Source: Liolophura sinensis | Lineage: Eukaryota > Mollusca > Polyplacophora > Chitonida > Chitonidae | NCBI RefSeq assembly: GCF_032854445.1 | Contig: NC_088296.1 | Location: 18,529,485 to 18,593,484 of the forward strand | Direction of reading: 5' to 3' | Length of the DNA: 64,000 bases | Part shown: piece after piece, positions 1 to 64,000 of the stretch | Layout: every line of letters begins with the position of its first letter | Position numbering within the stretch: the first letter of the stretch is position 1 | Translations under genes and position numbers: made by a program | Notes under the pieces: model-generated | The model's database searches: none | What the model saw: the letters and a program-made list of their open reading frames with translations, nothing else | What the model was told of the DNA's origin: nothing

Positions 1-447
1 TGACCTTTAAGTTTAAGTTTTTGTCAAATTTTTGTCATACACTTGGTTTTTTTTTAATGATACAAACGAAATTGAAAGTCTGTTGATTTACTCTGCCAAG
101 ATTGGGGTATGTTGAGGTTTGGAAACTTTCATCAAAGGCACTGAGATTTTATGGATGATGTTTTTATGGAAGATTTTATGGAAGTCTAATATTGAAGATC
201 TTCACAGAAGACTGTGCATTGTTGTATACAGGATCGTGACTATTCATAACCTGGACTTTCAAGAAAACATGTAAATCATGTAAAACATGAGCATCAGTTT
301 CTTAAAGAAGCTCTGCCCAGTTTCCCCCCCCCCCATCCCCACTATAATGCTGGCCACCATTGTATAAGTTAAATATTCTGGAGCACAGTGTTCAACACCA
401 ATCAAAAGGATAAATAAATAAAAAAATTAGATGCATCTTATTTTCAG
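1..447 (+). other. intron sequence upstream of RING exon
   Basis: No coding signal is visible. The stretch ends in a polypyrimidine tract and AG at 446-447, which serves as the 3' splice site of the RING exon. It holds a C-run near 325 and a SINE 3' half (305-427). The missing 5' exons of the RING gene should lie left of the window. Confidence 0.6.
305..427 (+). mobile_element. tRNA-derived SINE, 3' half
   Basis: Matches the 3' part of the SINE repeated throughout this window: the 'cctcccaccataatgctggc'-type core, the 'gaaatattcttgagtacg'-type segment and an AATAAATA tail. The 5' tRNA-like head is absent and a C-run interrupts the core. Confidence 0.7.
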
Positions 448-712
448 GGTTTTTCGCGATCACCCCAAAGTGGACCAGACAATCGTAAGCATCATATGGA
501 CAGGCCTGTTGCTATGGAGACTGCAGATCCACCTGTGCCAGAGGAATATGTGTGTCCTGTTTGTCTGGATCTGTTCTGCTATCCCCACAGTTGTCTCCCC
601 TGCCGCCACTCTTTCTGCGAGTCTTGTCTTCGTCAGCTAGCCCGTAGTCAACCCGAAAAAACCGCCTGCCCTATGTGTCGTCAAGTGATTGTACAGTGTC
701 AGCCACAGCATA
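448..712 (+). CDS. RING-finger E3 ligase (RNF180-like), penultimate exon
   Basis: Predicted role: RING-type E3 ubiquitin ligase anchored in an internal membrane. The exon is open from the acceptor (AG at 446-447) to the donor GTAAGT at 713. It encodes a C3HC4 RING: CPVC, then CLPCRHSFCESC, then CPMC, preceded by PVPEEYV. The spacing and the following Tyr/Lys-rich segment resemble the C-terminal RING of RNF180, recalled from family knowledge and not searched. An ATG at 496 is in frame, but the frame stays open upstream to the acceptor, so this is probably an internal exon of a 5'-truncated gene. The last codon is split 1/2 and joins exon 1789-2282 in frame. Another membrane RING protein is possible. 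Confidence 0.8.
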
Positions 713-1788
713 GTAAGTGTTTAACAGGGCGCAGAATACTGCCCAGATAATATAGCTATACCTGACAACTGCTTTTATATTTTTCTTAACTGACGTAGGG
801 CTTGCCTCTGTTGTTGCCTCTGTATCACTTTGCTGCTATAAAAAAAAAACAAGTATAAGTGTCATTTCATGGTTTCATTTGCCTGTGGTTGTTTCGTCGC
901 CACTTCTTGGGGATCCACAGGAATCTCTGCTTACCAAGAAATGTGTTGATGACTTTTCAGCACTTTTCAGCATTGTTTACAATGGTTACAATCATATGCA
1001 GCATGTGATCAATTTCCAGAGATTTTAGTCATGTGGAATAGCCAAACGGTACGGTTAATTGCGAAATCTACCGTTCCTGCCACAAATTAGGAATAAATCT
1101 GTCTTGAGTTTGGAGTGGCGGGTGCATCAAGATATTGTGTTTGACACTGAGCACCCAATGCTAGTGCCAGGTGCGCTGTCTCATCTCCGCCCACCGTGGG
1201 TAGAACCCTGAGAGTTCCTACACCCGAATCCACAAAGTGTATAACCAGTTCAAATCTATTGTTTAAACATAAAAGACGAAGACAGAATATTATTTAAGGA
1301 CAGTGATATTTTGCATAATACGCTCGATGCTGTTAGAATTGAGAGCTCGTAAAATTTCTTCTCACCTGTAACAAAGCGATGAACTTCTATGTCCTCTTCT
1401 TCATGACATCACAATTACCTGTGTGTTTTCTCGTAAAACAGCTAGGTAGTACACAAGCACTGCCAACGTCGCAGAACAAAACGATATGTTCTGACCCTTT
1501 AGATTAGCTTGCTTTGAGTCTCCCATTACTGATCATCATAATACATGTATATATCACATCTGGGTAAAATAGATTTCTCAGAATACATGTATTGCAAAAT
1601 GACAATCTGCTGCCTTTCTTGTTGGCTGTTTCAGGCTTATTTGTATTAAGCATTGGTTTCATTTCAGCTGACCCTTGACTGTTAAGGTTGTCATACAGAA
1701 ACATTTTTGATATTGGCGTAATATCCCAACTAAGTGACTAAAAGATTTGTTATGTTTGTTTATTTATTTTTTTCTGTTTTGTTTGTAG
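713..1788 (+). other. intron of RING gene
   Basis: GTAAGT donor at 713 and a T-rich tract ending in AG at 1787-1788. No further coding signal is visible inside. Confidence 0.75.
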
Positions 1789-2282
1789 GCCTATCTTTTC
1801 TACTGAAGACCAATTACCCCAATCACTACAACCGACGACGAAAGGCGTTGAAAAAACAACACGGAAAACTCCATCCCCTCCCCAAACTCAAGGCTGACCT
1901 ACGGCACAAACTAGGCGTGGTTATGCAAAACAGGCTTCGGGGTCGAAGGTTACGTGAGATCTGTCGAGACCACTTCATAATGACTTTTTTCGTGTACACG
2001 GGAGCGGTTGCTTTGCTGTTGGGCGTGTTTCTTTTGCTAATCCTCATATGTTGCAAAAGCCTGTTCTTTCTGTTCCTGCTTCTTCAGTGGCTGGCTGTCA
2101 CTGCAGTGCGCTGTGCTACAGGCGCTGCCGATCTGGCGGTCATGGTCAGTCCAACCCTCATCGCCACACCCACAGACGCAGTGGCAGCCAATCGCGTGAT
2201 TCTCTCAGTGGTAGCCTTAGCGACTGTGTATAAACTCTGGATAGGTTTGTGGTCGAGGGATCGTGGAGCTGGTAGAACGTGA
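1789..2282 (+). CDS. RING-finger E3 ligase (RNF180-like), last exon
   Basis: This exon completes the split Ser codon and continues SFLLKTNYPNHYNRRRKALK, a basic region as found after the RING in RNF180. Strongly hydrophobic stretches follow (about 2000-2090, with runs of Leu, Ile and Phe, then a second weaker one near 2190-2250), and the frame stops with TGA at 2280-2282. With the preceding exon the visible part is 252 residues. Family knowledge: RNF180 is a C-terminally tail-anchored ER ligase. This protein seems to have more than one C-terminal hydrophobic segment, which differs from the vertebrate pattern. The 3' UTR runs into a MITE holding the first AATAAA. Confidence 0.75.
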
Positions 2283-2444
2283 CAGCATCCTCAGCTCGTG
2301 TTCGGGGGGCTGTCCACAAATGCAGTGGTTAGAGGGAGTCCAAACAGCCCTTTCTGAGATCAGTTTAACAGGATTTTCACATTTCATCAATCTTGCATGA
2401 GAAGTTCAGAAAACTTCAAAAGAGTCCAGATACATAGCACTAAT
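2283..2444 (+). other. 3' UTR of RING gene
   Basis: Non-coding sequence after the TGA. No AATAAA occurs before the MITE at 2445; the first one (2556-2561) lies within that MITE. Confidence 0.5.
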
Positions 2445-2730
2445 TTCAGGGCCATATCTAGAGTGACTTTGGTTCTGGAAAACATTTTGGCTCCCAAACT
2501 GTTGGTGCCCAAACTAAAACAGTTGTATTAAAAACAGGAAGTACGATGGTTTGCCAATAAAAAGTAAAAAGTTTTCATATAAATATCTTTCATTCACATT
2601 CACTTAAAAGCTTTTAGAAAGCATCATTTTAAGTTGAAGTTTCAAAATTTCTTTTTGTGCACAGTCAAAAAAAGTCACCATTAAATTACGGGATCAGAAC
2701 TTTTAATGTTTTTCTAGATATGGCCCTGAA
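2445..2730. mobile_element. MITE with TIR ttcagggccatatctaga
   Basis: The left end reads ttcagggccatatctaga and the right end is its reverse complement, about 285 bp apart. The inverted match extends about 35 bp with mismatches. There is no coding capacity, so it is a non-autonomous DNA transposon. Confidence 0.85.
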
Positions 2731-3050
2731 TTTTGTATGTATATGACCCCGTGGAAGGGAGCATATAGCTTGCTGTATGAACTTGTGCTCTGTATTCATG
2801 ATTGTACGAAGGAAACATCTTTAAAAAGGTGTAATATTTTACTAGTGGATATACAGGTAAATACACAACATGTGCAAGGCTTGTTTTGACCTTTTGTCTT
2901 GTACAAAACAACACATGGCGATGTACATTGTACCTTTTCTCATGTACGGGCGTCTCACATGACTCAAGTCTATATTGAACTGCCCACTAATAGTGACTGT
3001 ACCCTTGTAGAGCATGAGTACTAGTTACGTTATATAACCAATTACGTTAC
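2731..3050. other. no feature seen
   Basis: AT-rich sequence with scattered short tacatgta-like words. I see no gene, RNA or ordered repeat. Confidence 0.4.
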
Positions 3051-3214
3051 CAGGGCGGACTTTTACAAAACTTTGTAAGTCCTATTTCTCGTCATTTTTG
3101 TTTTTATTTTATTTCTGTTCTCTTCGTAAAAGACCTTGCCTAGGTTATAGCTGTATTGGGTAAGGTGACATCACTAATGAGAATAGTTACAAAGTTTTGT
3201 GAATTTGACCCCAG
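3051..3214. mobile_element. MITE with ttcacaaaactttgtaa-type TIR
   Basis: The left arm (cttttacaaaactttgtaa) and the right arm (ttacaaagttttgtgaa) are inverted copies near the two ends of a 160-bp element. The terminal CAGGG/CCCCAG also pairs. No ORF. Confidence 0.75.
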
Positions 3215-4189
3215 GTCCTAATTATGGTGCACTCAGTTAGTATACAGAAACATTTGAATGGAATATACCTGCAATATACTAAGTGTACAGGTGTATGTAT
3301 TAGTGGGTACTGGATAGGGGTGAAACGCCACACACGTGCGTTTGGACAACTGAAGACAGAATACAACTGAACAAAACTATGTGTACCTTGGCAGCCAGCA
3401 TTGCCAACATTACAACTGTGTGGTAGCTAGTAATGCACTTTTACATTGTGCTCTGTAAAAAGTATCTTCCCTGTTTTCCGTTTATTTTCATATTTTTTGA
3501 AATACATGCAGCTTGTGTTAATTGGCTGTGTGTTTTTTTGGTTCTCAGCAGTATGGATTTTGGTGCATCCGAAATGGTTTACATATACACTTCGTATATC
3601 AATCCATGTTTGCTCTTGACTGTCAAGATTGTGTGTGTAACTCCAATATATACTGAGACATACAGGAGCTAAGATGTTGATATCCAGGGACAAGAAGATA
3701 AACCAGCTTCCAATACAACAACAACATGATTAATAGGACTAATGTCTTCATTTTTTTGTTTTTTTTTAGGAGAGTGTAAATGAATTCCCATGGATTAGAT
3801 GTACGTTTTTTTCTAATCCAGTACCTCAAAGCAGTTGGTCAAAGTGAAGATTTTAATACATATTAAAAGTGAACATATTTTGGGGGCTGTATATACCTAT
3901 GAAACGATGTATATAATTCTATTGTACCTGTAGTTTTCACGTAGTGTTTGTCTGACGAGCTGACAAGAGTTGGATTCCTGTTGAAATTAAAGTTAAAGTT
4001 GAAATTGAATTAAAATGCAGGATTATAAACTTGTTTGGTCAGGGTGTAATATTTATATGTGTATAGCCTATATGGCGTACTTACATGTATAGTTTCATGG
4101 TTGTTACTTACTACAACGTTTATTGACTTTATTGCTTGAGTTAACCTGAGTATAGAGCCTTGTGCTAAGTACCAGACAACTGTGTTGTA
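3215..4189. other. no feature seen
   Basis: AT-rich intergenic sequence without coding or ordered repeat signal. Confidence 0.4.
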
Positions 4190-4625
4190 CTGTGTGGTTG
4201 GGAGCCTGCACAGCACTGCCTGGTTGAGAGCCTGCACAGCTCTGTATGGTTGGGAGCCATATAGCACTGTGTGGTTGGGAGCCTGCACAGTACTGCATGG
4301 TTGGGAGCCATATAGCACTGTGTGTTTGGGAGCCTGCACAGTACAGTGTGGTTGGGAGCCATATAGCACTGTGTGGTTGGGAGCCTGCACAGTACAGTGT
4401 GGTTGGGAGCCATATAGCACAGTATGGTTGGGAGCCTGCACAGCACTGTGTGGTTGGAAGCCATATAGCACAGTGTGTTTGGGAGCCGTACAGTACAGTA
4501 TGGTTGGGAGCCTGCACAGCACTGTGTGGTTGGAAGCCATATAGCACAGTGTGTTTGGGAGCCGTACAGTACGGTATGGTTGGGAGTCATACAGCACTGT
4601 GTGGTTTTCGAGCCATGCAGTACAG
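4190..4625. repeat. 25/26-bp minisatellite (51-bp dimers)
   Basis: Units of the form tggttgggagccatatagca alternate with tggttgggagcctgcacagc, giving a dimer of about 51 bp and about 17 monomers in all. It is open in several frames on both strands only because it is repetitive. Confidence 0.9.
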
Positions 4626-5335
4626 TATGATCATCACTATTGTGACTATTTTGCAGCCTCTGTACAGTGAGGGTATAAACTCACTGATGGGCCCATGTTT
4701 ATCAAGGCCTAAATGTAAGTCAAAAATTCGACCACGGATACAATTAAAATATTTCGTTGTAGGGGGTTTAAAATTTGTGTTCAGATCCCTTACTGTCTAG
4801 CAAGGGACCAACCATAATTCGAGCTCTTTTCATGTTCAGAGTTTGACTTCTCAAGCACTTACAATTTATGATTCTAAAGTCTTATAAAGGTGGTGGATTA
4901 ATGCATTACGGTACACTAACTGTATACATATAGGGCAAGTTTAAATGTAATACTTGAAATAAATGCTTGTATATAGGATGGAGCAAAAGTCTGGAACCAT
5001 TGGCAATTTACTACTGTATGTAACAATTTAGAGATCACATTAAGCGTTCGAATTGACCTTCACCTTCCTCCAAACACTTTCTTACTCAGGAGACACATGA
5101 TCTTTGCACATTTTGAGGCATATAACCCTCTTACGGTTGCAATTTCTTGTGTGATGTTATCTTTTAGTGCCTGTAATGTTCTTGGTTTGTTATCATAAAC
5201 CACAATTGCCTATGGGTGCAGATTTTTGCTTCACCTGTATATCTATGATATTATCTCTTATATCCATATATCTTATCAATAATAGCCAGAATTATCTGTC
5301 TGACCCGTCAATCATCAGCCATCTCGGCAATACTC
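4626..5335. other. no feature seen
   Basis: Intergenic sequence between a minisatellite and a SINE; no coding or ordered repeat signal recognised. Confidence 0.4.
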
Positions 5336-5600
5336 GGGGGCCTCTGCGGCTCAGTTTGTTAGTGCCCTAGCGCAGCGTAATGACTCAGGAGTCTCTCACC
5401 AATGCGGTCGCTGTGAGTTCAAGTCCAGCTCGTGCTCTCTTTCTCTCCAGCTGTACGTGGGAAGGGCTGCCAGCAACCTGTGGATGGTTATAGGTTTCCC
5501 TTGGGCTCTGCCTGGTTTCCACCCACCATAATGCTGGCTGCCGTTCTGTAAGTGAAATATTCTTGAGTACGGCATAAAACACCAATGAAATAATCGTAGA
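5336..5600 (+). mobile_element. tRNA-derived SINE, near full length
   Basis: The head carries A-box-like and B-box-like tRNA promoter motifs (ctcagtttgttag; gagttcaagtcc). The shared core follows, then the cggcataaaacaccaatgaa tail. Head, body and tail are all present. Confidence 0.85.
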
Positions 5601-5744
5601 CACACAGACCAAACACAAATAGTGGCTCACTCATTCAGCCAGTCCGCATTGTTTATTCACAAATAATGACTTAATATAAAACTGAATCATTCAACCATCC
5701 CAGAAGCCGGTTACACTACTATTATGGCGGAACCTTACAGTGTT

Positions 5745-6240
5745 ACCATCACGTACACAAATAATGGCGGAACCATTTAGCCTTCCCACAATGTTTGTAC
5801 ACAGATATTATCACATAGCTGAATCCTACAATATTATTCCCTCATGTACACAAGTAATGGCTGAATCATTTAGCCGTCCCACAATGCTTGTACACAGATA
5901 TTATCACATGGCTGAATCCTACAATATTATTCCCTCATGTACACAAGTAATGGCTGAATCATTTAGCCATCCCACAATGCTTGTACACAGATATTATCAC
6001 ATGGCTGGATCCTACAATATTATTCCCTCATGTACACAAGTAATGGCTGAATCATTTAGCCTTCCCACAATGCTTGCACACAGATATTATCACATGGCTG
6101 AATCCTACAATATTATTCCCTCATGTACACAAGTAATGGCTGAACCATTTAGCCTTCCCACAATGCTTGTACACAGATATTATCACATGGCTGAATCCTA
6201 CAATATTATTCCCTCATGTACACAAGTAATGGCTGAATCG
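5745..6240. repeat. 93-bp minisatellite, about 5 copies
   Basis: The segment tacacagatattatcacatg recurs every 93 bp (5891, 5984 and so on). The period is a multiple of three, so the array reads as a 31-residue repeat on the plus strand. I regard that as a by-product. Confidence 0.9.
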
Positions 6241-7186
6241 TATAAACTGTAGTATACACAAATAATGTCTGCAATTCCCAAAAACCATGCTACGTTTTAC
6301 ATACACTCTAAACGATGGTGGAGTTGTATATGCCAGAATTCTAAACCCTTTTGTACACACAATTGACCTTACTCCCAAACCATACCACATCCAAAAATCC
6401 ACCAGAGATACTCCTACACTCCACTTTGACATGTTGTAGGATGTATAGATTTATATCACAGGATTGTAAAATGAATTAAATACTTATAAAAACAGGGTGT
6501 AAAATTTGTTGTACTGACATTGCCTACAATGCATGTATGAGTGACCAAAAAATCTTCACAGTTTAATATGATGATTTCTTGTCATTTTTTTTTTTTATGA
6601 CCAAAGAAAACCTGTTAGATTTATAGTTGTTTATTTCCTATCATAAGTCAACATACTTGTTACATGTATGCTTTAAACTGTAAGTTCAGTTTATAAGAAC
6701 GGAGCCATTGATGTTTTGTAACATCAATGTTATGCCACAGTTGACAAAGTCCAAGACCTATGCTATCCCGCAGATTTAGCATGTCTTTTGATCTCGCCAC
6801 TTTTATGAACATAAATACTGTGTTTTCAGTACATTTACCTCCCTGCATATTTTTGTTGGTATTGACCATTTAACACCATGGTTACCATAGTGACATATAG
6901 GATTATCGCACCTCAGGGTATAAAGATACCGAATGAATGCAAGGTTGTTTATACTAACATTTTTCCACCCATGTTTTGTTTTTGACTTGGTATAATAAGT
7001 GTGTCTCTCCATTATTTCCTCGCTGCTTGAAGACTTTTTCTGTATTCCATCAACATCGATTAAGTTGCGCAAATATATCTGTACGTGACGAGTAGGAATG
7101 TTTGTCGGTAACTTGCCAAATGTTGGTGGTTTATCCTGGCTGGATACGCCACTGACATGACTGAATGCCACCATATAAGTATAGAG
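6241..7186. other. no feature seen
   Basis: AT-rich intergenic sequence. A minus-strand open frame reaching into the MITE at 7187 has no recognisable domain and I do not call it. Confidence 0.4.
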
Positions 7187-7336
7187 CCCTGAGGCCACTT
7201 TCACAAAGATGTAGTACTTGTACCGTATCACACACACAGAGGACAGTGGTACGTTGATAGCGACGTACAAAATATCGTACGACAAATGTACGATAACAAA
7301 ATGTCGTACGCCGCTTTTTGAAAGTGGCCCTAGGGG
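7187..7336. mobile_element. MITE with ggccactttcacaaa-type TIR
   Basis: The left end ggccactttcacaaag and the right end ctttttgaaagtggcc pair as terminal inverted repeats. The internal cgtac-rich part is also self-complementary. No ORF. Confidence 0.8.
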
Positions 7337-8105
7337 TTTGGTATTAAACCGTCACATAGTAATAGAGTAAAATGTTGTTCCTGTACAGCTTTTAAATGGA
7401 GGATGACCCCCACCTGAAAACCTACCCCACCCCTCAAATGAACTCCTACATTTTAGCAGCTGTCTATAATACATGTACATATGTACACCTGTGAAAGTGA
7501 TATTTTCTTGTTTAGAGTGAGGTATGCAATGTACATGTATGTTCACCAACAAGTGAATGCTTTGGTGAGGAATCTTCTTGAAAAATCATCAGAGAGTTTT
7601 TTACTCTAGCCTGTGTGGTAAAGATCTGATGTGTTGTGTTAATGTTATTATTATTATTATTTTTTTTTTGCAACCCGGTGGCTTATGTTTACCTACATGT
7701 ACTTCATGGGTGTGTTCAACAGCAGTATGGAGATATATTTACAAACTCTGTGTATGCTAATAATTCATGGAATGGACAGATTTTACTTAATCTCATGAAT
7801 TGATCTAGATATTTACAGGATTGGATATTTGCTTGTTACCATAGTTATAGAAATTACTGTGACAATTTAAAAGACACCATTATTGTATCCCTGCACCAAA
7901 ATTACATTAACAAATATCTAAACATATATCTAAACATGCAAAACATCTAAACATATATATATAGTGCTTATAAACATACTGTACATGTTTGAATGAGTTT
8001 AATCTTGGATGACTACAGCATTGAGCCACGTTAAATTGGCACTATTCCACCTGCAGTGTGAGATTAATTGACCAAAGATAAGATTTGGGTGCATGTAATT
8101 GAAAT
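7337..8105. other. no feature seen
   Basis: AT-rich with an (att)n run near 7645 and ata repeats near 7960. No gene recognised. Confidence 0.4.
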
Positions 8106-8402
8106 AAGGAATGTGCTGTGGTCTATTGGTACCTGGACAGACACATGAGGTGTGTGTTCAAACCCAGCTTTGGAGAGGGTATTTGTATATTCACCTTGTC
8201 TCGCTGTTTGTGGGGCCCTGGTGACGGTAAGCAGTCAGTGGCGCTTGTGTGGCCGTTTGCACAGCTTGAAGTTTCTTTGAAGACACTTATCTTCCACCAG
8301 CATGAGGAAGTTTCTAAGTGACTTGCCCAAAGTCAGTGGTTTATGCCAGACACGAAGAATGAGTATGGTGTTAACCATCAGTCAAATAGATCAATAAATA
8401 AA
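8106..8402 (+). mobile_element. second SINE-like family
   Basis: A tRNA-like B-box (gtgttcaaaccc) lies in the first 65 bp, followed by a body unrelated to the main SINE. The tail ends atcaataaataaa as in the main family. The body includes aagtgacttgcccaaagtca, reminiscent of conserved SINE cores. Only one copy is seen here. Confidence 0.55.
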
Positions 8403-9339
8403 ATGTAATTGAAATGCTACTTTTGGTTCTTCAAGTAAAAGGTGAATGGGTATATTGTTGAATCTCTGTCCGTATTCATCTTTACTGATGGATGTACATG
8501 GACAGGTGCAATTGTAATGAGCTGATCTGAATGCTCTCTGGATATATGGGTATTGATTGTAATTTTCAGAGTTACATCCCTTTGCCAGACATAACTAGTT
8601 ATCACCATAGTCGGATTTGAAATGAAAATTGTGAATTTACTCAGTTATTATATCCCATATATGATTATAACTAAGCCTCTGATTGTTACATTTAGTGTTT
8701 GTAGGCCTATACACTGAGTATACATACACATATATTCATGTGTGTGAAGAAAGTATAAAAGTCTATGTTATATTAAATTCAGTGTATTCGGGTGGTATAA
8801 ATTACACGTAGTTGAGTTTATATACATATTAATCAATATTCTTCTGTAACCATGGTACAGGTAACTTTTGAAATCAATTACGTGCAGGATTAACACCTTT
8901 AGAAAAACATGTATGCTATATACATATAAGGTAATTTGGTGGAATTTATATTATATGGTTTTATATTTTTGAGTTTTGTTTTGCAGACTTCAATCCATTT
9001 TCTTAATATCTCTTTAGTGGTAAAAAATAATTAATATTTTTATATATATCAATCCATTAATTTGAATTTCTATAATTTGTGTAAGCATACTTGAAAATTA
9101 CTTGAAAAAGCAGCAGTGTTTTTAAAACTAGGTCATTCATTATAATTGATATATGTGAAAATTTATGAATTTCGCAGTTTGGGGAGAATTATCAAGGTAA
9201 TACTGAAAACGTCAACATTTATGAAGGTTTTTGTCTTACATCAGTTTGATTTTGTGAGGATTGGAAAATTTGTGAAATTGTGGTGGCCTTTGCTGTGTAA
9301 TTTGTACATGTAACTGGTGTCATAAGATTTGGTTGGCTT
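8403..9339. other. AT-rich, no feature seen
   Basis: Very AT-rich; no coding, RNA or ordered repeat signal recognised. Confidence 0.4.
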
Positions 9340-9710
9340 TTTGTTGCATTATGATTGTGTTGACTAAAATTGGAAATAATAAATAAGCGTACCAACATTC
9401 TGTTTTCCTGAAAATGTTGTCAGAAATTGTGTTGACCTAAATAAATGGGTTTAGTCTGAAATTGTGCTGAACTAGAGTTTAATGGATTTTGTAGAAAATT
9501 ACATGTATGCGAGATAATTGACCCATAATGGGTTGTGTTTGAAATTGTGCTGACCTAATATTTTTTTCCAGAAATTGTGCTGACCCACATTGGGTTTTTC
9601 CAGAATTCGTGTTGACTTTTAATGAATTTTGTCCAAATTGATGTACAATGGGTTTTGTCAGAAACTATTCTGTGTTGGGTTTTGTCAGAAATTGTGCTGC
9701 CACATGTGGG
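9340..9710. repeat. degenerate tandem repeat
   Basis: Words such as gaaattgtgctgacc and atgggttttgtcagaaa recur about every 45-65 bp with many changes. It looks like an old decayed minisatellite. Confidence 0.5.
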
Positions 9711-10952
9711 AGTTTTTTGAATGACATTTTAAAACAATAATGCACAATAAATTGAATCCAGACCTGTTTTCAAAATTGATTTGTATTAAACATTGTGATT
9801 TTATGTATTGTGATTTCTGCTGAAAATTTTTCTTTACCATTCAGATTGATTCAAAAAAGTATGTGAATGCATTGTGAATTGTCAGGATACAGCTTACATG
9901 TATGTGTCCATTGGTTTCAGTTTGGTAAAAATGCGTAGATAAACTCTGTTCTGTCATTTATTCTACATGCCCGCTTTTGTGCATATAGATAAACTTTATA
10001 CTGTATTTTTTTTTCCACATGCCCATTTTGTGCACAAAAAAGTACAGTAGCTTTGAGTTTCTTTTCTTTAAAATATGCATTGTTCAGACCTCAAGTGACA
10101 AGCTCCAACCCAGCATTAATACTCATTGTGTGTGTGACTTGATATGTACATTGATGTGAAAGTACAGTAAGAAGTTTAAAGTCTGAAAGTGTTGATTTCA
10201 AGAAATGTGAAAGAATCCAGAAATTGTGAAATGCAAACCTGAGTGGACTGAGAAATAGTCAGTATATGACAGTCAAATCATGCATAATTTATGGTAAGGT
10301 CAGTATGTGCGGTCATTTGCTTAAACTTTTTGTCATGCATTTTTCATACTACATCAGGCCCTTCGTAAGAAAATTATGTTGTTAAAGAAATTATGTTCTC
10401 AACTTTTTGTCTTAAATATAAGATGTACATGTAACGTGTTCTTAAGGTTTGTAAACTGGTAAACCTGTGAGATCTAAGTCCGAGCGGAACATGCAGCAAT
10501 GTTGACAAACTTATTTCTCAGTGTGCAGACATGTACGTATATAAACATGTAGTGTTTTGCCACTGATTATTAATTAACCTGACTACTAAGGCTACAAGGG
10601 AAAAAATAAGTTGGATAATCAGTACATTTAATATGCAGTTATCTGTCTCCGATCAATGCAAGTGCAGAGATGCAGCACTGAGAGTATAGCACGCGAGTCC
10701 ATGTACACGGTGCACTCAGCTGTGATTTTTTTTGTTGTCGTTGTTGTAAATAAATAGGTTATGTGTATACATGAGTGACATTGACCTACCGTAGCTTTTG
10801 TATAATTTGAGACACTTGATATAATGGAGAATCCCTGGAGTAATTTTGTTTTGATTATGTGCAGGGAAATAAAATTAACAATATTTTAGCTAAGATTAAA
10901 GTTCATATGTAAAATTGGGTGTAAAGTGGCAGCAAAATTCAGTTTTTTCAGC
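9711..10952. other. no feature seen
   Basis: AT-rich intergenic sequence with no recognised gene or ordered repeat. Confidence 0.4.
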
Positions 10953-10977
10953 GGGGGGTCGGGGGGAGGGGGAAGGG
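10953..10977 (+). other. potential G-quadruplex
   Basis: Four G-runs of 6, 6, 5 and 3 are separated by 1-2 bases on the plus strand, which fits the canonical G4 pattern. It stands alone in AT-rich sequence. Confidence 0.6.
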
Positions 10978-11257
10978 AAAAACCGGAGATGCTTGATTTT
11001 CAGTCAGTACTGTGTCATTATGTTTAAATGTGTATAATTATGTACGTAGAATTATTCTCATATATAATGAAAATACTGGAGTTGGATATTATAATAATAC
11101 CCTTGGATATTATGCCTGTTGTTTGCCATTCTCATGTTATTTCGAGATAATAAAGTACATGTACTATGTGCATGAAGGTGTGGACTGGACATACGCATGG
11201 ATGTTACATTCCTGTTACGATATTGTTTTTAAGCTAACAGTTATTGCAAATGCTTGA

Positions 11258-11432
11258 GGTCCGGCTCGTGATGGTTTCCTCTCCGGCCATACACTGGAAG
11301 GTCTGTCAGCAACCTGCAGATGGTCATGAGTTTCCCCAGGGCTCTGCCCAGTTTCCTTCCATCATAATACTGACCACCATTGTGTATGAGTGAAATATTT
11401 TTGAGCATGCTGTAAAACACCAATCAAATCAA
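11258..11432 (+). mobile_element. tRNA-derived SINE, 5' truncated
   Basis: Core and tail of the main SINE family ending in caccaatcaaatca. The tRNA-like head is missing. Confidence 0.75.
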
Positions 11433-11865
11433 AAAAAAATTTACTACATGTAGAACTGATCTACTGATGCAAAAATTTGAATATATGATTATAAAACTAG
11501 AACTTGAAAGAAACAGTACAGTTATTGTAAAATGTACCTTGTATTAAAGGCAAGCACTAAAATGAATAAATGAACGATTAGCAATATTTAATATCAGTCA
11601 GCAACATTTCAGTCACATCATGGCGACATGAAAACGAAGCTTACATCAGATGAAAGGACCATTAAGACACTGTCCAGAAAAATATTTCGATTTATTTTTT
11701 AGAATTTTTCCGAGCAGATATTTGATTTTAAAACATCAGATGCTGAAGTAGTCTGTAGGATCCAGAGGGTATCAGTGATGTCACACCCATAGTTCTTGCT
11801 TGGAAAAAGTTTGTTTCAAGGATGTCAAGGTCCATTGGGCAAATACAGTAATCATAGGTCTGTAT
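11433..11865. other. no feature seen
   Basis: No gene or ordered repeat recognised between a SINE and a long-TIR element. Confidence 0.4.
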
Positions 11866-12490
11866 TACCCTGTCTGTATTTGCCCTCGGGCAAAGTAAAG
11901 CTGGTTTAACTTGCGGAAGTGACTTTGGGCCAGTGTGACATCCCGTGTGTGAAGGCAAAGTGGGGGGATTTAATCCGGTTAATTTGCCCCAGCTAGCGAC
12001 GTGGCTTTAAGCCAATTTCAGGGCTTGAGCGGGTTTATCTGTACCACGTGAACGGTAACTGGATTAAATACCCCGAGTACATGGGAGTCAGGATGACATC
12101 GTAATTACTAAACTGGCTTAAATGTAACCGGGCAAACGGGCAATTCCATGAACTGGCTTAAAACCAGCTTGGTAGAATGCATCTTCAAATTGAACCCCGT
12201 TCAAATTGCCAAAATTTAAACTGGATCAAATCTGAACTGGTTTAAATTGAAGCCAGTTGTAAAAATGTGTGCATTCACACTACTGACAGCCTAGCCGGTG
12301 TTAAGCCAGTCCAGAGATTTACACGACCACATTTAAGCCTGGAAATTGGCTTAAAGCCATGTCACTAGCTCAGGGGCAAATAAACTGGATTAAATGCCCC
12401 CCACTTTGCGTTTATACGTGCGACGTCAAACTGGCTCAAAGCCACTTTCGTAGGTTAAACCAGATTAACTTTGCCCTTGTGAATGGGGTA
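11866..12490. mobile_element. fold-back MITE with about 180-bp inverted arms
   Basis: The left arm (gggcaaagtaaagctggttt, then gcaaagtggggggatttaat, then gtggctttaagccaattt) returns in reverse complement at the right end in the same order with modest divergence. The middle is also rich in ctggcttaaa/tttaagccag. It has no coding capacity and is a non-autonomous element with long terminal inverted repeats. Confidence 0.85.
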
Positions 12491-14604
12491 AAAGTGATGT
12501 AGTGAATTGTCAAAGGCCCAAATTTGGTCACCAAGAATCCAAACTTTCAAATTCATCTTACCTGGAAGAATTTAATTAAATGAATCAAGCTATTGTCATG
12601 GACAGTGTTTAGTGGTATTTCATTGGTCATATACTTCATGTTTGCGGTGTTTTTGCCTTTCAAACTCATGACTGTAGAGCAGTTCCAATTAGTCATGACA
12701 GCACACATGTTAGCCTATTCTCATGCAGTGTAATATGTTCTCCTGGAGCCTTAATTCCTTCAGAGTGGTGAATCAGTTGGGCAGCACTATAGAAATATTT
12801 ACTGGTAGTCACATTAAAGCCTCCAGCCATCATCTACTACAAACAAATACTTTGGAAAGATTATGCTGAAAGCAACCTATAATTAAGGCTGTAAACACAC
12901 CACTTAATGAACAAGCATCTGAGCTTGAGTCTGTGGACAAGAGTGCAGGACATGTTCTCAAACTCCAAGATTAAACAGATGACAGCGATATCTGTACTGC
13001 CTTCTGAAAATGTGTACATGTACTGGTATAAAGACGTTTGTTGAAGTTATACATTATACAAGTATATATATATATATATGAAGATCAAGTTCAGACAAAG
13101 AGGCAGGAAAACGCCATTCAATCATGTAGACATTAAAAAAATTTAATTCATGGAATTTTTTAATTTTTTGAAAAAACTGCATTTGCTCTCCTTACTTGGT
13201 GATAGTAAGCCTTTGTAACAGGTGGTACATGTACATACAAAATTCAGTTTCATTAAAATGAAGAACTGAAATGGATTTCTTACATCTGAATTCATGTTTT
13301 CTTAATGACAAAGGAAAAAAAATCCACAGTTTTTGCAAAATATTCCTGTTTATTCAGCACTTCAGTTTTCCAACTGACAAAATTAAACATTTGAATAAAT
13401 ATCAACACTCTGCTGCTGTGGGATGGAGTATCTTTAGTTGTTATAGAGTCAGAAGCATCCAAAAAGGCTTTCATTTTAATAAATTATTAAAACCCCTTTA
13501 AAATATATGAAACATTTTAGAGTTCAAACTGAAGCCAACAAACAAACACGCAAATGTATTAAGGTAAATTAAGGTAAAACAACAATTGTAAAACAAAATT
13601 CTGTTGAAAATAAAAAGCTTTGAAAACATAGCCCTCATTGATAAATAGCTCTTAGGGTCACTTCTATATTAACATTATTACTGAAAACCCAGATCATGAG
13701 ACTAACCAATAACAGTTTAATGTCATTATCAATGACTGACTGATTAGTTGTTTATAACACAGTTTCATAAATATATTATTTCGGTCATTTCATGACTTTT
13801 TAGTATTACGCATAATGACACGTTCATGGCCACAAGATCTTACAATCGTGTGCTGATGGAATGGCGCATGTAAACAACAACATAACTTGAGTCTGATTGA
13901 TTGATTGACTGAATTTATTCCACACATCCATGCAGCTGTGTTAAGACACAATAAAAGCTGTGCAATTGTGGGCTTATATAGTCACGTAGAAAGACTGATT
14001 AATTATAACTGTTCTTTTTGTAAACATTAAGACGTTAATTAAATAATAACTATAAATTGTGGGTAACTATGAAAACTGTAACATCGACAGCTTGTATAAA
14101 ACTGCACAGCCATAACAAATACTGGTAATAAAACTAGCCTATATGGAGCCTTTTTATCTTTGGCATGTTTGGACAGCTTTTATATATACTCTAATTCTTC
14201 AACTTTTTTTAACCGCCTGACCGCAACCAATATTTTGAAACATTCTGGTAGAATTATGGGATGTAGAGAAATAATTTGCACAGTAATATGAAGTTTGCAT
14301 TTTTAACGACACAAAGAAATCTTTTTTAGCATCATTTTTATAATAATTGTATGCATAATTTCCACTGAGAAAAGTGCTTTTGTGGTTGAAGTTTTACAGT
14401 AGTTTTAAACCCGTCTTAGGCATTCAGAAGGTCACTGGGGTACTGGCAGATTTTCGTCTCACAGAAACACGGCATTAGTGTGACATAGGATTTGCTTTTT
14501 TCACAAGTCTTTTGTTGTCCGACGCGAAACGTGTTGGGTGCTGCAGTTTCAGCTGTGATATATTTGGTCTAACCACTGAGACGTCTGTCTCCCATTAAGG
14601 TCGT
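12491..14604. other. intergenic, no gene seen
   Basis: AT-rich, with a short (ta)n run near 13067 and a gattgatt run near 13897. Open frames near 13.3 kb on both strands have no recognisable domain. Confidence 0.4.
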
Positions 14605-14822
14605 GGAACCGATTTCACAAAACTGTTCGGACTTAAGTCAAAATTTGTAAATACAATCTCAAAGCTTATTTTGACTTTTAGATACCGTAATTTTGCACCT
14701 CTCATCAATGTTACCTTAGGACAGATGTGTCCAAATTTCAACTTCCAGTACCAAACACTATGCATTGTACAGAGGTTTTAAATTTTGTCTCGAGTCAGAA
14801 AGTGCTTTGTGGAATCGACCCC
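14605..14822. mobile_element. MITE with cgatttcacaaa-type TIR
   Basis: The left arm ggaaccgatttcacaaaact is inverted at the right end as tttgtggaatcgacccc, and caaaattt extends the pairing on both sides. It resembles in design the elements at 3051 and 7187. Confidence 0.75.
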
Positions 14823-14942
14823 TGATTCTGCATATACATTATGTGGACAACAATTACATTAGTGACTCTAGAAAAACAGACATGTTTAACTTACACGTGC
14901 ACATAAAGAAACAAGCAACGATAGAAATTGTGTACATCAGTT

Positions 14943-15092
14943 CAGGCCAGCTGCTCAAAAGTGTATTCAAGTTAAACCAGGGTTAAATCTTAATACCTGT
15001 CTCAATCTAATACAAAGCCAATGACTCTTTAGTCTGGACTAAAGTTAACACCGGGATTAAGGTGTTATACACTTTTGAACAACTGGGCCCTG
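14943..15092. mobile_element. 150-bp MITE with ccagctgctcaaaagtgta TIR
   Basis: The left end ccagctgctcaaaagtgta pairs with the right end tacacttttgaacaactggg. Internal gttaaaccagggttaa and ttaacaccgggattaa extend the palindrome, so almost the whole element folds back. Confidence 0.85.
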
Positions 15093-16087
15093 CTTTCAAT
15101 TATCATGAATTATACCTGTAATCCTTAAGATCTTTGGACAGATTATCTCGGAAATAATTCTACAGCTATTAAACTGTATATAATATGCTATCCAAAATTT
15201 CACCCATAATAACTTATATAACGTTTTATTGGGACACTGTGAAAAAAAAAAAAAAAAGTGAGAAAAAAAAAATTAGTAACCGGCAAACATTAATAAATAA
15301 CCCTGGACGGCATCGCAGAAACGCATAATAAACCATGATAACTCCATACTTCATTCATACTTCAAGTTACCTCTAAATTCACCTGGATGTACCTTTAATT
15401 TTATACAGACTGGCATCTTTGTAAATATAAAGGGGAATAACTCTGGACGGTATCGGATAAACTTGTAGCATCAGAATCACAACAGTATTATTGTTTTGAC
15501 AAACACAATATATATAACTGAAGTCCAGTTTTAGGTGACAAGAAACCTGGGATGCCTGGAGTAAACTGTGTACCCTAAACTCAAACTTCCCGATTTTGTG
15601 TCATCTAGTGTTGTTGGTATAGGGTAACTGGGATATTAGTCTCTGCTAGCTACTGGCGACCAACCAGCATATCTGATCAAATCCCTCCGTGTACTCCTTA
15701 CAGTGCAACAACCACGCTCTACGCTCGCTTTACATCACTGCTATTACCAGCAAACTTTGTACAGAATCTTGAACATTGAGGTCAAGAAACACAAAAACTC
15801 TTTCTCGTCCTCTGTTTCCAAATGATACTAATATACAGATGCATTATCTTCATCTATAAATGTGTTTACAACATGTCTCTATCCGAAACCTGAAAGAATT
15901 TTATTAATGCAAGGACACCGGAGATGAGCCTACATGCATTGCACAGGCTCCAAAGGTCAGGTTTGTCTAGTGATGGCTGAGTGGTGTAAAGTGAGCAGAG
16001 AGAGAGCAGTTAGTATGATGTAAGGATTATGCAGTCCCTCCTGTGAGGTAAACACTGACTGGTCAAACGTGTGGCGTCATGAGCGCA
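15093..16087. other. intergenic, no gene seen
   Basis: Contains an A-run at 15241-15290. No coding signal recognised. Confidence 0.4.
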
Positions 16088-16200
16088 TACCCTAATTCCT
16101 CAACCTTTTTGCCCGTGAAAGTTTGAATTTTAGCGCAATTTATACACCTGATTAATCAAACTACCCTGTTGGAGAGTGTTTATTAGGGTCTCTCATCGGT
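16088..16200. mobile_element. MITE end fragment (ccctaattcctcaacctttt family)
   Basis: Starts with ccctaattcctcaacctttt, the TIR of the elements at 29885 and 39041. The right end found in those copies is not visible here. Confidence 0.55.
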
Positions 16201-18162
16201 TATACATATATATGCCCTAAATGACCTAACATTTCATCCACAAAAAGTGCATTTTTGGAGGCAAATAAATGGAGCTGATATTCACAATTTTCTGGTAGAA
16301 TATCAACCCATATCCCCAAGAAACCTTTGTAAAATCAATATAATCAATAAGGCATTCAGAGGATACCGGCAGCTTGCCTGACTGGACAGTTTGTGAAACT
16401 GCATAATGTTTAAAGTCATGTGATACATTCAAACATTGACATCTAAACTTAAAAAAAGTAGAATGATTGACAGTAATACACAGATATTATCCTCTGATTA
16501 TATAGTGCCAAAATCTTGCCATTAAATCAACAAGAAAGACCAAAATTATCATACAGTCACAACTATGTTTACTGTATGCGTAAGGATTGCAGAGCTGTGA
16601 CTTTGCATTTCAAAGAGATGTTAATATGCAAATCGCAAACTGCATTTGACAATCTATGCACTATGGGAGGAAATTGCTACCCTGTAAATGGCTGAGCAAA
16701 ATGTTGAGGTATGAGGTCTTTGATATGCAAATCGCTACAGACTATTGGCTATCTGTGTACCATGAGTGACCACTGCAACCCTATGATTGGCCAAAAACTT
16801 TAACCAAACCTGACACCGACACCGACGCCGACAACATCTTCCTCCTCCTCTCACAATACCTCTACTTACTTTGTAAGGCATGTTAAAAGTGGGCAAGTTA
16901 ATCATGGACGAAATTTATGATGGTCATGTAGGGTACTTCATTTGAATGTTTTCTTTGCTTTTCCAGGCATTCCATCTACATGAATTATATGACCTCTCAC
17001 CTACAACTGAGGAATTCTTAAGTACATGCAGCTTTGAAAAAGCCAATTAAATAAATAAACTGACAAGACAAGCACACAAACAGTGCTAAGGATGTGGAGA
17101 TGGAGGTGAGGGTGACATTCAAATGATGATGTAAACAAGGTATAAATGTTGCCAATGTTACAAGCAGTGAATCACATGGGGAGCAGTCAAATACAAACGT
17201 AAACATTATAATTAGAGAGCTTTCACAGAGGTCTTGTACGTAAATGAGAAATATCGCATCAAATGTCACGGAGTTGATTCCTCATAGCACTATCTCTCAT
17301 ACATGTGTATGTATATTATGAGTAAAAAAGAAAAAAATAATCTTAAACAAAATACTCGAGTAAGAATTGCTGTCAGTGAACTTGCTAATAGAGATATGTC
17401 TCTCGCAGATGTGTACTAAGTTTGCAAAACCTATGCAACTCATATTGCTGTAAAACGAACACATATGCAAAGTTTTTAAAAAGGATAACAGGTTTAAAGC
17501 CATTTCATCATAAAAATGAGACGGACGGATGAACGCTGAGGCAATAATATCAAGTTCTGTCAACTTTTGACATGGTAATATCAATATCAAACTTTCTACA
17601 CAGTAAAAATTAAATCGCATGTACATTTGACCTTGCAATTATGACCCATCACTGACAACAGGACCAAGGGTAAAAAAATTGGCTCATGTCAGAATTGAAC
17701 TCACAACTCAGGACATGAGCATGAAAATGTTGTCAGAACCTTATTACTACCAGATACAGTTTATTCTATTCACTCTATTGTGAAATGCCGTTTATCTTTC
17801 TAGAGGCTCAAACTCCAGTGTTGATGGATAATTGCAAACACTAACACGCATTCATATGTGATGTAGAGGGAACGCGAAACATCACACGTACTGAACCAAT
17901 CAGCAGTCAATTAGTTTTGATAGCACATGACACGTATGAACACATTTGATTTCTTGAAGTCTGAAGAAATAACCCTTTTTTCAGGCAAGAGGTTTGCACC
18001 AAAAATTGTAACTAATAATAGTCTCTTTTCATACCTCGTTTTCTTATAATGAGTACATGTAGAAGAGGTTGTAAGATACTAGAGGCACACAACTGTCAAA
18101 TAATGTCATATATATTGATATGATGATATTTATATTTTTAAATATCAATTCACACCAGATTT
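16201..18162. other. intergenic / possible NEK9 3' UTR
   Basis: No coding sequence recognised. On the minus strand this follows the NEK9 stop, so part may be 3' UTR; a minus-strand AATAAA occurs at about 17759. No transcript end can be fixed from sequence. Confidence 0.35.
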
Positions 18163-18424
18163 ATTTATTTATTTGATTAATGTTTTACGCCGTACTCAAG
18201 AATATTTCACTTATACGACGGTGGCCAGCATTATGGTGGGGGGAAACCAGGCAGAGCCCCGGGGAAGCTCATGACCATCCACAGGTTGCTGGCAGATCTT
18301 CCCTCGTACAACCAGAGAGTAAGCCAGCATGAGATGGTCTTGAACTCACAGCGACAGCACTGGTGAGAGGCTCCTGGGTCATTTCGCTGCGCTGGCGCGC
18401 TAACCGAGCCACAGAGACTCCGCA
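18163..18424 (-). mobile_element. tRNA-derived SINE, near full length
   Basis: Reverse-orientation copy: the TTTATTTATTT tail complement comes first, then the core, then tRNA-like B- and A-box complements. Confidence 0.85.
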
Positions 18425-18827
18425 CCAGATTTAACAGAACCCTACATGAGAGGCTATCCCATGAGGAGTTAATTTTAAAAAAATGTCACATAACATTTGT
18501 AGACTACCTGTACAGAACATAAATAAACTTTTATAAGTCATTAGTTCAAGCCTCTTATTTTTCCAACTTCAAATTTGCACCCAATTCGCCAAAATGACTA
18601 AAAATATCCATATGAAAAGGTAAACAAATTCAAAAAGAATTCACAACGAATTCAAATTCACAGCACGTAAAATACTGCATCTCCTGAAGATTGACTTTGT
18701 CATTTTCCTCTCTGATTTTGTACTTAACAGGTAGCATTCTGTTAAAGGTTCAACATTGTTTATGCTCTTATCACAATGCTTATTGATCACAGCTCTTCAG
18801 CAGTTTAAACAGCAGTCAGTTTCCATA

Positions 18828-18953
18828 TCACTGTATGACACAGACTTTACTATCCCTCGTGACTGATTGTCTAGGAGAGGACATGTTGCTATGGAGATTC
18901 TTCTGAGAATTGACTTGTCGTTGTTGTTCTAGCTCGAACCGAGACAACTGTTC
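18828..18953 (-). CDS. NEK9: NEK9 coding exon 31 (last)
   Basis: Acceptor AACAG before 18953. Encodes [18 protein letters not shown], then a Ser/Arg tail ending DSKVCVIQ and TGA at 18828-18830. Phase 0 start. The heptad-like first half ends the coiled coil. Confidence 0.8.
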   Translation of the reverse strand, partial: EQLSRFELEQQRQVNSQKNLHSNMSSPRQSVTRDSKVCVIQ

Positions 18954-21900
18954 CTGTTAAAAGACAAAGCAAAACATTGTTTCTAGGTTGCTTAAACTTA
19001 CTTGATTTTGATAAAAAGGTCAATTAAAATTCTCAAATGAACTTATTATTAATCTCAGGGATTTTAGATTTCCTCATGTTTTCTGTTTCATTAGGTATCA
19101 AAAATAATGTTTTCACTTATAACCTCAAATCTTCTTGCAACATAAACCTCTAACATATGTACTTAGGTGTCTGATATCTGTTTGATATATGAATATAACT
19201 CTGCTTATCATATAACAGACAGGAAGTGTCTTTCCAGAGAAAACTGTCTGATTACTCTGTAACTGATGATAAGTTTGGTACAGACTTATCCTCCTTATAT
19301 ATACCTGAAGCCCGGACAACTTTCTGCATAATGTGTAACTGACTAAAACATTGGGGTTTTTTTTGGGGGGGGGGTTATTCTGTAACCGATAATACGTTTA
19401 GTACAGAGTTATTCCCCCTTACCTGGAGTCCAGCAACGACTTTTTGGTTATTCTGTAATTGATGACTCTGATTTTGTAATTCTCTTCTTAACTTTTCGAT
19501 TTCTAAATTCAACCGTTCTTCTCGCTCCTGAGAGATAAAATGGCAACAGTTATCAGTGACAGCTTGATTAAAAGGAACATTTCCGTGCACGTTTTTATCC
19601 AGAGAAAACTTCAAATAAACACTAATATGTACACATTATGTAAATATAATTTTCATTACACCTCTTATACACGTGTAGAGGTCAGCATAGGTCTTTGTGC
19701 ATGTCAAATTATCCTAGACAGGAGGACAAACAAATTGTCTCCCTTGATACCTGAGCTTGTTGTAAGGCCACTTGTCGGAAGTGTTCCTGCTCTTTTTGGT
19801 GCAGCCTTTCCATTTCTTTGATTTTTTCCTCAGATTTTGATTTTTCTTGTTTGATTTTCTCGAGTTCGTTCTGGAATGAAGACACCAAAAGGTAAGCCAG
19901 TATACTGTAAGCTTTGAAAGACGTTTTTAGAAAGCAAATCAACAGTCCGTAAAAGTAGGACACAATAAAGGCAGTTACACTTAAGAAATATATAACTGTC
20001 ATACAGGACGGCCACTCTATTAACATCAAAGATAATTACTTTAAGGTAAACTACTGACAGAAGTTATTTTTTTCCTTATCCATCAAAATGATTAAAAGAG
20101 AAAAAGGAAGAGAAATTTACTGTCTTTTTTGTTTTTGTTTTTTGTTTTCATACTTTAGTAAACACATCTGCATTAATAATCATTAACAAACAAAGACTTG
20201 CCTCAAAGGGAGGTAAATGTAAGTGACATGTGATTTTATGGTATTTTCTTCCATGATCAACATGATTTTAACCATTGTGGATGAGATTTACACATCAATT
20301 GTAAATCTGACGTGATAAACTGAAATAGTGGCAGCCATACACCCGAAGTAATATGGTACAGTAGACAGACAACTGAAAGGAAGTTTAACGGGACAAAGAT
20401 GTTTGTTAGATTTGTTTTAAAAAAAACGCAACCCTGCAAATGGCCAAGAGCTATATGTGCATGTTGTGGAGACAGGAGAATTCATAGAAGAGCCTGGCTA
20501 AGGCTGTGTGCCCAAGCTCTGCCAGTCCCAGTAAAAGACGTTTTCAGTGGCCTACTTCATTTATTATTTACTTATCTGATTGGTGTTTTATGACGTACTC
20601 AAGAATATTTCACCTAAACGACGGCGACTAGCATTATGGTGGGAGGAAACCGGGCAGAGTCCAGGGGAAACCACACGACCATTGGCCCCTTTTACAAAGA
20701 GGGTGTAATTGAACTTACGCCAAATGCAACTTTCATGACAACAAAGTCTTTGGATTGATCATCAAAGTCCATGATAGTTACTTTTGACTTAGCGTTATGC
20801 TCTTTATGAGACGTGCACCTAGCCTCTTAGCAGCTCCTGGGGTCACATGTTACCTGCAGAGTCTCCTCTCGCCTGCGGACTGTCACATCAGAGACAAACC
20901 CACGTGCTGTCAGCTGCTCCTTCAGGGGCTGGTCTGGCCTGTAACATACAAAGCCAAAATCTTGAAATCATTCATTTAATCAATGTGAGTTAGTACAATG
21001 CGGGCGAAGGAAACCAGGTTGACCAGAGTAAATCCGGCAGACCTGCAGACCAGCAAGGATGTGTGGTCCTGTCTGTTACGTACAAAGCTTAAAATCTTGA
21101 AATCCTCTCATGCTCAACGGCGGCTGGTACAATGCTGGGGGAGGAAACCAAACTGCATGTACCGGTTGTTCATAGTGGGAATGTTTCAGAGTATGTGTAG
21201 AAATGATTCTACATCATACGTCAAGCACAGAACTCAATAAGACAGTTTAAAATCAAGCCCTGACAAAAACTCTCGGGTAAAAATTGTGCGATTTTCAGTG
21301 TTTCAAGACATAACTTTTGTGAGAAGTTTACAAATTGTCCGAAAAGAGATTACAGGTCGTAATGGGAGACTTCAGGATGAGTTACACAGAAGGTCCAAAT
21401 GACAGCAGAACGGATCGTTTTCTTCTATGACGTTGCAGTGCGTGTGCACTTCATATATGTTTTAGGAGCACACATGCACCGATAATTGTGTCGTAACACA
21501 GGAAAGAACAAATGAGATTATGGTACTGGCCCGTCTTGATACAGGCAAGCAGGAGTTATCATTGGCCAATTTACTTTATTAACTTTTAACTTTTATTAAC
21601 TTTATTCTCAACTCACACAGAAACTCTTCCTCTTCCCCTGCCCATGGCACGTATCCTAGACAATGGTTTCTGGCTATTCCCACTGCTGACCTTTTTGAAC
21701 TGTGACTCAGCAGTTATTTTACGAGGCGTTGTTGTTGTTACTTTCCTCACAGGTATCCCAGAGGCCTTTTGTGGATTTGATCCAGCTCTGGAAAGAAAGA
21801 AATTCATACATGTGCATAAAAAAAAAAAAAAATAGATAGAAAATGTGAAGGAAGGCAGATTCAAGGGTGGAAAAACTGGATTGCACGAAGTAAAAAAAAA

Positions 21901-24900
21901 ACACATACCTTTTGCAAGATACTGATGAATTTTCTCACGTTTAATTCACAGGACTGCAACTGTTATGGTTAGAAAGGGTGTTCAAGGAAACAAAACTATG
22001 CAAAGGGAAACATGACTTACCTAATCCCTGAAACAAGCACCTCACTACTACTGCTACTAGACAGCATCTCCTGGTCTGCACTCCCGCCACTATTCATCGA
22101 GAGTGATCTCCCCCTGCCTGAAGAGGTTTCGGTGTTGGCCTGCAGTCCACAACAAAACACAGCATTTATGAAGACAATTTTTTTTCGCATGCACATACAT
22201 GCAACATTGCTGCACGATTTAAAATGTAGCTTGTCACACAGGTTGCCTACTGTATTTTTCAAAACAGATTCTAAGAAAAACAACAAAACGGAGAGGACAC
22301 ATTTCAGAATATTCATAGAATCCTGTTGAAATAGTTTCGTATGTTTTAGGTAACATTTTAAAACTGTCAGACTGACACTACCATGCTGTCAATCGAAGGC
22401 ACAAAAGGAAGCACCCTGTCGCTGTAGCTTGTCGCACCTCCAAACTCACGTATTGATTCAGTATGCTGATTTATGTTATTGCATTAATAATACTAATACA
22501 CCATTACCTTAGCAGCAGTTGTTATGGAAACGATTTTTGACCTTTCCTTCCTCGGGCTGACCTTCTTGTTGTGTTTTACTTGTCCTGTATAATAGACACG
22601 TCAGGATTATACAACTACAGAACACGGACTTAACCTGTAGCGATATACATTTTTGACAGGTCACATGATACAGTAGGACTATTTTTTACCTTTAGTGATA
22701 AAAGAGTTCGAACTCAAAACTGGACCACTACAATGTGCATGCAACGTAGCAGTGAAAGGTTACAGCCAGACACTGTCAAATCCAATAAATGATGTTAAGT
22801 ATATCATGAGTTTCCTGGACACTTTAGATCTACCTTTACATTCACATCCAGCTCTAATTTGGCGTCATGGTATACACAGTACACACGAAATTACGGTTTG
22901 TGCCTTATCCAGTGCCATATACCCACTGTACATGACTCAACTGACAAGAGCATCACTCATCTGGGTCAGAAGGAGGTAAAGGTACCTGGTAATTAACGTA
23001 TCTCCAGGGTTGGCCTCATGGTCTTCACTTGTAAACTTTAAATATCCTTTATTAAGGACCAATCAACGATCAAAACAGACAAACAATTTACATGTTACCA
23101 TGACAACTACCTGTTTTAAGCTCTCTGTTGACATGGATACTGGACACGGATGAGTCAACCAGACACTGGCGTACAGGTAGTTCATCACCGGACACATCGC
23201 TCGTATCATCGGCCTCGTTCCCATCGTTAACATCATCATAATCATCTACATTGGCAAGTTCTTCTTTCAGCCATAGAGGTAACTAAATGTACACACGTAT
23301 GTATAAACATCCAACTGTATCAGACATCAAAGTTTATTTATTTTATTTATTTTGATTGGTTACGCCATACTCAAGAATATTTCACTTATACGACGGTGGC
23401 CAGATTGTGGTGGGAGGAAACCGGGCTGAGCCCCGGGGAAACCCACGGCCATCCGCAGGTTGCTGGAAGACCTTCCCACTTACGGCTGGAGAGGAAGCCA
23501 GCATGAGCCGGACTTGAACTCACAGCAACCGCATTGGGGAGAGGCTTCTGGGTCATTCCGTACGGCCGGAGAGGAAGCCAGCATGAGCTGGACTTGAACT
23601 CACATTGACCGCGTCGGTGAGAGGCTCCTGGGTCATTACGCTGTGCTAGCGCGCTAACCGACTGAGCCACAGGGGACCCCCAGACATCAAAGTTCATTAC
23701 ATACTGCTAAGCCATTGTATGACTAGCTAACTTTTACATGATCAAAGTAATAAATTCTGTTTTCATGCATTATAGAATACTAATTTATTTATTTCTTTGA
23801 CGGGTGTTTTACACAGTATTCAGGAATATTTCACTTATACTACGACAACCAGCATTATAGGGTTTGATGAAACCAGGCAGACCCACCCAGCGGTCACTGT
23901 GAGTTCAAGTTCAGATCATGCTGGCTTCCTCTCCGGCCGTACATGAGAAAGTCTGCCAGCAACCTACGGATGGTCATGGGTTCCCCAGGGCTTTGTTTGG
24001 TTTCCTCCCACCATAATGCTGGTCACCATTGTATGAGTGAAATATTCTTGAGTACAGCGTAAAACACCCATACTATAAATAAAATAAATTAAACAGGCAG
24101 AGCCTGGGCTAAACCCACACCATTTCAAAGGTTGCTGTGAGACCTTCCCACACTATGACTGGAGAAGAAGCAAGTTTTAGTTGGATTTGAACTAAACCAA
24201 CTGCATTGGTGAGAGGGTCTCGCTTCACTGATTAATGTTAATGATGAAAATAAAGCCCACATCCCTTCCCACTCATCAATCCCTGAGAATATCTGCTGCT
24301 TTTAATGAATACTGTATGTCACAGCTTATGAATATAAATCATTAGGGGCCTCCGTGGCTCAGTTGGTTAGCGCGCTAGCGCAGCGTAATGACCCAGGAGT
24401 CTCTCACCAATGCAGTCACTGTGAGTTCAAGTCCAGCTCATGCTGACTTCCTCTCCGGTTGTACGTGGGAAGGTCCTCCAGCAACCTGCGGATGGTCTTG
24501 GGTTTCCCCCGGGACCTGCCCGGTTTCCTCCCACCATAATGCTGGCCGCCGTCGTATAAGTGTAATATTCTTGAGTACGGTGTAAAACATCAATCAAATA
24601 AATAAAAAAATAAAATATTAATGATGAAAATAAAGCCCACATCCCTTCCCACTCACCAATCCCTGAGAACATCCATTGCTTCTGATGAATACTGTATGTC
24701 CCAGCTTATGAATATAAATAACGAAAAATTTGCCACCCCCCAGCTCCACCCCCCTTCAAAACTCACCGGTCCTTGAGAATCCATCTCTGAGGCCTCTGAT
24801 GAATATTCATCACCCCCTTCCCTGCTGGAGGCTGAATGCTGGACAGTATCTGCAGGCACCATCAGGTTTCGACTGAAACGCTTCCTGTTTATAATGAGTT

Positions 24901-27900
24901 AACTACATATATTTATTTATTTATTTGACTGGTGTTTTACGCCGTACTCAAGAATATTTCACTTATACGACAGCAGCCAGTATTATGGTGGGTGGAAACC
25001 GGGCAGAGCCCTGGGGAAACCCACGACCATCCGCAGGTTGCTGACAGACCTTCCCACTTACGGCTGGAGAGGAAGCGAGCATGAGCTGGACTTGAACTCA
25101 CAGGGATCATATTGGTGGGAGGCTCTTGGGTATATATATTTAACATTTACTTGTGTTCATACATGTAGAGACATCCCACATAATAGACAATATGAAAATG
25201 GTGATTCTGAGATCTGATATCTTAATCTAGTGCCTTGCCAACAGAAAAGCAACCACATACATCCGTATTTATTTATCTGATTTGTGTTTTACTCCATACT
25301 CGAGAATATTTCAGTTAAGCGATGGCAGCCAGCCATTATAGTGGGAGGAAACCAGGCAGAGCACGGGGGAAACCCACAACCATCCACAGGTGGCTGACAG
25401 ACCATCAGACGTAGGGTTGGAGAGGATGCCAGCATGAGCTGAACTTCGACTCACAGGGATGATATTGGTGGGAGGCTCTTGGGTCACTACGCCATGTTGG
25501 TGTGCTAGTCCATGGCCCCCCATATTCATCAGTAGAGTAAACTTCTCTGATCAAAAGAAAGAATTACCCTTTTTCAAGGAGTTTCTCCGTTTGTTTGTTA
25601 AAACATCTAAACTCAAGACCATATGGCACTCAGGCCAACCATCACGCTAAAAGATGGAATGTCCAAAATCTGACTGACCCATCCAAGCTAAACAACAGGA
25701 AATAAAAAATCCGACCGACTGACAAACCAACTGACCTACAGACAGAGCGACTTATAAGCTGCTTGTTGCAGTTAAGAAGCCCTGCCCACCTAAAACTGCG
25801 CTTCTTTCTGGATTTCCTGCGGGCTGGAGGCGGCGCAGTTGTCTCCACTTGAACCATAATGTTTTCACCGTGACAGTAAAAAACTAGCCAGGCTCATCAC
25901 CTCAGCAGTGTCCAGTAACCTGTAACCATGGCAACAGAAGTATTAAGTACAACACAAATTCCTGTCAGATATCCTGCATGGTTATAGCAGCTCTTCAGAG
26001 GGCCGATGAGGTTCTAACCCTAAACATTAACAAGGTTAACACACTTATTTATCACACTGAATGAAAAAGAATTCTCTGTATTATGTACCCCCTGAGGATG
26101 AGTGTAAGATGAAGAATTCTCTGTGTTATGTACTACCTGGGGGTGAGTGTAGGATGAAGAATTCTCTGTGTTATGTACTACCTGGGGGTGAGTGTAGGAT
26201 GAAGAATTCTCTGTGTTATGTACTACCTGAGGATGAGTGTAGGATGAAGAATTCTCTGTGTTAAGTACTACCTGAGGATGAGTGTAAGATGAAGAATTCT
26301 CTGTGTTATGTACTACCTGGGGGTGAGTGTAGGATGAAGAATTCTCTGTGTTATGTACTACCTGAGGATAAGTGTAGGATGAAGAATTCTCTGTGTTATA
26401 TTCTACCTGGGGATGAAGAATTCTCTGTGTTATGTTCTACCTGAGGATAAGTGTAGGATGAAGAATTCTCTCTGCTCCTTCAGGAACCATGTCCCGGTCC
26501 TTCTCCTTTTCCCTCTCTTTACCTGTGCTGCCTGCACTCAATGACCTCTTAGGAGCGCTGCCTGAAAAGATCATAACCCCAATATAAGACAATGCTAACA
26601 TCAAAACTGCAGCTTACACGATATCGACGGCCTTATACTGGAGCCAGTGGCTTAGTGCAGAGGTTTTGAACGATATGTACATGGATTTGAACACCAACCA
26701 TAGTGCTTCAGTATCAGGTCACAGTCGTTCCAAAGTGTATTAGCTAATACTGGTATTAAGTCATATTTTATATTTAAAATTTTATCCAAACTCAGCAGCC
26801 AATGTCCATCCCAATTATAAGTGAAACAGTCTTTACTTTGTGCAATAGGTTACATTAATCAGTTATGCACATGACCAAGGTGGGAATAGTGCCATCTGGA
26901 TGTCGTCTAAGGGAAGATAACTCACTGATGTAGCTCATTACTCAGTTATCCCACCTTAGACAAGGTCCACATGTAAATAATAAGGGTTATTTTTCGGTCT
27001 CACCTAAAGGTCTGAAGCCGGCTGAAGCATCAGGGGGTAAACTTTGTGTCAGGCCATTTTCTCCACCATTTCCTGCTGTTGGTGAGAAGACACTGTCCTG
27101 GCTGACTTGTCTGTCTGGACTGAGTGCTCTCCCCTTGTCACACTTGGGCGTGTCACCTGAAGACTGACCTGCATTCAAAGAACACATGTAGTAAGGGTGC
27201 GAAGAACACATGTAGTAAAGGTGCAAAGAACACATGTAGTAAGGGTGCGAAGAACACATGTAGTAAAGGTGTGAAGAACACATGTAGTAAAGGTGCACAG
27301 AACACATGTAGTAAAGGTGCGAAGAACATATGTAGTAAAGGTGCAAAGAACACATGTAGTAAAGGTGCAAAGAACACATGTAGTAAGAACATATGTAGTA
27401 AAGGTGCAAATAACACATGTAGTAAAGGTGCAAAGAACACATGTAGTAAAGGTGCAAAGAACACATGTAGTAAAGGTGTGAAGAACACATGTAGTAAAGG
27501 TGCGAAGAACATATGTAGTAAAGGTGCAAAGAACACATGTAGTAAAGGTGCAAAGAACACATGTAGTAAGAACATATGTAGTAAAGGTGCAAATAACACA
27601 TGTAGTAAAGGTGCAAAGAACACACGTAGTAAAGGTGCAAAGAACACATGTAGTAAGAACATATGTAGTAAAGGTGCTAATAACACATGTAGTAAAGGTG
27701 CAAAGAACATATGTAGTAAAGGTGCAAAGAACACATGTAGTAAAGGTGCAAAGAACACATGCAGTAAAGGTGCAAAGAACATATGTATCAAAGGTACAAA
27801 GAACACATGTAGTAAAGGTGCAAAGAACACATGTAGTAAAGGTGCAAAGAACACATGTAGTAAAGGTGCAAAGAACACATGTAGTAAAGGTACAAAGAAC

Positions 27901-30900
27901 ACATGTAGTAAAGGTGCGAAGAACACATGTAGTAAAGGTGCAAAGAACACATGTAGTAAAGGTGCAAAGAACACATGCAGTAAAGGTGCAAAGAACATAT
28001 GTACCAAAGGTACAAAGAACACATGTAGTAAAGGTGCAAAGAACATATGTACCAAAGGTACAAAGAACACATGTAGTAAAGGTGCAAAGAATATTCTGGA
28101 TTCTCCTACTTTAGCATTAAATACCAATCAAACGAATACAATAAATATCTCACCTTCTGGAGCCACAGCAGGGCACTCTCCGCTGACAATGCTGGTGTTG
28201 CTGGGGTGTCTGCAGTGTTCTCCCTTACGTGGAGTAACACTCTCTGCTCTCACCTCCTCCTCCCCTCCTCGGGAGGTGAGGTTCCCCCCTGTGCTGCTAA
28301 GAGAATCCCCGGGGTCTGTGAGTGGGGTAGTGTAGCGAAGTCCCCACAAGTATAACTCATCAATGGTTGTGCTGGCTGCAGTGTAGAACTCCCCACATTG
28401 GACACGCTGTGAAAACATATTTACATCTATAGGAATTTGATTTTCTTCCATGTCCAACTGAAAAGCTTGTGGAATGATAGTACGAGTCCTTAGATGTGTG
28501 TAAATATGCAGTACTATGTCTTCTTGTGTCAGGGCGATTCTGCCACAGTGCTGCCGCAACTGAAGTATCATGCTGAAGACACTAAACAAGACACCACACC
28601 CAGTCACATAATACTGATACCAGACCAACTACATCTGTTTCCTTGCTCTAACCTCTTAGTGCTGAGCACCAAGCCCCAAGCAAAGTCTTTGGTATGACCT
28701 GGCCCGTGCTACTTCTTCGGTGGAAGATTTTAATGATGTAAAAGGACACAATACAGTGTTTGAGTTTCTGGAATATGTAAGGTGTCCATAATACTGAAAG
28801 AATCTGGTTTACTGCATGGGAGTCTTTAACAATTTATCAAATAATAGTTACTGAACAAATTACATGTAAAATCAATTTAATCCCAGGGAAATTTTCTCAA
28901 TACAAATCAGCCGAAATCTTAATTTTGCCATTCACCTCTAATATCTAGTTTGGTGAATACACTCATGTCAAATAGGTACTACAAACCTGTAAATATGCAG
29001 CATGTCATCACCTATACTTATGGGGCCTCCATGACTCAGATGGTTAGCACGCTAGCACAGCGTAATGACTGGTCGCCATCATATAAGTGAAATATGCTTG
29101 AGTACGGCATAAAACATCAGTCAAATAAGTCTATACTTACATTGACGGTGGAGTTGGACAGAAACTTGACCTCCGTGGGTGCGTTGGAGGGTTTCGTGTT
29201 CCCTGTACCCAGCTGGGCCTCCGTGTTACTGCCGAATGTGTACACGTGGCCGGGCTCAACAAGGACAGCACTGTGGTTAGGGCCCATAGACACGTCGATG
29301 ACACGGTGTCGACCTAAAGCTCTCACAGGGGTTGGTATCTTCTTACCCTCTACCTCTGTCTGTAAGGTATGTGCATTTACATTATCAACAATCCGTTTCT
29401 CTTACACCCAACTAATAGAAAATAAATTTAAAAAACTTCTTTCAACATCTCATTAAAAAAGAATGAGAGCAGGATCCATTTTTTGAGCGTCAGTTGGATT
29501 TCATTAAATGCCTTATAGTTCTTACATGGTAATATTCCGATAGGTGAAAAAAAAATGTACAAACTGACTTATGAAACAATTATTAAGGGAAGACAACCTA
29601 CTAGAGTTAAGGTGTCTAAATGGCTCAACTGCTTCAAAGATACTCTTTTCACACGCCTTTTAACCAGATAGATTTGAATACGAAAAGGTACCCAACATTG
29701 GTGTTTATTTATTTATTATATGATTGATGTTTTATGCCACACACAAGAATATTTGATTTCTAAGACGATGGTCAGCATTATGGTGGGAGGAAACCGGGAA
29801 GACCCATGACCAGTCACAGGTTGCTGGCAGACCGTCCCATGAGCTGGCAGAGAAACTTCATGTAAGACTATGTAAAGAGCACTTACCCTAATTCCTCAAA
29901 CTTTTTGCATGTGAAATAGCAACTTTCAGCGCAATTTAAGCATATTTTTAGGTAAAACTACATTGCCTGGATTGTCCAAATTCAGGGCTTCACAAAAAGT
30001 ATATTGTTATCAGTCCAACTCAGAATTTGCCTGAATAAACAGTTTAATGTTTGCAAGTATATCGTTATCAGTCCAACTCAGAATCTGCTTGAATCAACAG
30101 TTTAATGTTTGCAAGTATATCGTTATCAGTCCAACTCAGAATCTGCTTGAATCAACAGTTTAATGTTTGCAAGTATATCGTTATCAGTCCAACTCAGAAT
30201 CTGCTTGAATCAACAGTTTAATGTTTGCAAGTATATCGTTATCAGTCCAACTCAGAATTTGCTTGAATCAACAGTTTAATGATTGCAAGTATATCGTTAT
30301 CAGTCCAACTCAGAATTTGCTTGAATCAACAGTTTAATGTTTGCAAGTATATCGTTATCAGTCCAACTCAGAATTTGCTTGAATCAACAGTTTAATGTTT
30401 ACAAGTATATCGTTATCAGTCCAACTCAGAATCTGCTTGAATCAACAGTTTAATGTTTGCAAGTATATCGTTATCAGTCCAACTCAGAATTTGCTTGAAT
30501 CAACAGTTTAATGTTTGCAAGTATATCGTTATCAGTCCAACTCAGAATCTGCTTGAATCAACAGTTTAATCTTTACAAGTATATCGTTATCAGTCCAACT
30601 CAGAATTTGCTTGAATCAACAGTTTAATGTTTGCAAGTATATCGTTATCAGTCCAACTCAGAATTTGCTTGAATCAACAGTTTAATGTTTGCAAGTATAT
30701 CGTTATCAGTCCAACTCAGAATCTGCTTGAATCAACAGTTTAATGTTTACAAGTATATCGTTATCAGTCCAACTCAGAATCTGCTTGAATCAACAGTTTA
30801 ATGTTTGCAAGTATATTGTTATCAGTCCAACTCAGAATTTGCTTGAATAAACACGCTGCAAATGTGCAAAAAGGTTAAAGAATTATAGTAACTTCTATCT

Positions 30901-33900
30901 ACGTGTAATAGGTGATATGCACAATCTCCAGAGTCTAGAACTCAGCCTCTCTGGAAGTACAAGTCAAATACCACACCTAATTCTAATGCAGTACAAGCAC
31001 CTGTACACATAACGAGTTCCGGCACAGAATTAGACTAATCCATTTCAATATTTCATTTTGAATCAACTTAAATTTTGTATACACTTCCTGCAGGTAGATG
31101 TCAAAAAGTAAAAACTATCACAAAATTGAGAGAAAAAAAAGTTGAAAATTGCATGAATTAAATTTTGTAATGTCTTGGCATGAATGGTGATTAATTGCTT
31201 TTGCTTAATGAGCTCATCATATATTAAAATAACATCACAATAAAGGAAGATGTGGACTAAAGGGAGATAACTCACCTTGGTAAAAATGTTTTTCATGGCC
31301 ATGAGAAATCCCTGTCTGTTGTTCAAGCCTAGTTTGTTGTGTTCGTTGTTACCGCAGGCATACACACTGCCCACATCGGTCAGAAACATAGTCCCATCCA
31401 GGCCACAGTACACCTCGCGGACTAATACGGTCAAGTCCTCCAAGGCTATTACTTCTACAGGTTGACAGCTGAGGGTGGAAAAGAAAAAGGTACAGAATAG
31501 CATCCTGTCAATCATAATGGATAGTCCAACACACCTGAAAATAGGCTGAACTGAAAATGAAACCATTTCGATGAAGTCTAAAATATGACAACAAAACGAC
31601 AACTTGCATAAGAATTGTGTTCAATCATAAAAAATTTTTTAGCTTTATAAAATAAACAAAATTTCTCACATGACAATAAATTTAAAATACAACACTAAAA
31701 AATCAGTACACATCTTCAAAATTACAAAATGCCATTAAAAACAATTTAACTGCTAACGTGTTCATCAAACTTTTCATTAGGATACTGTTCGTACACCATT
31801 AATAGCTATCCTTTTCACATATAAACACACACTTTTTGCAACTTTTAATTTGATTCTGGAGACAAAAATCCATTGATTGGGTTGGCCAAGTTCAGAGTTC
31901 CCTAAAATGTTTACTTTCATCAGCATCCAAAAGACTTCAGAGCAGGTCTTGGAAGCATGCACAAAATTTTAAAAATCAACCAGTGGCGCCTTCTGGTGGG
32001 CAAGGGAAAGTACTCCTGCTCTTACATGTCTTGCAAGTCTCACCTATGGCGTAGAGTGGACATGTACTTACTGGTTTTCTTCCGTCCCCAATCCCAGGCG
32101 CCCGTCTGCACCTCGTCCCCATGTGAATATTTCCCCAGCACTGCCTGCTACAGCCACATGGTGAGGTCCACAGGCCAGTGATATCACATCCACACTGTTA
32201 ACACAGAGGGTGAGACAGATTGATTGATTGATTGTTTGATACAAAGTCTGGATGCCTGATGTGAGCTTTGCAGCTATACCACCTCTACAGTGTTTACCAA
32301 AAGTCAGACAGCACAATTAAAGAAGGTCATTTCTGACCAGGGTAAAAGTTTAAAACCTTGCCACAATGCTTTCTGTTCAGCGTTGGAAGTTGAAATATGG
32401 ACAGATCTGTCATCAGATCACACTGATAAAGTGGTGTAAATTTTCATTTTTATGCACAAAAATAACCTCTAAAACACCATATCAACATCTGAAAGAAATG
32501 GCTTTGCGGAATCAACCTTTAGAAGGTACCATAAACAAAGAAGTTTAACCCGCAATAGCAACTAAGCTCTCACCTAAGGAGGGGCTCAATGAGGTGAAGG
32601 TACCATAAACGAAGAAGTTTAACCGCCAATAGCAATTAAGCTCTCACCTAAGGAGGGGCTCAATGAGGCGAGGCCTTAATGCACAACACCAGTCTCCGTG
32701 TCCAAGGCAACCACTGATTCCGTCCCCACACGTCATAACGATTCCGTTATCACTGCCAAACACACTGAACCCATCGCCACAACATGCTCTGAAATGTAAG
32801 ACAATTATATTTGCTTTCACATATATGTATGTGTTTAATATCTGTTCAACGCAGTCGCTGTGAGTTCAAGTCCAGCTCATACTGGCTTCCTCTCCGACTG
32901 TACGTGGGAAGGTCTGGCAGCAGCCTGCGCATGAATGTGGGTTACCCCCGGGCTTTGCCCGGTGTCCTCCCACCATAATGCTGGCCACTGTTGTAGAAGT
33001 GAAATATCCTTGAGTACGGCGTAAAACATCTATCAAATAAATACATCAAATAAATAATATATGTTTCTTTGCTAACTTGAAGTTCCTTTCATCCATCTGA
33101 TAAGCACACATCACTGCATTTATTTTTTGATTTGTCTGATTGTGGTTTATGGAAATTCTCACTGTTATCTGTTTATATGAGAGCATTCCGTATATAGTGT
33201 TGGTGGCAATTCTGGCAAATGTGGTGGAATGACGTCAACAGCATTTGAAAGCCTAACATTATTTGTGGCTATACCTCAGCAATCTGTAACACCATGCATT
33301 CTTACGTGATGTCACACCTGCTAAAAGTTCAAATACCAGGACAAGACACTGTTCCCAGACTAACAACAACGGCTTTATTACACCGCAAATATTTAGGAAA
33401 GCAATTCTGATTTATCTTGACCCTTATTTTTCAATTATGCTTTAAAGAACCAAAGGGTCTGACAATGGTGTACATCTGTAGCTCTTTAGGCTATACCAAT
33501 TTGAACTGTTGTTTTATGGGCTGAATAAAACTTTTTTCAATGCCTGAGGAGGGTATAAAAACAAAAAAACAAGAGTTCAGGGGAACACAACAAAAGCCCG
33601 AACAAATGCATTTGTTTGAAAAGAATACCAACAACACCGTGGTGAGTGTTTAACCCCAGTGGGAAATGTGGTGAGTATAACCCCTGTGGGGAATGTGTTG
33701 AGTATAACTCCAGTGGGGAATGTGGTGAGTATAACCCTGTGGGGAATGTGGTGAGTATAAACCCTGTGGGGAATGTGGTGAGTATAACCCCTGTGGGAAA
33801 TGTGGTGAGTATAACCCCTGTGGGGAATATGGTGATTGTAACCCCTGTGGGGAATGTGGTGAGTGTAACCCCTGTGGGGAATGTGCTGAGTATAACTCCA

Positions 33901-36900
33901 GTGGGGAATGTGGTGAGTATAACCCCTGTGGGGAATGTGGTGAGTATAACCCCTGTGGGGAATTTGGTGAGTATAACCCCAGTGGGGAATGTGGTGAGTA
34001 TAACCCCTGTGGGGAATATGGTGATTGTAACCCCTGTGGGGAATGTGGTGAGTGTAACCCCTGTGGGGAATGTGGTGAGTATAACCCTTGTGGGGAATAT
34101 GGTGAGTGTAACCCCTGTGGGGAATGTGGTGGGTATAACCCCTGTGGGGAATGTGGTGAGTATAACCCCTTCTGGGGAATCTTCAGCACAAGTGTACAAA
34201 GGTGTCCCCCTCAAATCTAAACTTTATGCAGAAAACCGGATAGTTGGAGTTGTAGCCAATATCTATTTATATAGTATATATAGGGAACTGGAGATCTGGT
34301 AACCCTGCCAAACAGCAGAAATGAACCAATGTGAGTCGCGACACATTGTCATCTGTGTATGTTTATTTCCACCAAATATTAAAACTCTACACAGGAAACA
34401 GTTGGAGTTATACAGTTTCTTTATATGGACAAGAAATCATATCTATCTATATAGTATATATGAGGAAAATAACTTTCTGGTTACCATGACAACTGCGAAA
34501 ATGGACAAGTGTGAGTCAAGATACATCATCTATGTGTATCTACATGTAGGTATCCACCAAAAATTAAAACTCTGCGTGGAAAACTTTTGGAGTTATACAG
34601 CCAGGAAACAAAATCCTATCAGTTTATATTGTATACTTTGGCAAATGGCAATCTGGTAACCATGACAACTGCGGAAATGGACAAGTGTGAGTAGCAATAC
34701 ATTGTCACCTGTGTACGTATCCACCAAAAAATAATACTCTATGCAGAAAAATGTTGGAGTTAGAGCTCGGACATGAAATCATATTTATATACACAGTATA
34801 CATAAGGACAATCTCTCTCGGCTTACAATGACAACTGCGAAAGTGGACAAATGTGAGTTGCGACACATTGTCATCTGTGTATGTATGTATCCACCAAAAA
34901 CTAAAACTATGCACAGAAAACTACTGGAGTTATAGCACACAAATACGGATAGATCGCGAGATCGACAGACAGACAAAGTCACTATAACAAAATACGCTCT
35001 GCCTAATGGCGGAGCATGTAAAAAACTGAAAATCAGCTAATTTGTGCTGAAAAATGTGAAAATTTTCCTGTTGAAGACATGCCAGTACATGTGTTCATAT
35101 GATGGAAAAAGCCTTGAAAAACAGGAAAATCTCATTAATAAAAGGTGGATTTACAGTTTTATCTTGACACCACTTTTTGAGCCTTTGAAATCTGTAAAAC
35201 ACAAAATAAAACTGGAGATGCCTTATGAGCAAATTTACATACCGACAGATTGATTTGCCCTTGAGCGTGTCAACAAGCTGAGGTTTGTGTCTGGACTCTT
35301 CATCCCCATGACCTAGCTGACCTCTTGACCCTTCACCCCAAGTGTACACCTGCCTCTCCATGGTAACCACAATCACATGATCAGCACCCACACCCACCTG
35401 TAAGAAAAAGCAAATGTCACCAAGGGAGATAATTCATGTTCGAAAATACTCAATAATCCAGAATGGCAGAATAAAAAGGAAAAGGAAAAGAAAATAATTT
35501 TATAAAACATTTGAAATTAATAATTCGTACTAAGCCACAAATTGTCTTCTGTAAAAGACCTAATTTTTGATGCAGTAAAATTGTGATGTATTTCCCCTCC
35601 AAAATGTACACGTCATGTGGTATGAAACAGTGATTTCAGTGCTCCAACAGAACGCAAGTTTCAGTAGCACCACTACTAAATGACTGTTACATGCAACAGG
35701 CGCCCACCATCTACCAACTGGTATACAATCTGTAGCTTCATAAGTGGTGAAAAAATGTATGAAACGACAGGTGATTTACCGTGCCTAATTAAAATACATG
35801 CAAACTACAAGACCACAAATGTATGACTGAAGATCACCCACCTGTCGGATTTTCAGCCGCGAGGGCAGTTCTATAGGGGACAAGTTCAGGTTGGATGTGG
35901 CCAGGTAATACAACACAGATCTGTAATAAAAAAAGGAAAAAGGAAGTGCCTTGTAATCAGACGGTTTAGTTTTAAGAGAAAATGACAATATAGCTAGAAT
36001 GTATAAGGAGAAGAAAATTTAAATATCAATCAAATACCATTGAAAAGAGTATGCATTTCCTCGCAGGTGCATGACATAAAAAATTCTAATATGTTCCACA
36101 AGTTGATAAATTATAAATAGAGTCAGCGCCAAAATATGCTGTGGGCAACTCCATTTTGCTTAAGAACTAGTCCTAAAGTTTTCTGTGTTAGGAGGAGAAT
36201 TTCCGTCGGAAAGTGCAATTCATACATTTCCAGTAGAACTCTTCAGAAGGTAGCGAACAGTACAGTTTGTTTTCAGCTTGATGATCAGGAAACCAGAATC
36301 TTGGACATGGGTCCCGAGTTTACAGGAACAAGCCAGCAGTTTTAAACGACTCCCATTGGCTGAGGCAACACACCCCCAGCATAACTTATAGGGTGTTAAA
36401 GATGGAGGATGTGATGGACTCAGCGATTTATGCCAGCTTTGCCGTTTTCAGGCTTTACTTGTTTGGCGAGGAAAAATCGCAAAATTACACATAAGACACC
36501 ATCAGATACAAAAAAAATGTCATTTATTTTTTTTTTTAATTTTCTTCTCCTTTAAACATTATTTTCAACAATATTTTGGTTGTACCCAGACTATATCTCC
36601 TTGTATCCTCACAGTTTGTGCTGCCTCACCAGAATGCCAACTTGAAGACACCAGACACTCCACCACATCAAGCTATATTATACAGACACCAGGACAACCA
36701 GTATTTGGCCTACCCCTCTTTAGCAGAGCACCAAGCCAGGTACAATAATGTACCACAGTACCAGAATTACCAACATTAAGTCTCAAAGCAGTATGTACAT
36801 GTATCAATGCCAGCATAACATTTTAAACATTTATTTATTTATTTATTTGATTGAGTACGTCACACTCAAAAATATTTCACTTGTACAACGGTGATGAGCA

Positions 36901-39900
36901 TTATGGTAGGAGGAAACAGGGCAGAGCCCGGGGGGAAACCCACGACCATACGCAGGTTGCTGCAGCACCTTCTCATGTCCTGCTGGAGAAGAAGCCAGCA
37001 TGAGCTGGACTTGAACTCACAGCCACCGCAATAGTGAGAGGTTCCTGGGTCATTAACTCACAAGGCCTGCATTGGTGGGAGGCTACTGGGTCACTGCACT
37101 GCACTGCACTGCGCTGCGCTGCGCTGGTGTGCTGGCTATCTCAGCCACGGAGGCCCCCTCTTAACATTTAAGACTTTCCTATTACATACAGGTATGAATA
37201 CAAATACATGCACATGTCCAGATGAAAATACACATGCAAGCTAACTCGCTACATACAAAATGAAAACACTTTGCCGTAATTTGTAAATCACACAAAACAA
37301 ACATGCAATTTAATATTAAATATTTGCTTTTCATAAAAAGTGTTTTCTTGTGAACACAGTGTGGTATAATCTGTAAACTATATAAACACACCTATAGCCC
37401 AAGTTAAAACTGACTACCAAATATTTACAAACATGTTTTTATGTGAACACAATATGGTACACATTACATGTGAAATACACAGTAGAAATGCAAGCTAGTT
37501 AATGCATACGATCAGATATTCACAGAGGCGTTTTTATGTGAACACAGTATGGTACACATACAACCTGTCAACTATTCAAACACACATGCGAGTTAAAAAC
37601 TTGGTACCAGATATTCATATATGTTTTTTTATGTGAATACAGTATGGTACACATACAACCTGTCAACTATTCAAACACACATGCGAGTTAAAAACTTGGT
37701 ACCAGATATTCATATATGTTTTTTTATGTGAATACAGTATGGTACACATACAACCTGTCAACTATTCAAACACACATGCATGCAAGTAGTTTATATTAAG
37801 CTTTCAGGCTATTCACAAATACCAGGGTGTATTTTATATGTAAATATAACCACATGGCTGTACAATAATTGTGTTGACACACATACGAACATTCTACAAA
37901 TGTACATGGAGATCTGGATGAATGACTGATGGGTTTAGTACCTCTTATCCATTAGATGAATGCTAAAGGTGAAAGTGAAAGTAAAAGCAGACAGGCATGA
38001 TGGGAATGGTTATGTTAATAAACATCATGGAATGCAATAATAAGGCATCAAAGATTTCTGCATAAAAAGGAGAACCCCTTGCCACCTAAAATTCATTTAA
38101 GGGGGCATAACTCTAGAAGCAAAAAACATAAATATTTAAAAAATGTTCACCATACTCAAACGTCATATTTCAGTTTCCACTTATCAATAATATAACTTTG
38201 AACAAATCAAAATAGTTAATAATTTAATCACAGCCAAAAACACATACAGTACCTTCAAACAAGTGTTTGCCAATTTTGAATGTGTAACCATGGTAACCAA
38301 TATAATTTCTCCCACTTACCTGACTCGTTTCTTCTTCACAACACTTTCGGCTGAGGACATCAACTCATCCTCAATGTCAGAGGTAGCTTCCTCAAAACGA
38401 CACATCATCTGCAGTGTGAAAAACAAAACAGTTGTAGATCTTGTTTTTTTTTATCAGAAAAAATATTTATTTATTTCTTTATGTGACTGGTGTTTCACGC
38501 TGTTCTCAAGAATATTCATTAGAAAAATACACTAATAACACAACACAAGTTAGTTTAATTGGAAGAGGGGTGAAAACAGATCTAAAGGATTACAGACATT
38601 TTACTCTGACATGCTTGGAATCTCTATAAATCAACTTTTAATAAAGAATTTTTACAACACCATGGGACGCACCATATGTACCAAAAACGAAGTCATTTAA
38701 CACAAGCAACCTAGGCCATATCTTACTAATGTCAATATGGGTGCAATTAGCAAATCATATATAACGGAAAATCTGATTGGTTGACAGACCTCAGGAAGTC
38801 TCTGATAAAGAATCTCATTGGCTGATGGTCGGTCTTCTGGTTTCTGAAGCAGCATGTCAGCGATCAACTGTTTGAGCTCCTGACTGTAGTTACCCTTGAC
38901 TGGTGCAAACTGACCCTGGAGGGCATGGAAAAATATATTTCATTTTTTCACTGGTGGGCAGAGCTTCAACATTTTTCTCTTAAAGCCAAAGAAAACATGA
39001 GGAAAAAATACATGTCAGACAAAAGACACTATACAGGAATTACCCTAATTTCTCAACCTTTTGGAATATGAAAGACCAACTTTCAGTGAAATTTATGCAT
39101 TTTTAATTTAATTTTGTAGACAAAACTACATTCGTTAGACTGGACAATTTCAGTACTTCACAAAATGTATAATTTTATCAGTCTTCAAAGAATAATGCCT
39201 TCAGAATATGTTTGAAAAAACACTTAACACACATGCAAAAAGGTTGAAGTATTAATAGTTCAATTTATTTTCTTTTGGGGGTCCTCCGTGGCACAGTTGG
39301 TTAGTGTGCTAGCGCAGCGTAATGACCCAGAAGCCTCTCACCAATGGGGTCGCTGTGAGTTCAAGTCCAGCTCATGCTGGCTTCCTCTCTGGCCGTAAGT
39401 GGGAAGGTCTTCCAGCAACCTGTGGATGGTCGTGGGTTTCCACCGGGCTCTGCCCGGTTTCCTCCCACCATAATGCTGGCCGCCATCGTATAAGTGAAAC
39501 ATTCTTGAGTATGGCGTAAAACACCAGTCAAATAAATAAATGAAACATTTCCTTTTGTGTTTTTTTTTCCAACCAAGCAAAATGTGTTTGAATCTTGGTA
39601 TTATATGATGGACTTCTTTGACCATATCATGTCCAGTGACTATCAGGTGTTTGTCACTTAACACCCACAAACTGAAAGGCTACTGCAAGCCAAATACATA
39701 TACATATAGGGCTTTACATGACTTAGCCTTGACACAAACTGTTTCAAACCCCAAAACTGCTGACATCACTGCTGACATCACTGATGGCTGCAGAATGTTA
39801 AAATTGCACATACATTAAGCTCCAGAAAAGTAAATCTTTACAGGGTAGAATAAAAGGTGAAGTTCTGCTGAAGGACGGCCATATTTTACCTTCATGATTT

Positions 39901-42900
39901 TGTTGACTAGGGCCGGTAGATTTGAACCCTCAAAGGTTTTCTGCAGACAGGCAATCTCATAGAGGATACATCCCAAGGCCCAGATGTCCGAGCGGTCATT
40001 GTAGGCCTTCCCTTCACACTGTCACGTATAAAACAGTCAGTGAACATTTGTTAAAGGAGAAGAAAATATAAATATCAATCAAATACCATTGAAAAGAGCA
40101 TGCTTTTCCTCGCAAATGCATGCATAAAAAAAATTCTAATATGTTCCTCAAGTTGATAAATTATAAATAGAGTCAGCACCAAAATCCACTGTGGGTGACT
40201 CTATTTCGCCTAAGAACTAGTCCTAAAGTTTTTGTGAGGGGGAGAATTGCCATCGGAAACTGTCGAAGTGCAGTTCGTACATTTCCAGTAGAACTCTTCT
40301 TCCCAGAAGGTAGCGAACAGTACAGTTCATTTACCACTTGACGATCGGGAAACCGGAATGTTGGATGTAGGTTTTGAGTTGCACGAATACGGCGTCAGTT
40401 TTAAAGACTCTGCTGAGAGGCAATACACCTCCAGCATAAATTACAGGGTGTTAAAGATGGAGGACGCGATGGACTGGCGATTTATGCCAGCTTGCCATTT
40501 TCAGGCTTTACGTGTATGGCAAGGAAAAATGTCAAAATTATGCAGCAGGCACCACCAGATAGAAAAAAATGTGCTCTTTTCAGGCTATAGTGTCATGACA
40601 AGTTTTCTTCTCCTTAAAACATTAAAATTATGCCAAAATCAGATCAAAAAGGCATCAAAACTTATGGTAGCAAATATGGTCTTCAACATTTTTTTCCAGA
40701 AGAAAACAATATTTGAAAATATTTTTGTATGGTGGGTATTAGGAACCACATTTTGGTATTTATCTAGAATGCAAAATAATGTTCTAAATAAGGATGTGGT
40801 GCATGTCTAAGAAATTTTATCTGAATGTAAATCTGTTGTTTACATCCAAACATGTGCATTTAATCTGAATTATGATAATACTCATGATCATACTAAAAAT
40901 ATAAATCTGATCGAAATCCAGGTTTGAACACATTTCTTAGGTGAAAAGACCAAATTCTAGTGCAAATATGTTTATTAAACATGTGTTACATCCTCATTTA
41001 TTACATTATTACATAAAGATTATACATACTAAAAGGTGGTTCCAAATACCCACCATACCAAAAATATATTCTAGTGTCTTTTTCTCTTCACAGAAAAATC
41101 AATAAAAATATCGAAGACCACATTTATCACTAACTTTTTGCACTCTTTGATCGGAACTTCAAGTAATTTTTATGTTTTCTACACCTTTAAGAACGTGTGA
41201 TATTAAAACGAAATTGGTGAATACTCTAAAAAATAGCATAAACCTGTGGATGGCCGTGGGTTTCCCACCATAATGCTGGCCACTGTCGTATAAAGTGAAA
41301 TATTCTTGACTATGGCGTAAAACACCAAACAAATAAATAAATCAATCAAAATAGCATAAAATAATAAACTACTGACATACTGCCTAATACTAATTCAAGG
41401 TAAAAAATACTGTATATGAGTGAACAACTGTCAGTAAATCTGTGCTTGACTAGACAGCTGTTCAACAATTACATACATCATAGAGGAGGACAAAATGGTT
41501 TTAAACTTCCAATTATCATGATTATAGAGAAAGGAGAAACCAACATGTTTCTGAAAGAAAAAAGCAACCAGTTTCTGAAAGGAGAAACCAACAGGTCTCT
41601 GAAAGGAGAAACCAACAGGTCGCTGGAAGAAGAAACCAACAGGTCTCTGAAAGGAGAAACCAATATGTTCCTGAAAGGAGAAACCCACATGTTTCTGAAA
41701 GGAGAAACCAACAGGTTTATATCATACATGTAACGGTACCTTTTAAAATTCTACTCACCATTTCAGGACTGATGTAATATGGTGTCCCCAGGACTGTGTT
41801 CGCTCCCTTGTTTGATGTTGACAACATCTTTGATATCCCAAAATCGCCCACTTTGACCACACCTTCTTTTGTAAGAAAAATGTTGGCTGTTTTCAAATCC
41901 CTGCAAACCCAAACACAAACTATGACATCCCTTTGGTCTAGCAGTTAGTAATCACACTTTTTTTTACCATTTTCAATGTCACATTGTTGCTTCCTTTTTT
42001 TTGTTATACAGAAAAGGTTCTTTAAGACAACCCACTGTGTATGTTTATCTGTTTGCCATTGATATTATTTTGCCTAACACACCTGTAAAATGTATGATAT
42101 CCAAGGAATGATGAGTTAAATATGTGTATATTCTCTGTAAGGTTTTATTTATTTATTAGGTTGGTGTTTTACGCCGTACTCAAGAATATTTCATTTATGC
42201 AACATTATGGTGGGAGGAAACAGGGCAGAGCCCGGGGGAAACCCACGACCATCCGCAGGTTTTGCCAGACCTTCCCACGTACGGCCCGGAGAGGAAGCCA
42301 GCATGAGCTGGACTTGAACTCACAGCGACCGCATTGGTGAGAGACTCCTGAGTTTCTCTGTAGGAAGAAGGCATGTAAGTTGCAACAACTTGTCAATGAA
42401 TCCAGCTGGAAATTGCCATTGAAAATAAGTTTAAAACACAAAAAAAATCACTGGGTTCTCTGGCATGCCAGATGTTTGTTAAAAAGTGTAGGTTACTGCC
42501 TACACTGCACTTTGGATCATCCTAATCAGTGAGTAAAGCTGGAGCTGTGTTAGACCCAAGGTAGCCAGGTAGGGACCTAGGACTTGAAATCCGCAACTTA
42601 CATGTACCTGTGCAAGATCTTGCGTTTATGAACATGTCTGACAGCAGCCACAATCTGCTGAAACAGTGGGGAGAACTGGACTGCTTACCTGTGCAAGATG
42701 TTGTGTTCATGGATATGTCTGATAGCAGCCACAATCTGCTGAAACAGTGGGAAGAACTGGACTGCTTACCTGTGGAAGATCTTGTGTTCATGGACATGTC
42801 TGATAGCAGCCACAATCTGCTGAAACAGTGGAGAGAACTGGACTGCTTACCTGTGGAAGATCTTGTGTTCATGGACATGTCTGATAGCAGCCACAGTCTG

Positions 42901-45900
42901 CTGAAACAGCGGGGAGAACAGGACTGTTTACCTGTGCAAGATCTTGTGTTAATGGACATGTCTGATAATCTGCTAAAACAGTGGGGGGAACTGGACTGCT
43001 TACCTGTGCAAGATCTTGTGTTAATGGACATGTCTGATAGCAGCCATAGTCTGCTAAAACAGTGGAGAGAACTGGACTGCTTACCTGTGCAAGATCTTGT
43101 GTTCATGGACATGTCTGACAGCATCCACAGTCTGCTGAAACAGTGGGGAGAACTGGACTGCTTACCTGTGCAAGATCTTGTGTTCATGGACATGTCTGAC
43201 AGCATCCACAGTCTGCTGAAACAGTGGGGAGAACAGGACTGCTTACCTGTGCAAGATCTTGTGTTAATGGACATGTCTGATGGCAGCCACAATCTGCTGA
43301 AACAGTGGAGAGAACTGGACTGCTTACCTGTGCAAGATGTTGTGTTCATGGATATGTCTGATAGCAGCCACAATCTGCTGAAACAGTGGAGAGAACTGGA
43401 CTGCTTACCTGTGCAAGATCTTGTGTTAATGGACATGTCTGATAGCAGCCATAGTCTGCTGAAACAGTGGAGAGAACTGGACTGCTTACCTGTGCAAGAT
43501 CTTGTGTTCATGGCCATGTCTGATAGCAGCCAAAGTCTGCTGAAACAGTGGAGAGAACTGGACTGCTTACCTGTGCATGATCTTGTGTTCATGGACATGT
43601 CTGACAGCAGCCATAGTCTGCTGAAACAGTGGAGAGAACAGGACTGCTTACCTGTGCAAGATCTTGTGTTCATGGACATGTCTGATGGCAGCCAAAGTCT
43701 GCTGAAACAGTGGAGAGAACTGGACTGCTTACCTGTGCAAGATCTTGTGTTCATGAACATGTCTGATAGCAGCCACAGTCTGCTGAAACAGTGGGGAGAA
43801 CTGGACTGCTTACCTGTGCAAGATCTTGTGTTCATGGACATGTCTGATGGCAGCCAAAGCCTGCTGAAACAGTGGAGAGAACTGGACTGCTTACCTGTGC
43901 AAGATCTTGTGTTCATGGACATGTCTGATGGCAGCCACAATCTGCTAAAACAGTGGGGAGAACTGGACTGCTTACCTGTGCAAGATCTTGTGTTCATGGA
44001 CATGTCTGATGGCAGCCAAAGTCTGCTGAAACAGTGGAGAGAACTGGACTGCTTACCTGTGCAAGATCTTGTGTTAATGGGCATGTTTGATAGCAGCCAA
44101 AGTCTGCTGAAACAGTGGAGAGAACTGGACTGCTTACCTGTGCAAGATGTTGTGTTCATGGATATGTCTGATAGCAGCCACAATCTGCTGAAACAGTGGA
44201 GAGAACTGGACTGCTTACCTGTGCAAGATCTTGTGTTAATGGACATGTCTGATAGCAGCCATAGTCTGCTGAAACAGTGGAGAGAACTGGACTGCTTACC
44301 TGTGCAAGATCTTGTGTTCATGGCCATGTCTGATAGCAGCCAAAGTCTGCTGAAACAGTGGAGAGAACTGGGACTGCTTACCTGTGCATGATCTTGTGTT
44401 CATGGACATGTCTGACAGCAGCCATAGTCTGCTGAAACAGTGGAGAGAACAGGACTGCTTACCTGTGCAAGATCTTGTGTTCATGGACATGTCTGATGGC
44501 AGCCAAAGTCTGCTGAAACAGTGGAGAGAACTGGACTGCTTACCTGTGCAAGATCTTGTGTTCATGAACATGTCTGATAGCAGCCACAGTCTGCTGAAAC
44601 AGTGGGGAGAACTGGACTGCTTACCTGTGCAAGATCTTGTGTTCATGGACATGTCTGATGGCAGCCAAAGCCTGCTGAAACAGTGGAGAGAACTGGACTG
44701 CTTACCTGTGCAAGATCTTGTGTTCATGGACATGTCTGATGGCAGCCACAATCTGCTAAAACAGTGGGGAGAACTGGACTGCTTACCTGTGCAAGATCTT
44801 GTGTTCATGGACATGTCTGATGGCAGCCAAAGTCTGCTGAAACAGTGGAGAGAACTGGACTGCTTACCTGTGCAAGATCTTGTGTTAATGGGCATGTTTG
44901 ATAGCAGCCAAAGTCTGCTGAAACAGTGGAGAGAACTGGACTGCTTACCTGTGCAAGATCTTGTGTTCATGGCCATGTCTGATAGCAGCCAAAGTCTGCT
45001 GAAACAGTGGAGAGAACTGGACTGCTTACCTGTGCATGATCTTGTGTTCATGGACATGTCTGACAGCAGCCACAATATGCTGAAAGAGTGGGGAGAACTG
45101 GACTGCTTACCTGTGCAAGATCTTGTGTTAATGGACATGTCTGATAGCAGCCATAGTCTGCTGAAACAGTGGAGAGAACTGGACTGCTTACCTGTGCAAG
45201 ATGATGTGTTCATGGACATGTCTGATGGCAGCCAAAGTCTGCTGAAACAGTGCAGAGAACAGGACTGCTTACCTGTGCAAGATGTTGTGTTCATGGACAT
45301 GTCTGATAGCAGCCACAATCTGCTGAAACATCCCCAAAACTTCCTTCTCTTCTAGCGGTCTCTCCTGCTGAGCCAAAAACTGACTCATGGTTCTGTAATG
45401 GAGGTTCAATTCTGTTTTCTTACTTTTTATAATCAAAACACGGTGCTGATACTCCTAGGTGTAATTATAACATATACATACTTAAAGGATACATGAAAAT
45501 GTACTACAAAACGAACAGCATGGCTCTAAGGAAATGGAGACAGATATGCTCGACAAACCAGAACAAAATTTCATTTTCAAGGCAAATTATACATTATTAA
45601 TAACTCCTCTATTTATGTGTATTTTCAATCAATGATCAGAAATATTGGGAAATTACATTTTCAATGAATCTCCTAGGAACAGGCAACCAGCTTAGTGAAC
45701 CCAATTTGGGCTCTCCCGCCAACAAAGTTATTTTTATAGCTCAATCACGACAGCAGGCTACTTAATTTCTGAGCCATTTTTACACCCCAAGAAGAAAGCA
45801 GAGAAGCCTTTTGTAACAAAAAAAAAATACTTTTTTTCATAGGTTAGTTCTCATCATACACTCCGTGTTAAGACATAAAAACCAAGCTTTTCACGCATCC

Positions 45901-48900
45901 TTTTAACTGCATGACAAAATCACATAAGCAACGGGGACAGAATATTGCTGAATCTGATATGGTTTTATATGTAGCGCTAAGAATAAATACCGTACGTAGA
46001 AAGGTCTGCCAGCAACCTGTGGAGGGTCATGGGTTTCCCCTGGCCTCTGCCCAGTTTCCTCCCACCATAATATTGGCTGCCGTTGCAAAACTGAAATATC
46101 CTTGAGTAGGACGTAAAACACCAACCAAATACGTAAATAAATCAAAAAATTAATACTTAAGCCAAGGAGGTGTTTTGTCCTGTTTGTCAGAAATCTTTGT
46201 CGTAAAAAGCTTAGGCACAGATTTGAGGTAATTTGCAAACCTACCCTCCATCCGCGTACTCCATTTCAATCATGATGACACCGTCTTCCTCAAAACTGTC
46301 GTAGTAACTGATGATGTTAGGATGGTCCAACATGGCCAACACTCGGACCTGTAAACAAGATTAGAGCAAAATGACATAAACAAAACAAAATCAAAAAAAA
46401 AAAAAAAAAACTAAAATGAAGTATGTATCAAATGAAAGACAAAACTGTACAGGAAAATAGTTGGATTCATTTTTTTTTAAAGTATTTTTTTAACCTAGTC
46501 AAATGCATTTAACCTAGTCAAATGCATTTAACCTAGTCAAATGCATTTTATTCTAAAGGAACCAGTGGTGTCACATAAGATTTTTGCTACTTAACACATA
46601 TATTAGCCTGCTACATTTTATCATTCAAAAGGCATATACATATGGATCCATGAATGCATTCATTGATTTGATGTTGAAACAAATTATTTCAGGTAAAATG
46701 TATACAGATGAAATAATTGACACCTTCTGGATCACAACAGACCACCATATAGAATCTGATCTTTTAACACAATTTTACTCCGTTAGACAAAATTCTAAAA
46801 AAAAACAAATCCAACTACTTTCCTGGACAGTTTTTAATGGTCTTTCATCTGATATATACTTTATTTTAGAGTAGTCTCTGCATTTAAGATTTTAAACTAA
46901 ACAGTTTTTGAATGTGCCTGCATAATTCGGAAGTCCACACATGAACAGCACAATGCAAAGACACATACGCCAAAAATCCAGTCACCGTTCATATCCAGGG
47001 TCAAATGCATGGCCCAGGTATTCAATAGTGTATTAATTTAGCGGTTAAGGTACTAGCTTTTGTCTGAACTAAAGCGTCATTAGTTCTGTACTAACTCTGA
47101 TACTGCAGTAACTTGTCAGGGTGAGCTGGCAAGAAACCTGTCTCCGAAAAGTCACTGATTAAAGGAAAATATTGTGACTTTGCATTATTTTTCCTTCGCA
47201 ACGTCAGATTTATTACAAATATATCTTCCCAAGATCTGAATGAAAGTGTCTGCTATAAGTCAGAAAGCCAATCAATTGCTAAATTCGCTAAAGTCGATAC
47301 AGCCAGCTAGGCCTAATGCTTACACCCATGCTGGACGAGGATGAGCAGGACAGCTAAAACACAACACTTGTGTCCATGAACAACTTGTGTCCATGAACAA
47401 CTTGTGTCCATGAACAACTTCTGTCCATGAACAACTTGTGTCCATGAACAACTTGTGTCCATGAACATTGATCTGACCGAGCGCCAAACTAAAAGAAACA
47501 TCGGACCTTTGAACACCGAACACATCGATCTGATCTGAGCGCCAATCTAAAAGAAACATCGGACCTTTGAACACCGAACACATCGATCTGATCTGAGCGC
47601 CAATCTAAAAGAAACATCGGACCTTTGAACACCGAACACATCGATCTGATCTGAGCGCCAAACTAAAAGAAACATCGGACCTTTGAACACCGAACACATC
47701 GATCTGATCTGAGCGCCAATCTAAAAGAAACATCGGACCTTTGAACACCGAACACATCGATCTGATCTGAGCGCCAATCTAAAAGAAACATCGGACCTTT
47801 GAACACCGAACACATCGATCTGATCTGAGTGCCAAACTAAAAGAAACATCGGACCTTTGAACACCGAACACATCGATCTGATCTGAGCGCCAAACTAAAA
47901 GAAACATCGGACCTTTGAACACCGAACACATCGATCTGATCTGAGCGCCAAACTAAAAGAAACATCGGACCTTTGAACACCGAACACATCGATCTGATCT
48001 GAGCGCCAAACTAAACGAAACATCGGACCTTTGAACACCGAACACATCGATCTGATCTGAGCGCCAAACTAAACGAAACATCGGACCTTTGAACACCGAA
48101 CACATCGATCTGATCTGAGCGCCAAACTAAAAGAAACATCGGACCTTTGAACACCGGACACATCGATCTGATCTGAGCGCCAATCTAAAAGAAACATCGG
48201 ACCTTTGAACACCGAACACATCGATCTGATCTGAGCGCCAAACTAAAAGAAACATCGGACCTTTGAACACCGAACACATCGATCTGATCTGAGCGCCAAT
48301 CTAAAAGAAACATCGGACCTTTGAACACCGAACACATCGATCTGATCGAGCGCCAATCTAAAAGAAACATCGGACCTTTGAACACCGAACACATCGATCT
48401 GATCTGAGCGCCAATCTAAAAGAAACATCGGACCTTTGAACACCGAACACATCGATCTGATCTGAGCGCCAAACTAAAAGAAACATCGGACCTTTGAACA
48501 CCGAACACATCGATCTGATCTGAGCGCCAAACTAAAAGAAACATCGGACCTTTGAACACCGAACACAGCTGATACTCTTTGGTTGGGTATAATTTTCTCA
48601 TTGCCACGTTGTTTAATACTGATGGTACGGGAGAGCTCCTAGGTTTTGCGATGTAAATTCTAGACAGGTATAACATAACAAAATGGCGTCACCAAATGAG
48701 TGGCTAGGTACTGATGACTGTTTGCTATTTATTTTATTGATAAGTGGTGTAGAATTTTTTGAATATTATTAGAATATTTTTGGAATACTACTTTATTAAT
48801 TAATTCAGCTTTAATGGCTGAATTTATGTTCACTTTCAGGATACACAACTATAAAGTCCATCATGAAGCTATCCTAGACTTAAGTCAAAATTTCAAATCA

Positions 48901-51900
48901 CTATAAAATGGCACACTCCTATGGAACAAGGTAAAAACATCGCTTGACAAGGAAAATTCTAGGGTGACAGAGTCATTTGGGTTTTTTCTCTTTATACTAG
49001 TTATCCATATAACGGACATCCCCTGTCCCTGATCGCTCCAGGTACAGGTTAGCTATGACGCGCCTGGGATACGTCATGTTTTGATGCTGTTCGTATATTA
49101 CTTCTGTCCATATAATAATGACCTTTAGTTAGTGTTCGTTAGTGTTTATATATCATCTTGTGACATTACTTATGTCACATTCTGTGTTTGTGTTCGTAGT
49201 GTTATTCATGGGAATGCATTATTCTCTAATCTACACTAATTGTTTATTGCATGTGTTTGGAACGAACATATCTGTGTAACATTGCTTATGTCAGATTCTG
49301 TGTTTGTGTTCGTAGTGTTATTCATGGGAATGCATTATTCTCTAATCTACACTAATTGTTCGTTGCATATGTTTGGAACGAACATATCTGTGTAACATTA
49401 CTTATGTCACATTCTGTGTTTGTGTTCGTAGTGTTATTCATGGGAATGCATTATTCTCTAATCTACACAAATTGTTCGTTGCATATCTTAGAAATGAACA
49501 TATCTGTGTAACATTACTTATGTCACATTCTGTGTTTGTGTTCGTAGGGTTATTCACGGGAATGCATTATTCTCTAATCTACACGAATTGTTTATTGCAT
49601 GTGTTTGGAACAAACATATCTGTGTAACATTACTTATGTCACATTCTGTGTTTGTGTTCATAGGGTTATTCACGGGAATCCATTATTCTCTAATCTACAC
49701 AAATTGTTTATTGCATATGTTAGAAATGAACATATCTGTGTAACATTACTTATGTCACATTCTGTGTTCATAGGGTTATTCATGGGACCAGTGAATAAAA
49801 TTATACACATGAAGACCTCACCACCACAAGTTGTGTGTGTGTTTCGTTCATTTCCCACGTCACAATAGGTTTGTTATTGTAACACAAATTTCAGCTAAAA
49901 TAACAAAAAGGAGTACACCAAATTTAATGATCGAAATTTTTACTGAAGTGTATGATCCCGGGGCCTGATGCCTGACCAGATTGTGCACTGAACAGTCAAG
50001 TCCCCTTCACCACAAGCTGCCACTCAAGATGATTTCTCATTCATTGGGTATTCAGAAATCTACATTGACATATCTCTTCATTAAAAATGAAAGTACTGGA
50101 ATTCTAAAACCATTTCGCTTTACTGAAGCATATATTCTGAAGGCATTATTCTGTGTGGACTGATAAAATTATACTTTTTTTGTAACCTTGAATCTGGACA
50201 ATCGACCTAATGTAGCATAGTCTCCAAAATCAAATGAAAAGTGTAAATAAACTGCTCTGAAAGTTGCTCTTTAATATGTGATAAAGGTTGATGAAATAGG
50301 TATTGTAAATATTGAAATGCTTTCAAAAGAAGCCAGGCACCTGGAAAACTCATACATCTATACTAAGGTTCATTTCAGAGTAATGTTTGCACATTACCTC
50401 GTTAAGAGCCAGGTTTCTCTCCGCAGCGTTCAAATCAGACACCTGAAAAACTCATTCATCTATACAAAGGTTCGTTTCAGAGTAATGTTTGCACGTTACC
50501 TCATTAAGAGCCAGGTTTCTCTCCGCAGCGTTCAAATCAGACACCTGAAAAACTCATACATCTATACAAAGGTTCGTTTCAGAGTAATGTTTGCACGTTA
50601 CCTCGTTAAGAGCCAGGTTTCTCTCCGCAGCGTTCAAATCAGACACCTGAAAAACTCATACATCTATACAAAGGTTCGTATCAGAGTAATGTTTGCACGT
50701 TACCTCGTTAAGGGCCAGGTTTCTCTCCGCAGCATTCAAATCAGACACCTGAAAAACTCATACATCTATACAAAGGTTCGTATCAGAGTAATGTTTGCAC
50801 GTTACCTCGTTAAGGGCCAGGTTTCTCTCCGCAGGGTTCAAATCAGACACCTGAAAAACTCATACATCTATACAAAGGTTCGTTTCAGAGTAATGTTTGC
50901 ACGTTACCTCGTTAAGGGCCAGGTTTCTCTCCGCAGCATTCAAATCAGACACCTGAAAAACTCATACATCTATACAAAGGTTCGTATCAGAGTAATGTTT
51001 GCACGTTACCTCGTTAAGGGCCAGGTTTCTCTCCGCAGCGTTCAAATCAGACACCTGAAAAACTCATACATCTATACAAAGGTTCGTTTCAGAGTAATGT
51101 TTGCACGTTACCTCGTTAAGGGCCAGGTTTCTCTCCGCAGCGTTCAAATCATGCATATTGATTTCTTTAAGGATCACCAAAGAATCATCGTCTTTCTTTC
51201 TGTACAAAACAGCAGCTCCGTATGCACCTGGAAAGGAAATTCGATTTCAACATCTTTAAGTGGGTCTGTCCGTTTTAACTTTGAAGAGATTAGTGGGCCA
51301 ATGACAGCTACACAAACACCTTACCTTAAAGAAAAGATAAGTACTCAACCAAATGAACTGATAATGTATCCTGCATAAGTTTAAAAAGAATACTAATCTA
51401 TATTTGTGATGTCGCTTTGCTGAGAAACCATGTTTCCACTGACCTCACCCAAACGCTGATTTGCCTTTTGACCATATGACGCAACATGGTATTTCAGGTT
51501 TCTCTAACATGGCATATCCCGTTCGTGGGAAGGTCTGTCAGCAACCTGCGGATGGTCGTGGGTTTCTACCAGGCTCTGCCTGGTTTCCTCCCACCATAAT
51601 GCTGGCCACCGTTGTATAAATAAAATATTCTTGAGTACGGCATAAAACGCTAATCATATAAATAAATAAATAAATAAATAAAAACACATGGCATATCCCA
51701 TGGCGTCATAAGAATTCCAGATTAAAAATCTGTTTACAAAGTTTGAGATACCAAGCAGATCAGAACAAAATGGCTGTTCTGTTTCAACCTCTCTTCTAAC
51801 TTAAACAAGGTTAAATTTTTAGCTGACTTTTCTTCTAAAAAAACTATACATAAAGTGGTTTCATGGGTATAGGGTTAACCCCAATTCCACCAGGTTTTCA

Positions 51901-54900
51901 CATTTTAGGGCAATAATCCAGGAGCTATGGCAGCATGAAAACAGATTTGTCAGCAATCACGGTTCACAGAACTCAGTACCAAGTGTGCCCATAGTTATCA
52001 TCATGAAGAGCATGAACTGTGATTACCAATAACTCTGTATGACCGTGTAAACTGTGATTACCGATAACTCTGTATGACAGTGTGAACTGTGATTACCGAT
52101 AACTCTGTATGACAGCGTGAACTGTGATTACCGATAACTCTGTATAAGAGCATGAACTGTGATTACCGATAACTCTGTATGACAGCGTGAACTGTGATTA
52201 CCGATAACTCTGTATAAGAGCATGAACTGTGATTACTGATAACTCTGTATAAGGGCGTGAACTGTGATTACCGATAACTCTGTATAAGAGCCTGAACTGT
52301 GATTACCGATAACTCTGTATAAGAGCCTGAACTGTGATTACCGATAACTCTGTATAAGAGCGTGAACTGTGATTACCGATAACTCTGTATAAGAGCGTGA
52401 ACTGTGATTACCGATAACTCTGTATAAGAGCGTGAACTGTGATTACTGATAACTCTGTATGACAGCATGAACTGTGATTACCGATAACTCTGTATAAGAG
52501 CATGAACTGTGATTACCGATAACTATGTATAAGAGCGTGAACTGTGATTACCGATAACTCTGTATAAGAGTGTAAACTGTGATTACTGATAACTGTGCAT
52601 AAAGCAGTCATTTACGTCTGTAACTTGAACAAAAAACCTGTGCACAATCTTCTCTTCCCATATTATACCTTTAATACCCTCATTGTTGAGAAGTGGAAGA
52701 GAGGTCTTGCAATCGGAAATGTATAGAGTTTGGGAATGAAACATTTATATCACCCTATGTCTTCTAAATTTTGGGACACCTGGACTGCTCATTTTAGCCA
52801 ATATAATTGTAATTCTGGCAGGAATATTGAGTTTCTGGTATTCTCACATGGTTAGGCGATCTACTGAACAACATACTCATATCTTTACTTTTCCAAAAGG
52901 CTAGTAAACAAATGTAATATTCTATTTTCAACACGACTAATATTGGTCTCAAATTTTAAAATTAGGTTATCCACGGGACATGCCATGTTGGAGAAGCTGG
53001 AAACATGTCACGTCATCCATTCCCCAAATCTGTCGATTACGCCCTGTGTACCCGTTGTGTGCAATAATCTCACCTTTCCCTACAGTGCGTATCTTCTCAA
53101 ACCCAGCCAAAGACTGCTGGTAATGACCTCCCCAACCTCTGACCTTCTCCACGTGAAAATACAGGCTACCTGCGGGACTAGAGAAACCGAAAGGCAGTCA
53201 TTACACATGTAGTCTATGTATACTGTATGACACTTAAGTTCATCTCCTTCAAAAACTAATCTTTTGCTTAGATTGGCATTTTGAAGCAGGATATTTGTTT
53301 ATAACAGAAACAGTCATGTGAGTACACATACCTACTACATGTACATAAATGATGACACTATAACTTTATTTATTTATTTATTTGATTGGTGTTTTACGCC
53401 ATACTCTTATACTTCACTTAAACGACGGTGGCCAGCATTATGGTGGGTGGAAACGGGGCAGAGCCTAGGGGAAACCCACGACCATCCACAAGTTGCTGTC
53501 AGACCTTCCCAGGTATGGCCGGAGAGGAAGCCAGTATGGGCTGGACTTGAACTCACAGCGACCGCACACTATAACTTTATGTTTAAAACAAAAATTAAAG
53601 CTTAGCTTTCTTTAATAAAGTGAACACATCTTGTTTATATCAGATATGGAAATTTCAGACCTGGGAAGACTTGCTTAATCTTTTATGCATCAAGCAATTG
53701 AGTCTTGTAGTACTGATCAGAAAGCTCCATTACCTGTTTTATAAAAGAGCAGTTTTAGGTCATCTTGTGTCACCTATGACAGACACATCACTATTATCTG
53801 ATTTTAGAGTTAAATGAAGCTTTCAGTCAGGTAAATGTACATGTACATGTATATATGTGGAGCAGCCTAATGACCCAGAAGCCTCTCACCAATGCGGTCG
53901 ATGTGAGTTCAAGCCCAGCTCATGCTGGCTTCCTCTCCAGCAGTATGTGGGAAGGTCTTACAGCAACCTGCGGATGGTTGTAGGTTTCTTCCCAGGCTCT
54001 GCCCGGTGACCATAATGCTGGCCGCTATCACATAAGTGAAATATTCTTGAGTTGGAAATATTCTCAAATAAATATATGTTCAGTTGGCTTATCTTAAGTA
54101 ACAGCACATCCCAACAACCTTTACAAAACTACTACTTCAGGCCACCAAGGACGAGGTGGTTAGCATGCCAGCATGGCACAATGACCCAGGAGCCGCTAAC
54201 CAAAGCGGTCGTTGTGAGCTCAAATCCAGCTCATGCTAGCTTGCTATCTGACGATATGTGACAAGGTCTGTCAGCATCCTGCAGATGGTCGTGGCTTACT
54301 CCCAGGCACTGCCCGATTTTCTTTCACAGTAGTACAGGCGAAATAGTCTTAAACATGGCATAAAACACCAATCAAATAAATAAAATTACTATTCTAAAAC
54401 TGGCAAAACAGAAAGTTACATACATGTGTATTAATGAATGATTGCTACGATGTTATACTCACACTGTGTATTTTAACCCATCACCATCACATATCTCTAC
54501 ACAAATATCTCCACCCTCAATTTCTCTTGAAATGCCAACAGGAATCTATGGACAGCAATGAAAGATGACAAATAAAAAAATTAAAAAAAAAAACGAAAGA
54601 ACAGAAACAAAAAAAAAAATATAGTTCAAGAAAAAATGTTTACGAACATGCCAGTGCATATATGTCTGCACAGCCTTTCCTATACAAGTATTTAATAGAA
54701 AGTTCAAATATATAATATGCAGCAAAACAGCAGAAAACACTTTAATAATTATGTATAGCACAAAATTCCTCAATGTTTAACTGTGATCAATTCACCATTT
54801 AAATATGCTATTGCAGACAAAACATTATTGCTTGGATTTGTCCATTGTAGAGCATTGTAAAGAGAAGGTAAAATAGAACATTGCCCTCAGAATATTACGG

Positions 54901-56538
54901 TACAAACATCTTGCAACCGTGTGAAATGGTAGAAAATTATGTTACATATATTAGAATATGAGTGTTGTGACTAAAGTCTGCACTTGCAGATTTGACTCAC
55001 ATTAAAAACACTCTGTATCTCCTTGGCAATCTGTCGTCCTTCATTTGTTTGGGCAGCATGGCAAGCCAGGAAGTCGAGGCGTCTCAGTGGACTGTCAGCC
55101 TCGATGTGATTGGTCAGAAGGGATTGTAGAAAGTCATGGATTGGACGGTTTTCCTGCACACTCTCGCGAGTTAATGCCTGGGGAATGATGACAGAACACA
55201 CACGTTTTCTCACACAGGAATTTCAGAAAATGACCTCAAATATTCCATCGATCGATAAGTTACTCAATTTGCCCGATTCTCAGGTTCCTTAAAAAATAAA
55301 GGAACTTTTAAACTTTATTTAATTTTTAAAGGGTGACAGAAGACGTTTGCCTTTTTAAGCACTTCGAATTTATGACTTAAGTTTTACATGTATGCAAGTT
55401 GTTCGGGCTCAGGGCTTACACCATGTCAGCCAGCTTAGCCTTTTTAACAACACCACTGGTTGGAAGAGTTACCTTTTCATCTTTGCCACAAAGAAGAATA
55501 CTTGATCCAGAGCAGCTGAGGACAAAACCAACGCTCGTCACACTTGTCTGTCCTAAGCCTTTCTCCACAAGCCCTGGAGACACAATGCATGCATGCACGT
55601 AGGACGATAAGTTAGCACAAACTTGACAAAAATTCATAGGTTTTGGCATGTGTAGATGATTCAAGAGTAAAGAAACAAAAAAAAAAAAAACAGTCTAAAA
55701 ATCATAATGACAGCCATGGCCTCCGTGGCTCAGTTGGATAGCACGCTAGCGCAGCGTAATGACCCAGAAGTCTCTCACCAATGCGGTAGCTGTGTGTTAA
55801 AGTCCAGCTCATGCTGGCTTCCTCTCCGGCCGTACGTGGGAAGGTCCCCAGCAACCTGTGGGTGGTCGTGGGTTACCCCCGGGCTCTTCTCGGTTTCCAC
55901 CCACTATAATGCTGGCCGCCGTCGTATAAGAGAAAATAATATAAGAGTACAGCGTAAAACACCAATCAAATAAATAAGTATATAAAAAAATGAAAGCCTT
56001 GATAAACACATAATACTCACGTAGTATTTCCTCCAGACTTGAGCTGTCGTATCTATACTGGACGCAGATGACATTCTGTTGTAAGGCACTGCGCAACATG
56101 GCACTGTTTCGAATCTTACTCGACACAAGTAACAGGCGTGGCGGCAATGGCGACTTCCTGCCTCCGTCCCTGACCTGCGTTGACACCAGCTGCCCGACAT
56201 TTCCACTGTTTCCTTGATTACAAACCACAACCTCTTCCTCCCCACTCTCAAGGTCACGGGTCAGGTACAAGTTGCCGTCATGGATGCCCGTTTTGCGTCC
56301 ACTGGGTGGGCGCTTACGCACAACTTCTCCTCGTGATTTCCCCTGTCTTTTTGTCTTCATCCGAGCTGGCAGCAGTTCTCAAGTTAAACATAGATTTGCT
56401 GACTTTCTGTGCTGTCCCGTTGGCATCGGGTTTTGCACCAGACTGTGCCATGCGGTCAAGTGCCAATTGGTCAAGGCTGGACACTCTGGCATGTTTTCGC
56501 ACCGTTGTCGACCCCTCACTGGTCGTCATGGTGACCAT
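18828..56538 (-). CDS. NEK9: NEK9-like Ser/Thr kinase with N-terminal DUF4347-like domain (31 coding exons)
   Basis: The gene spans 37.7 kb; its 31 coding exons (listed separately) join in phase to about 1,458 codons, against about 980 in human NEK9. Order: basic N-terminus; DUF4347-like domain (about 125-310); NEK kinase (about 336-590) with GKGAYG, VILK Lys365, HRDLKTAN (Asp459), DFG (Asp477) and [13 protein letters not shown]1 propeller (about 625-960); Ser-rich and acidic linkers with LPLWLKEEL (about 1135), which matches a NEK9 motif (WLRKEL); and a C-terminal coiled coil (about 1314-1430). Family knowledge: NEK9 acts at centrosomes and spindle, is restrained by its RCC1 domain and activates NEK6/7. 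NEK8 shares the kinase-RCC1 layout but lacks the C-terminal extension, so NEK9 is preferred. The animal NEK9 dynein-light-chain TQT motif is not seen. Exon 1 has an apparent one-base frameshift. Confidence 0.88.
19250..19465 (-). repeat. diverged tandem duplication of exon 30 3' end
   Basis: The segment at about 19250-19345 repeats about 19375-19465 at 118-123 bp spacing. Shared: a ctgtaac-gat block, then an acctg donor complement, then exon sequence. The copy still reads QL..QKVV and keeps CAG|GTATAT as a donor. Confidence 0.7.
19423..19527 (-). CDS. NEK9: NEK9 coding exon 30
   Basis: Acceptor CTCAG, donor GTAAGG, 105 nt, phase 0-0. Encodes [20 protein letters not shown] and more: coiled coil with Leu at heptad positions. 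Confidence 0.85.
19751..19870 (-). CDS. NEK9: NEK9 coding exon 29
   Basis: Acceptor TCCAG, donor GTATCA, 120 nt, phase 0-0. Encodes a highly charged coiled coil ([20 protein letters not shown] and on). Confidence 0.85.
20556..20682 (-). mobile_element. tRNA-derived SINE, truncated
   Basis: Tail and core complement only; breaks off after the ccacacgaccatt segment. Confidence 0.7.
20854..20938 (-). CDS. NEK9: NEK9 coding exon 28
   Basis: Acceptor TTACAG, donor GTAACA, 85 nt, enters at phase 2. Encodes [28 protein letters not shown], the start of the charged helical C-terminus. Confidence 0.75.
20930..21160 (-). repeat. diverged duplication at the exon 28 3' splice site
   Basis: The segment 20930-21020 (tacaaagccaaaatcttgaa and gaaggaaacca blocks) recurs at 21075-21155. 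The acceptor complement (ctgtaac / ctgttac) is included, so a second cryptic acceptor lies about 135 bp upstream of exon 28 in transcript direction. Confidence 0.65.
21617..21787 (-). CDS. NEK9: NEK9 coding exon 27
   Basis: Acceptor TCCAG, donor GTGAGT. Encodes a basic Ser/Thr-rich linker ([18 protein letters not shown]) ending GRGRGRVSV. Reading past the donor meets TGA at once, so intron retention would remove the coiled coil. Confidence 0.75.
22021..22139 (-). CDS. NEK9: NEK9 coding exon 26
   Basis: Acceptor CTGCAG, donor GTAAGT, 119 nt. Encodes a Ser-rich linker ([18 protein letters not shown]), phase 0 in and 2 out. Confidence 0.75.
22508..22584 (-). CDS. NEK9: NEK9 coding exon 25
   Basis: Acceptor ATACAG, donor GTAATG, 77 nt. 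Encodes a basic linker ([19 protein letters not shown]); phases agree with both neighbours. Confidence 0.75.
23111..23282 (-). CDS. NEK9: NEK9 coding exon 24 (WLKEEL motif, acidic)
   Basis: Acceptor TTTAG, donor GTAGTT, 172 nt. Begins [17 protein letters not shown], comparable to the WLRKELENAEF segment of vertebrate NEK9 (from memory), then an Asp/Glu-rich stretch. This motif is my main reason to prefer NEK9 over NEK8. Confidence 0.78.
23336..23686 (-). mobile_element. tRNA-derived SINE with internal 85-bp duplication
   Basis: Near full-length reverse copy in which ggagaggaagccagcatgag through the B-box region and ctgggtcatt occurs twice (about 23488 and 23570). Confidence 0.8.
23784..24222 (-). 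mobile_element. SINE split by a nested SINE
   Basis: The reverse copy runs 23784-23881, is interrupted by a forward SINE, and resumes at 24091 (aaacaggcagagcctgggct). The target aaaccaggcaga is repeated on both sides of the insertion. Confidence 0.75.
23882..24090 (+). mobile_element. tRNA-derived SINE nested in another copy
   Basis: Forward copy from the B-box region (gtgagttcaagttcag) to the aataaaataaat tail. It is flanked by an 11-bp target-site duplication and is therefore younger than its host copy. Confidence 0.75.
24346..24606 (+). mobile_element. tRNA-derived SINE, full length
   Basis: The best-preserved copy: ggcctccgtggctcagttgg head with A-box, gagttcaagtcc B-box, core, and aataaataaa tail. 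It is a good reference for the family. Confidence 0.9.
24767..24884 (-). CDS. NEK9: NEK9 coding exon 23
   Basis: Acceptor AAACAG, donor GTGAGT, 118 nt. Encodes [20 protein letters not shown], then [18 protein letters not shown]: a basic-to-acidic linker. Phases fit exons 22 and 24. Confidence 0.75.
24910..25135 (-). mobile_element. tRNA-derived SINE
   Basis: Reverse copy from tail to just past the B-box; the A-box end is missing. Confidence 0.8.
25267..25522 (-). mobile_element. tRNA-derived SINE, near full length
   Basis: Reverse copy with tail, core, B-box and a degenerate head ending in ggccccc. It is more diverged than most copies. Confidence 0.8.
25790..25847 (-). CDS. NEK9: NEK9 coding exon 22 (tentative)
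   Basis: Donor GTGGGC. The acceptor choice (TTCAAG before 25847) is weak but is the one that keeps phase. Encodes [19 protein letters not shown], a basic linker that joins smoothly to exon 23. Confidence 0.5.
26070..26485. repeat. 45-bp minisatellite, about 9 copies
   Basis: gaagaattctctgtgttatg recurs every 45 bp (26111, 26156 and so on). It sits in the NEK9 intron 40-450 bp after the exon 21 donor. On the minus strand each unit has a CAG|GTAGTA donor-like site. Confidence 0.9.
26523..26561 (-). CDS. NEK9: NEK9 coding exon 21 (short, tentative)
   Basis: Acceptor TTTCAG; donor GTAAAG gives a 39-nt exon ([13 protein letters not shown]) with the right phases. A longer version running to GTAGAA at the edge of the 45-bp array stays open ([20 protein letters not shown]) and cannot be excluded. 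Confidence 0.5.
27004..27168 (-). CDS. NEK9: NEK9 coding exon 20
   Basis: Acceptor ATGCAG, donor GTGAGA, 165 nt. Encodes a Ser/Asp/Gly-rich linker ([20 protein letters not shown] and on). The acceptor directly abuts the 24-bp minisatellite. Confidence 0.75.
27178..28091. repeat. 24-bp minisatellite, about 38 copies, filling intron 19
   Basis: Unit aaaggtgcaaagaacacatg plus tagt. Some 15-bp short units (aagaacatatgtagt) occur in register. It occupies about 915 of the 985 nt between exons 19 and 20 and begins 8 bp from the exon 20 acceptor. The long plus-strand frame (KGAKNTCS repeat) is a by-product of the 24-bp period. Confidence 0.95.
28154..28406 (-). CDS. NEK9: NEK9 coding exon 19 (end of RCC1 region)
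   Basis: Acceptor TCACAG, donor GTGAGA, 253 nt. Begins [20 protein letters not shown], a last RCC1-type blade, then leaves the propeller into a Ser/Thr/Pro-rich linker ending ECPAVAPEG. Confidence 0.85.
28478..28712 (+). mobile_element. dispersed repeat, 'gaagacac..tgacacc' family
   Basis: Shares ordered blocks (taggtgtgtgta, atcatgctgaagacac, cagtcacataatactga, tttccttgctctaacctctt) with copies at 60685, 63262 and 63852. It ends in tctttggtatgacctggcc, a tRNA-SINE-like body I associate with mollusc genomes. Confidence 0.65.
29020..29128 (+). mobile_element. tRNA-derived SINE with internal deletion
   Basis: The head (ggcctccatgactcagatgg to cgtaatgac) is joined directly to the 3' part (tggtcgccatcatataag to tcaaataagt); B-box and core are missing. 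Confidence 0.8.
29141..29359 (-). CDS. NEK9: NEK9 coding exon 18 (RCC1)
   Basis: Acceptor TTACAG, donor GTAAGT, 219 nt, phase 0-0. Contains [20 protein letters not shown] then [16 protein letters not shown], a textbook RCC1 repeat. Confidence 0.92.
29700..29870 (-). mobile_element. tRNA-derived SINE, truncated
   Basis: Reverse copy of tail and core only; ends near the ggcagagaa segment. Confidence 0.7.
29885..30889. mobile_element. MITE (ccctaattcctcaac family) swollen by a 58-bp array
   Basis: The left TIR ccctaattcctcaaactttt and the right end aaaaggttaaagaattat are inverted as in the 219-bp copy at 39041. Here the right interior has expanded into a tandem array, so the element is about 1 kb. 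Confidence 0.8.
29995..30850. repeat. 58-bp minisatellite, about 14-15 copies
   Basis: gtatatcgttatcagtccaa recurs every 58 bp (30057, 30115 and so on) with few changes. A single diverged copy of the unit is present inside the related MITE at 39041. Confidence 0.93.
31276..31468 (-). CDS. NEK9: NEK9 coding exon 17 (RCC1)
   Basis: Acceptor CCTCAG, donor GTGAGT, 193 nt. Contains [20 protein letters not shown] then [15 protein letters not shown], matching the NEK8/NEK9 propeller segment ACG.N.FNKLGL. Confidence 0.92.
31770..31985. mobile_element. possible decayed MITE of the ccctaattcctcaac family
   Basis: Internal words (acaaaaatccattgattggg, aagttcagagttccctaaaa, atcagcatccaaaagacttc) resemble the interior of the 39041 copy. 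The ends are too diverged to place. Confidence 0.35.
32072..32194 (-). CDS. NEK9: NEK9 coding exon 16 (RCC1)
   Basis: Acceptor AACAG, donor GTAAGT, 123 nt. Encodes [20 protein letters not shown] then [19 protein letters not shown], a complete RCC1 repeat. Confidence 0.92.
32523..32670 (-). repeat. 74-bp tandem duplication of exon 15 3' end
   Basis: Copies at 32523-32596 and 32597-32670 start with aaggtaccataaac. Each contains the last 22 nt of exon 15 (CTCATTGAGCCCCTCCTTAG) and its donor GTGAGAGC, so there are two near-identical 5' splice sites 74 bp apart. Confidence 0.93.
32648..32788 (-). CDS. NEK9: NEK9 coding exon 15 (RCC1)
   Basis: Acceptor TTTCAG, donor GTGAGA, 141 nt. Encodes [20 protein letters not shown] then [13 protein letters not shown]; close in pattern to the NEK8 segment GIIMTFGSGSNGCLGHG. 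Confidence 0.9.
32848..33055 (+). mobile_element. tRNA-derived SINE, 5' truncated
   Basis: Starts just before the B-box (gtgagttcaagtccagctca) and runs through core and tail. Confidence 0.8.
33056..33654. other. NEK9 intron 14, no feature seen
   Basis: Intronic sequence with no ordered repeat or exon candidate. Confidence 0.5.
33655..34172. repeat. 27-bp minisatellite, about 19 copies
   Basis: Unit of about ggggaatgtggtgagtataa plus cccctgt. Every unit holds GGTGAGT on the plus strand, a strong 5' splice-site word, but the host gene is on the other strand. Confidence 0.93.
34200..35020. repeat. degenerate 170-190-bp repeats with gacagaca tail
   Basis: The block accatgacaactgcgaaaat / gacaagtgtgagt / tatccaccaaaaa / ggagttatag recurs at about 34300, 34480, 34660 and 34826. 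It closes with gacagacagacaaagtcact and ataacaaaatacgctctgcc, a 3' end typical of an invertebrate interspersed element. Confidence 0.65.
35243..35397 (-). CDS. NEK9: NEK9 coding exon 14 (RCC1)
   Basis: Acceptor TTACAG, donor GTATGT, 155 nt. Encodes [20 protein letters not shown] then [13 protein letters not shown], a clear RCC1 repeat. Confidence 0.92.
35842..35920 (-). CDS. NEK9: NEK9 coding exon 13
   Basis: Acceptor TTACAG, donor GTGGGT, 79 nt. Encodes [26 protein letters not shown], the linker entering the propeller. Confidence 0.85.
36005..36552. mobile_element. 550-bp MITE with aaggagaagaaaa TIR, copy 1
   Basis: Ends aaggagaagaaaa and ttttcttctcctt are inverted. It is colinear over its whole length with the copy at 40054 (for example aagaactagtcctaaagttt and gaaggtagcgaacagtacag). 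No transposase frame. Lies in NEK9 intron 12. Confidence 0.9.
36828..37160 (-). mobile_element. tRNA-derived SINE with partial internal duplication
   Basis: Full reverse copy. The gtgagaggttcctgggtcat segment is followed by a second, diverged version. An (actgc)n/(gctgc)n run (37095-37128) sits where the head's gcgctagcgcagcg normally is. Confidence 0.8.
37250..37790. repeat. 95-bp minisatellite, about 5-6 copies
   Basis: atgtgaatacagtatggtac recurs at 37631 and 37726, with diverged units before and after. In NEK9 intron 12. Confidence 0.85.
38320..38408 (-). CDS. NEK9: NEK9 coding exon 12
   Basis: Acceptor CTGCAG, donor GTAAGT, 89 nt. Encodes [20 protein letters not shown] then [10 protein letters not shown], just after the kinase domain. 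Confidence 0.85.
38457..38525 (-). mobile_element. SINE tail fragment
   Basis: Only the reverse tail (tttatttatttctttatgtg) and the first core bases remain. Confidence 0.6.
38790..38915 (-). CDS. NEK9: NEK9 coding exon 11 (kinase C-lobe end)
   Basis: Acceptor TCCAG, 126 nt, phase 0-0. Encodes [20 protein letters not shown] then [22 protein letters not shown], the end of the kinase C-lobe. The donor GAG|GTCTGT is weak beyond the GT. Confidence 0.88.
39041..39259. mobile_element. MITE (ccctaattcctcaac family), unexpanded copy
   Basis: The left end taccctaatttctcaacctt is inverted at the right end as aaaaggttgaagtattaata. The interior includes one copy of the segment that is a 58-bp array at 29995. 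Confidence 0.8.
39278..39541 (+). mobile_element. tRNA-derived SINE, full length
   Basis: Head (tcctccgtggcacagttggt), B-box, core and aaataaataaat tail all present. Confidence 0.88.
39890..40018 (-). CDS. NEK9: NEK9 coding exon 10 (kinase C-lobe)
   Basis: Acceptor TGACAG, donor GTAAAA, 129 nt, phase 0-0. Encodes [20 protein letters not shown] then [23 protein letters not shown]: subdomains IX-X. Confidence 0.93.
40054..40615. mobile_element. 550-bp MITE with aaggagaagaaaa TIR, copy 2
   Basis: Second copy of the element at 36005, with the same ends and interior. It lies only 36 bp upstream of the exon 10 acceptor. Confidence 0.9.
40616..41239. other. NEK9 intron 9, no feature seen
   Basis: Intronic AT-rich sequence. 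It contains an imperfect inverted pair (tatggtgggtattaggaacc near 40729; ggttccaaatacccaccata near 41038), possibly another MITE. Confidence 0.45.
41240..41348 (+). mobile_element. tRNA-derived SINE, 3' fragment
   Basis: Core end and tail (ggcgtaaaacaccaaacaaa) only. Confidence 0.7.
41527..41718. repeat. 24-bp minisatellite, about 7-8 copies
   Basis: Unit ggagaaaccaacaggtctct plus gaaa. Starts about 40 bp after the exon 9 donor in transcript direction and does not include exon sequence. Confidence 0.88.
41759..41900 (-). CDS. NEK9: NEK9 coding exon 9 (DLKTAN, DFG, activation loop)
   Basis: Acceptor TTGCAG, donor GTGAGT, 142 nt. Encodes [20 protein letters not shown] then [27 protein letters not shown]: metal-binding Asn, DFG and activation segment intact, so an active kinase is expected. 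Confidence 0.95.
42143..42356 (-). mobile_element. tRNA-derived SINE
   Basis: Reverse copy from tail to just past the B-box, with a small core deletion (catttatgcaacattatggt). Confidence 0.8.
42606..45330 (-). repeat. 81-bp array of exon 8 3' end: 34 copies with splice sites
   Basis: acctgtgcaagat recurs from 42606 to 45271, spacing 81 bp (one unit 9 bp short, one 1 bp long). On the minus strand each unit is the last 59 nt of exon 8 ([19 protein letters not shown]) plus 22 nt of intron starting GTAAGC. The junction makes a pyrimidine-rich tract before TTTCAG, so each unit also has a 3' splice site and forms a 50-nt potential mini-exon with 31 nt between. Many units have drifted ([12 protein letters not shown]; some with a TAA in place of GAA). 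The copy at the 45.3-kb end is the real exon. The long frames on both strands are by-products. Confidence 0.95.
43331..44952 (-). repeat. 810-bp higher-order duplication inside the 81-bp array
   Basis: The order of unit variants repeats after ten units. The distinctive cctgtgcatgatc variant at 43571 recurs at 44382, 811 bp on (ten units plus one inserted G). Confidence 0.85.
45273..45392 (-). CDS. NEK9: NEK9 coding exon 8 (alpha-E to HR of HRD)
   Basis: Acceptor TTACAG, donor GTAAGC, 120 nt. Encodes [20 protein letters not shown] then [20 protein letters not shown]; the R of HRD is split across the junction. The only copy joined to the 5' exon part and its acceptor. Confidence 0.94.
45990..46146 (+). 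mobile_element. tRNA-derived SINE, 5' truncated
   Basis: Starts at ccgtacgtagaaaggtctgc and runs to the caaatacgtaaataaatc tail. Confidence 0.75.
46245..46348 (-). CDS. NEK9: NEK9 coding exon 7 (kinase N-lobe, hinge)
   Basis: Acceptor TTACAG, donor GTAGGT, 104 nt. Encodes [20 protein letters not shown] then [15 protein letters not shown]: beta-4/beta-5 and hinge. Confidence 0.94.
46492..46550. repeat. 19-bp repeat, 3 copies
   Basis: aacctagtcaaatgcattt three times in a row. Confidence 0.9.
46551..47366. other. NEK9 intron 6, no feature seen
   Basis: Intronic sequence without ordered repeat. An open frame at 46584-46874 shows no domain. Confidence 0.5.
47367..47468. repeat. 17-bp repeat, 6 copies
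   Basis: aacttgtgtccatgaac six times, directly beside the 58-bp array. Confidence 0.9.
47469..48567. repeat. 58-bp minisatellite, about 19 copies
   Basis: cacatcgatctgatctgagc recurs every 58 bp (47521, 47579 and so on). Very uniform; variants are caatct/caaact and one ctga loss. Sequence is unrelated to the other 58-bp array. Confidence 0.95.
48568..49134. other. NEK9 intron 6, no feature seen
   Basis: AT-rich intronic stretch between two minisatellites. Confidence 0.5.
49135..49785. repeat. 116-bp tandem repeat, about 5-6 copies
   Basis: gaacatatctgtgtaacatt recurs at 116-bp steps (aacgaacata at 49261 and 49377), with variants and a shortened last unit. Confidence 0.9.
49786..50333. other. 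NEK9 intron 6, no feature seen
   Basis: Intronic, no ordered repeat or exon candidate. Confidence 0.5.
50334..51151 (-). repeat. 102-bp array of exon 6 3' end: 8 copies with splice sites
   Basis: The donor complement acctc(g/a)tta recurs at 50396, 50498, 50600, 50702, 50804, 50906, 51008 and 51110. Each unit holds the last 39-40 nt of exon 6 ([13 protein letters not shown]) with donor GTAACG, and ends in TGAGTTTTTCAG|GTGTCTG. Every extra copy is therefore a 45-nt mini-exon ([15 protein letters not shown], in frame, no stop) flanked by 57-nt introns. The 51110 copy is the real exon end. Differences between copies in the coding part are mostly at third positions (AAC/AAT, GCT/GCC), with one Ala-to-Pro. 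Confidence 0.95.
51112..51227 (-). CDS. NEK9: NEK9 coding exon 6 (Gly loop, VILK, alpha-C)
   Basis: Acceptor TTCCAG, donor GTAACG, 116 nt, ends phase 0. Encodes [20 protein letters not shown] then [18 protein letters not shown]: completes the glycine loop, catalytic Lys365 and alpha-C Glu. Confidence 0.94.
51515..51682 (+). mobile_element. tRNA-derived SINE, 5' truncated
   Basis: From tcgtgggaaggtctgtcagc to a long (aaat)n tail. Confidence 0.8.
51995..52602. repeat. 35-bp minisatellite, about 17 copies
   Basis: tgaactgtgattaccgataa recurs every 35 bp with gagcg/gagca/gacag variants. Confidence 0.93.
52603..53073. other. NEK9 intron 5, no feature seen
   Basis: Intronic sequence up to the exon 5 donor; no repeat recognised. 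Confidence 0.5.
53074..53177 (-). CDS. NEK9: NEK9 coding exon 5 (kinase start)
   Basis: Acceptor CTCTAG (chosen over GCAG ten bases on because only it keeps phase), donor GTGAGA. Encodes [20 protein letters not shown] then [15 protein letters not shown], joining the N-terminal domain to the first strand of the kinase. Confidence 0.88.
53367..53570 (-). mobile_element. tRNA-derived SINE
   Basis: Reverse copy, tail to B-box. Confidence 0.8.
53858..54075 (+). mobile_element. tRNA-derived SINE, head truncated
   Basis: Begins at gcagcctaatgacccagaag, with B-box (gagttcaagcccag), a shortened core and tail. Confidence 0.78.
54138..54388 (+). mobile_element. tRNA-derived SINE, diverged
   Basis: Head (ggccaccaaggacgaggtgg), B-box (gagctcaaatccag), diverged core and aataaataaa tail. 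Confidence 0.75.
54463..54545 (-). CDS. NEK9: NEK9 coding exon 4 (end of DUF4347-like domain)
   Basis: Acceptor CATAG, donor GTGAGT, 83 nt. Encodes [20 protein letters not shown] then GDGLKYTV, the strand-rich end of the N-terminal domain. Confidence 0.8.
55001..55177 (-). CDS. NEK9: NEK9 coding exon 3 (LDFLACHAA motif)
   Basis: Acceptor CCCAG, donor GTGAGT, 177 nt, phase 0-0. Encodes [20 protein letters not shown], then [20 protein letters not shown]. The FLACHAA..NEG pattern parallels the YGC.VA...G motif of bacterial DUF4347 domains; Cys is at about residue 262. Confidence 0.82.
55422..55573 (-). CDS. NEK9: NEK9 coding exon 2
   Basis: Acceptor TCCAG; donor ATG|GTGTAA was chosen over GTAAGC two bases on because only it keeps phase with exon 3. 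Encodes [20 protein letters not shown] then [28 protein letters not shown] falls where DUF4347 domains usually carry HG, so the His seems lost. Confidence 0.78.
55717..55982 (+). mobile_element. tRNA-derived SINE, full length
   Basis: Head (ggcctccgtggctcagttgg), B-box (degenerate, gtgttaaagtcc), core and aaataaataagt tail. In NEK9 intron 1, 40 bp from the donor. Confidence 0.88.
56021..56538 (-). CDS. NEK9: NEK9 coding exon 1 with apparent frameshift
   Basis: ATG at 56538 is preceded in frame by TAA (GTT TAA CAT ATT CCA TTT ATG), so the start is fixed for that frame. It encodes [20 protein letters not shown] and on to SSDEDKKTG, then would stop (RRSCA, TAA). The next frame continues with good coding sense ([20 protein letters not shown], later [20 protein letters not shown]). 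One base too many near GGGG at 56340-56343, or in the A-run before it, explains this. Alternatively translation starts at ATG 56360 in the second frame. Donor GTGAGT after 56021. Confidence 0.75.
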
Positions 56539-56570
56539 AAATGGAATATGTTAAACCGCCAGGCAAGCAC
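56539..56570 (-). other. NEK9: NEK9 5' UTR part of exon 1
   Basis: The acceptor TTATTATCAG ends at 56571, so a 32-nt leader precedes the ATG. It implies at least one upstream non-coding exon. Confidence 0.55.
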
Positions 56571-57221
56571 CTGATAATAAACATCTGCCAAAAAAAAAAG
56601 AAAAAAATGATTTGGATTAAATATCCTACAAATGGATGTACATGTAACGCATACATGTATGGAAAGTACGCTGATCATCCTCAAAACTCAATTAAACTAT
56701 ACATAAACCTATCAAATACATGTCTATTTAATCCATGCTGCAAAAGGTCAATAAAGGGATTCATTATTCTGCAAATGTTTCAATTCTCTAAAACGGTAAG
56801 GCCACCATTAAAAAAATGCCATGTTGGCCGACAAATAGGAGTGTATCATTTGACTTGATGAACTAATCGATTGCCAATCCCCTGTTTCTTCAGGCCTATA
56901 GGCCTGTATAGCATATGTACAAATAAATACTGGTATATATCTTCCTCAGTTTATGCTGTTGTGATTCGTTATTATTATAATAATAAAAAAACGTCTGGTT
57001 AAAAAAAAAAAAAAAAAAAAAAAATCCATTAACCCAGAACAAATACCGGTAAAGGAAAGAGACCAGAAAACTAAATAAGCTTTACTGAAGATAGAAATAA
57101 TGCCACTTCAATGCTGAATCTATTTTCACAGTGAAAGTCAGAGAAGCGAAGCACCGACAAACACGGGCACCACTAAATTCTTTACAACTTACAAGCTTGG
57201 AAATGTGTCAAGACAACTTAC
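56571..57221 (-). other. NEK9: NEK9 leader intron
   Basis: Runs from a GTAAGT donor (57221 downward) to the TTATTATCAG acceptor. Contains a 24-base A-run at about 57001. No coding signal. Confidence 0.5.
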
Positions 57222-57540
57222 CGTTACTTCGGTTTACTTGAACATGGTATCACGAAAATATGACACTGCATGATGACGGCTACTGTTTCTGCTTGTCCCC
57301 ATCTCGAATATCACCGATGGCCAGTCACAGATTTGTCTGCGTCAACAGATGTCAGGTGTTCAGTCAGAGGGATAAAGATGTGAGACAAACATAACCTGGC
57401 AACAACACCTGTTCCAGCTGAAAAACTACAAGTAGAGGAAAATGGAAGTCACGAAAATGCACCTGTCAAAAATGTCCGCCATGTTGTTTTCCTTGTAAAC
57501 GGGCTAGAGTTATCTTCCCTTTAAAGGTTATCCGGACCCA
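57222..57540 (-). promoter_or_regulatory. NEK9: putative NEK9 first exon and promoter region
   Basis: AACG|GTAAGT at 57222/57221 is a strong donor for a non-coding first exon. The sequence above it is less AT-rich and carries several short upstream ATGs. The transcription start cannot be fixed. Confidence 0.45.
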
Positions 57541-58315
57541 GTGTCGGATTGGAGGGTGGGTGAATGGCGGGTCCAGGATAGGTCCAAACACCTTCCCCAT
57601 CTTCCACGGAGAGCTAAGCAATTTCATTCTGGTTTAGGTCCACCATATTTCAGAAAAAAACAAAAATAAATAAATAAAGAGGGCAGGCAGACACAGTCAC
57701 CATACAGTATGTGGGGTCGAATTTTATTAATTCCATTGATAGGTATATAGATGGGGCTTAGTTAAGTCTATCTGTAGGCCTACCTGGAAATTAAATATCT
57801 GGATAGGCCTGATTGTCAGAAAACAATGAGCTCATGCAATGACTGTCTCTGTCAGAACTTACGTCTTTATATAGTTATATGAATTATTTTTTCAAGAAAA
57901 GCTAGGTTTCCAGCACGAGTCGGACAAATGGTAGACTAGGCCTATTCCTTTATGAATATGGACGTTCAATTGACATTAATTGACAGAAATGTAAACTCTA
58001 GATCAAATGTATATAAGCTTCGATAATCCAACATCCAACAGGAAGTTTAAAACCACATAAGCAAATTAAGCACATTCAATCTAAAGCGACCCCCAAGTTT
58101 TCAGTATTTTATAATCCCAGAACACGTTTGTTTCCGCTTACGTCACCCGAACCGTGTTTTGCCTTTACCCATATAGGACCTATGCACGTGACCGACTGGG
58201 CCTAAACTAAGGACCTGAATACGTGTCAATTGGTAACCTCGGATCGTCACATTCATGTATTTGATCCTGCGCTTAATCTACAGAATTAAATGATAGGTTG
58301 CCTCACAACCGTTAT
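57541..58315. other. 5' flank, no feature seen
   Basis: Intergenic sequence between the putative promoter and the satellite; no gene recognised. Confidence 0.4.
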
Positions 58316-60135
58316 TACATTATACTGACTGCGGGACAATATGTCACATTATACTGACAGCGGGACAATATGTCACCTTATACTGACAGCGGGACAATAT
58401 GTCACATTACGCTGACAGCGGGAATATATGTCACATTATACTGACAGGGGGACTATATGTCACATTATACTGACAGCGGGACTATATATGTCACATTATA
58501 CTGACAGCGGGACTATATGTCACATTATACTGACAGCGGGACAATATGCCACACTATACTGACAGGGGGACTATATGTCACATTATACTGACACCGAGAC
58601 TTTATGTCACATTATACTGACAGCGGGACAATATGTCACATTATACTGACAGCGGGACAATATGCCACACTATACTGACAGGGGGACTACATGTCACATT
58701 ATGCTGACAGCGGGACAACATGTCACATTATACTGACAGCGGGACAATATGTCACATTATACTGCCAGCGGGACAATATGCCACACTATACTGACAGGGG
58801 GACTATATGTCACATTACGCTGACAGGGGGACAATATGTCACATTATACTGACAGCGGCACAATATGTCACATTATACTGACAGCGGGACAACATGTCAC
58901 ATTATAGGCCTACTGACAGCGGGACAATATGTCACATTATACTGACAGCGGGACAATATGCCACACTATACTGACAGGGGGACTATATGTCACATTATAC
59001 TGACAGCGGGACAACATGTCACATTATACTGCCAGCGGGACAATATGTCACATTATACTGACAGCGGGACAATATGCCACACTATACTGACAGGGGGACT
59101 ATATGTCACATTATGCTGACAGCGGGACAACATGTCACATTATACTGCCAGCGGGACAATATGTCACATTATACTGACAGCGGGACAATATGTCACATTA
59201 TACTGACAGCAGGACAATATGCCACACTATACTGACAGGGGGACTATATGTCACATTATGCTGACAGCGGGACAACATGTCACATTATACTGACAGCGGG
59301 ACAATATGTCACATTATACTGCCAGCGGGACAATATGCCACACTATACTGACAGGGGGACTATATGTCACATTATGCTGACAGCGGGACAACATGTCACA
59401 TTATACTGACAGCGGGACAATATGTCACATTATACTGACAGCGGGACTTTATGTCACATTATACTGACAGCGGGACAATATGTCACATTATACTGACAGG
59501 GGGACTATATGTCACATTATACTGACAGGGGGACTATATGTCACATTATACTGACAGCGGGACTATATGTCACATTATACTGACAGCGGGACTATATGTC
59601 ACATTATACTGACAGCGGGACTATATGTCACATTATACTGACAGCGGGACAATATGTCATATTATACTGACAGGGGGACTATATGTCACATTATACTGAC
59701 AGGGGGACTATATGTCACATTATACTGACAGGGGGACTATATGTCACATTATACTGACAGGGGGACTATATGTCACATTATACTGACAGCGGGACAATAT
59801 GTCACATTATACTGACAGCGGGACAATATGTCACATTATACTGACAGGGGGACTATATGTCACATTATACTGACAGCGGGACTATATGTCACATTATACT
59901 GACAGCGGGACAAAAGGTCACATTATACTGACAGCGGGACAATATGTCACATTATACTGACACCGTGATTTTATATCACATTATACTGACAGCGGGACTA
60001 TGTGTCAGATTATACTGACAGCGGGACTATGTGTCAGATTATACTTACATCGGGGCAATATGCCACACTATACTGACAGCGTTTTCAATATGTCACATTA
60101 TACGGCCAGCGGGACAATATGCCACATTATACTAC
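58316..60135. repeat. 29-bp satellite, about 62 copies
   Basis: Unit actgacagcgggacaatatg plus tcacattat, with recurring variants (ggggac tatatg; gccacac). The unit matches an internal segment of the dispersed repeat at 60685 and 63262 (cagtcacattatactgacaa). The right flank continues into acaatcattcatgt as those copies do. Confidence 0.95.
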
Positions 60136-60684
60136 AATCATTCATGTCTCCCTATGTTGCATTTGTATACAAGCGCATCTAGGCCTACCCTACAACTTAT
60201 CATATTATCTCGTATATTCAATGAAGACAATCTGTCTTTTATAAAATACACCCCTGTAAAACAAAATATTCTTTGGCTTAAAAGCATGTCAATTTAAACT
60301 AAAGCAGAGCCAAAGAACTCTGATTCTACTTTTATAATTGGCGTCCATATAGGTAGATCTACGTGTTAAACCTATACGGAACTGAAAAGTTGGTGGACAA
60401 TATTGGGTTTGATCTCTTCATCAACAATCACCATCTTAAGACCAATTAACTTACATGGTAGGAAGGCCACTTAAGACAAGATCAAAGGTCTATAGGCCAC
60501 GTATTTTCACGTACATGTATATAGACGTCAATTGTGGTCCTTTTAGACCTTGTTCAGCATCTTACATCTGGTTCTCGTCTCTTTGGTCGCCTTTTTGTTA
60601 AATAAATCCCTAACTAACACTAATTAATATTTGCCTGATGTATGTTTGTATGCTTGAGGTTTTACATCGTACATAACAATGTTT
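60136..60684. other. intergenic, no gene seen
   Basis: The first about 40 bp continue the dispersed repeat that hosts the satellite; the rest shows no feature. Confidence 0.4.
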
Positions 60685-60950
60685 CCGTCATATGACGACA
60701 GGCAGTCCTTAGGTGTGTGTACATATACTATGTTTTCTTGTGGCAGGACGAGTCCATGCTGCCAAAGTGCTGGCACAGCTATCATGCCGAAAACACCAGA
60801 CATGACACCCTATCCAGTCACATTATACTGACAACGAGACAATCATTCATGTTTCCTTGCCTTAATCTCTTAGCGCTCAGAATTTTTAAATTTTTTGGTA
60901 TCACACCACCAGGTCAAATGAATCTAAATTTTGGGAGTAACTGAAAAAAG
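60685..60950 (+). mobile_element. dispersed repeat, same family as 28478
   Basis: tccttaggtgtgtgtacata, atcatgccgaaaacaccaga, cagtcacattatactgacaa and tttccttgccttaatctctt in order. An unexpanded relative of the satellite host. Confidence 0.7.
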
Positions 60951-61454
60951 CACGAACAACCCCACTCATCACTGACTGCACTTTAGACAATGGATGCTGT
61001 AGACAGGTAGAATATTTCTTTTCCCCTACTTAACAGCTTTTGCAGCTCTCATATCAAATAAATCTCTGCTAGCTCTCAGAATTGCTAAGCACGACGTTAA
61101 ACCTCAAGCATACATATACATAGTCTGCTCGTCCTTCAGAAAACATAATATGGTCTGTTGTCTACGTGATATAAAATTATACATAAAGGTTCTGTTAGAC
61201 TAATATGATATTTTGTTGAACACGATACGGTGTTATAATAACAGAATATATTCTAGCATCACTCAGAGCTTCTGTTAAAGTTAATATATGTACATACTCA
61301 TGAACAAATTTAACCATGCACTACAGATCGCGGCCGCATTCGCCGATAATGTGAGTTCCAACAAAGAGGGCATACCCAGCTAGGTACTGTTAACACATAA
61401 AAGGAAAACATACATTTGTATGATATCAGACAATAGTAAAGAATTGTTTTTAAA
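60951..61454. other. intergenic, no gene seen
   Basis: No coding or ordered repeat signal recognised. Confidence 0.4.
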
Positions 61455-61590
61455 AACATTCTGGATAGGGATCCAGATCTGGATGACCAGAAAATGTTAT
61501 AGATTGTAGGCCTGCGCGTAGGCCAAACCTTGCACAAAATTTCATCCAAATGACGGGCACACACAGACGCGCGCCGCGCGTACACACAGA
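61455..61590 (+). mobile_element. 3' end of an interspersed element
   Basis: gatccagatctggatgacca, then aaaatttcatccaaatgacg leading into the acacagac tract. This 3' end, with a gacagaca tail, is typical of widespread invertebrate retroelements; family assignment is from memory. Confidence 0.5.
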
Positions 61591-62300
61591 CAGACACACC
61601 GACACACAGAAAAGTAGACAAAAAAATTCACAGACAGACAGACAAACCTGTGTGTTTGTGTGACACACAGAAACATAAAACAGACACATCCACACACAAA
61701 CATACCGAAACACAGAAACATAGAGAAAAAATCCACAAACAGACAAACACACCAATACATGGACACACAGAAACATAGACAGTCACATCCACAAACAAAC
61801 AAACACACCGACACACAGAAACACAGACGGACACATTCACACAGAGACATACACACCGACACACAGAAAAATAGACAGACACACAAAGACATACACACAT
61901 AGACAGACACACCGACACACAGAAACATAGACAGACAGAATCACAAAGAGACAGACACACTGACACATAGAAAAATAGAAAGATAGTCAGACACATAGAA
62001 AAATAGAAAGATAGTCAGACACACGCACACACAGACAGACACATACAGATACACACACAGACACCCAGACACAAAGGCAGACAGGCAGTCAAATGGTCAG
62101 ACACAGACAGACAAGAACAGACAGACACACAGACAAAGGCACAGAAAAACGAACGGACTGACACACAGAAACATTACAACATTCACACACAGGCATACAC
62201 GTGCATATGCAGGATCGGACACAGACAGACAGACAGACAGACAGACATATTTAGGCAAACATATACAGACAAATAAAGACAGACACATACACATACAGTC
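61557..62300. repeat. (gaca/cacacaga)n low-complexity tract
   Basis: About 740 bp of imperfect acacagacaga-type repeats with a looser unit of about 28 bp (cacaccgacacacagaaaca). It is open in many frames on both strands for compositional reasons. Confidence 0.9.
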
Positions 62301-63261
62301 AGTTAATGAAACAGATGAACGCCCCTAGTCACTAGTCACAAAACAATTATTGCATTACTTCACGAGCCCACACATATGATAACTCGCTGACTTGCAGGTG
62401 AATATACAGCATAGGCCTACCTTTTATTGCATCGTTCACGTGTATAGCATGAATAAGTGTAGCTGGGCCCACAATGTTTGTTGTAATGTTGAAATTATTA
62501 CAACACCTTGCGTTTTATATACGTGTATACACATCAAGGGGAATTCATACAGATACGTATTTTTCCTTCAACAACTGACACTGTACAACAAGTGGTGAGA
62601 CTTATTCAAGCACGACTGTATGGTATATGTTCATAATATCCAGCGGATTTGCGCAGGGTAGTGTCAAACACATTTGGAGTAATTACATGATATTGTTATC
62701 TCGAAGACAGCATCGCCGGAGCGTTAAAGAGGTCAGCCTTTGCCTTTGCCAAAACGTGTTTATGTTCATGTGAGACATAATACACACCAAGGTGATTTTT
62801 TATTTGCTGATATCTATTTAAGGGTGTGTTTACTGTTGCCCCCTACCGCTTCTCATCAGGTATACGGAGGTATACAGAGGCTCTTGAAGAGGCCAGACAG
62901 AACACATGTATGTGTTGTACACAACCTGTGGAGGACTTACGCGCTAGAGAGTGAGTATATATAGACATATATACACGTACTGTTGTATGACTGTGCAAGG
63001 TTTACTGGTCGAACGTTCGGGTAATTATTTGGCTCTCAGCCCTTAACAACCATGCTTGGCGCGAGTTCGAATCCAGCTGTTTCTGGGTCTGCTGCGGCTT
63101 TAGATCAGGAAATTTCTTGTGTTCATTTTGAGAGGCCCAAAACATTACTGAACATAGTTATACATGTATACTGAAGATAACGGCTTGATCTTAGTTTATA
63201 TGATGACTGTTGAAAACTTGTCATGATCGGATGTAAACGCAATGTGAACGCAAAGTGAATT
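62301..63261. other. intergenic, no gene seen
   Basis: No coding gene. A tRNA-like B-box (gcgagttcgaatccagctg at about 63060) suggests an old tRNA-SINE remnant at 63020-63100. Confidence 0.4.
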
Positions 63262-63470
63262 TTTCAGTCATATGACGACGAGGAGTCATTAGGTGTGTGT
63301 ATATATCTTTTGTCTTCTTGTTGCACCGCATGTCCATGCCGCCACTGAAGTATTATGCCGAAAACACCAGTCATGACACCCCACTCAGTGACGTTATACT
63401 GACAACGGGCCAACGAGTCACGTTTCTTTGCTCTAACCTTAAAATGCTGAGTGCCAATTCAGACTGCAAC
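63262..63470 (+). mobile_element. dispersed repeat, same family as 28478
   Basis: gtcattaggtgtgtgtatat, tattatgccgaaaacaccag, gttatactgacaacgggcca and ctttgctctaaccttaaaat in order. Confidence 0.7.
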
Positions 63471-63544
63471 AAGTACCATTTGTCTTAATTTTGGTGTGAC
63501 TCGACCCGGTATTGATTCGATCCGGAATGTACACGTATATATAC

Positions 63545-63592
63545 ATGTATAAGTGAAATCTTCATGTGTACGGCGTAAAACACCGGTCAAAT
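63545..63592 (+). mobile_element. main SINE, tail fragment
   Basis: tataagtgaaatcttcatgt, then acggcgtaaaacaccggtca: only the last 48 bp of the SINE. Confidence 0.65.
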
Positions 63593-63639
63593 AACCGCAT
63601 GCATGCTTGAGATACCTGACTCTAAAGGGTCACAGACCT

Positions 63640-63712
63640 CTTCGGTGACACAGTAGTTAGAGCTTCTGCCTTTAATGCGGGAGACCTGGGATCAAACCCG
63701 GGTGGTGTCATC
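63640..63712 (+). other. tRNA-like sequence (SINE head or decayed tRNA)
   Basis: Folds roughly as a tRNA: gtgacac/gtgtcat acceptor stem, gtagttagagc D-arm, tctgc/gcggg anticodon stem and a gggatcaaaccc B-box. Stems have mismatches and no CCA or terminator is evident, so a SINE head is more likely than a working tRNA. Confidence 0.4.
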
Positions 63713-63851
63713 TCAAAGGCTATAAAAATGGTACACTTAGTTGCCTCGTGGCGTTTAGAGCTGGGAGGAAATTTATTAAACCGTAAACACGCACTCCCTG
63801 TACATGTATGTATGCGTGCTTTGCTTGTTACATCATCATTGACAATTTTTC

Positions 63852-64000
63852 AGTCAAAGGAATCATTAGGTGTGTGTAAATTTACCGTTTCTTCTTGTGT
63901 CAGGGTAAGTCACTGTGCTGCTATCACTGATGTATCATGCTGAAGACACCAGACATGACACCCCATCCAAATACATTATATTGGCCAGCCAGGCATGTTT
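63852..64000 (+). mobile_element. dispersed repeat, same family as 28478 (cut by window end)
   Basis: aatcattaggtgtgtgtaaa, atcatgctgaagacaccaga and catgacaccccatccaaata in order; continues beyond the window. Confidence 0.65.

Follow-up and report, generated by a model that had tools for sequence, protein, structure and literature searches.

Tandem arrays across 5' splice sites in a NEK8/9-type gene and other genes of the chiton Liolophura sinensis

Tandem arrays in genes of Liolophura sinensis repeat the end of an exon together with its 5' splice site (donor) and the start of the following intron. We put at roughly 0.57 the probability that these arrays reflect a genome-wide tendency of this species, whereby DNA around 5' splice sites duplicates locally in tandem and gives rise to minisatellite-type arrays, with a NEK8/9-type gene providing a dense set.

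Tandem duplications in the NEK8/9-type gene

The window is a 64,000-nt stretch of contig NC_088296.1 (RefSeq assembly GCF_032854445.1). In our rebuilt gene model, the NEK8/9-type protein comprises a protein kinase, RCC1 repeats and a C-terminal part; introns are GT-AG, the shortest of the 30 being 223 nt, and a single open frame runs from exon 2 to the stop. The model reproduces the exon numbers of the original prediction and has a one-base frame break in exon 1 near 56330. An initial exon 19 and an initial start of exon 18 were both superseded in rebuilding, and a suspected DUF4347-like N-terminus had no Pfam match and is not claimed.

As originally predicted, exons 6, 8, 15, 23 and 30 are each trailed by tandem copies of a unit made of the exon end, the 5' splice site and the intron start, such that the units straddle the pre-existing exon-intron border (Table 1). 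A tandem-repeat finder reproduced the predicted periods of 102, 81 and 74 bp for exons 6, 8 and 15; it did not list the duplications at exons 23 and 30, for which junction-centered local alignment was therefore needed. The predicted copy numbers (8, 34, 2, 3 and 2) held for the first four exons, whereas exon 30 has a partial third copy. In a junction scan, the central 80 nt of every junction were compared with the 320 nt to either side; donor scores were 78 for exon 6, 70 for exon 8, 54 for exon 15, 33 for exon 30 and 26 for exon 23, against a null of distant pairs (n = 3000) with a 99.9th percentile of 21 and a maximum of 24. The remaining 24 testable donors of the gene scored 14 or less; the exon 18 donor was masked and untestable.

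Table 1. Coordinates of the NEK8/9-type gene and of tandem loci at or near its exon-intron junctions (positions in the window).
Feature	Position	Strand	Exon	Detail
Coding part, NEK8/9-type gene	18828..56538	minus		31 exons
Exon 6 donor array	50334..51151	minus	51112-51227	102 bp x 8.0; tandem-repeat finder
Exon 8 donor array	42605..45330	minus	45273-45392	81 bp x 33.8 (~34 copies); tandem-repeat finder
Exon 15 donor pair	32522..32671	minus	32648-32788	74 bp x 2.0; tandem-repeat finder
Exon 23 donor, diverged pair	24614..24805	minus	24767-24884	alignment score 29.5, reached by 0/500 shuffles
Exon 23 unit, third copy	24234..24339	minus		SINE-like repeat (24347-24615) between copies 2 and 3
Exon 30 donor, two diverged copies and partial third	19233..19462	minus	19423-19527	scores 42 and 19, 0/500 shuffles each
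Exon 28 acceptor, old pair (21064-21150 and 20930-21016)	20930..21150	minus	20854-20938	score 42.5, 0/500 shuffles
24-bp array ending 7 nt short of exon 20	27176..28091	minus	27004-27168	
24-bp array ~40 nt past exon 9 donor	41529..41718	minus		most units CTCCTTTCAG-like
45-bp x 9 array ~50 nt past exon 21 donor	26067..26474	minus		most units CCTCAG|GTA-like

The series had been described as always lying on the donor side, which is true of the chosen five only: the acceptor of exon 28 is spanned by an old pair that had been omitted, as had the arrays beside exons 20, 9 and 21. A blind scan of the gene returned 21 runs, merged by hand into 17 loci, i.e., five donor-spanning, one acceptor-spanning, one abutting an acceptor, two just past donors and eight purely intronic. 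Stretching exon 21 to CTCAG|GTAGAA would make the 45-bp array donor-spanning and was ruled out by reading phase.

Two other origins can be weighed at this point. Arrays are prone to misassembly and HiFi depth was only 14x (PMC11068029), but the HiFi reads are stated to average 8.3 kb (PMC11068029), which exceeds the 2.7-kb exon 8 array; moreover, the array copies differ from one another and old diverged pairs are present, making an assembly artefact very improbable. Mobile introner-like or transposon-borne repeats might be suspected given that SINE-like repeats are common within the gene; against this, the unit sequences are those of the local exon and intron, and the units of exons 6 and 8 had no dispersed matches outside their own locus among the matches listed, unlike introner elements, which have homologous copies dispersed at many genes. 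We regard such an origin as having almost no chance of being correct.

Donors, acceptors and introns in other genes

The control sample comprised 46 other stretches (296 kb) from kinesin, RCC1 and myosin genes, leaving out the discovery gene; it thus covers three gene families in one species and one assembly, L026-L028 are possibly paralogous, and the final six of the 46 stretches joined the sample after the first result was known. Control donors were called automatically, with correction by eye for positives only. Hits flagged by hand as likely merged exons were excluded from junction calling (7/163 and 4/23), and some hits with stop codons stayed unflagged. Inspection by eye removed two positives, namely L012, where the array begins ~50 nt past the true donor, and L002, where it ends ~45 nt ahead of the true acceptor; the donors of L034 and L020 were shifted to the true site and both remain positive. 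L041 scored 21 against a threshold of 22, yet both inspection by eye and the array test place it across a donor. A second array in L043, lost at de-duplication, was re-added by hand and trimmed to the part without neighbor overlap.

Donor-spanning duplications were found at 13 of 150 control donors, so the series is not confined to one gene as had been supposed. Their frequency in the NEK8/9-type gene (5/30) did not differ significantly from that in controls (P = 0.19), and one control myosin stretch, L043, itself holds two donor-spanning arrays. The gene is richer in tandem sequence (collapsed coverage of 11.0% vs. 3.9% in controls), as a process peculiar to it would predict, but the lack of a significant difference in donor frequency and the two arrays of L043 make such a process improbable. 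Hence, of the originally proposed local process favoring breakpoints near 5' splice sites, the donor tendency stands and its restriction to this gene does not.

The tendency is clearest when each array is collapsed to one unit, which is placed at random to obtain the expectation. Of the 71 control arrays, 11 extend across a called donor compared with 2.9 expected (P about 8e-5; one L043 array hand-restored), and 4 across an acceptor compared with 2.7 expected (P = 0.29). When the NEK8/9-type gene was included, before restoration of the L043 array, 13 of 82 arrays spanned donors (4.6 expected; P = 0.0004) and four spanned acceptors (4.3 expected). Counts verified by eye gave 13/150 donors vs. 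5/159 acceptors in controls (P = 0.051) and 18/180 vs. 6/189 with the NEK8/9-type gene added (P = 0.010). The excess is weaker by the cruder whole-junction measure, in which the 13/150 control donors compare with 6.2 expected (P = 0.010), and the difference between donors and acceptors gave P = 0.17. For the NEK8/9-type gene alone the evidence for donor bias is weak, with 5/29 donors against 3.2 expected (P = 0.21) and, among strong arrays, 3/13 donor-spanning against 0.8 expected (P = 0.04). The original prediction would fail if donor-spanning duplications were as common at random intronic positions, and on the 46-stretch sample it was not refuted.

The position of the arrays along introns is consistent with these counts. 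The first unit lies over the donor in 13 arrays, over the point 50 nt downstream in nine, over each of the +100 and +150 points in four, over points from +250 to +500 in one to three, and over +600 in five; the last unit lies over acceptors in four arrays and over other sites in zero to five. The donor excess depends on the collapse of arrays to one unit, since uncollapsed arrays cover 16/164 donors, which is below intron points 100-800 nt in (19-26 of 131-155). It is not driven by motif content: a strong donor motif occurs in 5/70 non-donor units per strand, compared with random values of 0.073 and 0.040, and arrays elsewhere thus hold donor-like motifs at the background rate. Five control arrays begin 20-60 nt past a donor, and so the relevant zone may be the exon end and early intron rather than the splice site itself.

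These distributions bear on an account without mutational bias, in which arrays arise anywhere in introns, those spanning donors are merely tolerated, and those spanning acceptors are purged in part, since an upstream copy of the acceptor would take precedence in splicing. This account agrees with acceptors being near random expectation, with the NEK8/9-type gene donors not lying significantly above the intronic baseline, and with uncollapsed coverage at 20-200 nt from the junction, which is 8-13 of 161-171 ahead of acceptors and thus below the 16-24 of 146-162 found past donors. Tolerance, though, can lift donors to the intronic rate at most, which the control donors exceed in the array test, and it does not predict the fall in first-unit counts between the donor and +250 to +500. 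We consider it doubtful, at about one chance in four. Donors exceed collapsed intronic sequence and acceptors do not clearly do so, which argues for mutational bias rather than tolerance alone; as this bias is read from surviving arrays, selection could contribute.

Conservation and possible use of the copies

The copied splice sites are often intact. Of 237 extra copies in 16 arrays, 208 retain GT; all eight copies at exon 6 have it, and CAG|GTAAGC is present in 32 of the 34 exon 8 copies, where one of nine donor columns is variable compared with 34 of 72 in the rest of the unit. Such figures are what a selected function would predict, whether the copied donors served as back-up donors or the copies were spliced as cassette exons. 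Also in its favor, each of the seven downstream exon 6 copies has TTTTTCAG (acceptor-like) followed by 45 nt open in frame and a donor. The exon 8 unit contains TTTCAG as well as CAG|GTAAGC. Across the 13 arrays with at least three extra copies, though, donor divergence was below that of the flank in eight and above it in five; copied donors in general are kept no better than flanks, and in L001 GT is absent from all three extra copies. The copied exon portion in the exon 8 array has stops and nonsynonymous changes (73 nonsynonymous and 12 synonymous codon differences in the copies), and shows no coding constraint. The possible cassette is 50 nt, and the 57 nt between exon 6 cassettes is less than every measured intron (the minimum in this gene is given above; in controls, called donors and acceptors lie at least 141 nt apart). 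Taken together, a selected function appears unlikely.

Proposed origin and relation to known systems

Under the preferred reading of a genome-wide donor-side tendency, one breakpoint of the first duplication falls in the exon end and its partner in the intron, as indicated by the 14 measured arrays, in which each unit includes 8-66 nt of exon and the donor position within the unit shows no significant departure from uniform. The original donor, being the first, would stay joined to the intact exon and exon definition could ignore the copies; donor-side duplication would be tolerated because this first donor remains in service. Copy patterns suggest that the array later expands and homogenizes as an ordinary minisatellite. 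More speculatively, the mutational bias may be tied to transcription or splicing polarity, with R-loops or paired nicks close to the donor as possible examples. We tentatively propose, at somewhat less than even odds, that 5' splice sites, or exon ends, are birth hotspots for tandem duplications via a transcription- or splicing-linked lesion, with ~7-9% of sampled donors carrying tandem copies, and that some arrays, such as that of exon 6 with its in-frame cassettes between acceptor- and donor-like sites, may form a standing nursery of new exons and introns.

The closest parallel is the human ABCA7 intron 18 VNTR, described as a minisatellite directly adjoining an exon whose canonical donor is the first GT of the array, and for which retention of one unit and skipping of exon 19 are reported (PMC5954066). 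As in that case, the tandem units here, those at the 13 control donors among them, include or begin at the exon's donor. The ABCA7 VNTR as described is one human locus with a 25-bp unit beginning at GT (PMC5954066), whereas the units of the 14 measured chiton arrays extend into the exon and the pattern recurs across genes. In potato, a single duplication is reported to cross an intron-exon boundary and yield a spliced intron (PMC4974935); the chiton arrays likewise carry splice signals across such a boundary in tandem, but duplicate an existing donor and reach up to 34 copies in the NEK8/9-type gene and ~46 in L020. Tandem exon duplication copies a whole exon with both splice sites, unlike the units here, whose share of exons 6, 8 and 15 is limited to the final 24-58 nt. 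Ordinary intronic minisatellites and VNTRs share the unit length, copy divergence and block patterns, and the chiton arrays differ from them in the excess with the first unit over a 5' splice site.

The origin of introns and exons is an old open question. Tandem duplication bearing splice signals can make new introns or exons, and is described as one of a small number of routes that have been directly supported (PMC3443670). In one genome with many events of varied ages, where donor and acceptor sides control for each other, the birth rate of such arrays, their tolerance, their expansion and their fate in splicing become directly testable. Arrays that repeat an exon end with its donor may also mislead spliced alignment and gene models, which calls for care in annotation.

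The NEK8/9-type gene and its duplications

The window occupies positions 18529485-18593484 of its contig, in a genome of 609,464,459 bases and 632 contigs. The published account of the chiton assembly, under the name Liolophura japonica, gives 609,495,693 bases in 632 scaffolds, assembled with hifiasm from PacBio HiFi reads (14x, mean read 8.3 kb; PMC11068029); the species name has since been corrected to Liolophura sinensis (PMC12441733).

The rebuilt minus-strand gene model contains 31 exons with GT-AG introns and a single open frame from exon 2 to the stop in exon 31, and its exon numbering is identical to that of the original prediction. In the encoded protein, Pfam recognises a protein kinase domain together with RCC1 repeats; among solved structures, the kinase domain is nearest to NEK1, NEK2, and NEK7. 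This combination is the NEK8/NEK9 architecture, and the gene is called NEK8/9-type here. In exon 1, a one-base frame break near position 56330 separates two open stretches and may stem from an indel in the assembly or from an incorrectly modelled exon. Exons 2–5 encode residues for which a Pfam search gave no match even at E = 10.

Features located in the window or in control loci (L042 and L004, in sense coordinates)
Feature	Position	Description
Exon 1 frame break	56320-56345	one base, between two open stretches
Exons 2–5	55001-55573 and 53074-54545	encode about 145 residues that precede the kinase domain
Exon 8 array	42605-45330	34 copies
29-bp array	58317-60133	62 copies, upstream of the coding start
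SINE-like intronic repeats	within 18159-55988	22 of 26 repeated intervals from window self-comparison; apparently tRNA-derived
L042 acceptor-spanning array	1646-3006	32-bp unit, about 43 copies, about 7–9 exonic nt
L004 acceptor-spanning array	4120-5301	27-bp unit, about 43 copies, about 7–9 exonic nt

In a self-comparison centred on the junctions, each donor (5' splice site) was scored against the following 320 nt. Scores were 78 for exon 6, 70 for exon 8, 54 for exon 15, 33 for exon 30, and 26 for exon 23; the remaining 24 testable donors scored 14 or less in either direction, with the exon 18 donor set aside because of a masked repeat. For 3000 random distant pairs, the 99.9th percentile was 21 and the maximum 24. 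Moreover, the alignments at exons 15, 23, and 30 and at the exon 28 acceptor each exceeded 500 of 500 shuffles. All five originally predicted donor duplications are therefore real, and they form the graded series proposed: a pair sharing 93% identity (exon 15), diverged copies (exons 23 and 30), and large arrays (exons 6 and 8). Absent from the original prediction were an old duplication spanning the acceptor (3' splice site) of exon 28 and a 24-bp array near exon 20 that ends 7 nt before the exon.

A blind scan gave 21 runs, merged to 17 loci: five donor-spanning, one acceptor-spanning, one abutting an acceptor, eight purely intronic, and two beginning approximately 40–50 nt past donors. In the gene, 5/29 donors were positive compared to 3.2 expected from collapsed intronic coverage (p = 0.21); for strong arrays, 3/13 were at donors compared to 0.8 expected (p = 0.04). 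The donor excess within this gene taken alone is not convincing.

Arrays at splice sites of control genes

Control stretches of the same genome, with exon matches of RCC1, myosin head, and kinesin, were picked by clustered matches before their sequence was seen. The first set comprised 40 loci (163 exon matches); six loci from the same match lists were joined after the first result was known, for a total of 295,946 bases. We called 150 donors and 159 acceptors, guided by the reading frame together with a position weight matrix.

We compared blind tandem arrays (score at least 120, period at least 20) with random placement of one collapsed unit, after relocating three donors and one acceptor by eye and restoring one array by hand in the control loci. 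Called donors were spanned by 11/71 control arrays, compared to 2.9 expected (p ~ 8e-5), and acceptors by 4/71, compared to 2.7 expected (p = 0.29). An earlier version that included the NEK8/9-type gene gave 13/82 at donors compared to 4.6 expected (p = 0.0004) and four at acceptors compared to 4.3. The tendency toward breakpoints around 5' splice sites, originally put forward for the NEK8/9-type gene, is supported in the control genes. First-unit coverage, with this gene included, fell from 13 arrays at the donor to 9 at +50, 4 at +100 and +150, 3 at +200, and 1–3 between +250 and +500, with 5 at +600. In the acceptor profile, 4 arrays lay at the site and 0–5 at other positions. Control arrays started 5–60 nt inside the exon (ten), deeper inside (one), or at +20 to +60 past the donor (five), and none between -5 and +20.

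Counting junctions, 13 control donors and 7 acceptors were positive at the same score threshold, compared to 6.2 (p = 0.010) and 6.6 (p = 0.49) expected, respectively, from a collapsed intronic baseline of 4.15%; the difference between donors and acceptors had p = 0.17. The donor result depends on collapsing, which is the right control for array birthplace. In uncollapsed coverage (first 40 loci and the NEK8/9-type gene), 16/164 donors compare with 19–26 of 131–155 points 100–800 nt into the intron, a reversal that arises because long arrays fill introns. In this sample, the excess over random intronic positions stands for collapsed arrays but not for raw coverage.

By-eye inspection, applied to positives only, judged donor-spanning duplications real at 13/150 control donors (loci L001, L020, L023, L025, L026, L028, L032, L034, L038, L039, L041, and two in L043), the units of L020 and L041 reaching only 9 and 8 nt into the exon. 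Acceptor-spanning duplications were judged real at 5/159 (L004, L018, L031, L037, L042), and L034 has an additional array abutting an acceptor. These counts differ with p = 0.051 for controls alone and p = 0.010 with the NEK8/9-type gene (18/180 donors, 6/189 acceptors), a pooled value that leans high because this gene is the discovery case.

Origin of the arrays

Among 70 arrays away from annotated donors (period at most 300), a strong donor motif occurred in five in sense and five in antisense, with random rates of 0.073 and 0.040, respectively. Donor-like sequence by itself draws no arrays in this sample. The exon 6 and exon 8 units had no match elsewhere in the genome among the matches listed, where absence is not proof; as far as searched, the arrays are of local origin. 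Breakpoints occur to either side of the donor, and the exon tails measure 8–66 nt (median 25). Donor positions along the unit show no significant departure from a uniform distribution (p = 0.17, n = 14).

The copies are probably tolerated because the original first donor would keep defining the exon. Such tolerance alone, with no mutational bias, would lift donors to the intronic level and not beyond; we therefore prefer, with moderate confidence, a bias toward donors. After a first duplication, arrays probably grow by unequal exchange or slippage, and the starting lesion might, speculatively, be linked to transcription or splicing. The closest structure in the sources consulted is the human ABCA7 VNTR, described as having the exon 18 donor as its first GT (PMC5954066). 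Among the titles and abstract starts listed by topic searches of the open-access literature, we recognised no report that tandem arrays are in excess at 5' splice sites across a genome; this scope mostly excludes subscription papers and does not prove absence.

Fate of the copies

GT was retained in 208/237 extra copies of 16 arrays (exons 23 and 30 excluded); in L001, it was missing from 3/3. In arrays with at least three extra copies, divergence of donor columns was lower than that of flanks in 8/13 and higher in 5/13, which shows no consistent advantage of donor columns. In the exon 8 array, 1/9 donor columns varied compared to 34/72 others, a hint of better-kept donors that runs opposite to the other data. 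Its copied exon part shows 73 nonsynonymous and 12 synonymous codon differences, both inflated because copies share ancestry, plus stops. A block of approximately ten units recurs nearly unchanged in this array, which points to recent block duplication or homogenisation.

All seven downstream copies of exon 6 carry TTTTTCAG, 45 nt open in frame, and a donor. The matrix score of the first element (7.3–8.5) lies inside the range of the gene's acceptors (1.8–17.9), and the open stretch encodes 15 residues, with P in place of A in one copy. Adjacent cassettes are separated by 57 nt, less than any measured intron (minimum 223 nt among 30 in the NEK8/9-type gene; shortest called donor-to-acceptor distance in controls, 141 nt). 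For these putative cassettes, inclusion of one with its neighbours skipped would therefore be more plausible than serial inclusion.
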